A stretch of 64,000 nucleotides of DNA from Rhabditophanes sp. KR3021. Its lineage: Eukaryota > Nematoda > Chromadorea > Rhabditida > Alloionematidae. A model generated the notes under the pieces. It was given only the letters and a program-made list of their open reading frames with translations, had not been told where the DNA came from and did not search any database. Location: positions 6,386,001-6,450,000 of the forward strand of contig CAUJLY010000003.1 of assembly GCA_963281155.1 (NCBI GenBank), read 5' to 3'. A program made the position numbers and the translations under genes. Position 1 is the stretch's first letter, and the number at the start of each line of letters is the position of its first letter. Shown piece after piece: positions 1 to 64,000 of the stretch.

Positions 1-815
1 TATGCAGATGTGTATATTAGCGGAAGTTGAAATTAAATGAATTTTGTATATCGAAAAAGGAGTCAGTTATTATTTTAAAGTAAAAATGAGTCTATGTACG
101 AATTATTATTATGATGTGTTATCTGGAATGGTCGTGCAACTAATCAAGAGCAAAAATTTTATATAAAAATACATTATTTTCATTCATACACACAAATTTT
201 TTTTCATGTATAATATTTATTTCTTGGTTACCAAATGATAATAGTGTCTAAAATAATATCATATATATGTTGGTCGACGACAAATGATGAAAATTACTGT
301 ATAGATGATAGAAGCATCATATAATAGGGTGATATCAAGGAAAAAAACATGAAATAGCGTGCTGCTATTTTGTTGACGCTTAATTTAAAGGAAAAACATC
401 ATTTTCAAGTCAGTGAAGTGTGTTTATTTTGGCGGAAGGGGATGATGAGCAAAAAGATCACTTTCACTTATTGCAAAAATCAAATCACCTTAAATGGTCT
501 CATCTAAAAAGAAGTTATTAAACATTTTAGTAAGTTACATCCAACCCTAGCAAACTTCAAATTGCTCTCGCACAATGAATGTGCTAAGTTGTGGATTAAA
601 TGTGATTTAAATTAAACAATTTGATTTAGAGGACACACAATTTAGATAAAAAGATTACCAAAAATATTAATGATACTCTTGTGTTGATCTTGTATACAAA
701 GAAGCATCTTTATTCAAAAGTCGTTACAGGATGATGATTTTAAAATTTGGAAGAGAAGAATACTTTTGAAATATCTTATTTCATCAGCACTTTTCAACTA
801 AGAATTGTGGATATT
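1..815. other. Upstream region, no confident gene
   Basis: AT-rich sequence with stop codons in all frames. The zinc-finger gene that begins at about 816 belongs to a family (TRIP4/ASC-1) with a longer N-terminal part, so unrecognised upstream exons could lie here. I could not build any with good splice sites. Possible splice or trans-splice acceptors (TTTCATCAG and CAACTAAG) lie just before 816. Confidence 0.4.
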
Positions 816-1766
816 ATGGGAACGAATTTGAAGACTAATTCCGCTTTTAGCAATGCTATTACCACCATCAAGAAGGAAGTTCTACCAGGTTTGTACTTTT
901 TCTTTGTCAACAAAAAGGAGTTTATCTTCCTAGACATAGAGCACGTCATTAAAGTATAAAATATTATTATATTTTGGTGTGTTAAGTTTCTTTTTTGATA
1001 AATATATTTATTTGTAGGAAGGCAAGTATGTGACTGCATGGCAAAAGACCACGACTTGATAAGAAATTGTAGTGGATGTGGTCTTATTGTGTGTCAACAA
1101 CAGGGAAGTGGGCCATGCCTGTTTTGTGGAACCCTCGTCGTATCAAGACAAGAACAAGACATCCTCAATAGCAAGACAAAGGCTGGGGAGGCGTTGTTAA
1201 GAAAGTTGACGAAGCAAGACGTTGCCACAGGTATGTCTATGACTGAAGCTTTGACTAGAGCCATAGAATTTCGAAAACAACTCATTAGTGCAGATACTAA
1301 TAATTCAATTCGCAATAAAGTTCATGATTTACAGGGAGACTACCTAAGTATTGAAAATAACTCCTACTTGTCTAGAGAAGAGAAAAATGAAATTGCATCA
1401 AGAAAGGCAGAACTTGAGATGGCTGCCAAGAAAAAAAAGTCAAAAATTATGGTGGACTTGGATTTCACTGAGGGTGGTTTTAAACAATCAGCTTCACATA
1501 GAAATGAAACTATCGAATTTGGCAAAGATCCTATCATTTTGGATATTCTAAAGACAGCCCACGCCAGAATCTCAAACAAAGAAATAAAAGATGAAAATAT
1601 TTACGAAATAATTCCATCCGACAATTTCTGCCCCATTTATGATGAACAATATTCCGTAGCCAAGTTCGAAACAACCACAAAACTACCAAACATTGTTAGT
1701 ACAACCCAGGTGGCGCCAAACGGCCCAAATAATGTGTTGTATGCAATCGATGGAGTTGAAGATTAG
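816..1766 (+). CDS. trip4: TRIP4/ASC-1-like zinc-finger protein (activating signal cointegrator 1 family)
   Basis: Two exons, 816-888 and 1018-1766, joined in phase across a GGA codon (273 aa). The join makes the block LPGRQVCDCMAKDHDLIRNC, followed by SGCGLIVCQQQGSGPCLFCG. This is the C2HC5-type zinc finger of TRIP4/ASC-1, with paired Cys and the invariant GSGPCLFCGTLV core. In other animals TRIP4 is a scaffold subunit of the ASC-1 complex, acting in transcription co-activation and in ribosome and alkylation quality control with ASCC3. A downstream KIMVDLDF segment near residues 172-180 also resembles the vertebrate protein. The C-terminal ASCH domain is not visible and the protein ends soon after. 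The ATG at 816 is the only in-frame ATG in the first exon after the stop at 741, but an upstream exon cannot be excluded. A poly(A) signal AATAAA lies at 2048-2053. Confidence 0.8.
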
Positions 1767-2863
1767 CCATCCAAAAAGGGGTAAGATTAGACACCTTTGC
1801 CTTGGTATGATATAGAGCTTGGACTTATTTAAAGTAAACAATGTATATATCAACAATCCATATCCACCAATTTTATTCCTTTTTCGTCTAGATCAAGAGG
1901 TAATACCATATTATTTTTATCATTAATGCATAGTGAGTGATAAATGTCAAGACAAAAAGCATTCAATTCGTGTTTGTAAAGCTGTCCAAACAGGTCTCAT
2001 TTTGCTTATTATTGTTTGGTTTTATTATTATTGTTGCTGATGGTGTGAATAAAATTATAACGTACATTTAAAACAAAAAAATAGATGACTAAGCTTTATA
2101 GTTTGATCCACTATTTGTGTTGCACAACAAATAAATAAAAAATCCATGAAACAAAAAACATTTTTTCCTATTGATCGTATGTCTGTGACAACAAAACATC
2201 GAATATTTTTTGTTTATGTTCAATAATAATTATATGTACGTATACACAATTAATGCATAGTCACAAAAAAGAATTAGACGTCACCAACATGTTCTGTTTG
2301 TTGTGGAAAGAGAAGAAGAATGTGCATTACTTTTTGATGTTAACATTTGATGCATTTCCATCAACGGTTGAACATATTCAACAAGTAAATATTATCATAT
2401 ACATATAATGTATTTATTGTATAGTTAGCGACCAATAATCCTAAATATTTGAATATTAACTAGTCACCATCACCATTTCATCGCACCGATCCATTGCCCC
2501 GTCTTGAATATTTTAATAAACCTTTTTTTCTCCCCAACTATGTTGAAAGGGCGAGAGACAAATGTCGCCCAACGACAGCCGCAAAGCAAACGACTCAAAC
2601 GTAGAAAAGTCGTCGGTTGGTTCTTTTTCCAACCAGATGATGTTAAAAAGTATATATCAAAATCATAGATATCACATTTTTATTGCACTTATCACGATTT
2701 TTGACCATCTATTATACATTCTCTATTCATAATTCCCAATCAAAACAATTAATCACCACACCACTCTTAATGCCGCATATCCTTCCATTAACTATTCATC
2801 TTTAACCCTAAATTACATAAACATTAAAGATAAAAACAACAAGATTAAAGCATTTTTATTAAC
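1767..2863. other. Intergenic region between trip4 and rab-30
   Basis: Holds the 3' UTR of the zinc-finger gene with a poly(A) signal at 2048-2053 and the promoter of rab-30. No coding sequence was seen. A less AT-rich stretch at 2541-2640 carries several inverted repeats, entered separately. Confidence 0.5.
2549..2634. other. Cluster of inverted repeats upstream of rab-30 (possible structured RNA or control element)
   Basis: Three perfect short stems lie next to each other: GGGCGA (2549-2554) with TCGCCC (2565-2570), ACGACT (2590-2595) with AGTCGT (2608-2613), and GGTTGG (2615-2620) with CCAACC (2629-2634). CCAAC at 2569-2573 can also pair with GTTGG at 2616-2620. The tract is clearly richer in G and C than its surroundings. 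It lies about 230 nt before the rab-30 start. Function unknown; it could be a non-coding RNA, a 5' leader or a set of protein-binding sites. Confidence 0.3.
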
Positions 2864-3857
2864 ATGGATGATTACAAGTATTTATTTAAAATTTGCTTAG
2901 TTGGATGTTCGGCTGTTGGCAAGACTAGTTTAGTTAGAAAGTTCACACAAGGTTTGTTTTGGCATATTGATGTTTTTTGCAAATTAGTTTAGGTATTTTT
3001 CCTCCAGGTCAGTCAGCTACTATCGGGGTAGACTTTATGATAAAGACAGTTCAAGTTGATGATGAAAAGATAAAGGTAAATATTTTAGTGATGAGTCATT
3101 CTTTTTTTGTTGCTTTATTTATTCAATTCAATTTATTAACTTCGTTTTATTTGTTTAGCTGCAAATATGGGATACAGCAGGTACGCTCTAAAATTACTGG
3201 ATATTGTAGTTGTTTCGAAGAAGGAAAAGTATTAATTTATCGCCTAGTATATAAAAACAGCTAGAAATATGTAAACATGATAATTTGGTCCAATTTCAGG
3301 TCAGGAACGGTTTCGCTCAATCACTCAAAGTTACTATCGTTCTGCACATGCCATAGTCCTAGTTTATGATGTCACTTGCCAACCTTCCTTTGACGCCTTA
3401 CCCGAATGGTTGAGTGAGATTGAACAATACGCAAATAGAAAAGCTTTAAAGATCCTAGTGGGTAATAAAATAGACAAAGAGGATGAACGAGAAATTCCAG
3501 AAAGAATCGGAGGGCATTTTGCAGATTCTAATGAATTTGACTATTTCTTAGAAACATCTGCACTTGATGCGACGAATGTGGAAACTTTGTTTCAGGAAGT
3601 GTCTACCAAACTGACAAGAGACATGAAATTGACAGATGAAAAGTAAGTTCGATTGTTATCTTACATTTGGATTTTGAATTATATAATTTATAGTATTCTA
3701 ATTTATCTTTCATATTTGCAGTTTGCTAACTTATCTTTCGAATTCCTTCATTTATGCTCTATTTTTCAGAGTTATCTATCGAGACAATCACACCTCTGGT
3801 AACATATCACTAGTAGGAAAGGCTACCGCTCAAATAAATACATGTTGTGGAAGATAA
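2864..3857 (+). CDS. rab-30: Rab30-type small GTPase
   Basis: Five exons (2864-2951, 2993-3075, 3159-3180, 3300-3642, 3770-3857) give 207 aa with all phases consistent. Every G motif is present: P-loop GCSAVGKTS near residues 14-22, ATIGVDF switch I, WDTAGQERF switch II, GNKID and ETSA. KFTQGIFPPGQSATIGVDFM is characteristic of Rab30, which acts at the Golgi in secretory and autophagic traffic. The protein ends TCCGR, giving the double cysteine for geranylgeranylation. Length matches the roughly 203-aa vertebrate Rab30. Exon 3 is only 22 nt and intron 1 only 41 nt. The start ATG follows AT-rich leader sequence and opens directly into the GTPase fold. Confidence 0.95.
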
Positions 3858-4719
3858 TTAAAAGAAGTTTGTGCCTGTTTGGTGTTGATGTTGGTGAATA
3901 ATATTAATTAGTGGGATGAAAAGGTACATCTTCCAAAGATAGTGCTAACATGTATGTATTGTGTTAATTTATATCATTAGATAAGAAAAGTTAAGGAGAT
4001 TGTTATCAATTTTTAATATTTTATTCTATCAGCCTTTTACAAAAAAATTTTATAACAAATGGAGAGAGAATTGGAGATGGTTGATTGTGACTATTTTGGA
4101 AAATTTCATAGAGCTGGGAAAAGATTGTTGGCTATTTTATTTATTTGAACAAACCATCTATTATACATATGTACATTTTTCAAAAACTATTATTTAATTT
4201 AACCCTCATTCCCAATTAAACTTAACGCGACCATTGAAAGCTATTTTTTGAATTACCCAAAGACGTCTATTTAGCTAACATTCTATGCATGTTACTCCGT
4301 TAAATAGCTAAATAATAGCTGTGCCTAATTCATATATATTTAGCCATATACAAGGTTTCCGTACATTTTGTGCCTTTTATATTTATTTATTAATACATCA
4401 TCCACTTTGCATATCAAACTTTACATATTTATTTAAAAGAACGATGTACTTTTTAGTTGGTGACTTAGCATATTTAAAACACACATTTTTATACATGTTG
4501 AGGTTAATATCATTTTGGTGTATATAAATATTATTTATTCTAATAATTGTTTTATTCTTCTATACATTACTGCAAAGACAGGAACGCATCCTTGATTAAT
4601 ATCTTTACATACTCATAAATATCTATCATTTCTTTATAAGCAACTTTTAATTAATAGCCAAACTATTTTTAGATTTTAGTAGAACAAACATAAATAGATC
4701 ACCTTTGCTTTACAAAGAA
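3858..4719. other. Intergenic region between rab-30 and the bZIP gene
   Basis: AT-rich, with only short ORFs of random-looking composition (for example 4000-4197 and 4321-4527). No coding or RNA feature was recognised. It should contain the rab-30 3' end and the promoter of the bZIP gene. Confidence 0.4.
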
Positions 4720-5247
4720 ATGCCATCAAAATCAGGTTTAAGAAAAAGAGCAGCCACAAACCCACCAGTCGAGGAGGAAGAAGATGTGCTATCAGAGGAG
4801 TATGCCCTAAAAAGACATCGCAACAATGTTGCAGTCAACAAAACACGCGAAAAACGAAAAGCCGAAATGGGAGAAACAAGTGAAAAGATGGATAAAATAA
4901 GAGCCGAAAATATGGCTTTGGAAAAGTAAGTTAACTTATAAATAATAACTCAAAATGTTATTCTTTACTAATTTAGAAAAGTAGAAACTCTCAAAACAAA
5001 ATTATCAATGCTGAAAGAAATGATGTCAACATATCAGCATCACGAAGATTCCACTAAATCTCCTGCAGCAATCATCAGTAGTGCGCCCTCACCAATACCA
5101 TTAATGAGTCCTATTCAACAAATAAAGATTACCTCTGATGCACCTCATCATTTGCCACAACATCAATATCAACACCAACCACAGCAATACAGATCTGTTC
5201 AAAATTTATCTTCACACAATGCTAATATGGAAGGTTCATTTTATTAG
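4720..5247 (+). CDS. C/EBP-like bZIP transcription factor
   Basis: Two exons, 4720-4925 and 4977-5247 (51-nt intron), give 158 aa. The basic region RHRNNVAVNKTREKRKAEM (about residues 38-56) is the C/EBP DNA-binding signature, in which RNNVAV[RKN]K[ST]R contacts DNA. A leucine-zipper-like heptad series follows across the splice junction (ENMALEKKVETLKTKLSMLKEM). The small size and short N-terminus resemble C. elegans CEBP-2 or vertebrate C/EBP-gamma, which act as dimer partners without their own activation domain. That assignment is inference. The C-terminal 60 residues are rich in His, Gln, Pro and Ser and look disordered. A poly(A) signal lies at 5320-5325. I chose the ATG at 4720 because the frame upstream of it has no other ATG. 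Confidence 0.88.
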
Positions 5248-5675
5248 AAACTTCCTCTTTCTCCTTTTACTTTTTTACTATTTCAACATTTTGTTATTTA
5301 TGTAAATTATCATCAACTTAATAAAAGTATTCACGTCATTTTTATTACATACTTTGTGAATAACATCATATTTTGAAAAGTATAATATGCTTCACTTAAT
5401 ACTTACATATATAAATAAGTCAGTAAAAGGTAACATGGCGAATGTTAGGGACTTTGTTTTTAAGCATTTCTAGTTAATCCGTGTTGTTTTTATTTTACAT
5501 ATAGTACAACAAAACAAATATCATATCAACATGATCTTTGTATTCAACTACGAACTACCAATTCACTAAATTGATTACTACTTAAAACACATGCCCATAT
5601 AACCGTTATATTTTGAGATAATAGACAACATTTATAAAGACAGGAAAGACACACAGAAATCTTATTTTAAACACC
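5248..5675. other. Intergenic region
   Basis: Contains the poly(A) signal of the bZIP gene (5320-5325) and the upstream region of the acyl-CoA dehydrogenase gene. Nothing else was seen. Confidence 0.4.
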
Positions 5676-7654
5676 ATGTTAAGATCAATGCAACATCATT
5701 TGCGGGTTTCAAAGAGTCTGAATTTGGTTAGGTATGTTGGGTGGTAAAATATTACTTATTCGCATTTTTAGGATGACACAAAGTATGTTGGTGAATGGTG
5801 ACAAGAAGTATAAACATGCTAAGACGGGTGGCTTTACGCAGACAGCCCCGGAATTGCATAATCCTTTTACGGAAGATCCCTTACTCGAAAAAACGTTGAG
5901 AAGAATCTTACCTCAAAGATATTATGTCGAAGTTGCTAAGGATTTAGAAAAATTCGGAGATCGTGTTGTTAATGAAATTGATTGTCTGGGCAGATTAGCT
6001 GAACTAAATCCCCCTAAATTAGAACATCAAAATGCGTGGGGGGAACGAGTTGATGAGTTGGTTGTTACTCCAGCTTGGTACAAGTTGAAGGAAATTGCTG
6101 CTGAGGAGGGATTAATTGGGATTGGGTATGATGACAAGTTTCCACCCGAACATCGTCGACTTCATCAATTTGCTAAATTGTATTTGTTTGGACCATCAAG
6201 TGGGTTAGTTACCTGTCCATTGGCAATGACGGATGGTGCAGCTAAGACTATTAAGGAGATGGGGTTAATTGAGCAATTTCCGGAAATGAAAGTTGCTTTT
6301 GACAATTTGACGTCTAGGGATGGAAAGAAAGCCTGGACTTCAGGGCAATGGATGACTGAGAAAATGGGTGGAAGTGATGTTGGTAGTGGAACAGATACTT
6401 ATGCCAGAGATTTAGGAAATGGAAAGGTAATGAGGCATGCATTTACTAATTATAAACTTCTTTTAGTATGCTTTGTCAGGATACAAATGGTTTTCTTCTG
6501 CAATTGATGCTAATATGTGTCTAACACTAGCACGTGTGATAGATAAAGAAGGAAATTCAATTCCTGGATCAAAAGGTTTGTCTCTTTTTTATTTGCCTAT
6601 ACGTGATGAAGGAAACAAATTAAATGGCATCCAAATGGTTCGATTAAAGAATAAACTTGGAACCAGACAACTACCAACAGCTGAACTTTTATTAGATGGG
6701 ACAAAAGCTTTAAAATTATCCGAAGAAGGTAGAGGAATCCCAGGAATATCTAATATGCTGAATGTTACTCGAATTCACAACGCGATGGCATCTGTCTCAT
6801 TTATGAGAAGAATTATTTCATTGGCTAGAGATTATTCAAAGAAGAGAATTGTCTTTGGAAGAGAGCAAAGCGAGTGGCCGCTTCATGTGGCTACAATTGC
6901 TAAATTGGAAGTTGAATGCAGAGCAGGTTTTTTGTTTTTGATGGAAGCTGCTAGATTACTAGGATTATCGGTAAATTATTTTGCATCTTTATTTAACTAA
7001 TTGGTTTAGGAGTCTGGAAAAGCAACTCCAATCGAATTACTAAATTTACGTCTAATTACACCAGTCCTCAAATTATACACTGCCAAAAAATGTGTACCTC
7101 TAATCAGCGAAGGCATCGAATGCTTCGGAGGACAAGGATATATGGAAGATACTGGTCTACCAACAATTCTCCGTGATGCCCAAGTAACTCCAATTTGGGA
7201 GGGCACGACAAACGTACTCAGTTTAGATGTTCTACGAGTATTCGGAAGCAAAGACAACATTTTGGGAGCATTCGAAGACCACATCAATTCTATCCTCCCA
7301 ACTAACTTAACTAACCAAAAATTAGTGGAAGCAAAAGCTAAAATCGAACAGGGGATTGCGGAACTTAAAAAAACTTTACACAAAGTATCCCACAAAAGCA
7401 TTACTCAACCAATGCAAATTGATCTTGGGGCACGTGAAGTAGCTTTAACTATTGGAAACATTTATTGCGGAACTTTACTTCTCCAACAAGCTGCTTCTGA
7501 AGTTGGCACAGATGCCGATATTGAAGTTGTCTCAAGATACGTAAATGAAAAGGATCTTGTCGAATTTAGGCTGGATAATTTCATTAGTGCCAGATCACTC
7601 CAAAATACCGGAATAGTTTTTGAAAACTTCGACAAATTGACATCGAAATTGTAA
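5676..7654 (+). CDS. acdh-11: Acyl-CoA dehydrogenase, ACDH-11/AidB type
   Basis: Four exons (5676-5731, 5772-6426, 6467-6970, 7010-7654) give 619 aa, essentially the length of C. elegans ACDH-11. The AidB-branch landmarks are visible: WTSGQWMTEKMGGSDVG near residues 215-231, the YALSGYKWFSSAID beta-domain, FGREQSEWPLHV, and ECFGGQGYMEDTGLP with IWEGTTNVLSLDVLRVF near the C-terminal third. Family members are FAD flavoproteins. C. elegans ACDH-11 oxidises C11/C12-chain acyl-CoAs and thereby tunes fatty-acid desaturation and heat adaptation; transfer of that role here is inference. Introns are 40-46 nt. The first exon supplies MLRSMQHHLRVSKSLNLVR, a basic, Ser/Leu-rich start that could act as a mitochondrial leader. 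A poly(A) signal lies at 7712-7717. Confidence 0.93.
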
Positions 7655-9022
7655 AGAAAAGAATTCTTTCTATTTATGTATTTTTAATTTGCAGAATACT
7701 TTAATTTTGATAATAAAGTTAGATTACAAAATGTGCATCAAAAAACGTAATGAAGAGAAGAAAAGATGTGGGGTTGATGATATGTGTCCTTTGCCAAAAT
7801 GTATATGTAGTAAGTAAGGTGCAAAAAAGACAAGGATGGTTTATTAAATTAAGCATTAACGCTGTAAAGTACAACTCAGGAGAATCTTGTTTTCTCATGG
7901 CACGCATTGATCAAAAAGCTTATGATATTTTTTGCAAGTCATATCTATTTAACCTATGTACCTTCGCCTTGTCTTTGACTTGTGTACATATTTTTTATAT
8001 TTCCACCACTTCAACTTAAAACATTCAAATTAAGGAGATTAAAATATTCAGCATTTTATAACACATCCATATCCAAAGTTAGTATTACTTGTTTACTGGT
8101 TGATTGTCAATAATAAGGATACCTCTTAACGCACATACACATTTAATACAACGCTAGTGGATGGGAAAAGTTATTTGGGCAAAAAAGTTTTTTCTCTTTT
8201 TGTGTTTGATTTTTGTAACATCTCACATCTAAATACAAGCCTCATTTAAAGCAACTGGCGTGGTGGTGTGCATGTGCACAATAATAAGTTCTGTAGCATA
8301 TTTTGTACAGTTCAGTCCACAATACCTTTCATCCTATTTTTGATGATAAGAGGGTTTCTTTTGTTGGCTAATTAGAGATGCTACGAAATGTAGATCTATT
8401 ACAAGTTTTATTTATTTTTAGCAAAAGATGATTTACGTTAGGTAATGTCTTTTTAATATTTCAAAATTTTAATTTAGGGAGGACTAAAATTTCGACATTC
8501 TATCTTAGTAGTGTTAGATCATCAAAAATTAGACTTTTTAATTGGTTGCGGTCATTTTATAAATATTGATGTTTTAGTTTGTTGATGATATCTATTAATT
8601 GACTTTTAAAATTCAAAGATTACTTCAAAAATGGTTTTTGTGGTATCTTTTTAGGTTTGGTGCATGATGGTTGTTGCGTTAGAGTTCATTTGGCTGCTCA
8701 CTACTTAGGCTTATTTATTCTTATACCTATTTGGATATTATTATTGCCGAATTTATTTGATATTGCGTTGAGTATTATAAACTAATATCTGTTGATGTAC
8801 CGGTTAAAATTATTGGAGTCTGTTATGGTGAGGTGTCAGCTTATAGGATGGCACTTAAATATAAATAAAATAAAATATAACTATAATTTATACTTTGGAA
8901 AATATGGTGTCTTAGTTGTAGGTGTATGTTTTTCATTTGATGTCGATTGTATTATTCTTTGTTACCTTACATATATTTGTTAGCAATTCTAATTTTGCAC
9001 TTTTTCAGGCACAACTTTTGTG
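7655..9022. other. Intergenic region
   Basis: Holds the acdh-11 3' end (poly(A) signal 7712-7717) and the upstream region of the next gene. ORFs at 7750-8019 and 8792-8983 have no recognisable domain or splice context. A strong acceptor TTTTTCAG ends at 9008, 14 nt before the next ATG, and could be a trans-splice site or the end of a leader intron. Confidence 0.4.
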
Positions 9023-10252
9023 ATGGAACCCCAAAAACCAATCATTCCCGCGACCGACAACAACACCAACCAATCTACTCATCAACAGGCAAATAATTGT
9101 GCTACAACTGTGAATTCCATGATGCTACCTAATTCATTTCGAATTAATGAATACTTTCTTCATAACTTTGCTACTAATTTTTTGACGCATCTTAATCAAG
9201 TACCTCGATCTTCTCAACTTACTCCAGTATCTCAACAACTTACTCAAGGATCTCATATTATCCAGGCAACAGCTAATGGAGATTACATTAATGAAAGTCA
9301 TAGAATAGCTTTACTGAGTCAAATTCAATCAAGTGTCAGTCCTGTTTTGGCACTTCCATCGAGAACGAATCTCACTCAAAGCCAAAGGCAGTCTTCTTTG
9401 CCAATCGCCGAAGAAACCAATCTGTCAAAGTTTGTCCTATCGAAGTATCCAGGAGTTAATAAGTCAAAGGAACTAAACAATGAAAGTGTTCAAAAAATTT
9501 TAACTCAAATTGGCAAACCACTCACCAAAAGACAAGAGGCTCCAACCATCAAAAGAAGAAAATTGTGCCCCAAAGAACCTTCTCCGGGTGTCAAAAGAAA
9601 CAAATTTACTAAGGTGGCTCCCACTATGGAAAGAGGTGTATTCAAAATTCCTAACACTCACCCATACTCCTCTTTGCCCAACAGAAATTTGCAATACTCA
9701 AATTATTTAAACTTTCTACCACCATTGCCTGTTAAAAAAGAATTAAAGGCAAATGAGAATATATATGCTTTTCCCTTTCCTAATTCATGTGAATTGCTTG
9801 ATGCATTAAGAGATGGAGACTATACCATTTTGTTTGAAAACTTTATCAATCAAGTTTCCACGGCTTACAAGTTCTCTGAGGAGAAGACGAATGAGTTGAG
9901 AGCTCAGTTTGGGAAGCTGAATGAAGAGTTGAAGAATGTTCCTTTGACACCACCTACTTATGAGGAGTTGTGCAATGTTGGAACAGTTGAACCTGCAGTA
10001 CGCAAATTCCCCGAAGCTTGCCTTGATGAATGGTTGAACTTAAGTGGCCAAGGAATTAATACCTTCCAACAGGTGATTGAATCTTTCATCCGAAATATCA
10101 GACGCTACGCAACATCAGTCAAACGTAAAATGGATACAAATTCAGCATCGCCTCCACCTTCTTTATCCAAATCCACCTCACTCTCACCCAAAAGAACTCA
10201 CAAAAGAAAACCAGATCTTCCTATCAGACTTTCTCCTGAACAAAGACAATAA
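9023..10252 (+). CDS. Unrecognised basic, largely disordered protein with nuclear-localisation-like motifs
   Basis: A single open exon of 409 aa starts at the ATG at 9023, just after an acceptor ending at 9008. No family was recognised. The N-terminal half is rich in Gln, Asn, Ser and Thr and looks disordered. Basic clusters KRRKLCPKEPSPGVKRNKF near residues 176-194 resemble nuclear localisation signals. A probably folded helical part follows (about residues 250-365), beginning NSCELLDALRDGDYTILFENF and containing ACLDEWLNLSGQGINTF. The C-terminus is again Ser/Pro/Lys rich (KRTHKRKP). A chromatin or RNA-related role is possible but is inference from composition only. Additional 5' exons could exist upstream of 9008. 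Confidence 0.7.
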   Translation: MEPQKPIIPATDNNTNQSTHQQANNCATTVNSMMLPNSFRINEYFLHNFATNFLTHLNQVPRSSQLTPVSQQLTQGSHIIQATANGDYINESHRIALLSQIQSSVSPVLALPSRTNLTQSQRQSSLPIAEETNLSKFVLSKYPGVNKSKELNNESVQKILTQIGKPLTKRQEAPTIKRRKLCPKEPSPGVKRNKFTKVAPTMERGVFKIPNTHPYSSLPNRNLQYSNYLNFLPPLPVKKELKANENIYAFPFPNSCELLDALRDGDYTILFENFINQVSTAYKFSEEKTNELRAQFGKLNEELKNVPLTPPTYEELCNVGTVEPAVRKFPEACLDEWLNLSGQGINTFQQVIESFIRNIRRYATSVKRKMDTNSASPPPSLSKSTSLSPKRTHKRKPDLPIRLSPEQRQ

Positions 10253-11841
10253 TGAATAATAATTATATATTATTTGTCCTTTCTTCTCTTAATCATATTA
10301 ATGTAGATGATAATTTTATATCTAAGAATATCATTAACTCTGTCTTCAATATATCTTAACGTTTCCTCCTTGTTATCTAATTTTTAATGTAATATGTCAT
10401 GTTCATTTATTTATCATAAAAGTTCTTTCTCAGGAATGTAGTCTTATTTTACATATTTGCATGTAACTTCGCAAATCTAATCTTTCATTTTATATAGGTT
10501 CAAATGCTTGTTAGTCTATCGAATACCTTTTACCACGCAATTGTGAAATAGCTAAAACAGTTTATGTAAAATAATTGGTCATTGTTATTGAAGAAAAATT
10601 AATAAGCTTTATCTAACAAATGTAACTTACTTTATTGTGGAAGTGTCGTGTATTAAGCACTTAATAAGAAAGAATATACTACTTTGATAAACTACTATTG
10701 TTGAATATAAGCTATCATCTATATATTTGATAGTAACACATGTTAAGGAAATATACATATTGAGTATTTCTATTATGTATTCTATTAATGCATATAACCT
10801 TGTAATATCGGAATAAAAACAGTTTATCTACCTCTTGTATATCAATTATAAATACATTCAGAGAATAGACCTTTCCTATTAACTCCTTTTCAAGTTTCAA
10901 ATAAATGATGGAATTGGTAGTTAAAATATAATACTGTGCTCTAATTGACAAATCAAATTACTCAGTTGAACACAAAACCTTCAAAATAAATGTAGACTGT
11001 AATAATTTCGATGACTCGCTATCTAAATTAATCGAGGTCCTATTTGTTCAAAATGCATCTTCTTTAATATGCCGTATTCGAAATTTAAATGCAAGAAGCG
11101 TTTATTTGTGTGGATTTTATATGAAAAACAAAATTTAAATCACTTAAAATGTACTGACTTTAATTGTCTTTTATTTAAATGAATATATTAATTAAATAGC
11201 TAAAAAGAATAATGATAATATATGTATGCTAATTTATCTAACTTATCATCAGTTTGAATAATAAATGTTCATATATATAGGGATTTGAATTTAGTTGATA
11301 ATTGGAATGTTTAATATGCAAATTATATATTTTTTAATTCTTCCCTCTTAAGCAATTATAATTATAGTCCAGAAACTGGGATATGAATGATACTTAAAAC
11401 AATTGCCAATGAAATTTGATTTTAAAGAATTTAAAGCAAAAGAATCTCCTCTTTGTTGATGTTTGCTTCTGAATTATACTATATTAGATAAATACTTAAA
11501 ATGTTATTATGTACTAACTATATTTGAATATGTAAATATCCAAAATAGACACATTGCATATAGCGTAGCCATAAAGAGGTTTGCATCGTTTTTTAGCTTT
11601 ATCACCGAAAAACAAATAATTATCAAATGTTTAAATAGGGGAAGGTAAATTTTTTAAAGAATTATTAACATAAGGTATTCAATACTTGCTGTGGAGGCAA
11701 AATACTCATAGTTGATATTAACTAATGAATTATTAAGTAACCCTTACTGATGCAATTGTGAGTTCAGTTTGTTTTAACAAAAAGAAAATGAATTTAGATG
11801 AAATGAATTTTATTCATAATGATCATAGCAAGAAAATGAAC
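10253..11841. other. Convergent intergenic region
   Basis: AT-rich region between a plus-strand gene and the 3' end of the minus-strand collagen. TTTATT at about 11808-11813 is the reverse-strand AATAAA of the collagen. No other feature was seen; ORFs at 10715-10951 and 11463-11648 look random. Confidence 0.4.
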
Positions 11842-12894
11842 TTAGGCTCTGTATCCTTGAGTAGCTGGCTTAGCTTCAACAGCGGCAGTACGAGGAGGAC
11901 ATGGGCAGTAAGCGCTTGATTTGCCTGGCATACCTTCACTTCCTGGGGCTCCTGGGGCTCCATCTTTTCCGTTGGCTCCTGGGGCACCGGCTTCACCGTT
12001 GTTTCCTGGGTGTCCATCAGCTCCTGGGGCTCCAGCTTGGCCTGGTTGTCCGTCTTTTCCTGGGGCTCCTGGGGCTCCGGCTTGTCCAGCTGGTCCTGGC
12101 TTTCCAACAGATTTAACTCCGTCTTTTCCTGGGGCTCCGGCTTGTCCTAAATAAATATTATTAAATCAAATGCACTTCAATCTTACCGTCTTGTCCGTTC
12201 TTTCCGTCTTGTCCGTTATCTCCATTTGGTCCAGCTTGTCCTGGGTGTCCATCTTGTCCATTTGGTCCTGGGGCACCTGGTTTGCCATCAGATCCGGCTG
12301 GTCCGGCTGGTCCGACTGGTCCGACTGGTCCACTAAAAAATGATAATAAGTCTTTGTTATAAAACTATAATCACAAGTCTATTTGAGTAGACAAGTTTCG
12401 CTTATAAATATTCAACTTACGCTGGTCCAGCTGGGCATGAGATACATCCTCCAACGTTGTTTGGCAATGCTATAATGAAAAAGAAGATTAATAAGTGGAA
12501 TTCATAATTTAAATGTTTTACTTTGCTTGATTCCATCGACTCCGTCGGTTCCGTCAACTCCATTCTCACCATCTTCTCCGTTTGATCCTGGAGCTCCTTG
12601 TGGTCCTGGGGCACCTGGTGGACATTTGTTAGGTTGGGCAGCGCAGTTGCATTGGGCTTGTCTCTTGTTTCTGCCAATAAGGGTGTTGAAAGTAGCAGCA
12701 TCTTTTTCTCCGTTGAATCTAATCATATCAGTCCAGGCGTTATTGGCCAATACTTTGAATTCAGCCATTTCGAGCATAGTATCATCATACATGCTGTTGA
12801 TTTCTCCGAAGAGATTTCCACACACAAACAGTGATGCAGCAATAATAGCCAAAGAACCGAAAGAAGCTAATCCACAGAAAAATTTAGCAGACAT
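11842..12894 (-). CDS. Nematode cuticle collagen
   Basis: Four exons on the minus strand (12894-12522, 12469-12421, 12332-12187, 12146-11842) give 290 aa, the usual cuticle-collagen size. The N-terminus has a hydrophobic signal-anchor (residues about 9-30) and a Trp/Met-rich conserved domain. A furin-type site NKRQ near residue 80 is followed by a Cys-rich block, then short Gly-X-Y segments ([16 protein letters not shown]) interrupted by [10 protein letters not shown]. The main triple helix ends in the conserved tail [10 protein letters not shown]. These proteins are secreted by the hypodermis, cross-linked through the cysteines and laid down in the cuticle, usually in moult-linked pulses. 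A TATA box sits 63-70 nt upstream of the start. The antisense strand has long open frames because of Gly-Pro codon bias; those are shadows. Confidence 0.96.
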
Positions 12895-12956
12895 AATTGT
12901 AATAGTTTGCCTTAGTGATTTCCAAGGTATGATGATTATACGTTAAAAGTTTAAAC

Positions 12957-12964
12957 TATTTATA
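12957..12964 (-). promoter_or_regulatory. TATA box of the cuticle collagen gene
   Basis: TATAAATA on the minus strand, 63-70 nt before the collagen ATG at 12894. Strong TATA boxes at this distance are common in highly expressed cuticle collagen genes. Confidence 0.65.
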
Positions 12965-14255
12965 CGAAACATTTCGTAACTGGTAACCTGTTTCTCTTAA
13001 TGAATGCGCCTCTACAAAGTATCAAGGCAAAATAAACTTGTATAGATGTAAACGATATGCTCAGGTTAATAATAAAAAAATAGAAATCATCGCATAAAAA
13101 GTACCGTTGTCTCTCTAAGGCCTTGAATTGTCTTATTTTAAATGAAAGAGATGCAGCGAAAGTTGATTTATTATTTACTAATTTTTTTGAAGGGCATTCA
13201 AGTTGTTTGCGGAGATTAATTTTTTGATTGCCAAAGATATTCGTTTATTTTTTATTGCAAAAAGGGTTTGATCTAAGTTATCATTACTTATTTAAATTTT
13301 CCATTTATTATACTAAATTAGAAAATTAATGCTCTAAATAGTCTTTCAAACATATCAATCAAAAATAATCAAATGTTGCACTGTGATGTTGTATGCATTT
13401 TGCTCTAGAAAAGGCCTAAAGCCTAGATTCATTTATTGAATACTGTTCATATAAATAGCGTTCATTCATTTTTACCCTATACGCATTATTAATTCAACTA
13501 AGATTTATTGTGCATTGTAAATTTAGCTGCAAAATAATTATTCCGCATATTCCATTGTGCATATTCCATACTCACCCAGCTTACAGAACTGAGCATTTAA
13601 AATGTTAAATGTATATTTTAATTCATCGCACACCAAAGAAGATGTTATAGTAACTAGTGCATGTTAGTTACTGGCATTATTACTAATTAGCCTTCATATT
13701 ATGACCAAATAAATTGCAAAATTGGAACACTTTGACCTCTCTAGGTTGCTCACAAACCTAATCGGATCTTATAAGAGAATATCACCAACAATTTCTACCA
13801 TTAAAGAAATCAAATAATTATTGAATTATTATTATCTTAGGATATTATTAACTTAAACCAATGATAATCAGAACAAATGCATTGCAAATAAATCTGATGA
13901 ATTAGCATTTACAAACTTTGCTTAAATGCCATTATAATCTCATTTACTTATAAGTAATTTAGAAAATTGACCTATAAAACAGCAACTAAAGTTAATACTA
14001 TTCAATCCCAAAGAAAATTCATGGCATCCTATTATTGAAGCCAGGTTAAATTTAAAATGATCAACTATTTTGTACATCTCTTGAATATTTATTTTCGCAT
14101 TTAATAAAGTCTGCCTTACTACTTTATAGTTTCCCTTTCTAACCTTTCATCCGAAATCACAACTTTGCTAAAAATGACGGAAGTAGTATACTACACTAGA
14201 TGCATTTCAATACTTATCATTCAACTTAATCATAAATAAATTTGATAACATTGTG

Positions 14256-14263
14256 TATAAAAA
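14256..14263 (+). promoter_or_regulatory. TATA box of the IgGFc-domain gene
   Basis: TATAAAAA lies 35-42 nt before the ATG at 14298. This implies a very short 5' leader. Confidence 0.5.
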
Positions 14264-14297
14264 TAAAGTATGCAGATGAATAAATGAATTACATAAA

Positions 14298-16698
14298 ATG
14301 AAGTTTGTACTTTTATTATTGTTGAGTGTAGCACCATTTTTGTCTGCCAATGGAGACACTGATGGCACGGAATTCGTTTTGAGTTTTGCAAATGTTTTCA
14401 ACTCAAAGGCAGAATATAATCATCATATCGTTTATTATTCTAATGATAATGGTGTTTCTGTAATTGTTAACTGGAGATTTTTGTCTTTGGCAACTGGACA
14501 ATTTAAGACTGGATCAGTTACATTGCAGCCATACAGTTTGGGAAGAGTATGTTTATTTTAATTAATTAATGTTAATCTTTTTATAGACTGAGTTTAATTA
14601 TGCAGACATTCTCTGGACAAATTACGGAGGCTTCGGCCAAGTTTCAGATGTTCCAGACACACGTATCCTTGTAACTGCTAGTTCTCCAATCAAGCTTATT
14701 GGCCAATATTACTATCAAGGAAAATATCACGACAGCCATAATTTGGAAGATTTATATTTAGGTTAGTTTGACTGCACAGTGTCACAAGTGGGATTGTAAA
14801 ATCTTCCGTCCGGTGAGACGATGGTTCTGTGCTAGTTGGGGTAACGATGAAATATTGCATAGTTCAACGTAGGATGGGTGCGCCCATCTACTGCCGATAA
14901 CTTTATATATCGCTGAGTTTCTCTTTTTTAACTTTGCTACTTCTTTAAAAATATTTTTTATTGTATTTAAAATATTTGTTGATTGAATTGTATTTTTAGT
15001 TCCATCAATCAACGCTTGGGGTAAGAATTACAAAGTTCAATTGCCAGAGCCATCCGGTGGTCACTTTAGATTGATTCAGCTCTTACCATACAAACAAGAT
15101 GCCCAAGTCACTATCCAATTATACATCTCCGGAAAATTGCAAACTACAACTCAAATATCCTTAACTGCTGCTGCTGGAACAGATCAACACACAATTGTCG
15201 CAGAATATCATCCAGCCCTTATCAATTCTTCATGGATTATAACATCAGACGTAAATATCGGTGTTCTAGCTGCTTCTACCTGTGTTGATACCAGCAAAAG
15301 ATGTGACTACGTAGCCTACTCACCAATGCCTGTAGCTGCATGGGGTAAACTCAAACATACTGCTTGTCAATCCTTATCTTGATTTTATAGATGGAGTTCA
15401 CTCTAGTTCAGTGGTTGATCAACAGTTCGTACTGATCGAAAATACACATCAAATTTTTATCTATCCACCAGTAACTACTGCCAATCAAATTCCAATCACT
15501 GTTTCTTCTGAAAGCGGGCAGGTAATCAAAGGGAAAAGTTCAACTTTGACAGCTATCCAGTATTTCCCAGGTATTTATTGGAAAATAGAAAACGGATAAT
15601 TAAAAATTAGGTGGCAAAAAAAGCATAAAAGGGACAAAAATCTGATTAAAATTTAGTGGTATTTACATCTTTTAGTTGAAACATTTTTTCAACCAAAGCT
15701 GCCCAATCAATTTGGCATTAGTAGGTGTAAGGATGTAAACTTCTTTGATGGTACATTTTCTATGGTCGACGTCTTAGCTTGACTGCCAAAGTATTCAGTT
15801 AAAATATATTCTACATTTTCTCCCAATTGCTTCGAAGGTACTTTCATTTTCAAGTGTATTTGTAGATAGGGTACAACTGATGGCCGGTCATTTTAATTAG
15901 GAAAAAGAAGATAAAGATCAGGAGTTTTGATGGATCTTAGTAAGACTATTTTAACCAGAGTAATTGCCGTAAAGCATATTTGGTGGCTTAAATTATATTA
16001 ATATGTTCCACATTTCTGGCCAAAAAACATTTGTAAAACACATCTTTAGTCACAATATAAGGCAATTATGATTAATCCGAAAGATTCACTTATCAAAAAT
16101 GAACATAGTTTTGACTCTAAAGTTACTAAAAATATTATAAGTGCTATTATCTGACACAAGAACACTGGGAAGTTTAAAGAAATCCTAATTTGATACTAGG
16201 ATTATTTTACTTTTTTCTTGGTCTGCCATTTCAAATTATGTATATTCATGTTCTCTGACTGTTTTAGGAAATACACTCGAATTTGAAACTAAATCACCAG
16301 CATCTGGACTAGGAGTATCAAGACTATTAATTAATGGAGATCAATTGATCGGTAGTGATGCTGGAGGTTGCCTTATGAATGTTATACCTGTTTCAAGTTT
16401 TGTTACTGGAAGAACCTTCTTTGGAACCTATGGCACCAACAATTACATTGAAATTTATATCTTGGAAAAAGACATGTCCACATTGACTTTAAATAACCAA
16501 CCAATCGCCAGTTATAATGCCCATGTCCGTCCAATGGCAACAACTAACTCACTTTATGTTGGCATTATCGTTGACTTAGACAAAATTAACAAAGCACCTT
16601 ATTTGATCAATAGTACCAAGAAATATATCGCCTATTACGTTAACTTATGGGCTGGGCGTCAAGCTTGTTATGAACTTTCTTATAATGCCATACATTGA
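14298..16698 (+). CDS. Secreted IgGFc-binding-domain protein
   Basis: Five exons (14298-14546, 14587-14761, 15000-15344, 15391-15570, 16268-16698), all in phase, give about 459 aa. Residues 1-18 are a signal peptide (MKFVLLLLLSVAPFLSANG). The rest shows the repeated beta-rich pattern of the IgGFc_binding domain seen at the N-terminus of FCGBP and in many nematode secreted proteins: GTEFVLSF near the start, ITSDVNIGVLAAST, YVAYSPMPVAAWG and the late block SDAGGCLMNVIPVSSF. The family is extracellular and often mucus- or surface-associated; its ligands in nematodes are not known. Intron 2 (14762-14999) contains a structured tract, and intron 4 (697 nt) contains an antisense repeat copy. Both are listed separately. 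A poly(A) signal lies at 16702-16707. Confidence 0.88.
14766..14930. ncRNA. Candidate structured RNA inside an intron
   Basis: The core of intron 14762-14999 is much richer in G and C than the other introns. It contains a near-perfect hairpin at about 14870-14892 (GTAG-GATGGG, loop TGCG, CCCATC-TAC). Upstream is ACGATGAAA, which resembles a C box, and CTGA near 14915 resembles a D box, followed by a T run. That arrangement would fit an intron-encoded C/D-type snoRNA. TGCTAGTTGGGG and AGTTCAACG also loosely resemble pol III A and B boxes, so a tRNA-derived element is the alternative. The strand is uncertain. No known RNA family was recognised. Confidence 0.3.
15655..15862 (-). repeat. Copy 1 of a dispersed decayed coding element (intronic, antisense)
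   Basis: Inside intron 4 of the IgGFc gene, the minus strand reads VPSKQLGENV then ILTEYFGSQ, and after a frame shift DVDHRKCTIKEVYILTP then NAKLIGQL. The same order and spacing of motifs occurs in copies at about 22690-23385 and 53131-53935. This copy is the shortest and covers only the C-terminal motifs. It has an internal frameshift and stops. The encoded family was not recognised. Confidence 0.75.
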
Positions 16699-16792
16699 AG
16701 CAATAAAATATTATTATTTTTAGACATCCTTTTCAATTCAATTTTATTTTATACCTAAATAATTTAGTATTTAACAAAAACTAATTAAATAA

Positions 16793-17770
16793 TTAAATCC
16801 ACTTTTTGTCTTTTCTTTGTTCAAGTTCGTATTTCATGACCTTTAACTTGATGACATTTACTATTTCGTTAGCTGTCTTGTTTTGGCCATAATAATCGTG
16901 GAAATTACCTTCAGGATCCATTAAGTACATGATCACAGTGTGGTCAACAATATAATCATCATCAGCTGTCTTTGGGCCTTGTGAATGGTACACTCTGAAT
17001 GTTTTAGCAACCTTTTTGGTTTGTTCTTCAGTGCCAGTGAAGCCCTTTAATTTTGGGCTAAATTCACTGCAATAAGCCTTGACTCTTTCTCTTGTATCAC
17101 GGGCAGGATCAACAGATATAAATACAGGCTTGATAGAAACTTCTGGATTGTGTTCATTTATTGTGTCGACAACGGAAATCATCTTTTCGATTTCATCAGG
17201 ACAAATGTCTGGGCAATGAGTGAATCCAAAATACATCAAAACCCAGCTTCCTAATAAATCCTTTGAGCCTTCTAACTTTCCATCTGTATTCACTAATTCC
17301 CATTCACCACCAATTCTGGCTTTTCCAGCCATCAATTTCGTTTGTTTTTCTTGTTCTTCCATCTTTTGATTTCGAATGTACAGCAAAACTCCTACCAAAA
17401 TCGAACCCAATCCTAATGTTACTCCTGCTGTTTTCCAACCGAAAATTGAACTTCTTTCGTGGCTTTCCTTCTGCAATAAAAATTAGTATGAAAACTGTAT
17501 CAAATAAGTACAAAGATATTTTGACGTCAGTACAAAATAAACCCTGTCGTTTAATTCAAAACTTACCTCTCCTTGTTTCTTAAATCCCATAAACAGCGGA
17601 TCTTCCGCCGGTTTTTGACTAACATTGGCATCCTCTTTGTTTATATGCTTCTTAATGTCTTCAAAATCTATTTTAATTTCAGGATCATCAGGTTTTTTAG
17701 TAGAAAACCTTGAAATAAACTGGCAACTTTTTAGGGAAGCATTACTTCTTACTATTACTCTTGATAACAT
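16793..17770 (-). CDS. sco-1: SCO1-type mitochondrial copper chaperone
   Basis: Two exons on the minus strand (17770-17567 and 17470-16793) give 293 aa. The N-terminus is basic and Ser-rich with a presequence-like start (MLSRVIVRSNASLKS), as expected for mitochondrial import. One membrane segment follows (VTLGLGSILVGVLLYI, about residues 81-96), then the thioredoxin-like SCO domain. The copper ligands are visible: CPDIC at about residues 152-156 and the distal His in VDHTVIMYL at about residue 246, together with SVDPARDT. SCO1 delivers copper to the CuA site of cytochrome c oxidase from the inner membrane. The 3' end lies only about 95 nt from the convergent IgGFc gene. Confidence 0.95.
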
Positions 17771-17877
17771 ATTAATAGGTTTAAAAGTTTAAAATGGCTT
17801 TCATGTTAAACTTCGACAAGATAAATTTTGGTACATAATGTATTTTATTTGTTAAAAAAGTAAAACCGCAAAAAATT

Positions 17878-17949
17878 TGCCTTATGCTGGAATCGAACCA
17901 GCGACCTTCTGTTTACTAGACAGACGCTCTACCCCTGAGCCAATAAGGC
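17878..17949 (-). tRNA. tRNA-Thr (anticodon AGU)
   Basis: The minus strand folds into a full cloverleaf of 72 nt: acceptor stem GCCTTAT/ATAAGGC with discriminator A, D-arm GCTC...GAGC, anticodon stem TCTGT/ACAGA with loop CTAGTAA (anticodon AGT), and T-arm GCTGG-TTCGAAT-CCAGC. There is no intron. Bases outside the stems closely match nematode tRNA-Thr(AGU). A T6 run on the minus strand at about 17871-17876 serves as the pol III terminator. Confidence 0.97.
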
Positions 17950-20900
17950 GATACCTCATTTCTATCAATTTACTTGGCATAGATTTTAACATAACAAATG
18001 ACACCAAAGCAATGAAGGAACAACTAACTCATAAATAATCATAAAATAACGACTATTCAAGTCACGAAATGGCATTAACAGTTCGGAACATAATTTATTA
18101 CCATCTCGAACACCACAACATAAAGTAATAACAAAAGACATATTAAAAGACACTCATTATCGTGGACCATTATCGTCTCCAGAGAATAATATCATCTACT
18201 AATATAAATATTCATTCATTTTGACAAATCCTATTACCATCTTTATTATATCACTCCCTCTTTGCATAATTATCCTTATCATGCCACATCCTTAGGCTAA
18301 GTGTATTATCTCTGGCCCAAATATACTTAAAACTTTGCCGACTCCAGGCGTTCCATTTCCTTTAATTGTCTCAACTGAACTCACATTACTACTCTTCTCC
18401 AATACCAATTAACAGTAGTAAAAGTTGTGATGGACTTAATTTAAGTAACGGAAGTCCATTTAAAACAAACCATATGGGCTATTTACTAAAACTTTAAATA
18501 TTATTTTCTTTTACCTAATGCCACAATAATTATTCATTTATTATATCTTCTTGCCTAATGGTGTGCTTAAAACTTTAAATGCAAAACTTTAATATGGATA
18601 TTAGAAAAGTTTAGTGTCGATATTACATCAAAACAAACTTCAATTTTAAAAAGGAGTGGGCTATAGGATGACGATTTATTGCATCCTTTTGGTTACCTTT
18701 TAAGCATAAAACAAAATGTTATAAATTGATAGACTGTGCTGCTAACTAACTATATTTATGTCTTTATAAATTTAAACAAACTCCTTTTATGAGGCTTCTT
18801 GTAAACATACTATTTATATGCTATTTAGTCATTAGCAACCAGGTGATAAGTCACTCCAAGATGTACTCTATTTAAAAAGCATTAATTTATGATTTAAATG
18901 TCTTGTTAAATCAATCATAATCACTGCCATCTGTAACGAATTTATAACAATTTTAACAACTTAATTGGCCTCTTAGTGACACCTTTTGAATCAAAAATGA
19001 TACATAAGTGATGTATAGAAGTAAATTTATTTGTTCATTCATAATTTACTTTATTTTTGTTTATATGAGTCTATTTTAGTTTGTTGACATTTCACATAAT
19101 CCTTTAATTTGCCCACAAACTTAAACACTCTTTTGATAATTCAAAATTAATTATTAAATAGACTGTAGATGAGAGAAACCTTTTAACAAATTTAACAAAT
19201 AATACAAACATCCCCAAATTCGGTAAATGTTTAAAAATACCGACTCTATACCCCTAAACCATTACCTAATCACCCCTACATTTTGCGCATGCACACCACT
19301 TCCAAATTACTCTTCTATTGTACCAAATATTGTGTTATTCACCCAACCAAACCATTACTTTCTTTATCAACAAACCTTTCCTACAATTAGTACAATAATT
19401 TTAAATTAATTGCAATTGTTGCACTATTTTATGCTCAAAATCATCCCATTAATTCAACATTTGCCACTAGAAAATGAAAGTTGTTTATCATGTTGTTGAA
19501 TCTAGTGTTTCATATTTTTTTTGCTTATTTATTGAGTGATTAAAATCTTGGTTTTTCAAATTAACAAATCATTTTTTGCGGCATCATCTCTATACCCATT
19601 AAACTTCCTCCTCTTTTCGTGTTACTATTAACAACAACAATAACAAAAAATTTGTTTCAATTTATATATCTTACTTACATATTTTTACAATCTCTCTTTG
19701 AAGGGTTAGCTAAAACTAGTTAGAACTTTTCTGGGATATACATTTATTATTAAAATCATACTACCACACCATTTTTGACGTAACTTTATATAATTTCCAA
19801 ATTCTAGTTCATTTTAATATGTGTGTGTAAGTTAGTAAATGTAACAATAAAATTGTTCTTCAAACACCAACAAAACATATCAAAATCATATTTTACTAAA
19901 CCATAAAAAATGATACATCTTCTTCTTTCTTCTTCTTATTTATTTTGCCGTCTATACTCAAAACAATTCAAATTAAAAAGAAAACAAAAAAGTATATCAC
20001 TTTTGAGAGTATTGTTATAGACATTCTTTATCTCCCTATATACATTATACATAATATTTATTTATTATTTGATATAATACACATTTTATATAGATTTCCT
20101 TGATTAATGTGATAACTTTAATGTTGCAATACACTATTAATCATTTATCGCTACATGGAACTTTTTCTTGATAACAAATGCTATTTTACATTTCATGATT
20201 GTGTATTATTCAGGCCAAGATATGAGTTGTTTTTGATGTGGAAGTAGTAGTTTATATATATTATTATCATCTTCATTTACCCAAAATAATGTACATTTAT
20301 TAAAAGGAGAAGATATATTTTATCAGACAAAGTCAATCACACATTTATCTGTAGATACTTATTTAGTTATTCACATACAATACATTTATCCTTAATTGGC
20401 ATTCAACACCAACCAAGTAATTTGGAAGTGTCGGCATTTTACATTTTTTAATATCAACTTACAAAATTCATCCTTACGACTAAACTGGTACCGACAAAGA
20501 AACTGTTCGCCACTTCAACTTTGTCAAGACCACTTTCGTGACAACTTTGAGACTCTTCTTGATATTAATATCTGCACAATCTCTGTGTATGGTACATATA
20601 TTAAACATTAATTATTGCCAACTTATTTTTCTTATTTTCAACAAAAAAGAAACACATGCCCTTTTAAGACAAAACAAACTCACCAATTGAACCTCATCCC
20701 ATTACTTTGATGGACCACATTAAGCTGAATCTATCAAATCTTCAATATCTTAATCTTTATATCATGTCATCACAACCAAATTAGTCTTCTATTTTTACAA
20801 GTTACAATTTAGAGACCCCAAAACGTTCACACTTAGTCTCCGATTTCCTTTTATTTATCTAAACATACTCTTTATATACAAAACAAAGTAATTATACAAC

Positions 20901-22208
20901 CACTAATGTGGTCCCCTCTCTTCCTTGTCCTAATTCAGTTGAATCTTAATATTTCTACACCAAAATATGATTATAAAACGTATTTTGATAGGATAAATAT
21001 GTTAAAAGAAAGCATAAATTGTCAACGCTTCAATACACACTTTTTGAGACATAACAAGACTGTATACAATAACTTTACATTCAATTAATATAATGTAGAT
21101 GTATGTATAAATGAAACTGTCACTTTTAGCCAGCAATTTAAATTGTCTTTTGATATCAAACAATTACAGAGGAACAATAACAAACTTGGAAATAGTATTG
21201 TCTAGGACAAAACAACTCAGCATAAAAAAGTCTTGAACGCCATTTGTTTGTAATTACAATGTATGACCTCAATTATAGATGTATATTTATTTTTGATAAA
21301 AGACCCGTTACTTCTCCTTTTTTTGAATCAACATTATGTTTATTATTAGTAATAAGGGTTATTTGACACTTTTTGTAGACTCTCGTCCCAATAAACTTTA
21401 ATATCAAAGCTAATAACTCTTTTTATTTGCTCTGATCATATAAATATTATAAAAAGGCTGTTCAGCATAATTTTAAATCTGGCCAGTTCTAGGGACTAAA
21501 AAGTTGATTGTATTTCTTTTGAATCAAAAGTGACCAGACTTGAGTGCGAGGATTGTGTGACGATTTTCTGATCATTATCTCCCAATACCCATAAATGAAG
21601 CCTGTTTCGTGATAGATAGTCATTTCTGCCATCAAATCGTCTACACCTCTCTCCACCTTTACCCACAAACAATTATCTACTGGAAACACACCAAACGAGT
21701 GTTCATTCACTTGCCACATTATTTGTGATACCAACCCTCAGGTTAAAACCTATATCTCTCATTAATATTTGATTGCCAATATTTAGACAACCACCCTCAA
21801 CAAATACATCTACATACTCTTTTATATTTTTTTGTATAAACATTTTTATTCTCATTTCGCCACTATCTCAACCCCATCACCACATCCATCTCCTTAATAT
21901 TAAATTTATTATAGTACTACTACATTACTTTGGTTCTAAAATATTAATATCAACACATACAAATACGAAGTTGATAAAGGATAAGCTCTAACCATTTATT
22001 TGACATCATCAGACATTTAGTTGGTAGTGGTGTTGTTGAAGTTAATATTAAGGCCTATTGACGACAGCTACATACTTTATATGGCAATATAATTAGAAAG
22101 GATATATAGAGACTAAAAATTGTATATGCACAGATAAATTGTGTATCTACTTCAGCATCATTCCAAGTGTGTTACACACCTACCAATCAAAAGGGTCTAC
22201 TTGAGAGG
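17950..22208. other. Gene-poor region of about 4.2 kb
   Basis: Very AT-rich with no gene I could build. The only protein-like ORF is on the minus strand at 21489-21719, listed separately. The ORFs at 19227-19409, 20396-20611 and 20906-21088 have neither domains nor plausible splice sites. It could hold distal control sequences for the flanking genes or small RNA genes that I cannot recognise. Confidence 0.4.
21489..21719 (-). CDS. Orphan ORF or exon fragment, unrecognised
   Basis: From the ATG at 21719 the minus strand encodes 76 aa of protein-like composition, including PVDNCLWVKVERGVDD, HETGFIYGYWEIMIR and SSHNPRTQVW. The local base composition is less AT-rich than the surrounding desert, as in the window's real exons. 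No family was recognised and no partner exon was found, so it may be a relic of a gene or of a transposon. Low confidence. Confidence 0.3.
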   Translation of the reverse strand: MWQVNEHSFGVFPVDNCLWVKVERGVDDLMAEMTIYHETGFIYGYWEIMIRKSSHNPRTQVWSLLIQKKYNQLFSP

Positions 22209-24142
22209 ATGAAGTTCTTTATTTTATTGTTATTAGCTACTACGACAAATGGGTATCTGGAAGAAACGCCAACTAAATCAACTTCAGAAATGCTTGTTTC
22301 CGTAGGAGCAACGACTGCTCTGATGTGTGATCCTATTGTTGGAGCTAATGATAAAGTTAATATGACGGCGACGTGGTTTAAGAATGATGACCCTATTGCC
22401 AAAGTTACCAGGTTTGTTTTTAACTTTTGATAAGATCATAAACTTTTTTAGCAATTCAAATGTTATTTTATTTGACAGAACTATTAATTCAAAGCATTTG
22501 ATCCCACAAGTTGGTTTTCTTATTTTGACTAATATTACTGCAGGTAAGCTACTGCATTAGAACCAATAAATTATCTTTTATTTAGATGACCAAGGTTTTT
22601 ATCATTGTCAACGAGAAGACAACAAAGCAGAAGGTGAAACAATCCACCTCGTCATAGGTAAGAAACTATAAATAAGACTAACATTTGGGGGGAATTGCAT
22701 TTGTGAGTGCAAAGATTTTATCAATTAACAGTTTACCAACTAATTTGGCATTAGCTGGAGAGAGCTTGTATACTTCTTTGAGGCTGCATTTACCATGATC
22801 TACGTTTGTTACTTGGTTTCCAAAGTACTCAGCTAAAGCATACCCTAAGTTTTCTGCCAATTATTTCGTAGGTACAGCCATCTTGTCAACGATAGTTTGA
22901 TGCTTGGAATCGTCTTCGTTCAACGTGTCGTTGATTTCCTTGATCCGTTCTTCTTTCTTGGAGAGAACATGATTACCATTAACACGTGAGTTGTACTTAG
23001 AAGAGTGATGTTTCATCCTTTCGTGAAGATGTGGCTTTTTAGGATGAAGAGCAGATTCTCCTACCTAGTAAACGGCCTTGGTGAAATCTTCCAAAGTTCA
23101 TTCATTACAGGGCTTGTTGACCATTATCGGGTCTGTGCATTGAGTTGGTTCATGCCTGAACATGTCTTGAGAAGAGTTTCCATCGCATCAAAGTTTTTGC
23201 TGAATTCCTGTACTTCTTTGAATGATTGCTCACATTCCCTTTGTTGAGAATGTGTCGACAATCTTAAAAAACTAGACTGAGACTCCGCGACATCACTTAC
23301 AGCAAATTCCATCAAATCATAATTTTCCTCATGTTCTTTTAAGTCTTTCTTAAATAGGCATAATAAAATGAATAATAAAGATAATTTATTTAATCTGCAA
23401 AACAATAATTTACAACATAATAATTATAGCTTACATCGAACAATTTGACTCAAAAGAAAAGGAATTAGTTATGATACCAAAGAGGCCGTATCTAGGCAAT
23501 ACCATTAGAATTGACTGCCCATCGACGGATGCGTATCCTGCTCCAGCCGTTAAATGGCACAAAGTAAGTATCTCTAATAAAATAGACACTTGACTTTGAC
23601 TATAAAATAGACTATTTAAGTAACTTACTTTATTTTAGAATGGAATCGACCTCAATTTTAGCAATAACAGATACGAGGTGTTATCAAATGGTTCATTATT
23701 AATAAGAAGACTAACTTCCCGCGACATCGGTTTCTTCGAATGTATATTATCAAATTTTGCTGGCTACACAAAAGGAACAGCATTTGTAGATGCATATGGC
23801 GATGAAACAATCCAAAGACAAAGAATTAATAATCAAGTCCAGCAATTTTCTATCTTTTCAACTATCAAAACGTTGGATAAAGTTCAAATTAAACATGGTT
23901 TATTGTGGTTCAGTATAGTTTGTTTGTTAGGAAGTTGTTTCGTTTTGATTTATTTGCTGATGAATATATTTTGGACAAATCGATCTTTTAGAAACAAAGT
24001 GTCTCGTTTATTCGTAAGAATGCCGTGTGTTGGGGATAAGAGTTTTGGAGGTTATGGAAGATCTATCGTGCCAGCGCCTGATTTCGTGTATAGGAGGAAT
24101 AGAAATGAAAGTGCCTCTGTTTCGGATCCTTTAGTGGTGTAA
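22209..24142 (+). CDS. Two-immunoglobulin-domain transmembrane protein (ZIG-like)
   Basis: Five exons (22209-22411, 22479-22543, 22586-22657, 23430-23563, 23639-24142), all in phase, give 325 aa. A signal peptide (MKFFILLLLATTTNG) is followed by a first Ig domain (Cys in ALMCDPIVG, then ATWFKN and DDQGFYHCQRED) and a second (IRIDCPSTDAYPAPAVKWHKNG, then RDIGFFECILSNFAG). A membrane segment lies at about residues 245-270 (LLWFSIVCLLGSCFVLIYLL) before a basic cytoplasmic tail ending DPLVV, which could bind a PDZ domain. The size and layout resemble nematode zig-family neuronal surface proteins; orthology to a specific member is not claimed. Intron 3 is unusually long (772 nt) because it carries antisense repeat copy 2. 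A poly(A) signal lies at 24190-24195. Confidence 0.88.
22690..23385 (-). repeat. Copy 2 of the dispersed decayed coding element (intronic, antisense, longest preserved)
   Basis: Lies in intron 3 of the Ig gene, on the opposite strand. Two open pieces remain: 23124-23405 (KDLKEHEENYDLMEF ... RECEQSFKEVQEFSKNFDAM) and 22678-22860 (ENLGYALAEYFGNQV, NVDHGKCSLKEVYKLSP, NAKLVGKLLID). Between them, in shifted frames, are DFTKAVY, VGES and SKKEERIKEIND. The same segments in the same order occur in copy 3. It lacks introns of its own, which suggests reverse transcription of an mRNA or a transposon. The encoded protein is helical, charged and unrecognised. Confidence 0.75.
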
Positions 24143-24368
24143 GGTATTCTTTATGATGCAGGAATTTTATTTTTATGATCTCATTTATGAATAAAGTGTA
24201 TTTGTTTCAAAATTTTATTTTAAACAACAGGTCTAATTAAAAGGCAAGATTATAAATTAATATTTTATTTTGTTGATATAAGTTGAAGAGCACAAATGTT
24301 CTGAAGAAGGTAAAGTTATTAATTAAAGTGTCGTCAAACTTACGACTTTTGTTTGATGAGCTTCCCGA

Positions 24369-26089
24369 TCATTTCTTAAACATCAATGGTTTCTCTTGAA
24401 AAAATTCCGGCGGAGCTTCTTCAATCTTCCTGTAAGCATCTTTCAAGTTTCCAACGACTTCATTAGCTCTAGCAGCATTGTCTTCACTTAAGATACCTTC
24501 CGTTGATAAGATACTTCGATGCAAAAAGTCCAAATAAAGATTACTTTTCTTAGGCTTTACATTCGAATGAGCTTTCTTATGCTTGCCATCCAAATGAGTA
24601 TCCCTGATTTTCGTCTTTCCCTCTAAACCAATATGCCCAAACTTTTGAACACAACCTTCCTTATCGAAGACATTCATCTTTCTTAGAGGGTCTTTGTGGT
24701 CGTAAGTAGCCATGATAGTTGCATTGGTAGCGATAGGGTAACCCATATGCATTAGGAATTGGAAGGTTTTGGTGTATTCGAGCTCATCGACAAACTTTGG
24801 CAAACTTCCACTGTTTTCAAGCGGATCCATTCTGTCCATGATATCACTTAGTCTATCCTGATCTTCAATTTTAATTTGTCGCCCACGCTTCGCCCAGCTT
24901 TCTAAAGAATTAGGTATTGGTGTTGGTTCTTGTTGAGATAGTGGGAGGTTGGCGAAGCCACCATTAAGGCATGTGATCTTAGCCATAGGTCGATTCAAAT
25001 CTTCAATGCAATCCCGTTTCCTTTTGGCTGAAGAAGTTGGAGTTTTTGTAGCAGCTAATATTTTAGCAATCGCTTGAGTATCTTTAAAGCAAGCACCCCT
25101 TTTTTCTATCATTTTTTGAAATTTCTTTTCCAAATGACCAACAATAACATTGATATTCGATTGAGCTGTTGCCCAGGCAATGGGTCCAGCAAGTTTCAAC
25201 TTAATCTTTTCTAATTCAAAGAGCATTTCAGAACAGCGACTAACAAAAACAGGTCTCAGCCAAATGTTGTGAGATTGGTCCTGTAGACATCCTTCCACAA
25301 GCATTAAATCCTTTGTCGTATCCTTATCCAAATTGATGACTGTCTTTTCAATGTGCCATAAGATACCGGCAATTGCTTTAATTTTTTCACACAACTTACC
25401 TATTGACTTATAAAAGTCGGCCATCCCATCATCTGATGCATCCAACATAGTATGACTTTTAACTTGTACGAGCAATTTGTGAAACTCTTCAAGATCTTTG
25501 ATATTTTCAGCAGAACAGGTTCGCGAATAGACGAACCGCTGGCTTTTGGCCTCCCATCCTGATTCAAGGAAAACTAATTTAGCCTTAGCACATACATGTC
25601 TAGCAATTAAAGGACACATTGAACCTTCACACCGTGTGACAAGTCCTGCGAAGAAAAAGACCATGTCCCCAAAATTGCTTTCAGCACCTGTCCGACTACT
25701 CATTTTCTTCAAAAGACAAACGGCATGGTCGATGATGGCGAAATATGCCAGAAAGCTCTGCAAGGGCAATGTTGCGAAGATCATCTCCAAGACATCAAAT
25801 ATGATAGTTTGATCTCCAATAGCTATCCGTTCAATGACACCGTTCAGCTGATTTAGTAGGTCCACGTATACATCAGCTTTTTCTTTCCCACCCATATTAA
25901 GAATAGCTTCGTTGAAGACGTTGAGAATCTGGATCTTCCGCAACTCGTTTTCATAAGCACTACAAGGTAAACATAATTAGATCGTCAATTATGGTTGTTT
26001 TATACTTACTTGAAGAACTTAGTTTCTCTGCGATCATCTAGTATTCGGATTATGTCATTCTTGACAAACTGCATTTTGTTTGAATCCAT
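24369..26089 (-). CDS. Unrecognised helical protein with a nuclear localisation-like signal
   Basis: Two exons on the minus strand (26089-26010 and 25959-24369) give 556 aa. Exon phases join cleanly at an AAT codon. I did not recognise the family. Residues about 1-310 are predominantly alpha-helical with many Leu, Ile and Phe, for example DVLEMIFATLPLQSFLAYF. Next comes a basic cluster KRKRDCIEDLNRP at about residues 338-350, a typical nuclear signal. The final third is charged with lysine-rich runs (KHKKAHSNVKPKKSN) and ends PPEFFQEKPLMFKK. The layout would suit a nuclear complex subunit, but this is inference from composition. It is densely coding and clearly a real gene. Confidence 0.8.
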
Positions 26090-26277
26090 CGTAGCGGGTT
26101 TTTGATTTTCGATTATTAAGATTTCAAGTAGTTTCGCCCCTCACAACACGTACAAAATTATTTAATAAAATAAATGCGTAATTTCGTTGGAGATGAGACA
26201 ACTTGTTTGATGATAATCCTTTCAGGAATAAATTTAAAAAACGTCTCATCTAGCATTAATTTAAATTTATATCGGAA

Positions 26278-28851
26278 TTACAAGATATGATAATATACAA
26301 AAAAGGTAGTAATTAATAACATTAATAAAGAAACTTGGTTGGAACCTGTTCCTTTCGTAGTTGTGTGTGGAGATAATGTGGTGGCAGGTGAGGATGATGG
26401 TCCTGTGGCTTTAGTAATAGTTGATGGTGTTGTATTTGGTGGTGGAGCTGGATGATCGACCCAATCAGCCAAGAACAAATTCATTTGGATGTTTGCTGGA
26501 TTAGTTTGATCTCCTCCGTTTCTCGAACTTCCCCATACCAATTTTTTTCCATTATAAGATTGCATTGGGAAGGAGTTGAAGTTATTTGGATCGTGGGTGA
26601 CTTGTTCAAGGCCAGTCCCATCATCATCTATTAACCACAAATCGAACCCGTCAAAACCACCTGTTGAAAAGGCATTTGTGGAGAAGATGACTCTTTTCCC
26701 GTCTTGGAGGTAATATGGAGCCCAATTGGCACCTCCTAAGTTTGTAATTTGTCTAAGGCCGGTGCCGTCAACGTTGACAACAAACAATTCCATTGCTACT
26801 GGTTCAACCATGCTAAATAAATACGATTAACTTGATCTGAATGTTGTGAACCTACTTGTAACTCAATAAGTCTTTATATTTCTTAACTTCCACAGCGGTC
26901 TTAGGGCGAGAAGCTCTAAAAATCAACTTCTTTCCATCTGGAGAAAAGAAGGATCCCCCATCATAACCCAAATCAAAAGTGATTTGTCTCAAATCGCTCC
27001 CATCCACATTCATCGTCCACAAGTCTAAATCTCCGGACCTCAAAGAAGTAAAGGCGATTTTGGAGCCATCTGGGGACAAGACTCCTTCCGCGTCGTATCC
27101 AGCCCAGTTAGTTAGTTGCTTCACAAATACACCATACTTGTTCACGATAAAAATGTCGAATTCCGAGTAGATGTCCCACCTGCAATAAATTAAATTAATA
27201 AATTTAGTAATGCGTAATTGAAGCAAACAAAAGTAATAACTCGATTAAGTAAACTTACGTGTAACTTCCATCACACAACTGCTTCAAGTTGGGATCACTC
27301 TTAAGTTCCGGATTGTCTGGACTGCACCTCTTAGTAGGACATGAAGCATCCTTAATACTAGCATCCAATGAAATAGAAGCAAACGTACCGGCATACAAAG
27401 TCGTTTGGTTGTCATTAAAGAAATAAGAACAAGTACACACACCAAGTCCAGTTGACATTTTCCTCAATATTTGATCTTTGGGCTCAATAGTAAGGTCTAT
27501 TTGATAAATTTGATCACACCCTGTCCCGTACATTCCAGAACCAGTTGATTGCATGGTCATGACGTTGTCGTCATAGGAAAAGTAACCTTCTGCATTCATA
27601 CCACCGAAAGTTAGTTGTTTGACATTGGCTAAATGAGTTTCGGCGGGGAAATGAGTTTTGTTGTTTACGAAAGGAGTAGGCTTCGCGTTATCGATGATCA
27701 TGATGTCTTCGGGTTTGTCGAAGAAATTAGTCACTACAGTTTTGGCTTGTCTCATTAGACCTTCGAATTGAGTTTGTTTGACGGTGATGGCGGCTTGGAA
27801 GATATCAAGGGAGGTTCCGGTGTCGGCGATGAAGAAGAGGATGTCGTTTATTTCGTCTATTGTTACGCCGCGGATGAAGTTCTTTGTGTTGACTGTTAAT
27901 GGCGTTAGTACGTTGGTTTTGGAGTCGAAATGAGATAAGGTTCCTTGGGAGACGAGAATAGCATTTCCGTCTGTTAAGGTGTTGAAATCAGTGTTTAAAA
28001 GTGCCTTATTTGTGACTTTGACAACTGTAAGAGCAACTACATCGAAATAATAAAGATATGTCTTAAAATTCGTGCTAAACAAATTGTGACTCATCAAAGT
28101 CATTGCCAAAGGATCGTTGTTTCCGAAAAAGTAGATTCTTTTACCGTCTTTTGAAAACTTAAAATTCCATGCTACTAATCCTAGTGATTTGTGTATGAAT
28201 GACTTGTAAGTTGTTGTATAATAAACATTAATGAAAGCAACACCTTTTTCAATTGACATAAAAGCCATCATTGTAGCTTGTCCATCAAAGGTAGCTTCAC
28301 CTGAAAAGTAGGTGTTGTTTGTTGGTTGTTGGACGATGTTTCCATAAACATTGGTAATAAAGATATCGAAGTCAGGGAAGGCTGAAATTAAATTTTGCTT
28401 TCCGTATTGAGTACAGATGGCTTTGGCATCTTGTTGGGTGTCGCAAATATGTGGAGGACAAGTATCGACAGTATTCCTATTCAAATAACTGTTGACGTCA
28501 GTCTGAATTTGCAAGGATAAAATGAAACTTGGTGTAATAACTTACCTTGTGCACATTTGACTTGAATGCAATTTGATATTTAGTATTAGGAATAAAAAAA
28601 GGGGTACCATTAAATCCAATGCCAGAAGACAATTTGCCAGGCAATAAAGTAGGATTCTTCAAATCTATTCTAAATATCTGGGGACAATTTAATTGATAAG
28701 GTCCACCCGCAGCAGCAAATGCCAGCAAACGAGAATCAGTAGACAGAGTCAGCGAATAATGGTACCCTCCATTAGTTAGATTGGTTATTGGTCCTAATTG
28801 ATACCCACCTAGTACTGAGCCTATTAAAGACCATAAAAGTAATACCTTCAT
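26278..28851 (-). CDS. Secreted TolB/PD40-type beta-propeller protein with GPI-anchor-like tail
   Basis: Four exons on the minus strand (28851-28546, 28502-27259, 27179-26856, 26812-26278), all in phase, give 802 aa. Residues 1-17 are a signal peptide (MKVLLLWSLIGSVLGG). PD40/TolB-like propeller blades recur: AEGVLSPDGSKIAFTSLRSG, DLDLWTMNVDGSDLRQIT, GGSFFSPDGKKLIF and ELFVVNVDGTGLRQITN. The N-terminal half has more diverged blades (GPITNLTNGG, FKFSKDGKRIYFFGNN), so the protein probably has two propellers. The tail is Thr/Ser/Pro rich and ends in a hydrophobic stretch (SLLMLLITTFFVYYHIL), as in GPI-anchored proteins. TolB-like propellers are common in bacteria; in animals such secreted versions are unusual outside nematodes. 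Ligand unknown. Confidence 0.85.
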
Positions 28852-31800
28852 TGTTTGTAATAAAATGGACAATAATTACTCTAATTAAATTTGGTAGAAT
28901 CCGCAAAATTATATAATAAATTTTTTAAGTTGCATCAGATGATAAAGAAGCAGGACATGACTTTAAGAAGATGCAATTATTACTACTGCTTTTTAATCTT
29001 TTATCAAAAAGTGATGATAAGAAGCAAATACCTTGGGAAGCCTAATTTTTTTCTGTTTATAAGACATAATTGAATATATAATGGGTACTTTTTTAATTAG
29101 ATTATTTATTACTAGTTGCTTTTAAGTGTGAATTTGTACAGAATTGGTGATAAGGTAGTAATATGATACAGTTTTAATAAGATGATTGTCTTTCCTAATA
29201 CTTTAAAGGTATTTTGAGCGTGAATTTAGTATGATTAGTGGAGTGAAAAGTTGATTGATGTAATTCCAATCTAAAATAAATTAAAAAGTCAAACGAATAT
29301 GACAAAGCGTACGATTGTTGGGATACAATTAAAAAACAATTTTCTTATAATAAAAAAGCACAATAAAATATCTTTTCAAGGGAGTCGTTATCTGAACCTT
29401 AATTAAATGAAAGATCATAACAAAAGCAATTATTTTTCTTGAAACCTACAGTAAAACATTAGTCAATGTGTGTGTATTGGAACTTGTATGTAGTATTAAA
29501 TATAACTATACAAAAGCACTAATATTTAACCATAATTGAGTTTACTATATCTAGTTCAATTCATTTAAATAATACTCACATGTATAAATATTTAGTGCGA
29601 TCTAAAATAATACAAATTAACTGCTAAAATAGCTATTTAAAGGAAATGTTCTAGAAGTTAGGATATATGTTTTCATTCATAAGTATTTTGTTTTATTAAA
29701 CCTTATAACAATTATCTTCAATCATGGTATTATTCTAAATAATACGAACTTGTGGAGATTATGCACTTGAAAATATCTTTAAATTTCAACAATTAAAAAG
29801 AAACAAAGATCATTTCCTATATTTTCTCTGTGTATCGGTTATTGTTTTATGAATTTTAGCTATTTCACATATTATCAACCTTAACTTGACTTTCTTTTGA
29901 CTGTATTTTCAATATGTAAAAGCTTCTCCAACCAACTATGTAAATAATTGTGTGTAATGATGATCTATCAAATAATCATAATAAATTCTGAATATTATTG
30001 ATTAAAGGAAAGTATCAGGTAGCATTGTTCAATAGATTAATTCAACGTGGTCGTGAACAATGTCGGAAATGATTAACCATGATCATTTTTGATCATATTT
30101 TTCTTGATCAGTTTGATCGTTGCTTAATCAGTTTGATCATTGTTTAATCACTTTGTTTGAAAAATGGTTCAAAAAGATAAACATTATGTTTGCCGAAGAG
30201 TTTATTTTCTGTATGGCTATATATGAACCACCTTAAAAGATTTCCATTACTTGTTATTCTTAGGCATAAAACTAAATTACTTTGGAATTCAGTCAAATAT
30301 TTATTGATTCTCATACAATTTGTAATTGAAGATATAACTTGTGCAATAATTTGGTCCAAGTTCGTGAATGAAGAATGATCAACAATCAAGTTACGTTGCA
30401 ACAGGAAGTATATTTTTTAATGTTTCGCTCAAATGATTGAGGATATTGAGAGTGGCAAGACATTATCTGGAAGATTCAACGACGTAAGTTGAATCTAAGA
30501 AGCAGAGTATATTTGTAATTTTAATTTTTGTTATTTGACTGAGATTATTCCCATTAATACATATGTGAGTTTGGAATTAGTACTGCACCGAAACTATGTA
30601 AAACAACGAATCTCCAATTATCAGTCAAATTATGTTTGTTGAAGTACACCAGTTCCAACACATTTACTAACTTTCTGCTACATCATTTAAAGTATTAATT
30701 GTTTGTATTAGATGCAAGTTATCTTCTCAACGTCTTTTAATATATAGGTTAATGAAATTTCCATATAAATATTAATAAATGATAAAATTCATTTTTAAAC
30801 ATGACTTAATAGAGTTTCATATTGAGCTATAATGAATAGTTAATGCAACAGCTTAAAATTGTATCAGAATGAGGGTATGCAGGGAGAAAATGCTTTTATA
30901 TAAAGATTGACAAATAATATTTGTGCCATCCATATGCCCTTGACTAGTTTTCTGTGCCAACACCGTGGCTTATTCGTACATACCTTTTATAAAAGAAAAA
31001 TGATAATGCTCCATAAATTGGCTTTCAACCAATTACGTATTGCATGTTTGCTTCTTTAATGTTTAACAAATCCTGTTAACTCAAAATTTCACCCGATCAT
31101 TATTTTTGTACCAAAATATGTTCTCAATTTTCTAAACTTATTAAGAATATTTAAAAAAGATTATGTCATAATTACGTTCTCTATTTAACTTTTGCTTGGA
31201 CCAATACTATTAGCTAAAAAAGCAATTTACTCAGTTATTATAGTAAAATATTTATGTTACTGGTGTCAGGAGTAGTATTTAAAACTTTATTCAACACTAT
31301 GAAATAAACTAAAGCATACAAATAATATGGATAAATAATTAGGCAATAACTTAACCTCAGTCCGTCGAGTTTGATAAAGGACGAGACTGAGGATAGTGGT
31401 TGTTTATATACAGTCATCATGAACTTTGTTATGTTAGTAGATGCCGTTGGGCTCGGTAACCATTTTGACACCTCTGGTAAATGGTTTACTTTATGATTAA
31501 AATTCCCAACTATTCGTTATTTTTCATTAAAAAGAATGAATAATTCCATGTACTTAATCAAATCTTGCGCCTCGATTTCCTTTTAAAATTATATTGTTTC
31601 AACGCTCAAACATTACTTATACCGTCAGATCTCGATTTCTTCTATGATGCATATTTACATACTCTTGATGGTGTCAGGATAATAATGAGATTTGATATGT
31701 GTACTAATAATAATGAGTCACATTATTTTTAGCTTAAATTATATTTACCTTTATTTTATTTAGTGCATATATTATTTTGCCATCCGCCATTGCATCTGAT

Positions 31801-33321
31801 TCGCTCTTTCAACCTATTAATTTGGCCTTATTCTGAACTTTTGTTTACGCAAATTCAGATACTCGTTATCAAAGAAAAAATACACTTTTTCCAATGGGTT
31901 TAAACAGCTTAAATGGGAGGAGAGAAGTATGATTCTCAAAAATAGTTTGAATACCTAATTTATTAGGGCTCAGTGTAATGGGCATGAACGGTATTATAAG
32001 TTGTTAAAAGTCTTGTTTTGACTAAATATGGTTTTAAAAAAATGTCTAAATAGAATTAACATATGCCTGTATCTTTTATGCAAATAATTATATATATTAC
32101 TTGGATATTCGTTTCGGATGAATTAGAGATGTATGTTGATTGTATCAAGTAGTTGGTTTTTGTTTGTACATTGATTCTGTTTTATATGAGTAGAATTAGT
32201 CATTGTTTACTATTGATAGTGATCATTAACTAACCACAAAACTCAGAGATCCCTAGTTTCCACACTCCCGAATAAAACTTTTTGTCGATACGCTTTCTTC
32301 ATAAACATAAAAAATGTATGCACAATGTTAAATGTAAAATAATTTAAACATACAGATTACACACATGTTATTTATGCTATTTATAAGGACATGGGGTAAC
32401 TAAGTGCACAAATAATAAATTATTTGAATACATTTATAAAGCCACAACTTTTTATTATTATTACTATCTTATTTAAACTTGTTATTAAACTTTCTTAATA
32501 AGCAAAATAAATAATTTTTCAATAGCTTATTTTAATCCGGAAGCAACTTTCAGAAAAATATACCACATAATTATACGGGGTAGTATTTAAGTATTATGTA
32601 TATCATTTATTTATAAAATTTGGCTACGCAATAAAGGTCTGTATAAACGATAAAGAGTGCACACCAAAATGTGTACATATTTACATTGACATACACTACT
32701 GATAAAGTGAAAAAAAAAGGTTGATCAAAATTAGTATTGACGGCGGTCGATTGCGATCATAGATTGATCGTCGCAGCTCAATCATGGGAATCTTGTTGAA
32801 AATTCACTTTTAAAGTTTCTTTCATTGTACCAAATGAATTGACTTAAGATGCATAGAAATGCCCTGTAAGAAATTAGTTGCAAGGATGCATTATAATAGA
32901 CTATATAAACATCAATAATACTTATCATACTCTTTTATATTAAACATCTACACGTACAAACAATATTTATTTATCTATCCTTAATAAGTTAAAGGTTAAC
33001 ACGATCAACAACTTTATTTTGTTTCTACCTACAATATATTCGCTAAATTTGTGCATATTTCTTTACTACTATACCAAACATATGTATAAAAATATATAAT
33101 ATATAATTACACATTTATACTTTTTATCATCATATGACATTATTTATAATATTTTTTTAACACACAGGCTTAAATCTTTAACTAGCGAAACCTTCTATGC
33201 TTTGAAGCAATAATAATTTTCCCGAAATGTCGACATTTAAATGTATTTATTTTCAATTTATTATTCCAATAAATTTATTTGTGTAAAACATATTTGTGAT
33301 ATCATTTTTTACAGTTTTCAT
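28852..33321. other. Gene desert of about 4.4 kb upstream of the nuclear receptor
   Basis: Very AT-rich, with no gene model. Short ORFs (30144-30401 minus, 31238-31471 minus) lack support. Notable small features are a cluster of TTGATCA-type motifs at 30079-30150 and a GC-richer palindromic element at 32748-32783. A TTTTACAG acceptor ends at 33314, just before the receptor start, and may be a trans-splice or leader-intron site. The region plausibly carries control sequences of the receptor and the propeller gene. Confidence 0.4.
32748..32783. other. GC-richer imperfect palindrome
   Basis: GATTG, then CGATCA, a 5-nt spacer, TGATCG and later CAATC form nested complementary arms inside an AT-rich desert. 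It could be a binding site for dimeric factors or a small hairpin. No known family was recognised. Confidence 0.25.
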
Positions 33322-35392
33322 ATGAGTGAAACCAAAAAGATAAAGGAAGAAAATCGGTCGCCTTCCGAATCGCAGCCTGAAGAATTATGTGTTGTTTGCA
33401 ATGATATTTCAACAGGTAATCTAAAAACAATGTCATTTGACACCAAATTTAAACTCTTCTTCATACTTAATATTTAAATGATTGACATTATCTCTGAAAT
33501 ATTTAATAATACCATTTTTTACAGGTTGGCATTACTCTGTGAGCTCGTGGTAAGTGATCGCCTTAGGGCAACGACGTCACAACTTATTAATTAATGTTTT
33601 TTAACTACATTTTAGTAATGGATGGTAAGTAAAATGTATTCCTTATCCTAATACAAGAAATCATTTCTTAGTAAGACATTTTTCCGCAGAACCATAATGA
33701 AAAAACAAACTTTTACATGTCAATATGACGGGAATTGTCTGATTGACAAGTCTGTACGATGTGCTTGCAGACATTGTCGTTTTAAAAAATGTTTAGACAG
33801 GTATGAAGAAGTTTATCAGTCTCTTTTCAATAAAAAATATTGTTTAGAGGAATGGACAGAAACTCTATCCAGCAAAATCGAGATCCAATCGGGTATACCA
33901 AAAGGACTAGACGTTACCCCAGAATAGAAGCCACTGACAAAAAAGTGTCGGCGAATGAATTTGCAGGGCCAGAATCCATCAAACAATTGACATCACCCTC
34001 ACTAATATATAATCAACCTCCCTCTGCAACACTTTCGCATAGTTCTTCCCACAATTCAATTTCCACAAAAGGTTCTCTAAATAACTCCACAAATAATTTA
34101 TCACATAATCCTTCCGACTGTAGGTGTTCTTCCTACCATCAATACGAACAAACGCTCGAAGTGCAAGCGGAAGACCATCTTTTTAATAATCTAGTAGAAT
34201 TAGAAACAAATATGGACAATTTAAGGTGCTCGCATATGGCTTGTAATAAAAATTTGTGTGAGTTAATAGCGTCCCCTTCGATGTTTACTAACAAAGAGTT
34301 TATGGAGAAGCAGACCAAGAATTTCCACTCATATACTAATTTGAGACCTGCTTTATCAGCAGACTTCCAGTACTGGCACGAAAGAGATTGGATTATTATG
34401 ATTGAATTCGCCAAAAGTATCCCAGCATATGCTAACCTTCCCTGTACCTGTCAATTAGCTTTATTGCGTCATTCAGCAATCACATTCCCAACCCTTCAAC
34501 AATGTTATTACTCACCAGCCAAAGAAACAGAAAAAATTATTTTTCCAAATGGAGCGTTCTTCAACAATAATTCCGTTTCCAAACAACGATCGCTCAGCAG
34601 GTTATCACCGTAAAAAGATGCAATTACTCGAACAATTACTTAAACCAATGCGCCAATTAAAAATTAATGCAAATGAATATGCAGCCATACGTGCAATCTT
34701 TTTCTTAAATCCCGATGTAGATGATATGAATGAAGCGAGTAGAAATAAAGTGTCGGAGGAAAGAAATCGGATTACGGGGGCTTTGTATAGGTAATTAAAT
34801 AAGTGATACTAATGTTTTTATTGGGGTTGTTTGATATTTTTATTGTGGTTTGTTTTTCAGATATCTGTTGCGAAATTACGATTTAATAGAGGGGCCCAAG
34901 AGGTATAGTTCGTTATTGCTGTTGGGTACAATCATAGCAACGATAGGTGTTGAAATGAGAGAAGCAGTGGTGGTGGCAGACTTTTTTGGACAAATTCAGT
35001 TTTCGGCATTTGCTAAGCAATTATTGTTTGGTAATAAAGACGGTGACTATTCACATGATCATGGAACAGAAATATGTCCCTTAAATTCGACCCGTTCAAC
35101 CTTCCTAAACTCATCCGGCATATCATCCTCCAACTCAATGAATTCATACCCATCACCTCCAACCATCATCAACCACCATTCTCCCCAAAACTTCAGGCAA
35201 CAACTTCCGATCCATCCAAATATCCATCCTCAAATCCCAACCTCAATGCCAATGCAACCCTACCACCAATTTCAAGCATCCAATCAAAACATTCAAATAC
35301 TAATTGGTAATCACAATCAACAAATGCGGCTAAATGAAGCAGCAAATATGTATGCTGATTTCATTAGTATGTCAAATGGTCAACATAATTAA
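33322..35392 (+). CDS. HNF4-type supplementary nuclear hormone receptor (NHR)
   Basis: Exons 33322-33415, 33525-33549, 33616-33624, 33672-33800, 33848-34574, 34618-34790 and 34861-35392 give 562 aa. The DNA-binding domain is complete: [18 protein letters not shown], then CNGCKTFFRRT carrying the P-box, [11 protein letters not shown], and the extension [16 protein letters not shown]. Exon 3 is a 9-nt microexon encoding part of the P-box. The hinge is long and Ser/Asn-rich, and the ligand-binding domain resembles HNF4-derived nematode NHRs ([30 protein letters not shown]). The C-terminal tail is Pro/Gln/His rich. The join 34574/34618 is uncertain: two open frames must be connected, and a 43-nt intron with a weak acceptor is the best fit by phase. 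A frameshift is the alternative. The start is the ATG after an acceptor ending at 33314. Confidence 0.85.
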
Positions 35393-35957
35393 CTTGTTTG
35401 TGCTTCCTACCTTGTAAATATCTAAAAATATAAATAACACAACAATTCGTTTAATTATTTATTTTAAACAAAAAATAAGTCATCTCAGTTGATTTTTAGT
35501 CACACAATTGACACATATTGATTCTATTATTTTCTTTTTTAAATATAGATTAAAATTTGTTTTTATCTTTCCTTTGAAGTGAAACATAAAAGATTCTATT
35601 TTTAAGTAATTATTTTGTCAATGAAAATGGCTACTAATTCACGTATATTTGATTGTTACTTGATAAAGACTAAAATTTAAATGTTGCATAAGCAATTGTT
35701 TAAACACCAAACCCAGAATAATTCGGGGTAATAAGGATGTGTATGATTAGATAAGGTTGGATGTACTTACATGTGTATATAATAATTTAAGATAGTTATG
35801 GGGTGTGTGTAGTTGTTAGGCGATGAGTGCATATTTTGACCATCTTGAGATTGTGTGCATTTTTGTGGTGGTAATTTAATTTAATCGAGTTCCGTTTATC
35901 GTATAATTGGTTTTATTAATAATTATATGTCATTATTTTTTGTAGTGATATCATATT
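35393..35957. other. Intergenic region
   Basis: AT-rich, containing the receptor 3' end and the methyltransferase promoter. No other feature was seen. Confidence 0.4.
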
Positions 35958-37045
35958 ATGGCAAGAAAGGCATCTTTTCCCGCTGAAGAGTATAGTTGTG
36001 CTCAGGAAGAATGGATTGGCAAGGATTATATTGTGACTCCGTCTTTATTAAAAGTTCTCAAAAATGGAGATAGGATTAAGGAAAAGAATATACTGGATGT
36101 TGGGTGTGGTAATGGCATGTTTCTTTTATATTTCCTTTTTTTAATTTATTTACAATTTACTTTCCTTTTCTAATTTACTTACAATTTACTTTCCTTTTCT
36201 AATTTACTTGCAATTTACTTTCCTTTTTTAATTTACTTACAATTTACTTTCCTTTTTAATTAGCTCCCATTTAACAAAACTCTTAATAATATGAATTCCA
36301 TGAATATTATTTGCATTTAATAAAATTGAATGAACATAATTAATTTGATCAATTTCCAGGCCATTACAGCTGGAGTCTCCTAAACTGGGGTGCAAAAACA
36401 GTCCACGGAATAGACAAATCATATGACATGATACAAATGGCCTCCAACAGTTACTCCCATCCATCACTTTCCTTCGAAGTCATATCATCCCAGTATATGA
36501 ATTTTTATCACACATTTGACGTAGCCATTGCAATATTTTTGTTTGAATTTTCTGAAAATATCCATGAATTAAGGTCTTCTTTCACTAATATTTACAATTC
36601 ATTGAAGGAAACAGGTGGTGAACTGATTTCCATGATTCCGAATGGAACAAAGGAATATGACCCGGTTGATGAGGAAGGAATCAAGTTCGGTGCATCATTC
36701 ACTTTTGATAAAACGAAGATAAGATATGATGGAGAGAGAATGATTTGTAATTATTTTGATAAAAAAGGTAAGTAAATAAGGTTCTTTGTTTAAGTTGGTA
36801 AACAGTAAATATTCCTGTTGGTAATTCGATGATAATTTATTGTTTAAGGAAATGTTGTGGCAAGTGCTCCGGTCACATTCTTTTTCTTAGAAACATATGA
36901 AAAAGAACTCAAAAGAGCTGGCTTTAAAAATGTCCAATTCATTGAGCCAATTGTTTCAAATTACGGCATCCAAAAGTATGGAGAGGACTTTTTCCAATCT
37001 TTCATGAATCCCCAAAAGTGCATGTTATTTGTGGCCACAACGTAA
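35958..37045 (+). CDS. Class I SAM-dependent methyltransferase
   Basis: Three exons (35958-36114, 36360-36767, 36849-37045) give 253 aa. Motif I is ILDVGCGNGHYSW (residues about 46-58), followed by the acidic post-I residue in VHGIDKSYDM that binds the SAM ribose and by FDVAIAIFLFEF for motif II. The fold is that of small-molecule methyltransferases; the acceptor substrate cannot be predicted. The motif I glycines are completed only if intron 1 begins at a GC donor (GCATGT at 36115). The nearby GT donor at 36109 keeps frame but deletes Asn-Gly from the motif. Intron 1 contains a 29-nt tandem repeat. The last exon ends MLFVATT. Confidence 0.88.
36142..36257. repeat. 29-nt tandem repeat in a methyltransferase intron
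   Basis: About four copies of a pyrimidine-rich unit containing TAATTTACTTACAATTTAC and then TTTCCTTTT, with few differences between copies. The repeat lies in intron 36115-36359. The units resemble polypyrimidine/acceptor sequence but lack AG at the right place. Confidence 0.85.
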
Positions 37046-37517
37046 TATTTACGTATTTCAATTTTTAATTAATTCTTATCAAATAAAATAACTTATCCTT
37101 GTCCTTAATCCTCACAATTGCGTATAATATATAACAGTAACGTGATTTGGTTCCAATTTTAATTAATCTTATCTAAGAAATGGGTATTTATCAGTAAATA
37201 AATTATAGTTTCACCAAAAAGTAACTTATAATCACGCTTTTTATTATAATCTCTACTTTTAAAAGACGCACAAACCATCATTAACAAACATCACAAAGTA
37301 TCCAAGAATGCTCATTAAAAATCCCAAAAACTCAAAAACTATACATTCTCATACATTAAGTATATCCCACTAACTAATACAAATTAATAAGAAACAAAAC
37401 GGAACGTGTGGCAAAACTTTTTTGCATTTATTTAAAATTGGTTGAGACTTTTATACAAAGAATATAAAACGAAAACTTGTCAACTAGAAAACATATCCAT
37501 CTTTATTAATTGTCCGA
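37046..37517. other. Intergenic region with TATA box
   Basis: AT-rich spacer. TATAAAA at 37463-37469 lies about 50 nt upstream of the next ATG and is the likely core promoter of the gene at 37518. Confidence 0.45.
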
Positions 37518-38363
37518 ATGCGGCCTATTTTAATATTTTGCTTCATCTCTTTTGCCACTGCTACAGATGAGGAGGCAATCTATAAAAGCGTTAAGAAGTA
37601 TCAGAGCTTTTGGCATGAGCTGCCTAGAGACCATCAAAGATACCAGCGATATTGTGACCTAAGAAAAAACAATACTGAATGTGATATGGATTGTCACAAT
37701 ATTGAATGTGGTGGAGATACAATCGACTGCCATTTTGTCGCTAAAAAGACATATTCTCAAAAATCTTGTGAAGAGTTTGCTCCTTTGCTTGGATTATTAA
37801 GCAGAAGGCAGTGTTTTGAATATCCTAAGAATTGTACAAGAACTGACTGTGCTCAGACTTTGAGCAAATTTTACTATTCATTTGGAAATATTTCAATGCA
37901 CTTGGATCATTTCACGAAGGCAGTTATTTGTTCTGCTACCTACCAACAATACTTTAATCTTTCTTTTTCCTTATCATTTACAGCATCAATTTATGGGAGG
38001 ATTCATCAAACTCAATTCGAAGATCTACAGGGCGACTACAATTTTGGTGTATCTGAATACGATTTTGCCAACAACTTCCACGAACACGGGGAAAACTATT
38101 TCTTTTTAAATATTAAGACACAAATAGACGACTCATTTGGTGAAGTTGGCTTTACTTGCCCTGAACGCGAAGATTGCCCAAAGTACACATTTACTAATTA
38201 CATAATTTCTGTAGACACTCGAAGACTCTTTCAAGCAAGTATAATCATCTTCGTCCTTGCTCATTTATCTCTAATTATAATCTGTTGGAAGCTAAATATT
38301 GTCTCAAACTTGCGAGCCAATTTTAGGTCCTATGCGTATTTAAATCCGTATGAAACAAACTAA
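37518..38363 (+). CDS. Cys-rich single-pass surface protein, unrecognised
   Basis: An intronless ORF of 281 aa. A signal peptide (MRPILIFCFISFATA) is followed by a cysteine-rich part with about a dozen Cys between residues 46 and 115 (including CDMDCHNIECGG and CFEYPKNCTRTDC), a more acidic region, and one membrane segment at about residues 238-257 (SIIIFVLAHLSLIIICW). A short tail with tyrosines follows (YAYLNPYETN). Several N-glycosylation sequons are present (NNT, NCT, NIS, NLS). No family was recognised; a nematode-specific receptor or adhesion protein is plausible. TATA-driven and intronless, unlike most genes here. Confidence 0.75.
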   Translation: MRPILIFCFISFATATDEEAIYKSVKKYQSFWHELPRDHQRYQRYCDLRKNNTECDMDCHNIECGGDTIDCHFVAKKTYSQKSCEEFAPLLGLLSRRQCFEYPKNCTRTDCAQTLSKFYYSFGNISMHLDHFTKAVICSATYQQYFNLSFSLSFTASIYGRIHQTQFEDLQGDYNFGVSEYDFANNFHEHGENYFFLNIKTQIDDSFGEVGFTCPEREDCPKYTFTNYIISVDTRRLFQASIIIFVLAHLSLIIICWKLNIVSNLRANFRSYAYLNPYETN

Positions 38364-40141
38364 TGGACTGCACAATTGTTCAGAATGCTGCAAATTTTAT
38401 ACCAGTGTATGTACGTACTACATTGCAATACACGTTATTATACCAAAGTACACGGCTTTGCTCTTTCGTGAGAGAAACTCTAACCCAACCGATATGCAAC
38501 ACCCATCAAAACTAACGCAAAATGTTCAAGCTGTAAAATGTGCGAATGATGATCTTTCACAACTTTTGCTCGAAATCCACCATGTGAGCAAAATGAGCTT
38601 TTTAACTCTGACGCCAATTCTTTTAAAAAAGATATAATATTTTACTGCAACAATTTTGATTAATTGATAAGATCTATTTATAAATAACAAGCAAATATAC
38701 TTACTTCATTTACACCAACACTTTTGTTTATTAAACAACTTTGGCAAATTGATAAGATCAATTGATTCGAATAAACCAAAATCACAACTCAACAATTTAC
38801 AATTTCATGACCTTTTGGTCGATCTCAACGCAACCTGCGACTAATTTGGAATGATCATTTACAAAATATTATATGTACAATTATACTATTATAAAATTAT
38901 ACTTCTGCCTTTAATTAAAAAACACACACACGTCGTCTTATAAATATTTTTGACAAACTGTTTATATTTTTACATAAAGTTTACATATATAATTTACAAA
39001 AATAAATAGATCGTTCGTTGTATTGTGCTAACAGATTAAATGATTCTCACATTAAGTATAATATAAATAGTTATCAGCATAACACATTCCACCGAACATT
39101 TCATAATAACAAATCATTATCATCATCACCATTACCATTCCTTTACAACCACCATTGCCCAACATATTTCTAACCAACAACCTACAACTACTAAACAATC
39201 ATTTTAAACATGGTGATGATAAGCAAATCGGAATACTCGTTAAGAACTTTTTGAAGTAGCTTAATGTTTCTATCCTACCCACAATTCACAAACTATAACC
39301 CTAAATATTATAAAAATATATACTTATACTCAGTATTATACAACAATCGTTCATTTCCAATATAGATAGAAATACATGTCTATCCCTTGCCCCTTCAACT
39401 TCAATAGTATAACAGTTGCTTTCAGATAAGCTCTTTTTTGCGAAGTTGAACAAAAATATATGTAGAGAAAGATTGACGAATTATGGTTGTTATATGTGTG
39501 CAATAATCACAATACCCCTTTATTTTACCTGTTCACACCATTTTTATTTGATTATTAGCATTAATTTGTGTATCCTCTTCTTAGTAAAAATGTAACTTAA
39601 TATCCTTCATTTTATCACTAGGCATAACATTTTTATATTCACTCACATTTCATAGTACATTCATATTCATTGTTACCTAATTTTATCCAGCCATTCATTA
39701 AAATTAACATTTAATACTTTTTTACTACTTATCTTCAAATAGAAATTTAATACTAGAGATATCAAAACACTGCTCTTATCTATCTTTTTACTATTGACAC
39801 TTTCATATATCGAAAACATTAAGGCAATTGACTGGTAAATCAAATATTAGTTTGCAAAAAAGATTATTTATAGTTGGATGTGCCATTGATAAATTTGTTT
39901 ATAAATAAATATTCAATGATAACTAGCTTTAGATATTCGTAATATTACTTGAAGAAGTTGGATGATTATATTAATTACATAGATAATCAATCACTTTAGT
40001 AATTTGTTTGATAATAACATAAACAATCATATTAATTAATTTGTTTGATAATTACATAAATAGTCACCTAGCATTTTCTTTAATAATTACATCAATAAAC
40101 ATCGACAATTTCAGGTGGTTTGGTTGCGCAAAAGAAAATAA
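38364..40141. other. Intergenic region of about 1.8 kb
   Basis: AT-rich. The ORF at 38350-38637 overlaps the end of the preceding gene and looks random. An AATTTCAG acceptor ends at 40114, 27 nt before the next ATG, and may be a trans-splice site. Nothing else was seen. Confidence 0.4.
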
Positions 40142-42276
40142 ATGTCTGCAGTTGAAAATGGGAATTATGTACAAGAAAATGTGTGCTCAGCAAACAATGC
40201 TACTACACCTTTAACTACCATCACCACTACCCAGGGTACTCGATTGATCCAAAATAATAATGAACAAACAAACGCACCATCCCTCACCACGACAACTGAC
40301 GACATCGAGATTGATATTAGTGAAGAAATGGAAGAAATTAGGGAATCTGTTTATGAATTATTGAGTAAGTATCCGAATGGAGTTTCGGCTACGCATTTGG
40401 CTAATTTGTATCAGGAAAGGTTAGTTTATACTTATTCATCTTAATTTGGTGTATATTGAGGAAAATAGTCTAATTATGTTTGTTTACTTATTTAGATACG
40501 TCCAAAACGATTCCCAAAAACTACCCCACAATTGGTTAGACCAAATCAAATTGGCCGATGAATTCGAAATAAAACAAGTGGGACCTATTGTCATGATTTA
40601 CCAACGCCAAAAACACGTCCCCTCCGTAGATAATATTTCCAAAACTCCTAAACTAAATAATAATGCATATCAAATTAGTGTCCTTGACAAAGACAATTCA
40701 GATAAAGATATGGAGAAGATAATTAGCAACATATCAATGGATGATTTGAAGAAAAAGCCTGTTCCAGCACCCACAACATTTAAACAAAAACAAGAATACA
40801 AGTCTAGCTCAAATTCTTTATCAAATGACTTAGATGAACAAGCTAAATTAGGGTATGCTACTTATATTGCCTCGAATGGAGATATCTACTTTAAGGTTAT
40901 TGAGAATGAATCTAATGTTCTTAAGTTATTTAATGAAATGAATATATTTTATCTTAAAAATGCCGTTGAATATGGGCAATTGGAGCAGAGTTTGATTAAG
41001 AAAGATGAATACTATGCTTACTTTGACAGATTAGCTAAGCAAACTTTTAGAATTCTTTTGTTGGAAGAGATTAAGGAAGGTTGTCCTTCTGTTGAGGGGA
41101 GATTAATTGATCATGGAATGCGTAAACCTATTCCGATTGGAACAATTAAGAAGTTGGCTCATCAATTTAAGGTCAATTTGATTTCGCCGTATTCTATTTG
41201 TGTCGATTTTAATAAGAAACATGGGAACAATGTCCCCAAGGGCTTTTATAATCAATTGATTGTGAGAGGAAATCCTATGAATACACCTGTTTTGATCAAG
41301 ATTAATCTTGAAACTAAGGATTTGTTTACACAGGAAAATGTTTTGTTGAAGCCAAGTTCCTTTGGAGATGACAAAGGCCTAACTTTGCCTTTGTCGACAC
41401 CTTCTCAAATTGCTCATTCAAGTGACGTAGGAACTGAATCCAATAGATCAACCGATTCAGGCAGATCTACTCCATCCATTTCAAATTTCAGAAGTATCAT
41501 CGATTCATGCCAAATAAAGCCATTTGAACTAGCCAAGATGCCGACAGAAAAGTTTATGGCCAAGCTGTTAGTTTTCAAAGATCCATACAACATCACCTTC
41601 CGTCTTCAAACAATGGAGCCAATCTACAATTACATGCAAGACAACTTGATTAGACATTCCCAAAGTCAAACATCACCACCCCCAGCCAATGAAATCAAGG
41701 CAGGTGCCATATTAGCTGCTTCAATGGGTCCAGGAAACTGGCAGAGGGTAATTTTGATTAAATCAATCCCACCCGCTCAGACCAGTAATCAAGTGCCTCA
41801 AAATCTTTGGCTTGTATTTGCTTTGGATCTCGGAATACAAACCACTTGCCAAGAGAGGAACTTAAGGGCTCTTTCAGACTCTACTAAGGCTGTGGATAAA
41901 ATGCTTTGTTTCAGGGCTAAGGTAGGAATAAAATAAGTAAAATGTAATCTATTTTTAATTTCAGCTCCACAACATTCGCCCAATTCAAGAAGCAAAAGTG
42001 TCCACAAAAGCCGGTGGTACAATCACAAAGAAGGTGTGGAATCGCGACGATCTAAAACAACTAAAAACAATGCTCTTCACCATAAATTCCCCTTCCGCCG
42101 AAGACCCTAAGTCCAACAACAATTCGGGTTACTCGGTCTTCAACCTAACTCCAAAAGTCGACTGGACAACCTATAAGAAAGAAGACGCCCCGAACCTCCC
42201 CTTTGTCTCTGCCTCAATCACCTTCAACGGCAATGACTTGTCTCAATACTTGATCGATGAAAAGTTAGCCGAGTAG
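40142..42276 (+). CDS. LOTUS (OST-HTH)- and Tudor-domain protein
   Basis: Three exons (40142-40419, 40496-41921, 41965-42276), all in phase, give 671 aa. After a Thr/Asn-rich start, residues about 60-112 form a LOTUS/OST-HTH winged helix: IRESVYELLSKYPNGVSATH, LANLYQERYVQ, LPHNWLDQIKLADEFEI. A Tudor-like module lies at about residues 490-560 (KAGAILAASMGPGNWQRVIL ... LWLVFALDLGIQTT). This combination is typical of TDRD5/TDRD7 and of nematode LOTR-1-like proteins, which bind Vasa helicases and sit in germ granules in the piRNA/siRNA pathways. The germline role here is inference. The middle part (about residues 225-330) and the C-terminal 100 aa are well-coding but unassigned. A likely trans-splice acceptor precedes the start. 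Confidence 0.85.
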
Positions 42277-43170
42277 GACTTAATTTATTTTTGGGTTCTT
42301 TCATATTTAGAAACATACCTTATTTAATTCACTTTTGCTCAAAACGACCAAAAACAACCTTCATTCTTAAGTTTTTCAAAATTCAAGCACCTTACTTACC
42401 AATATTCTTTACATCTTAAAAGAAAATTTGTGCTTGTTGTAACAAGTTTGTTTAGAAAAACAAACTCAAAAAACCTATTTAATCACCTTGATTAAATCCA
42501 TGCCACTATTTTTTATCTATTTTTAATTAAAATTCATCTTATCAGTCAAAGGATGAATGCGTCACCTTTTTTATTTTTAAAATCAAGGTACTTTTAAATT
42601 TATATAGATTTTCTATTGACTAACATCTAAATACTTACAAAAAGTTTATGTTGCTAATATTATTTTAATAAACTTATTATTCCTAAACAAGATGTATTTC
42701 GTGATTATAAATTCAACTTTTCATTATTATTTATGCAGCTTGGAGCGAAAGTGTATAAGAAATGATATAAAAGCCGTTTTAGAATTTTCATCAAATAGTT
42801 GATGTCTTAAGACACGGACTATACATTTGATAACATTTATCATGAAACAAATTTTGTTTCTGTAAAAATTAGGTAATTCCTAAAAAGTAAGCTGTTTAAA
42901 AATCGTCTTTAAAAAAGAATATGTAAGTGAGTCGGCAGAATTTTGATGCTGCTTTTTTATTTTATTCCATGTTAAACTGGACTCAATCAAATTTTAAACG
43001 TGAAGTAAATTTCTGAAGATACTTGACAAAATTCAGCACATCTAGTGAAGCTTTGAAATATAATAGATTAAAAAGAAAAAGCAACACTTTTCCCTCGAGA
43101 GTAATGAATTAGATATGCAAAATAACTAGTAAGATTATCCAATCTGATTGGTGTATATCTTTAGATTAAA
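42277..43170. other. Intergenic region
   Basis: AT-rich. No coding sequence, RNA gene or clear repeat was seen. Confidence 0.4.
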
Positions 43171-43467
43171 ATGTATGAAACAATTTTTGAATTTTACAGA
43201 ACATTCATCAAACACATTGAATATGCTATCAAAGATGGACCTCAGCTCATGCTTAATATGTTAGGACAAGGACAAAATTTCATTGAAAAAAGTAATTTAT
43301 ATTCAATTTCTGTAAGCTTAGTTGATATTAAGTTATTTAAATGGTGTTGCTGGTGTATGAAGAAAACTGTTTCAAAGGAGAATGATAAAAATAAACAATA
43401 TTTTATTAAACAAATCAAATTAGCATTATTGGCCACAATTGACACAATCTATTCTAATTTTATTTAA
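43171..43467 (+). CDS. Small hypothetical ORF, possibly a gene fragment
   Basis: 98 aa from the ATG at 43171, with protein-like content: EFYRTFIKHIEYAIKDGPQL, LFKWCCWCMKKTV. No family was recognised. The IKDGPQLMLNML segment faintly recalls membrane scramblase (XK-type) sequences, but too little remains to claim this. No signal peptide or splice partner was found. Its last 40 nt overlap the convergent lysine-rich gene on the minus strand, which argues that one of the two is not translated as drawn. Confidence 0.35.
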   Translation: MYETIFEFYRTFIKHIEYAIKDGPQLMLNMLGQGQNFIEKSNLYSISVSLVDIKLFKWCCWCMKKTVSKENDKNKQYFIKQIKLALLATIDTIYSNFI

Positions 43468-43787
43468 TGCTCGTTTCAGCATCATTGCTTTTTTTGTTTG
43501 GTCATCCTTGACTTTGATTCTTGGGCTCCTTCGGATTTTTTCCAGACTTTTCCAGGCTTTTCTTTCTTTGACTCTTTCAACTGCACCATTATTCTTTTTC
43601 TTTCCCAAGCAATAAAAATTCTGTTCATTTTTGAACAGAAAGTCACACATGGCCTTCTTCTTCAATGAATCTTTTTCATTCTAAAAAGTTTAAATTAATG
43701 ATCAAATGTTCAACTTACTTTTATTACCCATGCAAGTTTAATATGCAATTCTTGTACAGATATCTTTTTATTACCCGTCTTAGTCAT
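43426..43787 (-). CDS. Small lysine-rich protein, unrecognised
   Basis: Two exons on the minus strand (43787-43719 and 43680-43426), separated by a 38-nt intron with good GTAAGT and TTTTTAG ends, give 107 aa in phase. The protein is strongly basic: KNEKDSLKKKAM, NFYCLGKKKNN, RVKERKAWKSLEKIRRSPR, KVKDDQTKKAMMLKR. It ends with CVNCG, but there is only one CxxC, so a zinc site is doubtful. A nuclear or nucleic-acid-binding role is possible from composition alone. The short intron matches the intron style of the window. Confidence 0.55.
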
Positions 43788-45316
43788 TATTATGTAAGAC
43801 AATTTAAAATAGGTTAAGGTACGTAATTATTAACTTTGTTTGCTTCAGTCAACAAATTTTCGTGCAGGGATGGAATGATTATAAAGCAAAGATGTTTAAT
43901 AGACAAATTAAAAGACACAAGTTGAAAAAATAAATTTATTATATGATAAGGAGAATTTAAATTAAACTTTAATGTAAACAGTTTGTATTAGACACCACAG
44001 TGCCGCATTCCATCACAAGTAATTATGGAAAACAAGTATAAATTTAAATAAGTAGCAGAAGTATTGAGTAACTTTTCAGCTGGAAACCATGGTTGCAGCA
44101 CAAGTCAGATTCATCGAATTGAAAGACACATTCAAATAGTCCTAATAAAACAATCCTTCATAAATCATGGTTTTACCAAAAAACTTTAAAGATAATTTAC
44201 TCGTATAAACGAAAATAAATAGATATGTTAGCCATAATGAACACGTTGAACCTAATTCATTTCTTATAAACATGTAAAATTTGCATTTTATTTATAAAAC
44301 ATATTTCCATTTCAAATGTTTAAATTTATTAGTTAATGATTTCAGCCGATTTATTAACATCCTCAATTAAAATAGAAAAGCCATCTGTCAGAATCAATGA
44401 TTTCCATGAAAAAGGTTCATCAACATCCACGTGTATTTATACTCGTTCAAACAAAACAGCAAACAGATTTCTTAATATTCAAATTAATATAACTTTATCT
44501 TCGAATTGCCATTCAAGCAAAATATGAACATTAATTCTACCTACATTAACACGTATGAGTTGCCCAAATAAACCTAAAAGCATTTAGTTACGATAATTTA
44601 GAATTATACATTTTAGTCTTTATTATAAACTAATTAAAATTCAACTCCCAAATAATATTAAATAAAACGAAAATTCCGTTTTTAAAGATATTAAAGTATT
44701 TTATTGGCCCAGTTAATTTTATTGGTGTTGGGATAGAGCTGAAAGCTTCCCGCCCAAAGTTAATCCAAATAAACAAGTGAAATAAATGCAAACTTTTATC
44801 TAAACAAGTAAATTAAGACTGATTTTGTTACCGAAATCAAAGCATAATAAATGGAAATAGTAAGGGATAATTTAGATATAATTAAATCTTAATAAATAAA
44901 TTTACACTAATAATCAAGTTACCCAAACCACACAACAACACATTAAGCTCGATTCCATGAAAGCCTTTAAGTGATATATTTTTAGACCTTCACTTTGAAA
45001 AATCAAAATCTATCCAGCTTTTATTTACTACACCTGCTCCTTAAAAATAAACAACCGTTTCCCCTACAAGCACGCTAAATAATTTAAATATTTACTGATA
45101 AATAACGTTTTTTAAAAATAAACAAGTTAATGCAAATGTTGGTGAGTTATTGTTATTTTGAGAAGTTAATTTGTGAGAGGATTGAATTGTTTTGGATGAT
45201 ATATGGCAGGTGAAAGGGATATTTGGATACACAAAAAGTGGTTTGGATTTAATGTTGGTTTTGATTTGAGTATTTAAAGGATGAGTTTATGGTTAGTTGA
45301 TATCATTTAATTGAAT
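43788..45316. other. Intergenic region of about 1.5 kb
   Basis: AT-rich; only a 63-codon ORF at 44336-44527 without domain or splice support. Nothing else was seen. Confidence 0.4.
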
Positions 45317-45679
45317 ATGCGTTTTATTATCTTCATCAGTTTTGCTATTTTGGTAACTGTCTTTTGCGAAGATTTAGTTTTGGGGTGTAAGAATGGGAAA
45401 TGCTTTGCTGGATTTCAGTGTGAAAAGGAAGCATGTGTAAAATGTACTGACAAAGCTGATAATTGTTCTGATCTTAAAGCAGCTTGTACAATTACAGCCT
45501 ACAAAAAGGAAATGGATCAGTGTAAAAAAACGTGTGGCTTTTGTGAAGATCCAACTCCATCAATTGATTGCAAAGATACCGAAAAAAATTGTGCCGAACT
45601 TGCTAAATATTGCAAAGATCCAAAATATGAAGCCATGCTTTCCAAAGTTTGCAAAAAAACATGTTCTATTTGCACATAA
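45317..45679 (+). CDS. Secreted protein with two ShK-type domains
   Basis: A single exon of 120 aa. A signal peptide (MRFIIFISFAILVTVFCE) is followed by a short Cys-rich segment and two six-cysteine ShKT domains. Domain 1 runs from CTDKADNCSDLK to CKKTCGFC and domain 2 from CKDTEKNCAELAKYC to CKKTCSIC. ShKT domains are very abundant in nematode secreted proteins, where most have unknown roles. They are named after a sea-anemone potassium-channel blocker, but channel activity cannot be inferred. The in-frame TTG just upstream is not used; the ATG opens directly into the signal peptide. A poly(A) signal lies at 45720-45725. Confidence 0.9.
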   Translation: MRFIIFISFAILVTVFCEDLVLGCKNGKCFAGFQCEKEACVKCTDKADNCSDLKAACTITAYKKEMDQCKKTCGFCEDPTPSIDCKDTEKNCAELAKYCKDPKYEAMLSKVCKKTCSICT

Positions 45680-46052
45680 TTAATTTAACCATCTTCCATT
45701 AATTTAATAATAATCCAATAATAAAGTTCACGTCAATTGAAATATTTCATCCTCTTTCTTTTTAATCTAAATGTAGTTTTTATAGAGCCAATATCACATG
45801 GTAAAAATATTAATGTAAATTGGAAACAGTTTAAATAACAAGCAATATAATTTTGTACCAAATCAACATTTTATTCAAGTCTAAGAAACAACAAAACGTA
45901 GATAATTAATAATAAGAGTTGCATCTTTTCAGACTTTTCAAATGCAATTGAAAATCAGTAATATGTTTGTAATGAATGTAAACATCACAAAAACTAGCTC
46001 TTTTGTTAATAACAAGATTTAAGAAAGGCCGTTTAAGTTCACTGCGTGGGAA
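45680..46052. other. Convergent intergenic region
   Basis: Contains the ShK gene poly(A) signal (45720-45725) and the presumed 3' end of the small minus-strand gene. Nothing else was seen. Confidence 0.4.
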
Positions 46053-46247
46053 CTACACCTTATTGACGGGGCTTTGCTTCACGAATAGTTTGTTCTTCGA
46101 CTGTAATTGGATGTTTGCAAAGACCTGTAATTGAATGAATAGATTATTATAAATATTAGTCAGGATAATTAAACGTACTCTATCCTTGAATTTAAAGGCT
46201 TTTTTAAGTAGACCTGTTTCTTGGGTGACAGCTGGATTTTCGTTCAT
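46053..46247 (-). CDS. Very small hypothetical protein (46 aa)
   Basis: Two exons on the minus strand (46247-46179 and 46124-46053) separated by a 54-nt intron with GTACGT and TTACAG ends. Exon 1 reads MNENPAVTQETGLLKKAF and is protein-like. In exon 2 the phase-correct frame gives VFANIQLQSKNKLFVKQ, while another frame gives the equally protein-like KHPITVEEQTIREAKPRQ. The correct reading is therefore unsure, and a slightly different splice may be used. No family was recognised. Confidence 0.4.
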   Translation of the reverse strand: MNENPAVTQETGLLKKAFKFKDRVRLIILTNIYNNLFIQLQVFANIQLQSKNKLFVKQSPVNKV

Positions 46248-46748
46248 CTTTAATAATAGTTTAGAAGCTCAAACTGTGGATATATACATATTGAAAGACC
46301 CCCTAATATAGTTTCACGGGAAAATTTACTTTTGCATAATTTCATTTTTTTTAAATTACAAATATATTTATATTTTCGCTCAATATATAAAAGCCAAGTT
46401 TTATCCTGGTTAACTTCATATTAATATAATAAATGACCAAATAGTAAAAACAAATGAAATTGATATAATAATTTGCTTGGAATATTCATCATCCGAAATA
46501 CTTATATTAAATGTTTAGTTGTTTATGTTTGTGCCAAAAACGAAGTAACAAGATTCAAACTACAAGTACCGGATCTTTATCAAAAATTTGTATGTAGAGT
46601 AAACTTTTATGATTGTAATTAAAAACTGATAAAATGCATATGTAATATAATACTATTTAAAGAACTTATAAAGTATCGAGCATTACATGAATATTAATAA
46701 ACTAGGATGCATATTAAAATTTAAATTGTTACATCGAATTTTATGCAG
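46248..46748. other. Intergenic region before the orphan exon
   Basis: AT-rich. I searched here for upstream exons of the IgGFc-like fragment at 46749 and found no convincing ones. Confidence 0.35.
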
Positions 46749-46999
46749 ATTCAAACGGAGTCAATCCTGCTTTGATAAAAGTTGATGGAGTTAGATTAAG
46801 TAATTACGAGTTTGATATGAATCATATGTCTTATTTTAAGAAAACATTTGGTCATTTTATTCTACCTTTACCTGGATATGGACTCCATACATTTGAAAAT
46901 GAAGGTAATTATGTTTTGTATGTTATATGTAAGAATGCCAATGGACCGCACAACGCAGCTGGATATTTGAGTGGATTTAATCAAAGGAAACAACAATAA
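46749..46999 (+). pseudogene. Orphan last exon of an IgGFc-binding-domain gene (probable relic)
   Basis: An acceptor TTTTATGCAG ends at 46748 and is followed by an open exon to a stop at 46999. It reads NPALIKVDGVRLSNYEF, FKKTFGHFILPLPGYGLHTF and NYVLYVICKNANGPHNAAGY. This matches the closing part of IgGFc_binding domains (L-x-x-Y, then G-x-H-T-x-E, then Y-V-x-G-x) and is comparable to the end of the gene at 14298-16698. No start exon is visible upstream, so it looks like a truncated duplicate. It could still be the end of a gene with distant exons. The frame is intact. Confidence 0.5.
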
Positions 47000-47356
47000 A
47001 TAGTCTCATACTTAATATATTGTAAAAAGCACATAAATTAAAATCAAGCGTTTATTATAGCTACTTATTATTCAATAGACAAAACTCTTCTACTTTTTGA
47101 TACCACCACAAACAATTTGTCTCAAGTATGTAACTCACAAAGACAACCTAACAATTAAGCCAAATCATCCCACACACCAAAGGAACATTTTAGCCACAAA
47201 TATAATAATGTTAGAATTTGTTTGTTCCTTCACCTAAAAGCAATAATTATAAAAGTGTGCAGTTACACTAATTTAATTTAACCAAACCTTTACCCCATGA
47301 CTACAAACAAGCCTATAAATATAAAATATTTGGAACAATTTTTATCTCAATTTTAA
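47000..47356. other. Intergenic region
   Basis: AT-rich upstream region of the 7TM receptor gene. Nothing specific was seen. Confidence 0.4.
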
Positions 47357-48419
47357 ATGAATACTTTTCATGATAAATTCATGTTCATCGGCGGTATTAC
47401 CGGATGTACCCTAAATCTAATAGCCTTTTTAATAATGAGTATTTATCCGACTAGCAATTATGATAAATTTAAATTTGTTCTGAAATATTTGAGGTTATTA
47501 GATGGAGGTGGAGCCTTTATGCTTGGTGTTATGATACAGGGGCAATTTGTCCCAGGTCTAAATTTTGCTACTAGTCATGGAGTTTGTCAAAGACTTAATA
47601 ATGAATTATGTTCAAAGATTATCATTGCTAGTTGCATTAATGTTACAATTATTGTAATTGGAGGAGCCGCTTTTATTAATTTGATGAGGTAGGCAAATTA
47701 AACTAAAGTTTAGTCTGACTTAATTTTAGGTATAACGTATTTTGTAGAAAAGCTGACTTATTAACCACATCCATTTATGACAAAATCATATTTTTATGTG
47801 TTTTTGTTATTGGTCCCATTGCCGTCTTTGCTACCTGTTATGAATTTCAAGTTTATAAGGGAAGAGATATTTTAGGCTTTCAATTAGATCCTTCAGTAAG
47901 TGAATGTTGTAATAATTTAAATTTATTTTACTTAAGGAATATGAAGATTATAAGATCTTTTTTACACCGGAATATACTTTATATGAAATTCCAATAAATT
48001 CCGACCTAAATGTCTTTTCATATGCAGTAATTTTCATGGTGGTAACAAGTGTAATCATTTTTTTAACTGGAATTTATTATTACCTTCGCATCGAATGGAG
48101 TCTCAAGCAAGCTAGAAAAGAAGCTCAAATAGATACTGCAAGTAAAATAACAACAGTTATTTATCATCTTCGTTTCCAAAATGTATGTCTAATTGTGTTT
48201 TGTTTTGCTCCAATAATGACACCAATGCTGCTAATTGTGTTCAATGTTCCGAGAATTCTCAAACCACTAACCTCAAATTGTTTTCTTTTCATCATGTCTT
48301 ACTTTATCTTTATATCATTCTTTTCAATTTATCATTTTTATAAGAATGAAATTAAAAAACATTGCAATAGAGGGTCTAAAGTATTACCTTATACTAATCA
48401 AACTAATAATAATTCATAA
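47357..48419 (+). CDS. Seven-transmembrane chemoreceptor-like GPCR
   Basis: Three exons (47357-47688, 47730-47895, 47937-48419), with introns of 41 nt each, give 326 aa. Seven hydrophobic segments are countable: FIGGITGCTLNLIAFLIMSI, LLDGGGAFMLGVMIQG, IIASCINVTIIVIGGAAFI, IIFLCVFVIGPIAVFATC, VIFMVVTSVIIFLTGIYYYL, VCLIVFCFAPIMTPMLLIVF, FLFIMSYFIFISFFSIYHF. A cytoplasmic tail of about 25 residues follows. The length and absence of a signal peptide fit nematode chemoreceptor superfamilies (Str/Srd-type). I cannot place it in one subfamily. These receptors usually act in sensory cilia. Confidence 0.8.
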
Positions 48420-48704
48420 ATAATATCTTGTAATAAATTTAACAATTCCTCACAACATGTTTTTGTTTAAAAAATATACTTGAAGTTTATAATTATTTAA
48501 TGACAAAATTTATAAGTGACTATAAACTAATTTAAAGCAAGACTTTAAACCGGATATCTTTTTTACATGTCCTAGTCCAGTCTATTAGAATCTAATTATA
48601 TACACTAAAATGAACTAATAATATGTCCCTCAACTAAATAAAAATAAGTGTAACGCCATTTCAAAGCCAAACAAATATTTTATCATTCTAAAACATATTT
48701 AAAA

Positions 48705-48797
48705 ATGACTTCCAATTTCTCAAGCTACCCAATCCACAATTTCATAGTGGTATATGGATCAATCCTAGCATTCATCCTATGTTTCACCAGCATATAA
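48705..48797 (+). pseudogene. Truncated receptor-like start (30 codons)
   Basis: ATG at 48705 opens a frame MTSNFSSYPIHNFIVVYGSI, then LAFILCFTSI, then a stop. It looks like the N-terminus and first membrane segment of another 7TM receptor. It stops exactly where the GC-rich island begins. This fits a receptor gene cut off by an insertion or rearrangement, which is inference. It is too short to be a confident gene. Confidence 0.3.
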
Positions 48798-48973
48798 TTT
48801 TATCCTTCTTAATCTTCTGATCCTTGACATCGGACTCGCTGCCGGCACACTTCCGCTTTCGAATTGACCTCCTTAGCTGCGATGCGCCACTATCGACAGC
48901 TTCGGAAGCCTCTTCCTGAGAAACGCCGTTCTGAGGAGTTGGCGCGGGGAACACAATGTCCTTCTATGTCCTT
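48797..48973 (-). other. GC-rich island with an antisense open frame
   Basis: About 160 nt of strikingly GC-rich sequence in an AT-rich genome. On the minus strand an acceptor-like ACATAG is followed by an open frame: DIVFPAPTPQNGVSQEEA, SEAVDSGASQLRRSIRKRK, ESDVKDQKIKKDK, then a stop near 48790. The codons use G and C at third positions, unlike every other gene in the window. It may be a captured exon, a foreign insertion or a transposon fragment. No family was recognised. Confidence 0.45.
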
Positions 48974-49098
48974 TGCAGCTTACACATATTAATATAAATT
49001 ACATATTATTCAAATAAATAAGCTTTTATTTCGTCACTATATAAACGCTGATAATAAATAGAAGAACAATCACGCAATAAATAAAATAGAGTATACAT

Positions 49099-52005
49099 TT
49101 AAATAAATGCCATTTTTCTTGGAGCTTCTCCTGAATATTTATTGAAGGCCGGATATTCAGCTGCTTTGGGTGCGATTGTAGAGAAATAAAATGAAGGTTG
49201 TTTCGGAGCTTGTGGTTTGACGTAGGTATCCTCTTCTCTTGGCTTAATCCCATCTCTCATGGTTACGGGAACAGGGTGAGGCGTTTCAGTTTGGTCGTTG
49301 TGTGGTAGTTCAGTTGTTGAGGGAGCTGCTGGGGCGATTGATGGGCTGCTGGTTACAACTGAGTTGATTGCGGAGAATTCTTGATGAGGTGTTTCGATGG
49401 TTGTGAATGAGACTTCGCGGAACTTTTCGGGCTGAGGTGGAGCGGTTTGGTAGGTTTTAGTTTGTTCTACTTTGGTGTCAGCTCCTGGAGCTTGGGGTAG
49501 TGCGGTAACAGCTGGAGCAAGTACTAATGGTGGGAGTGTGGCGATAGTAACGTCGGAATCAACTTTGGTATTTACTTTTGGGGCTTCGGTGGCAAAAACT
49601 GCTACTATTGGAGCTTCTGTGGCTATAACTTCAACTTTGGGAGCTTCTGTGGCTACAACTTCAACTTTGGGAGCTTCAGTAGCTAAAACTTCAACCTTTG
49701 GAGCTTCGGTAGCTAAAACTTCAACCTTTGGAGCTTCGGTAGCTAAAACTTCAACCTTTGGAGCTTCGGTAGCTAATACTTCAACTTTTGGGGCTTCAGT
49801 AGCAATTACTTCGACTTGTGGAGCTCCGGTGGCTACATAAACTTCAACCTTTGGAGCTTCGGTAGCTAATACTTCAGCCTTTGGAGCTTCAGTTGCTACA
49901 ACTTCAGCTTTTGGAGCTTCAGTCACAATAACATTTGCCACCTTTGGAGCCTCAGTAACAACAAATTCAACTTTTTCAACCTTAGGACCTTCAGCATAAC
50001 CAGTTGGTGCATGAGCGATGGGAACCTCTACCTTAGCTGCTGGTGCCTCAGTTGGAACTTGCGTATTCATCAAGACCAAAGATGGAAGAGTAGTTTGAGC
50101 GACTTCCTCAGCAAGTGGTGCTGGTGTAACAACTGGAGCAACACTTGGAACGGATGTAACAAGCGGAGCAGCACTTGGAATAGAAGTAACAGGTACGGAT
50201 GCGGCTGGAACTTCAGAAGCCACATTCTTTGGGGCTTCAGTTGCTACGATTTCAGCTTTTGGAGCTTCGGTAGCAATGACTTCAACTTGTGGGGCTCCGG
50301 TGGTTACATAAACTTCGGCTTTGACTTGTGGAGCTCCGGTGGCTACATAAGCTTCAGCTTTTGGAGCTTCAGTGGCAACAATCTCTACTTTTGGAGCTTC
50401 AGTGGCAACAATCTCTACTTTTGGAGCTTCAGTGGCAGCAACTTCGACTTTTGGAGCTTCAGTGGCAGCAACTTCGACTTTAGGAGCTTCAGTGGCAGCA
50501 ACTTCGACTTTAGGAGCTTCAGTGGCAGCAACTTCGACTTTAGGAGCTTCAACTTTTGGAATAATTTCCTCCCCATAACCTTGATTAGTTGCGGGTGTAA
50601 CACTTTCTAGTTGTTCTGATGGTTGAGTCGTTGGCAATGGAACAACTGGGAATGTAGCTTCTGGAAGAGGTTGAGAAGCAGTTGGGGTAGGAACATTTGG
50701 TACGGAAGTTTCAGAAATTGCAGGAACAGATGCCTCGCCATATCCTTGACTTGCAGCTGGTGTAACGTTCTCTGGGGTTGAAATCGGTGTTTCAGCAACT
50801 ACTGGAGCAGGTGTAGCTTCATTTGGTGCTTCTGTTGCAACTACTTCGCTTGGTGGGCCAGAAGTATAAGGAAGGCCAGGATAAGCTCCGAGATTTGAGG
50901 TTCTTGGTGTGCAAGGGCAATATCCTGCATCTTTTCTAAAAAACTTTTTAACTTGTCGTTCCTTTTGTTTACATACCCAGTTTCAGCGTCAGCTCCAGGA
51001 GCTCCAGCTTCCCCGTCGATTCCGGGTGTTCCAGGTTTTCCAATGATACCGGGCTCACCTGGCGAACCGTCAATTGGTTTTCCAGCTTCACCATTCTTTG
51101 CATCAGCTCCAGGAGCTCCCTTTTCACCAGCAGGCCCGGCAGGTCCTGGTAAGTTCTTAATAACATCAGCAGCTCTACCAGCCAATCCCGGAGCTCCTAT
51201 TGGACCCTAGAAAAATTGTTATTTGTGATTTAAATAGTTACGTACATTATTTCCTTTAGCTCCTAAATCGCCATAGAGTCCTTGAGGTCCTGGATGGCCA
51301 TCATTTCCTGGTTTTCCAGCAGGCCCAGCAACACCATCGTCTCCCTTTTCCCCTTGCTTTCCAAACATTCCAGGGAAGCCCTTAATTTTACAGATAAAAG
51401 TTAATCCAAATAAATAAACATACAGGTGGTCCTGGAGCACAAGGTTCGCAAGAAAATACAGGAGCTTCATAAACTTCAGCCTTTGGTGTAATTCCATCAA
51501 CGCCATCAACTCCATCGATACCGTTATTTCCATCAAACCCATCATTTCCTTTGTCTCCTGGCGGGCCAGCTGGACATTCCTCTTGGTTCTTAACTTCAGA
51601 TTCCACAGTTGCAGTTTCGACATTTGCGTCATCAGGTTGGGTTTTGTAGGATTGAGTAGTAGTAACTGTTTCTGGATTAGGTTTGTAAGCACTACCTGTA
51701 GTAGCAACAACCTCGCCTTCATCGTAACTTTTGGCGGCTTCTCTCTTGATACGTGTAGTTAAGGGATCCTTTTTCATCTTCATCATTACATTCCAAGATT
51801 GATTAGAAATGACCTACAAATAAGATTAAATAAATTTACTATTTGTATATTTGCTTACCTTCATTTCCTCGATGTCAAATCTAGCCGAATCATTAAAATT
51901 GTCAATGTCATTGAACAAACAAATAATAAGACCAATACTCCCAAGAGTGATAATAGCAGAAGCGGAAACCAATGTAGTTAAAATGACTTTTCCAGTTGTA
52001 ACCAT
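49099..52005 (-). CDS. Giant cuticle-type collagen with a long Ala-Thr-Glu-Ala-Pro repeat tail
   Basis: Five exons on the minus strand (52005-51859, 51813-51424, 51380-51246, 51206-50977, 50935-49099), all in phase, give 912 aa. The N-terminal 300 residues are an ordinary cuticle collagen. They comprise a signal-anchor (ILTTLVSASAIITLGSIGLI), a SWNVMM block, a furin-type site TRIKREA, Cys-rich CPAGPPGDKG, Gly-X-Y helices and the closing motif AGYCPCTPRTS near residue 305. Instead of ending there, the protein continues for about 600 aa. Residues about 425-755 hold dozens of 8- to 10-residue repeats of the type ATEAPKVEV, flanked by other Pro/Thr/Val-rich sequence. The tail ends KYSGEAPRKMAFI. 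It is probably an extracellular cuticle component with an extended, possibly cross-linked or glycosylated tail; the tail's function is unknown. Confidence 0.92.
49570..50560 (-). repeat. Coding tandem repeats (ATEAPKVEV units) in the collagen tail
   Basis: Two blocks (about 50560-50228 and 49945-49570) of 24- to 30-nt units, encoding variations of V-A-T-E-A-P-K-V-E-V/I/L. Neighbouring units are nearly identical at DNA level, which indicates recent expansion or homogenisation. They are separated by a non-repeat Pro/Val/Ser-rich linker. The two blocks share variant units with G-A-P-Q (TGAPQVEV). Confidence 0.95.
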
Positions 52006-52390
52006 TGTTGTTTTGTGATTTAATAATTGTAAAGATTTTTCTTTTATATGAAATTGGAAGATTAAGAGTATTGATAAAAATATTAAAAAATCAAGATCTC
52101 TTCATAATCCGATTTTTTTAATTGCAAAAAACGAGACCTTTATGGATCATTAAGTAGATTTTTCTAAGATATCACCTTTTTGTCTATCTTTTGTATGTTT
52201 TAAATATTATTTGAAGACCATTAAAAGAGATGTAAAAACTTTATCTAAGAATATTTTTAATACACGTATTCTCAACGTTTCTACATAGTAAGTCATCAAA
52301 TAGACAGACATTTGGTTTGTTTAATTAGTAAAAATTTATTCAAATTAAGTTAATATACAGCGGCTAAATTCAACTAACAAATATAAAGAT
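52006..52390. other. Intergenic region
   Basis: Between the collagen start and the 3' end of the aminotransferase-like gene on the same strand. It contains the collagen TATA box. Nothing else was seen. Confidence 0.45.
52042..52048 (-). promoter_or_regulatory. TATA box of the large collagen gene
   Basis: TATAAAA on the minus strand, 37-43 nt before the ATG at 52005. The spacing implies a short 5' leader. Confidence 0.55.
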
Positions 52391-54548
52391 CTAAGTTTGA
52401 AAGATACGATAAAACTCCATCATATAATTGCACAACTTCTGAACCTCTTCTAATGTATGAGAATTAACAATTGTAACAAGTATATGAATTTCTTTGACTG
52501 ATTCGTGCGGAGTAATTAGTCCATAAATACTCCTTCTTTCAGCTCCTTTCAAGAAAAAAGGCTCTAGCCTTGGATTTCCTTCTTTATTAGGTATAATAAA
52601 TTGAATTGAATGCTCCGAACGCCAAGGTTTGTCTATTATATACAAATAGAAAGGAAATGTATCATCCAGCACATCATAAATCAGCGCTACTTTCCTTTTG
52701 TTTTCCTCAAATATATTTTGCAAACCTTTTTCCTCAATCCAGTCTATCATTAAGCTAGTCATATATAAATTCCACACACTTGGCGTATTAAAAACATGCG
52801 GACTCGAAAATGCGTAATTTCTATAATCAAAAACTGCTGGGATATCTTTAATAGTCTTCAGTTTTAAGAGATCATTTCTTATAATTACTAGACATAGACC
52901 CGCTATGCCTAGATTATTTTGCGTTTCTGAAACTATTAATGCGTGGTTTTCTATATTTACTGGTCGTGATAATAAAGTCCCAGACAGATCTGCTACTATA
53001 ATTTCATTTGGTGGAAGTTCCATTTCAGAAGCATCTAAACCTGTATTGCGTTGAGAATTAGTAATTGTTGTGTGACTTTTAAATATGTGTACTGTTAATT
53101 TTATTATGAACCTACTGGAGTTTACTTAACATGACCGCAAAGAGAAAACAAGAAAAAATAAAGAGACAACAACCTGGTGATAATTAGGACTCTACTTCAA
53201 AGATTTATTAGACAACTCGGAAGTACGTCATGTAATAAAGGAGCCATCAGTGCTACTATTTAAGAAACAGATGGATTCACTTGCGAATATGTTTTATGAA
53301 CAACAAGCAATTGAAAGAACGTAAATGTAATGGCCATCCGATAAAAAATCCTTGCAAGTTGTGTTATGGAATTCAGTCCAATTTGGAGGCTTGCCAACTC
53401 ATAATTAAGTTAGAGGATGTGAAGAGTTGTTCAAGCATTTAATGAAAAATGTGTCGCTGTAGAAACTTTGTTAGGATATGGCCATACATCAAGCAACTTG
53501 ATGCCATAAACCTTGTCATTTCTACTTGTTCTTAGACCAAGAAACATCAATGAACCCTTGAATACTTGGATTTTGATTGAGTTTAACAAAGCCACTTATT
53601 ATGTAGGAGAATCAGAGCCTGCTTCAAAAATTTCACACCTCTACACTAAAATAAACCAACATTTTTCCCGATACAACTTTCACGTTCGTTCAAAGAAGGA
53701 ATAAAGGATGAAGGAATCAATGACGACACAAGGGCCAGATGATTTTAAGTGCCAAACTATTGCTGTCAAAATGATTGTTCCTACTAAAGAATTGGGAGAG
53801 AATGTCAAATAGGTTCTAACAGAGTACTTTGGTGACCAAGTGAAAATGTCGACCATGGGAAGTATATGACAGAGGAAGTCTAAAAGCTGTCTCCTGAGAA
53901 TACCAAATTGGTGGTCAGCTTTTGATTGAAATAATATTTGAACTCAAAGATGCTATTACCACTAAATTTGAGTCATATTTTTAATAGTCTATTTTATATA
54001 TCTTGCTCCTTCAATAAACGCGTCTCACCTGTTACGGCATCTGCAGCTACATAGAAGAAATAGGAGGAATTGGGTCGAAGTTTCAATTCATTTAGACTGG
54101 GAATATTTGTGTATGGTTGAATATCGGGGTTTACTACGTAAGGTGTAAAATATTTGCAGGCTGCAGCATAAGCTGCTTCTGAGGAGTAGCCGGTCATTAA
54201 ATAATTTGCTGAGATGGTTCCTTTGATAAGCCTTCCTAGATTTAAAGCTATGGCTTCATATTGTGTTTCAATGCAACCAGGCATAAACAACAATGTGTAA
54301 TTATTTGGTATTTTCAATAAGTTCGTAATTTTTTCTTCGAGTCTCTTGGTAAAATTTATGAATTCTACGGAATGGTGATCAACTTCTATAAAAAGATTTT
54401 TACTAATTAAATAAGACAAACAATTACCTAAAACACTAATTCCTGTATCTTCAAAATCAACCATCTCCTGTTGAGCCCGTCTTAACACCGTTTCCGGTAT
54501 TTTGGAAGGTCCTCCTGTAAAATTAATTGTTCCCCGTCTTGGAGGCAT
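52391..54548 (-). CDS. Phosphoserine aminotransferase-like protein lacking the PLP lysine (probable pseudoenzyme)
   Basis: Three exons on the minus strand (54548-54428, 54385-54029, 53034-52391) give 373 aa, the length of PSAT. The fold order of PSAT is intact: INFTGGPSKIPETVLRRAQQ, FEDTGISVLEVDHHSVEF, LPPNEIIVADLSGTLLSRPV, NNLGIAGLCLVIIRNDLL, DYRNYAFSSPHVFNTPS and a C-terminal EEVQKLCNYM. PSAT converts 3-phosphohydroxypyruvate to phosphoserine with PLP. Here the Schiff-base lysine of the conserved A-Q-K-N motif is Asn (ETQNNLG), and the Gly-rich phosphate motif (GGGSTQF in active enzymes) reads PGCIETQYEA. The Arg of SHRS is also replaced (DHHS). Reading frames and splice sites are intact, so it is likely expressed without this activity. 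Intron 2 (994 nt) carries antisense repeat copy 3. Confidence 0.88.
53131..53935 (+). repeat. Copy 3 of the dispersed decayed coding element (intronic, antisense to its host)
   Basis: Lies in intron 2 of the aminotransferase-like gene, on the opposite strand. In shifting frames it reads TAKRKQEKIKRQQPG, YFKDLLDNSEVRHVIKEPSV, FKKQMDSLANMFYEQQA, VAVETLL, EFNKATYYVGES, YNFHVRSKKE, VPTKELGENVK, LTEYFGDQV, ENVDHGKYMTEEV and KLSPENTKLVV. The order matches copy 2 and extends further at the N-terminus. Several stops and frameshifts are present. The 63-codon ORF at 53513-53704 is its best open piece. Confidence 0.75.
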
Positions 54549-54763
54549 CGTAAATTATTAGCAGTTTTAAATAGTTATTAAATATGATGTGGAAACACCT
54601 TAGCAACGACACTTTAAAATGCCATACACACAACTTTGCCAATTTAGTAAAATTTAGATATTTCCCTGAAAAAGGATCTAATCTAACTGAATGATTTTAA
54701 TTATTAGAAAGGCAATAAAAGTGAGTTTGTAATAAACCAACAAACAACAATAACTATTATTAA

Positions 54764-55076
54764 ATGACAACAGAAATACAATGTACAGAAGGGCAAGTGC
54801 CTATGTGAGTGTAATGTGAAGTGAATAAATGGTAAGGAGAATTGACCGTGTTGCAGCTATCCTAAAAGTGGCACGGTTTTTTGCAATAGCCTCTTCTCAC
54901 TTCAAATATTTGAAAACATCGACGATCATTTTGATTCTAAAGTCTTAACACGACAAATATATTTAGAGTGTCCTGCTGATACTCAACTATTTCAAGTTTT
55001 TACATTTTGTAACCATTGCAAAAAGATTGTTGGAAGGAAGTATATTGGTAGTGTTGATTTCATAATTATCAACTAA
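54764..55076 (+). CDS. Small two-exon protein with a CxxC motif, unrecognised
   Basis: Exons 54764-54804 and 54857-55076 (52-nt intron with GTGAGT and TTGCAG) give 86 aa in phase. It reads MTTEIQCTEGQVPIYPKSGT, then LTRQIYLECPADTQLFQVF, then FCNHCKKIVGRKYIG. The pairing of ECP and CNHC could coordinate zinc, loosely like Mis18/Yippee-type folds, but I do not recognise the family. The 5' neighbour is the divergently transcribed aminotransferase-like gene. The stop is only 24 nt before the start of the next gene on the same strand, which suggests an operon-like pair or alternative splicing into it. Confidence 0.6.
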
Positions 55077-55100
55077 CGATAAAGATTCATCTTGCAAAAT

Positions 55101-55775
55101 ATGGAGTCTATGGATGTGCAAGAATCTAAAATTGACTCGCTAGAGGCGTTTGAGGAGTTGATGGAGTTGTTTGATGTTACTCCAAAGGCAGATGATAGTG
55201 TTAAAGATATTTTTGGTGAAATTGCTAAACAAGTAAGTTTAAATAATTCGTAATAAGCGTTACATTTTTTATTGTATGATTAGATCGCATTATCAAAGGA
55301 AAAGGGTGCTCTCCCAAAGCCATTGATTAATGAATTTCCATCATCAATAGAACGAGAATGTGTAAACTTAATTAATAATGCCGTTTACACAGATTTTGCT
55401 CAACGTGAAGAATTATTCAAGCTCAGATCAGACGTCACTGTCTCTTCTTTCAAATATTCAAAGACAAAGGGCCTGACCGAAAAACAATTGGATGATTTTC
55501 TAGAAGAAGACATCAAACTCAATCCTTTTCCCTCAATAGTGAAACTTGCTGAAGGAGACATTTACTCAGCTTGTGACGGTACGTACTTTAAACTTTGTGA
55601 TTATTTAATACACCTTTTAGATTTATTATTGATGACCAAGACTTGCAATTTACATGCCAAAGACAACCGAACAAAAAACTACGTAATGGAGAATGGGCCT
55701 AAGGATAGAGGTGGACGAATGCACGCAGGTCATGGAGGGCAGAAAGCATCTTTTCCAAATTTTAAGAATAAGTGA
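55101..55775 (+). CDS. Short FAM98-family protein
   Basis: Three exons (55101-55232, 55284-55578, 55621-55775) give 193 aa. The central part matches FAM98A/B: KPLINEFP and QREELFKLRSDVTVSSFKYS correspond to the vertebrate block ending LDVTVQSF, followed by KGLTEKQLDD. The near-terminal PKDRGGRMHAGHGG corresponds to the conserved VPDRGGRP. FAM98 proteins belong to the tRNA-splicing ligase complex (RTCB-DDX1-FAM98B) and to arginine-methylation networks. Compared with vertebrates, about 170 N-terminal residues and the long Gly-Arg-rich tail are missing. The upstream 86-aa gene lies just 24 nt away. Family assignment is by eye. Confidence 0.7.
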
Positions 55776-56901
55776 TTTATAGACTTTGCTATTTTTAATT
55801 TAACAAAACTTTTAAACGTCTAGTCTTCATTTATTATCGGTTTGAAAAATAGTCTTACACCTCATAATAAACTCATTCTTAAATGCAATGTTTTGGAAAG
55901 TAGGTCATTCATAAAATCTAAAACATTGAGTATTTCAAAGAACATAGTTCTTGGGTCTGCAGTTTACATTCTAATGATAGCTACTTTTGACAATATATCT
56001 CAATACATTCCAAATTATTTTTAAAACTCGTAATAAGGAAATACTTACTATATTCGTCTTTCTTCAAACGGATATATAAGATTGAAATTGGGTATAAACG
56101 CAGACTCACAAACAATTGTACTTCGAATTGAATAAAGCATAAAATCAACCAGATAAATTTAAACTCTTGTATTGGAAACAGGCCAAGTATTCATTACTTA
56201 TGGCGTTATCAAAACTGACATTTATCAACGGAATTCACATTTTGAAAAAGGTGTTATGGATTCATAAAAGTGTTAAATGTTATTTAGTTATTTAAGCATA
56301 TTTGTTCCGGATATTTCTAAACCATATAATAAATAAGATTAAAAGAGTAACTAAAAAAGTTCATTCAAAGCGATTTCATATTCTTTGTTTTGCAGTTCTT
56401 AAATGTTCTATTAACCTTTTTGGAAGTGATACAATCTGATAATTATAGGAATTAGGGAGACTTAATTCTTCATTAACTTCAATCTGGCATTATAAAATTG
56501 AGTCCAATCAAAATGTCGATCTTATTGCCTAAGAACAAGATTATGAACCTTAAACCAAAAATGAATTAAGCAAGCATTGTTATCAGAATTTGCAAGCACA
56601 TTATTTTATTGTATATCAAAGATTTCAATGCAGCTTAAACTTCCAACATTACATTAGAAAACTTTATTTGGAAGTATCAATTTAATCGCAAGGCTTAGAT
56701 GCAATATCGTCTTTTTTGAATAAAACATTTTACTAATGAAGATAATTACAAATCTAAATCTTGCCAAAACTACACTGCATTACTGTAACTAGCTAACAAG
56801 TTGTATCAAGGACACTTAACATTTCTTAAGATAAATGTTGCATGATGATCAATACGGATATTTCGCATTAAAAAATTAAAATTCTTATCAATTCACAAAC
56901 A
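55776..56901. other. Intergenic region
   Basis: AT-rich; the ORF at 55842-56024 begins with TTG and lacks support. No other feature was seen. Confidence 0.4.
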
Positions 56902-57755
56902 ATGTCATTTTTATTTGATTTATGGACTGAAGAATATTCCACAAAATATGAACAATTCAATGATCCAAATGAAGAAATAAATTATCGTCAGAAAAAGAAG
57001 TTTATAAGTAACACGTTCATATATTCAATATCTCTAGCCCCGGACAGTATCACTATTAATCACTTTGATAAGTAAATAAATAAGCAAATATAAACAAATT
57101 CAAAAAAAGCATAAATCAAAATTAATTTACATGTTTATAATTCCACATTATAAAATTTAAATATAAATGTCACCAATATTTTACATTTTGTATTCATATA
57201 ATAAATTTAAAACATTAAATCACTCAATTCATTTCCATCTATTCACTATTGCTGCTTTTACATTTCTTAAATTTGTCTATTATTTTTTTGCAAAAGCCAT
57301 TTATAGGTGATTGGCCATAAAAGCGACGTATATATTAGTGTTACTGATCTAACTAATTCAAACATTAGCGCAACCAGCTCAATATTATGACTAAAAATAT
57401 TGTGAAGCATGTATACTGTTGTATCATTTGAATATTAACCTGATTACATGTGCAAATTATATTCATATTTTATTGTGTTTAAAGTATCTATTAATACCTG
57501 AATTAGAAGATAAAATCAGCTGTGTTTTTGGTTTTAAATAAAGTATTTTTTCTCAATAGTGTGGATTTACGACTACAGACAACTCAAAGATATGAATTAA
57601 CTATTGCTGTAGAGGAGGACGGCAACGACCGTAAGGTTAAAAACCATTGCCTGACAATATCTTCACTCAAAGCCCAAGAATTTTGTAAACCTAAGCCAGT
57701 TTTGATTAAGTCATGGAGCCACTCTAATTCTGTAAATATTTTATATTTTAATTAA
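56902..57755 (+). CDS. Possible two-exon gene, unrecognised
   Basis: Exon 1 (56902-57071) reads MSFLFDLWTEEYSTKYEQFN, DPNEEINYRQKKKF and APDSITINHFD. Exon 2 (57560-57755) follows the acceptor TCAATAG and reads VDLRLQTTQRYELTIAVEED, KVKNHCLTISSLKAQEFC. The two join in phase with a GTAAAT donor, giving 121 aa, but the 488-nt intron is much longer than usual here and a phase match has a one-in-three chance. Both exons look coding. No family was recognised. Each could instead belong to a larger undetected gene. Confidence 0.4.
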
Positions 57756-57938
57756 CAACACATTTCTACTTTAATAAGTTATTAAAAGTATCTTCTTGTG
57801 TAAATTTATTACCAACTTCCACTGTAAACTCGTAAAAACAGATTCTTCCTAATAATAGTCTTTATTATTCTAATTAACTAAAACACATATACCTAACCAT
57901 AAATAACAAATCAACTCAACAATTAAGGCACATTTAAA

Positions 57939-59174
57939 TTACTCATATAATTTACTGTAATAATCTGATCCCCCATTCTTTCTTAGTAGTCTTGAATGTT
58001 GCCAGGCAGGTAATTTCTTTTTATTTTCAACGTAATCAATGTCGATGTAAGCTGGTTTCAACCCTTTCCCTTTGGAAGAAGCCAATTCCATTTTGATTTT
58101 TTCAAGTTCTTGGTGGACCTTTTCTTTTGGACGATACATGTCAAAGTATAAATCAAAGGGCTGAGCTTTTTCAGGGAATTCTTTTTGAGCACGTTTCAGG
58201 GGTGATCTCCATTCATATGCAAATGATGCAATCTGATTACCAATCTTTTGACATGTCTCATCCACTGACTCATCCCACTCCATTTGGCAAAACGACATCG
58301 CAGCCGGAGTAATGTCTTTCTCGTGGACTTTATAAAATTGCCTCATATGGAAGACTCTAGCGTCAATTCCACCTTCCAGTGGCCTGAAAGCTGAAAAGTC
58401 AATCTTTTCCTTGTGTCTAAAAGACAAGAAAACAACTCTATGAAAGCCAGTTCCCTTAAATGGCATTGGTTGGAGGTACTCCACAACAGTTTCCCCTTGA
58501 CTTAGATCAGAAGAATCAGGAATATTTGATACCATCCAATGGCAGGTTTGACCGCTTTCAGTAAAGGCATTTCCGTCTAAGTTCAGCATAAACATAGTAT
58601 TGTAAGAGGATGTTCCGAGTGATTCTATTTCAACGGAGGGAAGTGTTGAGGCATCAGACGGAGTCAGGACATTTCCACGCTGCACTTCTTTCTCATTGAA
58701 GGTGACTTTGATGTTTTGCGTAACGTTGAAAAAAGCATTGTCTTGGAATAGTTCGCCAAAGATATTGTAGTGGTTGAAGATGGCTGTTTGGTTGAATGAA
58801 ACTTTGCCTAGATTGATAACTATTTCATCTAACTTTGCGAGTTCCTCCTTACTTGAGACGGATGCGACTTTTTTACCATCCTTGACCTTAAATCCAATAT
58901 CAATACCCTCAACAAGTGGCTTAGCCGTCAATTCCTCAAAAGACTTAACAATAGACTGGCCATTAACAATATGCAATTGCGGCAAAATTTCTGGTCTCGT
59001 AATTCGTGCCTTGTACCAACGATCCATTTCATAAAATCTATTTGGATAGAAAGCATCCGGACCAGCCCAAGCAATCGCTCTTGGTCGCATTGGACGGCGT
59101 ACCCGTGGAGAGCATTTGGCACGGTAGGAATTCTTTACGAATACCGAGGCATAAATTGATTTACCGCGGACCAT
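57939..59174 (-). CDS. mrpl-38: Mitochondrial ribosomal protein mL38 (MRPL38, PEBP fold)
   Basis: An intronless 411-aa ORF on the minus strand. The early block AIAWAGPDAFYPNRFYEMDR and the central PEBP-like domain are typical of mL38: YNTMFMLNLDGNAF, CHWMVSNIPDSSDLSQGE, VVEYLQPMPFKGTGFHRVVF. The C-terminal extension LKRAQKEFPEKAQPFDLYFD is also characteristic. mL38 is a structural protein of the mitochondrial large ribosomal subunit. The N-terminus is basic and Arg-rich (KNSYRAKCSPRVRRPMRPR), as for mitochondrial import. The absence of introns is notable next to multi-exon neighbours, though single-exon genes also occur elsewhere in the window. Confidence 0.92.
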   Translation of the reverse strand: MVRGKSIYASVFVKNSYRAKCSPRVRRPMRPRAIAWAGPDAFYPNRFYEMDRWYKARITRPEILPQLHIVNGQSIVKSFEELTAKPLVEGIDIGFKVKDGKKVASVSSKEELAKLDEIVINLGKVSFNQTAIFNHYNIFGELFQDNAFFNVTQNIKVTFNEKEVQRGNVLTPSDASTLPSVEIESLGTSSYNTMFMLNLDGNAFTESGQTCHWMVSNIPDSSDLSQGETVVEYLQPMPFKGTGFHRVVFLSFRHKEKIDFSAFRPLEGGIDARVFHMRQFYKVHEKDITPAAMSFCQMEWDESVDETCQKIGNQIASFAYEWRSPLKRAQKEFPEKAQPFDLYFDMYRPKEKVHQELEKIKMELASSKGKGLKPAYIDIDYVENKKKLPAWQHSRLLRKNGGSDYYSKLYE

Positions 59175-59479
59175 TTCTGAAAGCTTGGGTTGTTGTTAAA
59201 AGAGGGATTAAGTAGTAAATAAAGATATAAGCGAGTTATTAACCCATTTTACAAGAGATAAAAAATTCATTAAAAAAATTTACTATTCAAATTATTTAAT
59301 TGCGTAGAAATAGCCAAGGAAAATAACTTTCCATGACGAGAGATGCTGTGTAAAATTTTGAGATAAAAATATAGAGATGCATAAGTGAGTATCATAATTT
59401 GTTAGGTATATAGACATACTTCAGAAATGGTGTTTTGGTATTTGCGGGTTTCCCACAAAAATAACAACGACAGTCACCA
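59175..59479. other. Spacer between two minus-strand genes
   Basis: About 300 nt between the 3' end of the V-ATPase gene and the start of mrpl-38 on the same strand. Nothing specific was seen. Confidence 0.4.
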
Positions 59480-61007
59480 TTACTTAGTATTCTGTCTAGT
59501 ATAGTACTTGTCTAAAGCCTTACTCGGAATCCGCTTAAGCAATTCACGAGGAAATATTCTCAGTAATTGCCAGCCGATGTCCAGAGATTCGAAGATATTT
59601 CTATTTTCATAGTTGCCCTGAGTAATGAATGTTTTCTCGAATTTAATCAAGAACTCAAGATACAAGAGGTCATCGGCAGATAAAGCTTCTTCACCCACAA
59701 CTGCTTTCATCGCTTGGACGTCTTTGCCGATGGCGTAGCAGGCGTAAAGTTGATTGGAGACATCTGAATGGTCTTCACGGGTCATTCCCTCCCCAATCGC
59801 TGATTTCATGAGACGAGAAAGCGATGGTAGGACATTAATCGGGGGATAAATCTGTCTGTTATGAAGTTGTCTATCAACATAAATCTGTCCTTCGGTAATG
59901 TACCCAGTCAAATCAGGAATTGGGTGAGTAATATCTAAAAGGAAGCATTAATTAGATTCTAAAACAAAATCACTTACCATCATTAGGCATAGTCAAGATC
60001 GGAATCTGAGTAATAGATCCAGCTCTTCCCTCAACTCTTCCTGCCCTTTCATAGATCGTAGCCAAATCAGTATACATATACCCCGGAAAACCACGTCTTC
60101 CAGGAACTTCTTCTCTAGCAGCAGATACTTCTCTCAAAGCCTCAGCATACGATGACATATCTGTCAATACGACAAGAACATGTTTATCACACTGATAAGC
60201 CAGGAATTCAGCAGCTGTCAAAGCTAGTCGAGGAGTAATGATACGCTCAATAGTAGGATCGTTGGCCAGATTAAGGAAAAGGCAAACATTCTCCATGGAA
60301 CCATTTTCTTCGAAATCTTGCTTGAAGAAACGAGCTGTTTCCATGTTGACTCCCATAGCAGCGAAGACGATGGCAAAAGATTGATTGCCGATATCTTTGC
60401 CTGGCTGCTGTACTAGTCCCGATTGACGCACAATTTGAGCTGCAATGTCATTGTGTGGAAGGCCAGCAGCTGAAAAGATGGGTATCTTTTGTCCACGAGC
60501 GATACTATTCATGACATCAATAGCGGAAATTCCGGTTTGGATCATTTCTTCAGGATAAGTACGGCATTGAGGGTTGATGGCTTGGCCGTTGATGTCGAGG
60601 TAGTCCTCAGCTTGAACTGGTGGTCCTTTGTCGATCGCTTTTCCAGAACCATTGAAGATCCGTCCTAACATGTCTTCCGAGACAGGAGCTCTCAGGATAT
60701 CTCCACTAAACTCAACGATGGTGTTCTTAGCATCGATGCCAGCTGTGCCTTCGAAGACTTGAACGATAGCCTTGTTCTTGTTAACTTCTAGGACTTGTCC
60801 ACACCTTTTAGAACCATCAGCTAGTGTCAAGTAGACGATTTCTGAGAACTGGGGATACTTGACATTAGACAAGATCACCAGCGGCCCATTAACTCCAGTG
60901 ACTGTCTTGTAGATGAGTCTTGGCTGAGTATTGTAATTTCTAATAATAGAAGTCTTGTGAGACGTTATAGGAATATTAACGTTCATCGGTGGACGTGGTG
61001 GTATCAT
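59480..61007 (-). CDS. vha-12: V-type H+-ATPase subunit B
   Basis: Two exons on the minus strand (61007-59978 and 59934-59480) give 494 aa, the family length. The sequence is nearly continuous with animal subunit [116 protein letters not shown] and [20 protein letters not shown]. Subunit B carries the regulatory nucleotide site in the cytosolic V1 sector of the vacuolar proton pump. I chose the ATG at 61007 because the upstream extension in frame has no ATG and no resemblance to the family. The 43-nt intron is typical here. Confidence 0.97.
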
Positions 61008-61365
61008 TTTTGAGGGTAAATGATGTTGTAAAATGGATATAAAGCAATTCAAATTGATTTCAGATACCAAGATGCTACTAACCAATTTGCAAGGACTAAT
61101 CGCTACAGGAAAATGTCGCTCAAAGTGCAAGGATACTTCAAGCCAATTTGCTCTCTTGAAATCGTCATAAGATGATAATGTGTCGCAAATTTGAATTCAA
61201 ATTGTGTTTTGATTAGTTGTGGTTTGTTCATTTTTTGTTACAGACACAAGGACGCTATGAATTGTGAAGGTATTAAAGGGGTTGCTGATAACATTTCGTT
61301 ATATTAATTGATTGGTGTCTAATAATTTATATTTTAGTTTAGGGTAAACAAAATAACTTTTCATA
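61008..61365. other. Divergent promoter region
   Basis: About 360 nt shared upstream of the minus-strand V-ATPase gene and the plus-strand glutaredoxin gene. Nothing specific was recognised. Confidence 0.4.
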
Positions 61366-61790
61366 ATGTCATTCGTGTCAACTTTAGTTCGATCTTTTTG
61401 GTCGTCTACGAAATCAACGACCGTGCGTTTAACATTATTAATAACATTTATTTTATTTTTTAGAACATGTCTGAAGTTAAATCGTTGATAGATAACGCCA
61501 TTGCCGGGAATAAGGTATTCGTCGTATCAAAATCTTACTGCCCTTATTGCGTAAAGGCGAAATCAGCTCTAGCCAAATTCAATATTCCTGAACAACATTT
61601 CGAATGGATGGATATTGAGAAGCATAATGACATGGCTGCTATTCAAGATTATATGCAAGTACTTACAGGAGGGCGATCAGTACCTCGTGTCTTCATCAAC
61701 GGCAAATTCTTCGGAGGAGGTGATGATACTGCTGCTGCTGCTAAAAATGGAAAACTCGAGAAAGTACTAGCTGAAGCTGGAGCCATCTAA
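61366..61790 (+). CDS. Dithiol glutaredoxin, with a possible mitochondrial leader exon
   Basis: The core ORF from the ATG at 61467 gives 107 aa with the CPYC active site (SKSYCPYCVKAKSALAKF), the cis-Pro motif GRSVPRVFING and the glycine pair GGGDD. This is a classic class I glutaredoxin, which reduces protein and glutathione disulfides using glutathione. An upstream ATG at 61366 opens a 57-nt exon (to 61422) that splices in phase over a 41-nt intron to 61464. It adds MSFVSTLVRSFWSSTKSTTN, an amphipathic, basic, Ser-rich leader like a mitochondrial presequence. One gene may therefore make mitochondrial (127 aa) and cytosolic (107 aa) forms. A poly(A) signal lies at 61944-61949. Confidence 0.92.
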
Positions 61791-64000
61791 AGTTTACCTT
61801 CAATTGGGAAGCTAATGTTGAGCCATCGCTACTTCCGCCTTAATTTGGTAAACAAACGCATTAATTGACACCATTCTGTCTTGATTTGGTCAACATTGCC
61901 TCCATCTGTCACCATTTATGCCTTTTAATTAACTATCTTGTAAAATAAATTTATACAAACAAAACCACTTTTCTGGAATGATTTTCATTAAATTTAATTA
62001 AAAAAATGCCATCTTAATTAATTTGCCGTCTATTTATTCACATCATGATTGTTTGTATTGTGACACCACCATTTTTATAGCTATCATTATTATCATACAA
62101 AATCAAAGTATATTTATTTAATTATAAATATGTTCCTTTTGTCCATTACAAAAAGAATTTAATCTTTGATGCGGATGTGTTTACTTAATTTTGTAAGGCT
62201 TGCATTAATTTTGCGCCTTTCTGCCATCTCTTTTTAAGGGAAAGTTAAATATATAGTATGTATTTATTTATGTATAGAACTATTTGTGGTAACATATGTC
62301 ATGATTGAGCTACATTTTAATGTATCAGCTTTTTTAATATTAATGTTGTGGTGATAGCAAAAGAGACACAAAACATTGTATTGTATCAAAATGAGTTAAC
62401 CATCAGCGATATATATATCAAATAAAAATGAGACGACACTCAAATTTGGTGGTGTTTTGTTGTGGAGAATGAAAGGATGTGTTTAGTATATATGTGTATT
62501 ATTATATATTATTTTATACAAATTTCAAACCCTCTTCTAAAACCGAAGAAAAGAGATATCGAGAAGAGAGAGGGGGGTGGTCTTCGGGCACCATAATTGT
62601 AAAAATTGTAAAAAGCGGAAGAGTTTGTGATAGAGAGAGGTTTTGTCAGTTGATGTTTTAGATATATATTTATATATATTTTTAACATTTCTCGATTCCC
62701 CTCCAGTCTTGTCTTTTATACAACTCTCTCAATAATGTCTATATACTCATTTTGATAACTAACATTTTATAAACATCATTTTACTCTACTACCACACCCG
62801 TCCCTCCACTCTCTCTTCGCTTCATTTGCCTGTGACGTTGGTCTCTTTTTGTGTTTTCAGTAGATATCGCATCGCTCAATACTTTCAATATACGCATATA
62901 TATGATAAAATATATATCAGACAAACAAACCCTCAGCTTCTTCTCCTCGTCTCATATTTTATTGGTTACAAAAAAAGAAGAAGTGACTCACTGTCAGCTT
63001 CTTTTGTCGTGGCCTTTCCAAAATAAAGAGGATAATTTATATTCTTCACTACCAGTACCACTACTCTTACTAGTATATTTTAGTTTTCCTGCCGCGCCGC
63101 CAACAACATTCTCCCTTCTAATGAGGCACACAAGTTAGTTGGACCAAAAAAATGATAACTGTCTATTGAAGGTTCTATTTTTTGTTGGTCGCGGTGTGTA
63201 TTTGTGTGTGATAGGAGATAGAAAGACGGGATGTGAGGAGATGAGGCCATGGTGACCCCGTCGTCATTTTGGTGTCCATTGCTTTTTGTCTTTCTTTTTC
63301 TATACGTTTCAGCTATCTTTTTTGTGGTGGCCTTAATCCTATTTTGTTTTTGGGTCTGCACACACAACACACCATTATTTTGATCCCCAATCATATTGTC
63401 TACACCCAAAAACAAATCTCTTCCTTTATTTATTGATAAAATTAATTCTCTCTATTTCGTATTATTGAATATATATGCGACTTTACTACATTCATTTTAT
63501 ACAATCAATCCGATCACCATCCAATACATATTTTAAGCAATTTTATACAGATTCTACATTTTTAGCGCAAACACATCACAACAACCTCTCAGTAGAAGGA
63601 GACAACTGCGGGGAGAGTGTGTGTCAATAAACTTCTTGACGCCGTTTCTTGGGGCCTTTAACAGGTCACCCGGATTCGTGGTGGTGGGCTCCTTCCTTTA
63701 TTATGTTACTAAAGAGTCAAAACTAACAAGACATATTACAATTTTATTTATTATCTTTGTGGATTTTGTCATATCGCGCTTGTAAACTAAACTACTACTA
63801 CCTATCTACATACAACCACACACACACCTTCAAATCACAAAATCCTCAACCAACAAACCTACATCCAAACAAACGCTTCTTTTTTAAACAAAAATCTACA
63901 ACTTTATGTAATTTTGTTGAGCTTCTTCTATTTTTCCCTGTTCTCTATTCAAAGCTAACAAAAATACGAAAGAAAAATCCATCACGCAGTGTATATTTAA
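61791..64000. other. Terminal region without a recognised gene
   Basis: After the glutaredoxin 3' end the sequence is AT-rich with pyrimidine- and purine-rich runs (62540-62650, 62690-62830). ORFs at 62479-62661, 62826-63138 and 63080-63415 are low-complexity and probably spurious. A GC-richer patch at about 63600-63700 could belong to a leader exon of a gene beyond the window edge. Confidence 0.4.

Follow-up and report, generated by a model that had tools for sequence, protein, structure and literature searches.

Introners are described, in those parts of the survey by Gozashti et al. (2022; PMC9860276) on which we draw, as nonautonomous in origin, with some families deriving part of their splice sites from the duplicated target. 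Within animals and land plants that survey records just two taxonomic groups, and its text does not contain the word "nematode". Shintrons are the spliceosomal homing introns of mirusviruses, an association that the portion of their description used here states as not observed before (PMC12768974). The element reported here from a 64-kb window of the Rhabditophanes sp. KR3021 genome (the whole stretch of DNA analyzed) resembles both. As with introners (PMC9860276), similar introns occur in unrelated genes, with similarity from the splice sites onward, and, as in some introner families, a target duplication overlaps the splice sites. Whereas introners are nonautonomous in that account, the worm element has its own protein-coding gene, which lies antisense. 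With shintrons it shares a spliceosomal intron, here predicted, which holds an endonuclease gene (GIY-YIG enzymes being among those of shintrons). However, shintrons, as far as the same portion of their description goes, are carried by viruses and favor certain genes (PMC12768974), whereas the worm element is dispersed over unrelated genes of an animal genome; antisense orientation, zinc-finger/GIY-YIG modules and target duplications are found on the worm side. No paper on an introner with an antisense endonuclease was found in the open-licence literature.

Three copies of the element were located in the window. The initial annotation had proposed one repeated, decayed coding element in three introns of unrelated genes, and self-comparison of the window confirmed significant pairwise alignments: 62% identity over 708 columns between introns 2 and 3 (E 3.7e-53), 72% over 231 columns between introns 1 and 3 (E 1.0e-34) and 71% over 215 columns between introns 2 and 1 (E 3.1e-31). 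The series of protein motifs shared by the copies was recovered as first described. When pieces of the three protein families of the element (A, B, and C) were used as tblastn queries (E <= 1e-3), coding matches in the window were restricted to the three introns. All three have GT..AG ends at the proposed boundaries, and the reading frame continues from one flanking exon into the next (TLTAIQYFP[G]NTLEFETKS, EGETIHLVI[A]YIEQFDSKE, and FYVAADAVT[D]ASEMELPPN). The antisense position of every copy, also noted at the outset, was upheld.

Table 1. Element-bearing introns of the window and the coding remnants within them.
Feature	Position	Strand	Evidence
Copy 1, element-bearing intron	15571..16267	+ (host gene +)	GT donor 15571, AG 16267; in-frame exon join; homology to copies 2 and 3
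Copy 1, remnant of antisense GIY-YIG gene	15649..15868	-	tblastn E 5.5e-15
Copy 2, intron corresponding to the element	22658..23429	+ (host gene +)	in-frame exon join; homology to other copies
Copy 2, remnant of antisense GIY-YIG gene	22684..23133	-	tblastn E 1.1e-46
Copy 3, intron corresponding to the element	53035..54028	- (host gene -)	donor 54028, acceptor 53035; in-frame exon join
Copy 3, remnant of antisense GIY-YIG/zinc-finger gene	53184..53923	+	tblastn E 7.3e-29

The homology of copy 2 to the other copies extends from intron positions 2-6 to about position 759 of 772, and its acceptor AG lies 13 nt past a conserved right-end motif. In copy 3 this motif (score 38) is found about 15 nt upstream of the acceptor. 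Of the three right ends, that of copy 1 is placed with the least confidence, since fewer than two other copies cover its final ~190 bases. The intronic location given by the initial annotation stands, but the coincidence of element ends with splice sites indicates that the element is better read as the whole intron than as an insert in one.

The pattern extends beyond the window. Searches of the genome with the three protein families gave 151, 156, and 65 matches, and the DNA of copy 2 alone matched at least 40 merged places, a lower bound, with 40 of 54 candidates scored. Similar introns occur in many unrelated genes, and the scatter of copies over such genes shows no target-gene specificity of the kind seen in shintrons. 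In four hosts picked because they were recognizable (mortalin, STK11, DDX41, and DYNC2H1), joining of the exons restored a conserved protein each time, with one extra residue in STK11. The host model antisense to the element was better than the sense model for 51 of 58 elements. A 26-mer from the left end of family B matched the genome 24 times and its reversed control not at all; at 10 of the 24 sites a listed frame was present within 1.5 kb, in all ten cases antisense and on the expected side.

The initial annotation could not assign the encoded protein to any family. This is no longer the case: sequence signatures identify it as a predicted endonuclease of the GIY-YIG group that also bears fingers of the C2H2 type. 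One of eight family A pieces matched the LEM-3-like GIY-YIG domain PF22945 at 34.6 bits (cut-off 27), and the window copies aligned to this stretch with 38.5, 140.8, and 95.8 bits. Among nine further pieces, three exceeded the same cut-off (L055, 36.0 bits; L056, 28.2; L057, 28.9), two fell below it (L059, 25.2; L058, 24.4) and four had no match. A family C copy, L066, retains an intact frame of 509 codons with two GIY-YIG domains (PF01541 in two stretches, 25.4 bits, cut-off 22.6), antisense within an intron of a host gene which we read as a ryanodine receptor. The PF22945 and PF01541 matches together with the GT-AG ends place a candidate homing-type endonuclease in a predicted spliceosomal intron, as in shintrons. 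An alignment of six sequences, which represent families A and B as well as two loci of LEM-3-like type, has invariant catalytic-type positions (Y, YxG, R, H, E). The host nuclease LEM-3/ANKLE1 (PF22945), which acts in DNA bridge processing, shares the nuclease domain with the element; a host gene at L048 has a PF22945-type domain and, by reading, ankyrin-like repeats, whereas the element proteins have C2H2-type fingers and no ankyrin part in the stretches viewed. Predicted structures (pLDDT 53 and 68) gave no structural match at E <= 0.001, with UPF0213 and Slx1 as weak hits beyond that threshold. The divergence between copies (median dN/dS 0.26, 292 finite of 342 pairs) is that of sequences under protein-level constraint; most copies appear decayed and some still have an open gene.

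The ends of the element were compared with the splice sites. A right-end motif was present in 35 of 41 family A elements, and acceptors picked without reference to it lay -8 to 25 nt from the conserved end in 16 of these 35 copies, with 0.8 expected. With assigned junctions, element end and acceptor met in 26 of 31 copies, a count that is favored since these acceptors had been sought near the motif. The motif is branch-point-like (ATYAYTAAYA.., a consensus composed by eye), and both element ends are retained in copies with internal deletions. Moreover, the end of the upstream exon tends to recur at the end of the intron: at positions -10..-3 the number of matches was 105 against 80.0 +/- 6.4 in shuffled pairs, a value reached in 0 of 5000 shuffles, and repeats of at least 7 nt occurred in 6 of 32 copies (shuffled mean 1.22, maximum 5 in 2000). 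The family B copy in dynein-2 (DYNC2H1) is flanked on both sides by CCGGTTCAG|G, and coding sequence of the upstream exon recurs at the intron 3' end in L016, L034, L026, L025, and L046. The target-site duplications suggested for checking are thus detectable statistically and clear in some copies. Terminal inverted repeats were not found in 31 family A introns: the first 120 nt, aligned with the reverse complement of the last 120 nt, reached a mean score of 10.8, against 9.8 for shuffled sequence.

These observations bear on the origin of the copies in different ways. An ordinary mobile element might have inserted into pre-existing introns, selection having purged sense and exonic copies and left the antisense intronic set. 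Antisense bias is well known for intronic transposable elements and is expected under this explanation, the gap between element end and acceptor reaches 47-168 nt in 5 of 31 copies, and L055 and window copy 1 have space for an older intron. However, the blind acceptors fall at the element end far more often than expected, and a repeat of the upstream exon at the intron 3' end is not given by insertion within an old intron. The antisense bias itself is better explained if the element forms the intron, with splice-site sequence on one strand only. We regard insertion into older introns as unlikely, and as the least improbable of the alternatives. Copying of the intron itself, by reverse splicing into other mRNAs followed by reverse transcription, with the nuclease gene as passenger or homing aid, predicts exact splice-site boundaries but makes no target duplications, which are seen here; it seems quite improbable.

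Penelope-like retroelements are mobile elements with a GIY-YIG endonuclease, a feature shared by the worm element, and a truncated member of that group (reverse transcriptase plus GIY-YIG) could be envisaged. Pfam scans found no reverse transcriptase domain, however, in the 509-codon frame or in 17 pieces (8 and 9), family A having been scanned in pieces, and we give this origin very little weight. An Rfam scan of the window, L066, L060, and L055 at gathering scores detected neither group I nor group II introns, the hits being a tRNA and SNORD36. Processed pseudogenes from one highly expressed parent gene, the retroposed mRNA of the initial annotation, are hardly credible. Numerous decayed coding copies in which no introns of their own were noticed would agree with such a source, but the expected poly(A) trace of the antisense strand was missing (none of 31 introns has eight or more consecutive T within its initial 60 nt), both ends survive internal deletions, and the low dN/dS is less expected of dead retrocopies.

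The copies are probably introners carrying their own nuclease gene, which putatively cuts AG|G exon sites, the target duplication helping to build both splice sites. This reading draws on the repeat families, exon continuity, antisense orientation, coincidence of ends and splice sites, target duplication, GIY-YIG and finger signatures and protein-level constraint. From these features of the sequence we infer splicing in vivo, nuclease activity and mobility, as well as the nuclease as driver of insertion and the route by which copies would be made and joined. An element of about 0.3-2 kb would insert at an AG|G-like site of a coding exon and duplicate about 7-12 nt of target (7-15 measured, one mismatch allowed). 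The exonic AG would form the end of the left duplicate, with the donor coming next; the terminal AG of the right duplicate would be used as 3' splice site, with the branch-point-like motif at the right end of the element lying within about 20 nt of it. Since duplicates and motif would provide the splice signals, the whole insert could be removed as a GT-AG intron. The opposite strand would encode the zinc-finger and GIY-YIG protein, the proposed maker of the staggered cut at new sites, and surviving genic copies would be antisense to their hosts because one strand only carries splice signals. A fuller version, to which we give about even chances, holds that these are autonomous animal introners: an antisense tandem zinc-finger/GIY-YIG nuclease would cut proto-splice AG|G exon sites, the staggered-cut duplication would supply both splice sites, a single lineage of nematodes would have gained hundreds of introns in this way, a few of which may remain mobile, and family B would add a recursive-splicing-like start (TTTTAG|GTAAG).

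The origin of new spliceosomal introns is a long-standing open question. In the parts of a nematode intron survey considered here, few gains were reported in Caenorhabditis and source sequences were not found (PMC9169325). The introns of the present worm, which is small and free-living, appear to encode what may be their own means of moving, open frames included. The worm is maintained in the laboratory on bacteria, according to the part of the source used (PMC10676810), so that the rules of targeting and of splicing, as well as the cutting step, are open to direct test. If true, the finding would extend to an animal the spliceosomal introns with endonuclease genes that were reported from mirusviruses in 2025, and the element would offer a route to study intron birth in an animal.

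The three window introns share one decayed coding element, as the initial annotation had proposed, and comparison of the window with itself at the DNA level gave E values of 3e-31 (copies 1 and 2), 1e-34 (copies 1 and 3) and 4e-53 (copies 2 and 3). The boundaries and antisense placement proposed for them were likewise borne out: all three introns have GT..AG ends, their flanking exons form in-frame junctions and the coding remnants run antisense to the host gene in every case. Common to the copies, in host orientation, is a left end near the donor and a right end near the acceptor; the evidence for the right end was weaker for copies 1 and 3 than for copy 2.

Locations and hosts of the features discussed (L numbers denote loci elsewhere in the same genome)
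Feature	Location	Strand	Remark
Intron with copy 1	window:15571..16267	+	
Intron with copy 2	window:22658..23429	+	
Intron with copy 3	window:53035..54028	-	
tRNA	window:17878-17949	-	Rfam
SNORD36 snoRNA	window:38541-38616	+	Rfam
Mortalin	L044		junction continuous with known protein
STK11	L036		junction continuous, one extra residue
DDX41	L022		junction continuous with known protein
Dynein-2 heavy chain	L060		junction inside ATP-binding loop GPSGSGKS
Intron with 509-codon frame	L066:52-2073		
Family C remnant	L048:3205-3414		antisense
LEM-3-like stretch	L049 (C1:2498294)		
LEM-3-like stretch	L050 (C6:4280)		
Family B left ends with CTAAT..TTTTAG|GTAA-like sequence	L060, L061, L064, L065, L029, L036, L055, L063		

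One protein of this genome matched a Rhabditophanes sp. KR3021 UniRef entry at 100% over 98%, and assignment of the genome to R. diutinus KR3021 is regarded as strong. Copies elsewhere in the genome fall into three protein families, A (that of the window), B and C. The view that the protein matches no known family did not hold: the C-terminal 153-residue stretch of a family A copy (L027) matched PF22945 (LEM-3-like GIY-YIG) with 34.6 bits at a cut-off of 27, and window copies 1, 2 and 3 resemble that stretch (38.5, 140.8 and 95.8 bits, respectively). Seven other family A pieces in the same scan had weak matches at most. Nine further pieces were scanned, of which three (L055, L056 and L057) exceeded the cut-off, two (L059 and L058) remained below it and four, including a 60-residue piece of copy 2, were without a match. 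Alignment of six sequences (families A and B and two LEM-3-like loci) revealed the invariant columns Y, YxG, R, H and E. L066 contains a frame that is intact over 509 codons, in which Pfam placed PF01541 above cut-off in two stretches and matched the fingers weakly; by reading, its order appears to be zinc finger, GIY-YIG, zinc finger, GIY-YIG. The joined exons around it read GHMDDC-YTFFMALEEESKSARV, and the host gene, antisense to the frame, is by reading a putative ryanodine receptor. Shorter open stretches occur in L055, L056, L059 and L062.

Median dN/dS between family A fragments was 0.26 (292 finite values from 342 pairs), a value somewhat lowered by the choice of fragments by protein similarity, and in 327 of these mutually dependent pairs the third codon position was the most divergent. 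Despite this selection bias and dependence, the codon-position signal argues that the protein was under selection while family A copies spread.

Further GIY-YIG sequences were observed in the genome. L049 and L050 carry near-identical LEM-3-like stretches, one of them near a contig end, and L048 holds an additional, ankyrin-bearing LEM-3 host gene. Frames with the motif YIGKGTG or YIGRGTG lie in L051, L052 and L053, the last being open over 379 codons. The family C remnant of L048 neighbours a gene that reads as glutamate dehydrogenase-like and was left out of the counts since it is at the locus edge.

The DNA of copy 2 found at least 40 places in the genome (50 rows merged; 40 of 54 candidates scored). 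Protein searches gave at least 151 matches for family A (150 scored of 453 first-look candidates), at least 156 for family B (150 of 590) and 65 for family C (111 of 111); because weak rows may be common to several families, "hundreds" of copies is only an estimate. The N-terminal 150-residue piece of family A matched only 15 times, and many copies therefore seem to have lost this part. Contig C6 (11.2 Mb) was strongly depleted: family A rows there numbered 8 of 150, where 37.5 were expected, and family B places 3 of 137, where 34.2 were expected. PMC10676810 describes the Strongyloides ratti X as syntenic to Chr6, a name of that paper, C6 being our contig label.

The antisense bias noted in the window extends to the genome. 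Among 58 elements with enough flank, some of them in the same host gene, the antisense-host model scored above the sense model in 51, with a margin above 10 in 48, and the sense model led by more than 10 in seven; five elements at locus ends, duplicate loci and the LEM-3-like L049 and L050 were excluded. The seven include the family A element of L036, which is actually antisense to its host STK11, L027 and L030, which by reading are antisense with a misplaced right exon, and L064, probably of the same kind; L020 B, L036 B and L041 B are short remnants that may be of either orientation. Moreover, the 26-letter family B left-end motif occurred 24 times in the genome and its reverse not once, and the nuclease frames listed within 1.5 kb of 10 of these sites were all antisense and on the expected side.

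By its sequence, the element appears to be the whole intron. For the fit of splice models, 93 frames with 24,320 codons served to train a codon model. Of 41 family A elements, 35 have the right-end motif, and in 16 of these the blind acceptor, chosen regardless of the element end, fell -8..25 nt from it, against 0.8 expected for random YAG sites. The remaining 19 lay elsewhere, several because the blind model picked a later exon. A search for junctions close to the motif, some of them then corrected by reading and part of the copies assigned by hand, put the acceptor at the right end in 26 of 31. In each of the four hosts tried, picked because the analyst recognised them, the protein read from the joined exons follows a known protein through the junction. 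The hand-assigned intron of L017 is best read, on the host strand, as GC-AG with both splice sites within repeated AGGCTA.

In recursive splice points, branch point, acceptor and donor follow one another. A conserved CTAAT..TTTTAG|GTAA-like sequence lies about 45 nt past the exon in 8 of 13 family B left ends examined and is not in those of L059, L062, L035, L040 and L041. This arrangement resembles a recursive splice point, and the family B element may thereby supply a strong donor away from the exon.

Exon end and intron end were more alike within copies than between copies. At offsets -10..-3, 105 matches were counted in 31 of 41 copies (excluded: L018, L019, L023, L024, L027, L030, L038, L040, L043 and W1) against 80.0 +/- 6.4 after shuffling, a count reached in 0 of 5000 shuffles; offsets +1..+5 showed no significant resemblance in the same copies (72 against 67.1, p 0.11). 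With L024 added, repeats of at least 7 nt with at most one mismatch were present in 6 of 32 copies (L011, L016, L025, L026, L034 and L046); in 2000 shuffles the mean was 1.22 and the highest count 5. Duplication was clear in L034 (CTTTAATTTCAG), L016 (CAATTTAAG) and L026, as well as in dynein-2, where a family B copy has CCGGTTCAG|G on either side. Since the left repeated letters in the clear cases are coding exon, the repeats point to insertion into exons.

The analysis gave no support for a transposon with inverted repeats, a processed pseudogene or a self-splicing intron, nor for a Penelope-like element; no transposase, integrase or reverse transcriptase was found in the pieces scanned. Most likely, the candidate nuclease would make staggered cuts at AG|G-like exon sites, into which an element copy would be joined, perhaps by end joining of the released element or by repair synthesis from a template copy. 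Fill-in of the stagger would yield the target duplication, the right end of the element would provide a branch-point-like motif and the target the AG, and splicing would conceal the insertion. In its union of a GIY-YIG gene and a spliceosomal intron the element resembles mirusvirus shintrons, whose gene specificity it lacks. It behaves like an introner, a member of a family of similar introns in unrelated genes, and shows every introner feature testable here, differing in that it encodes a candidate nuclease.
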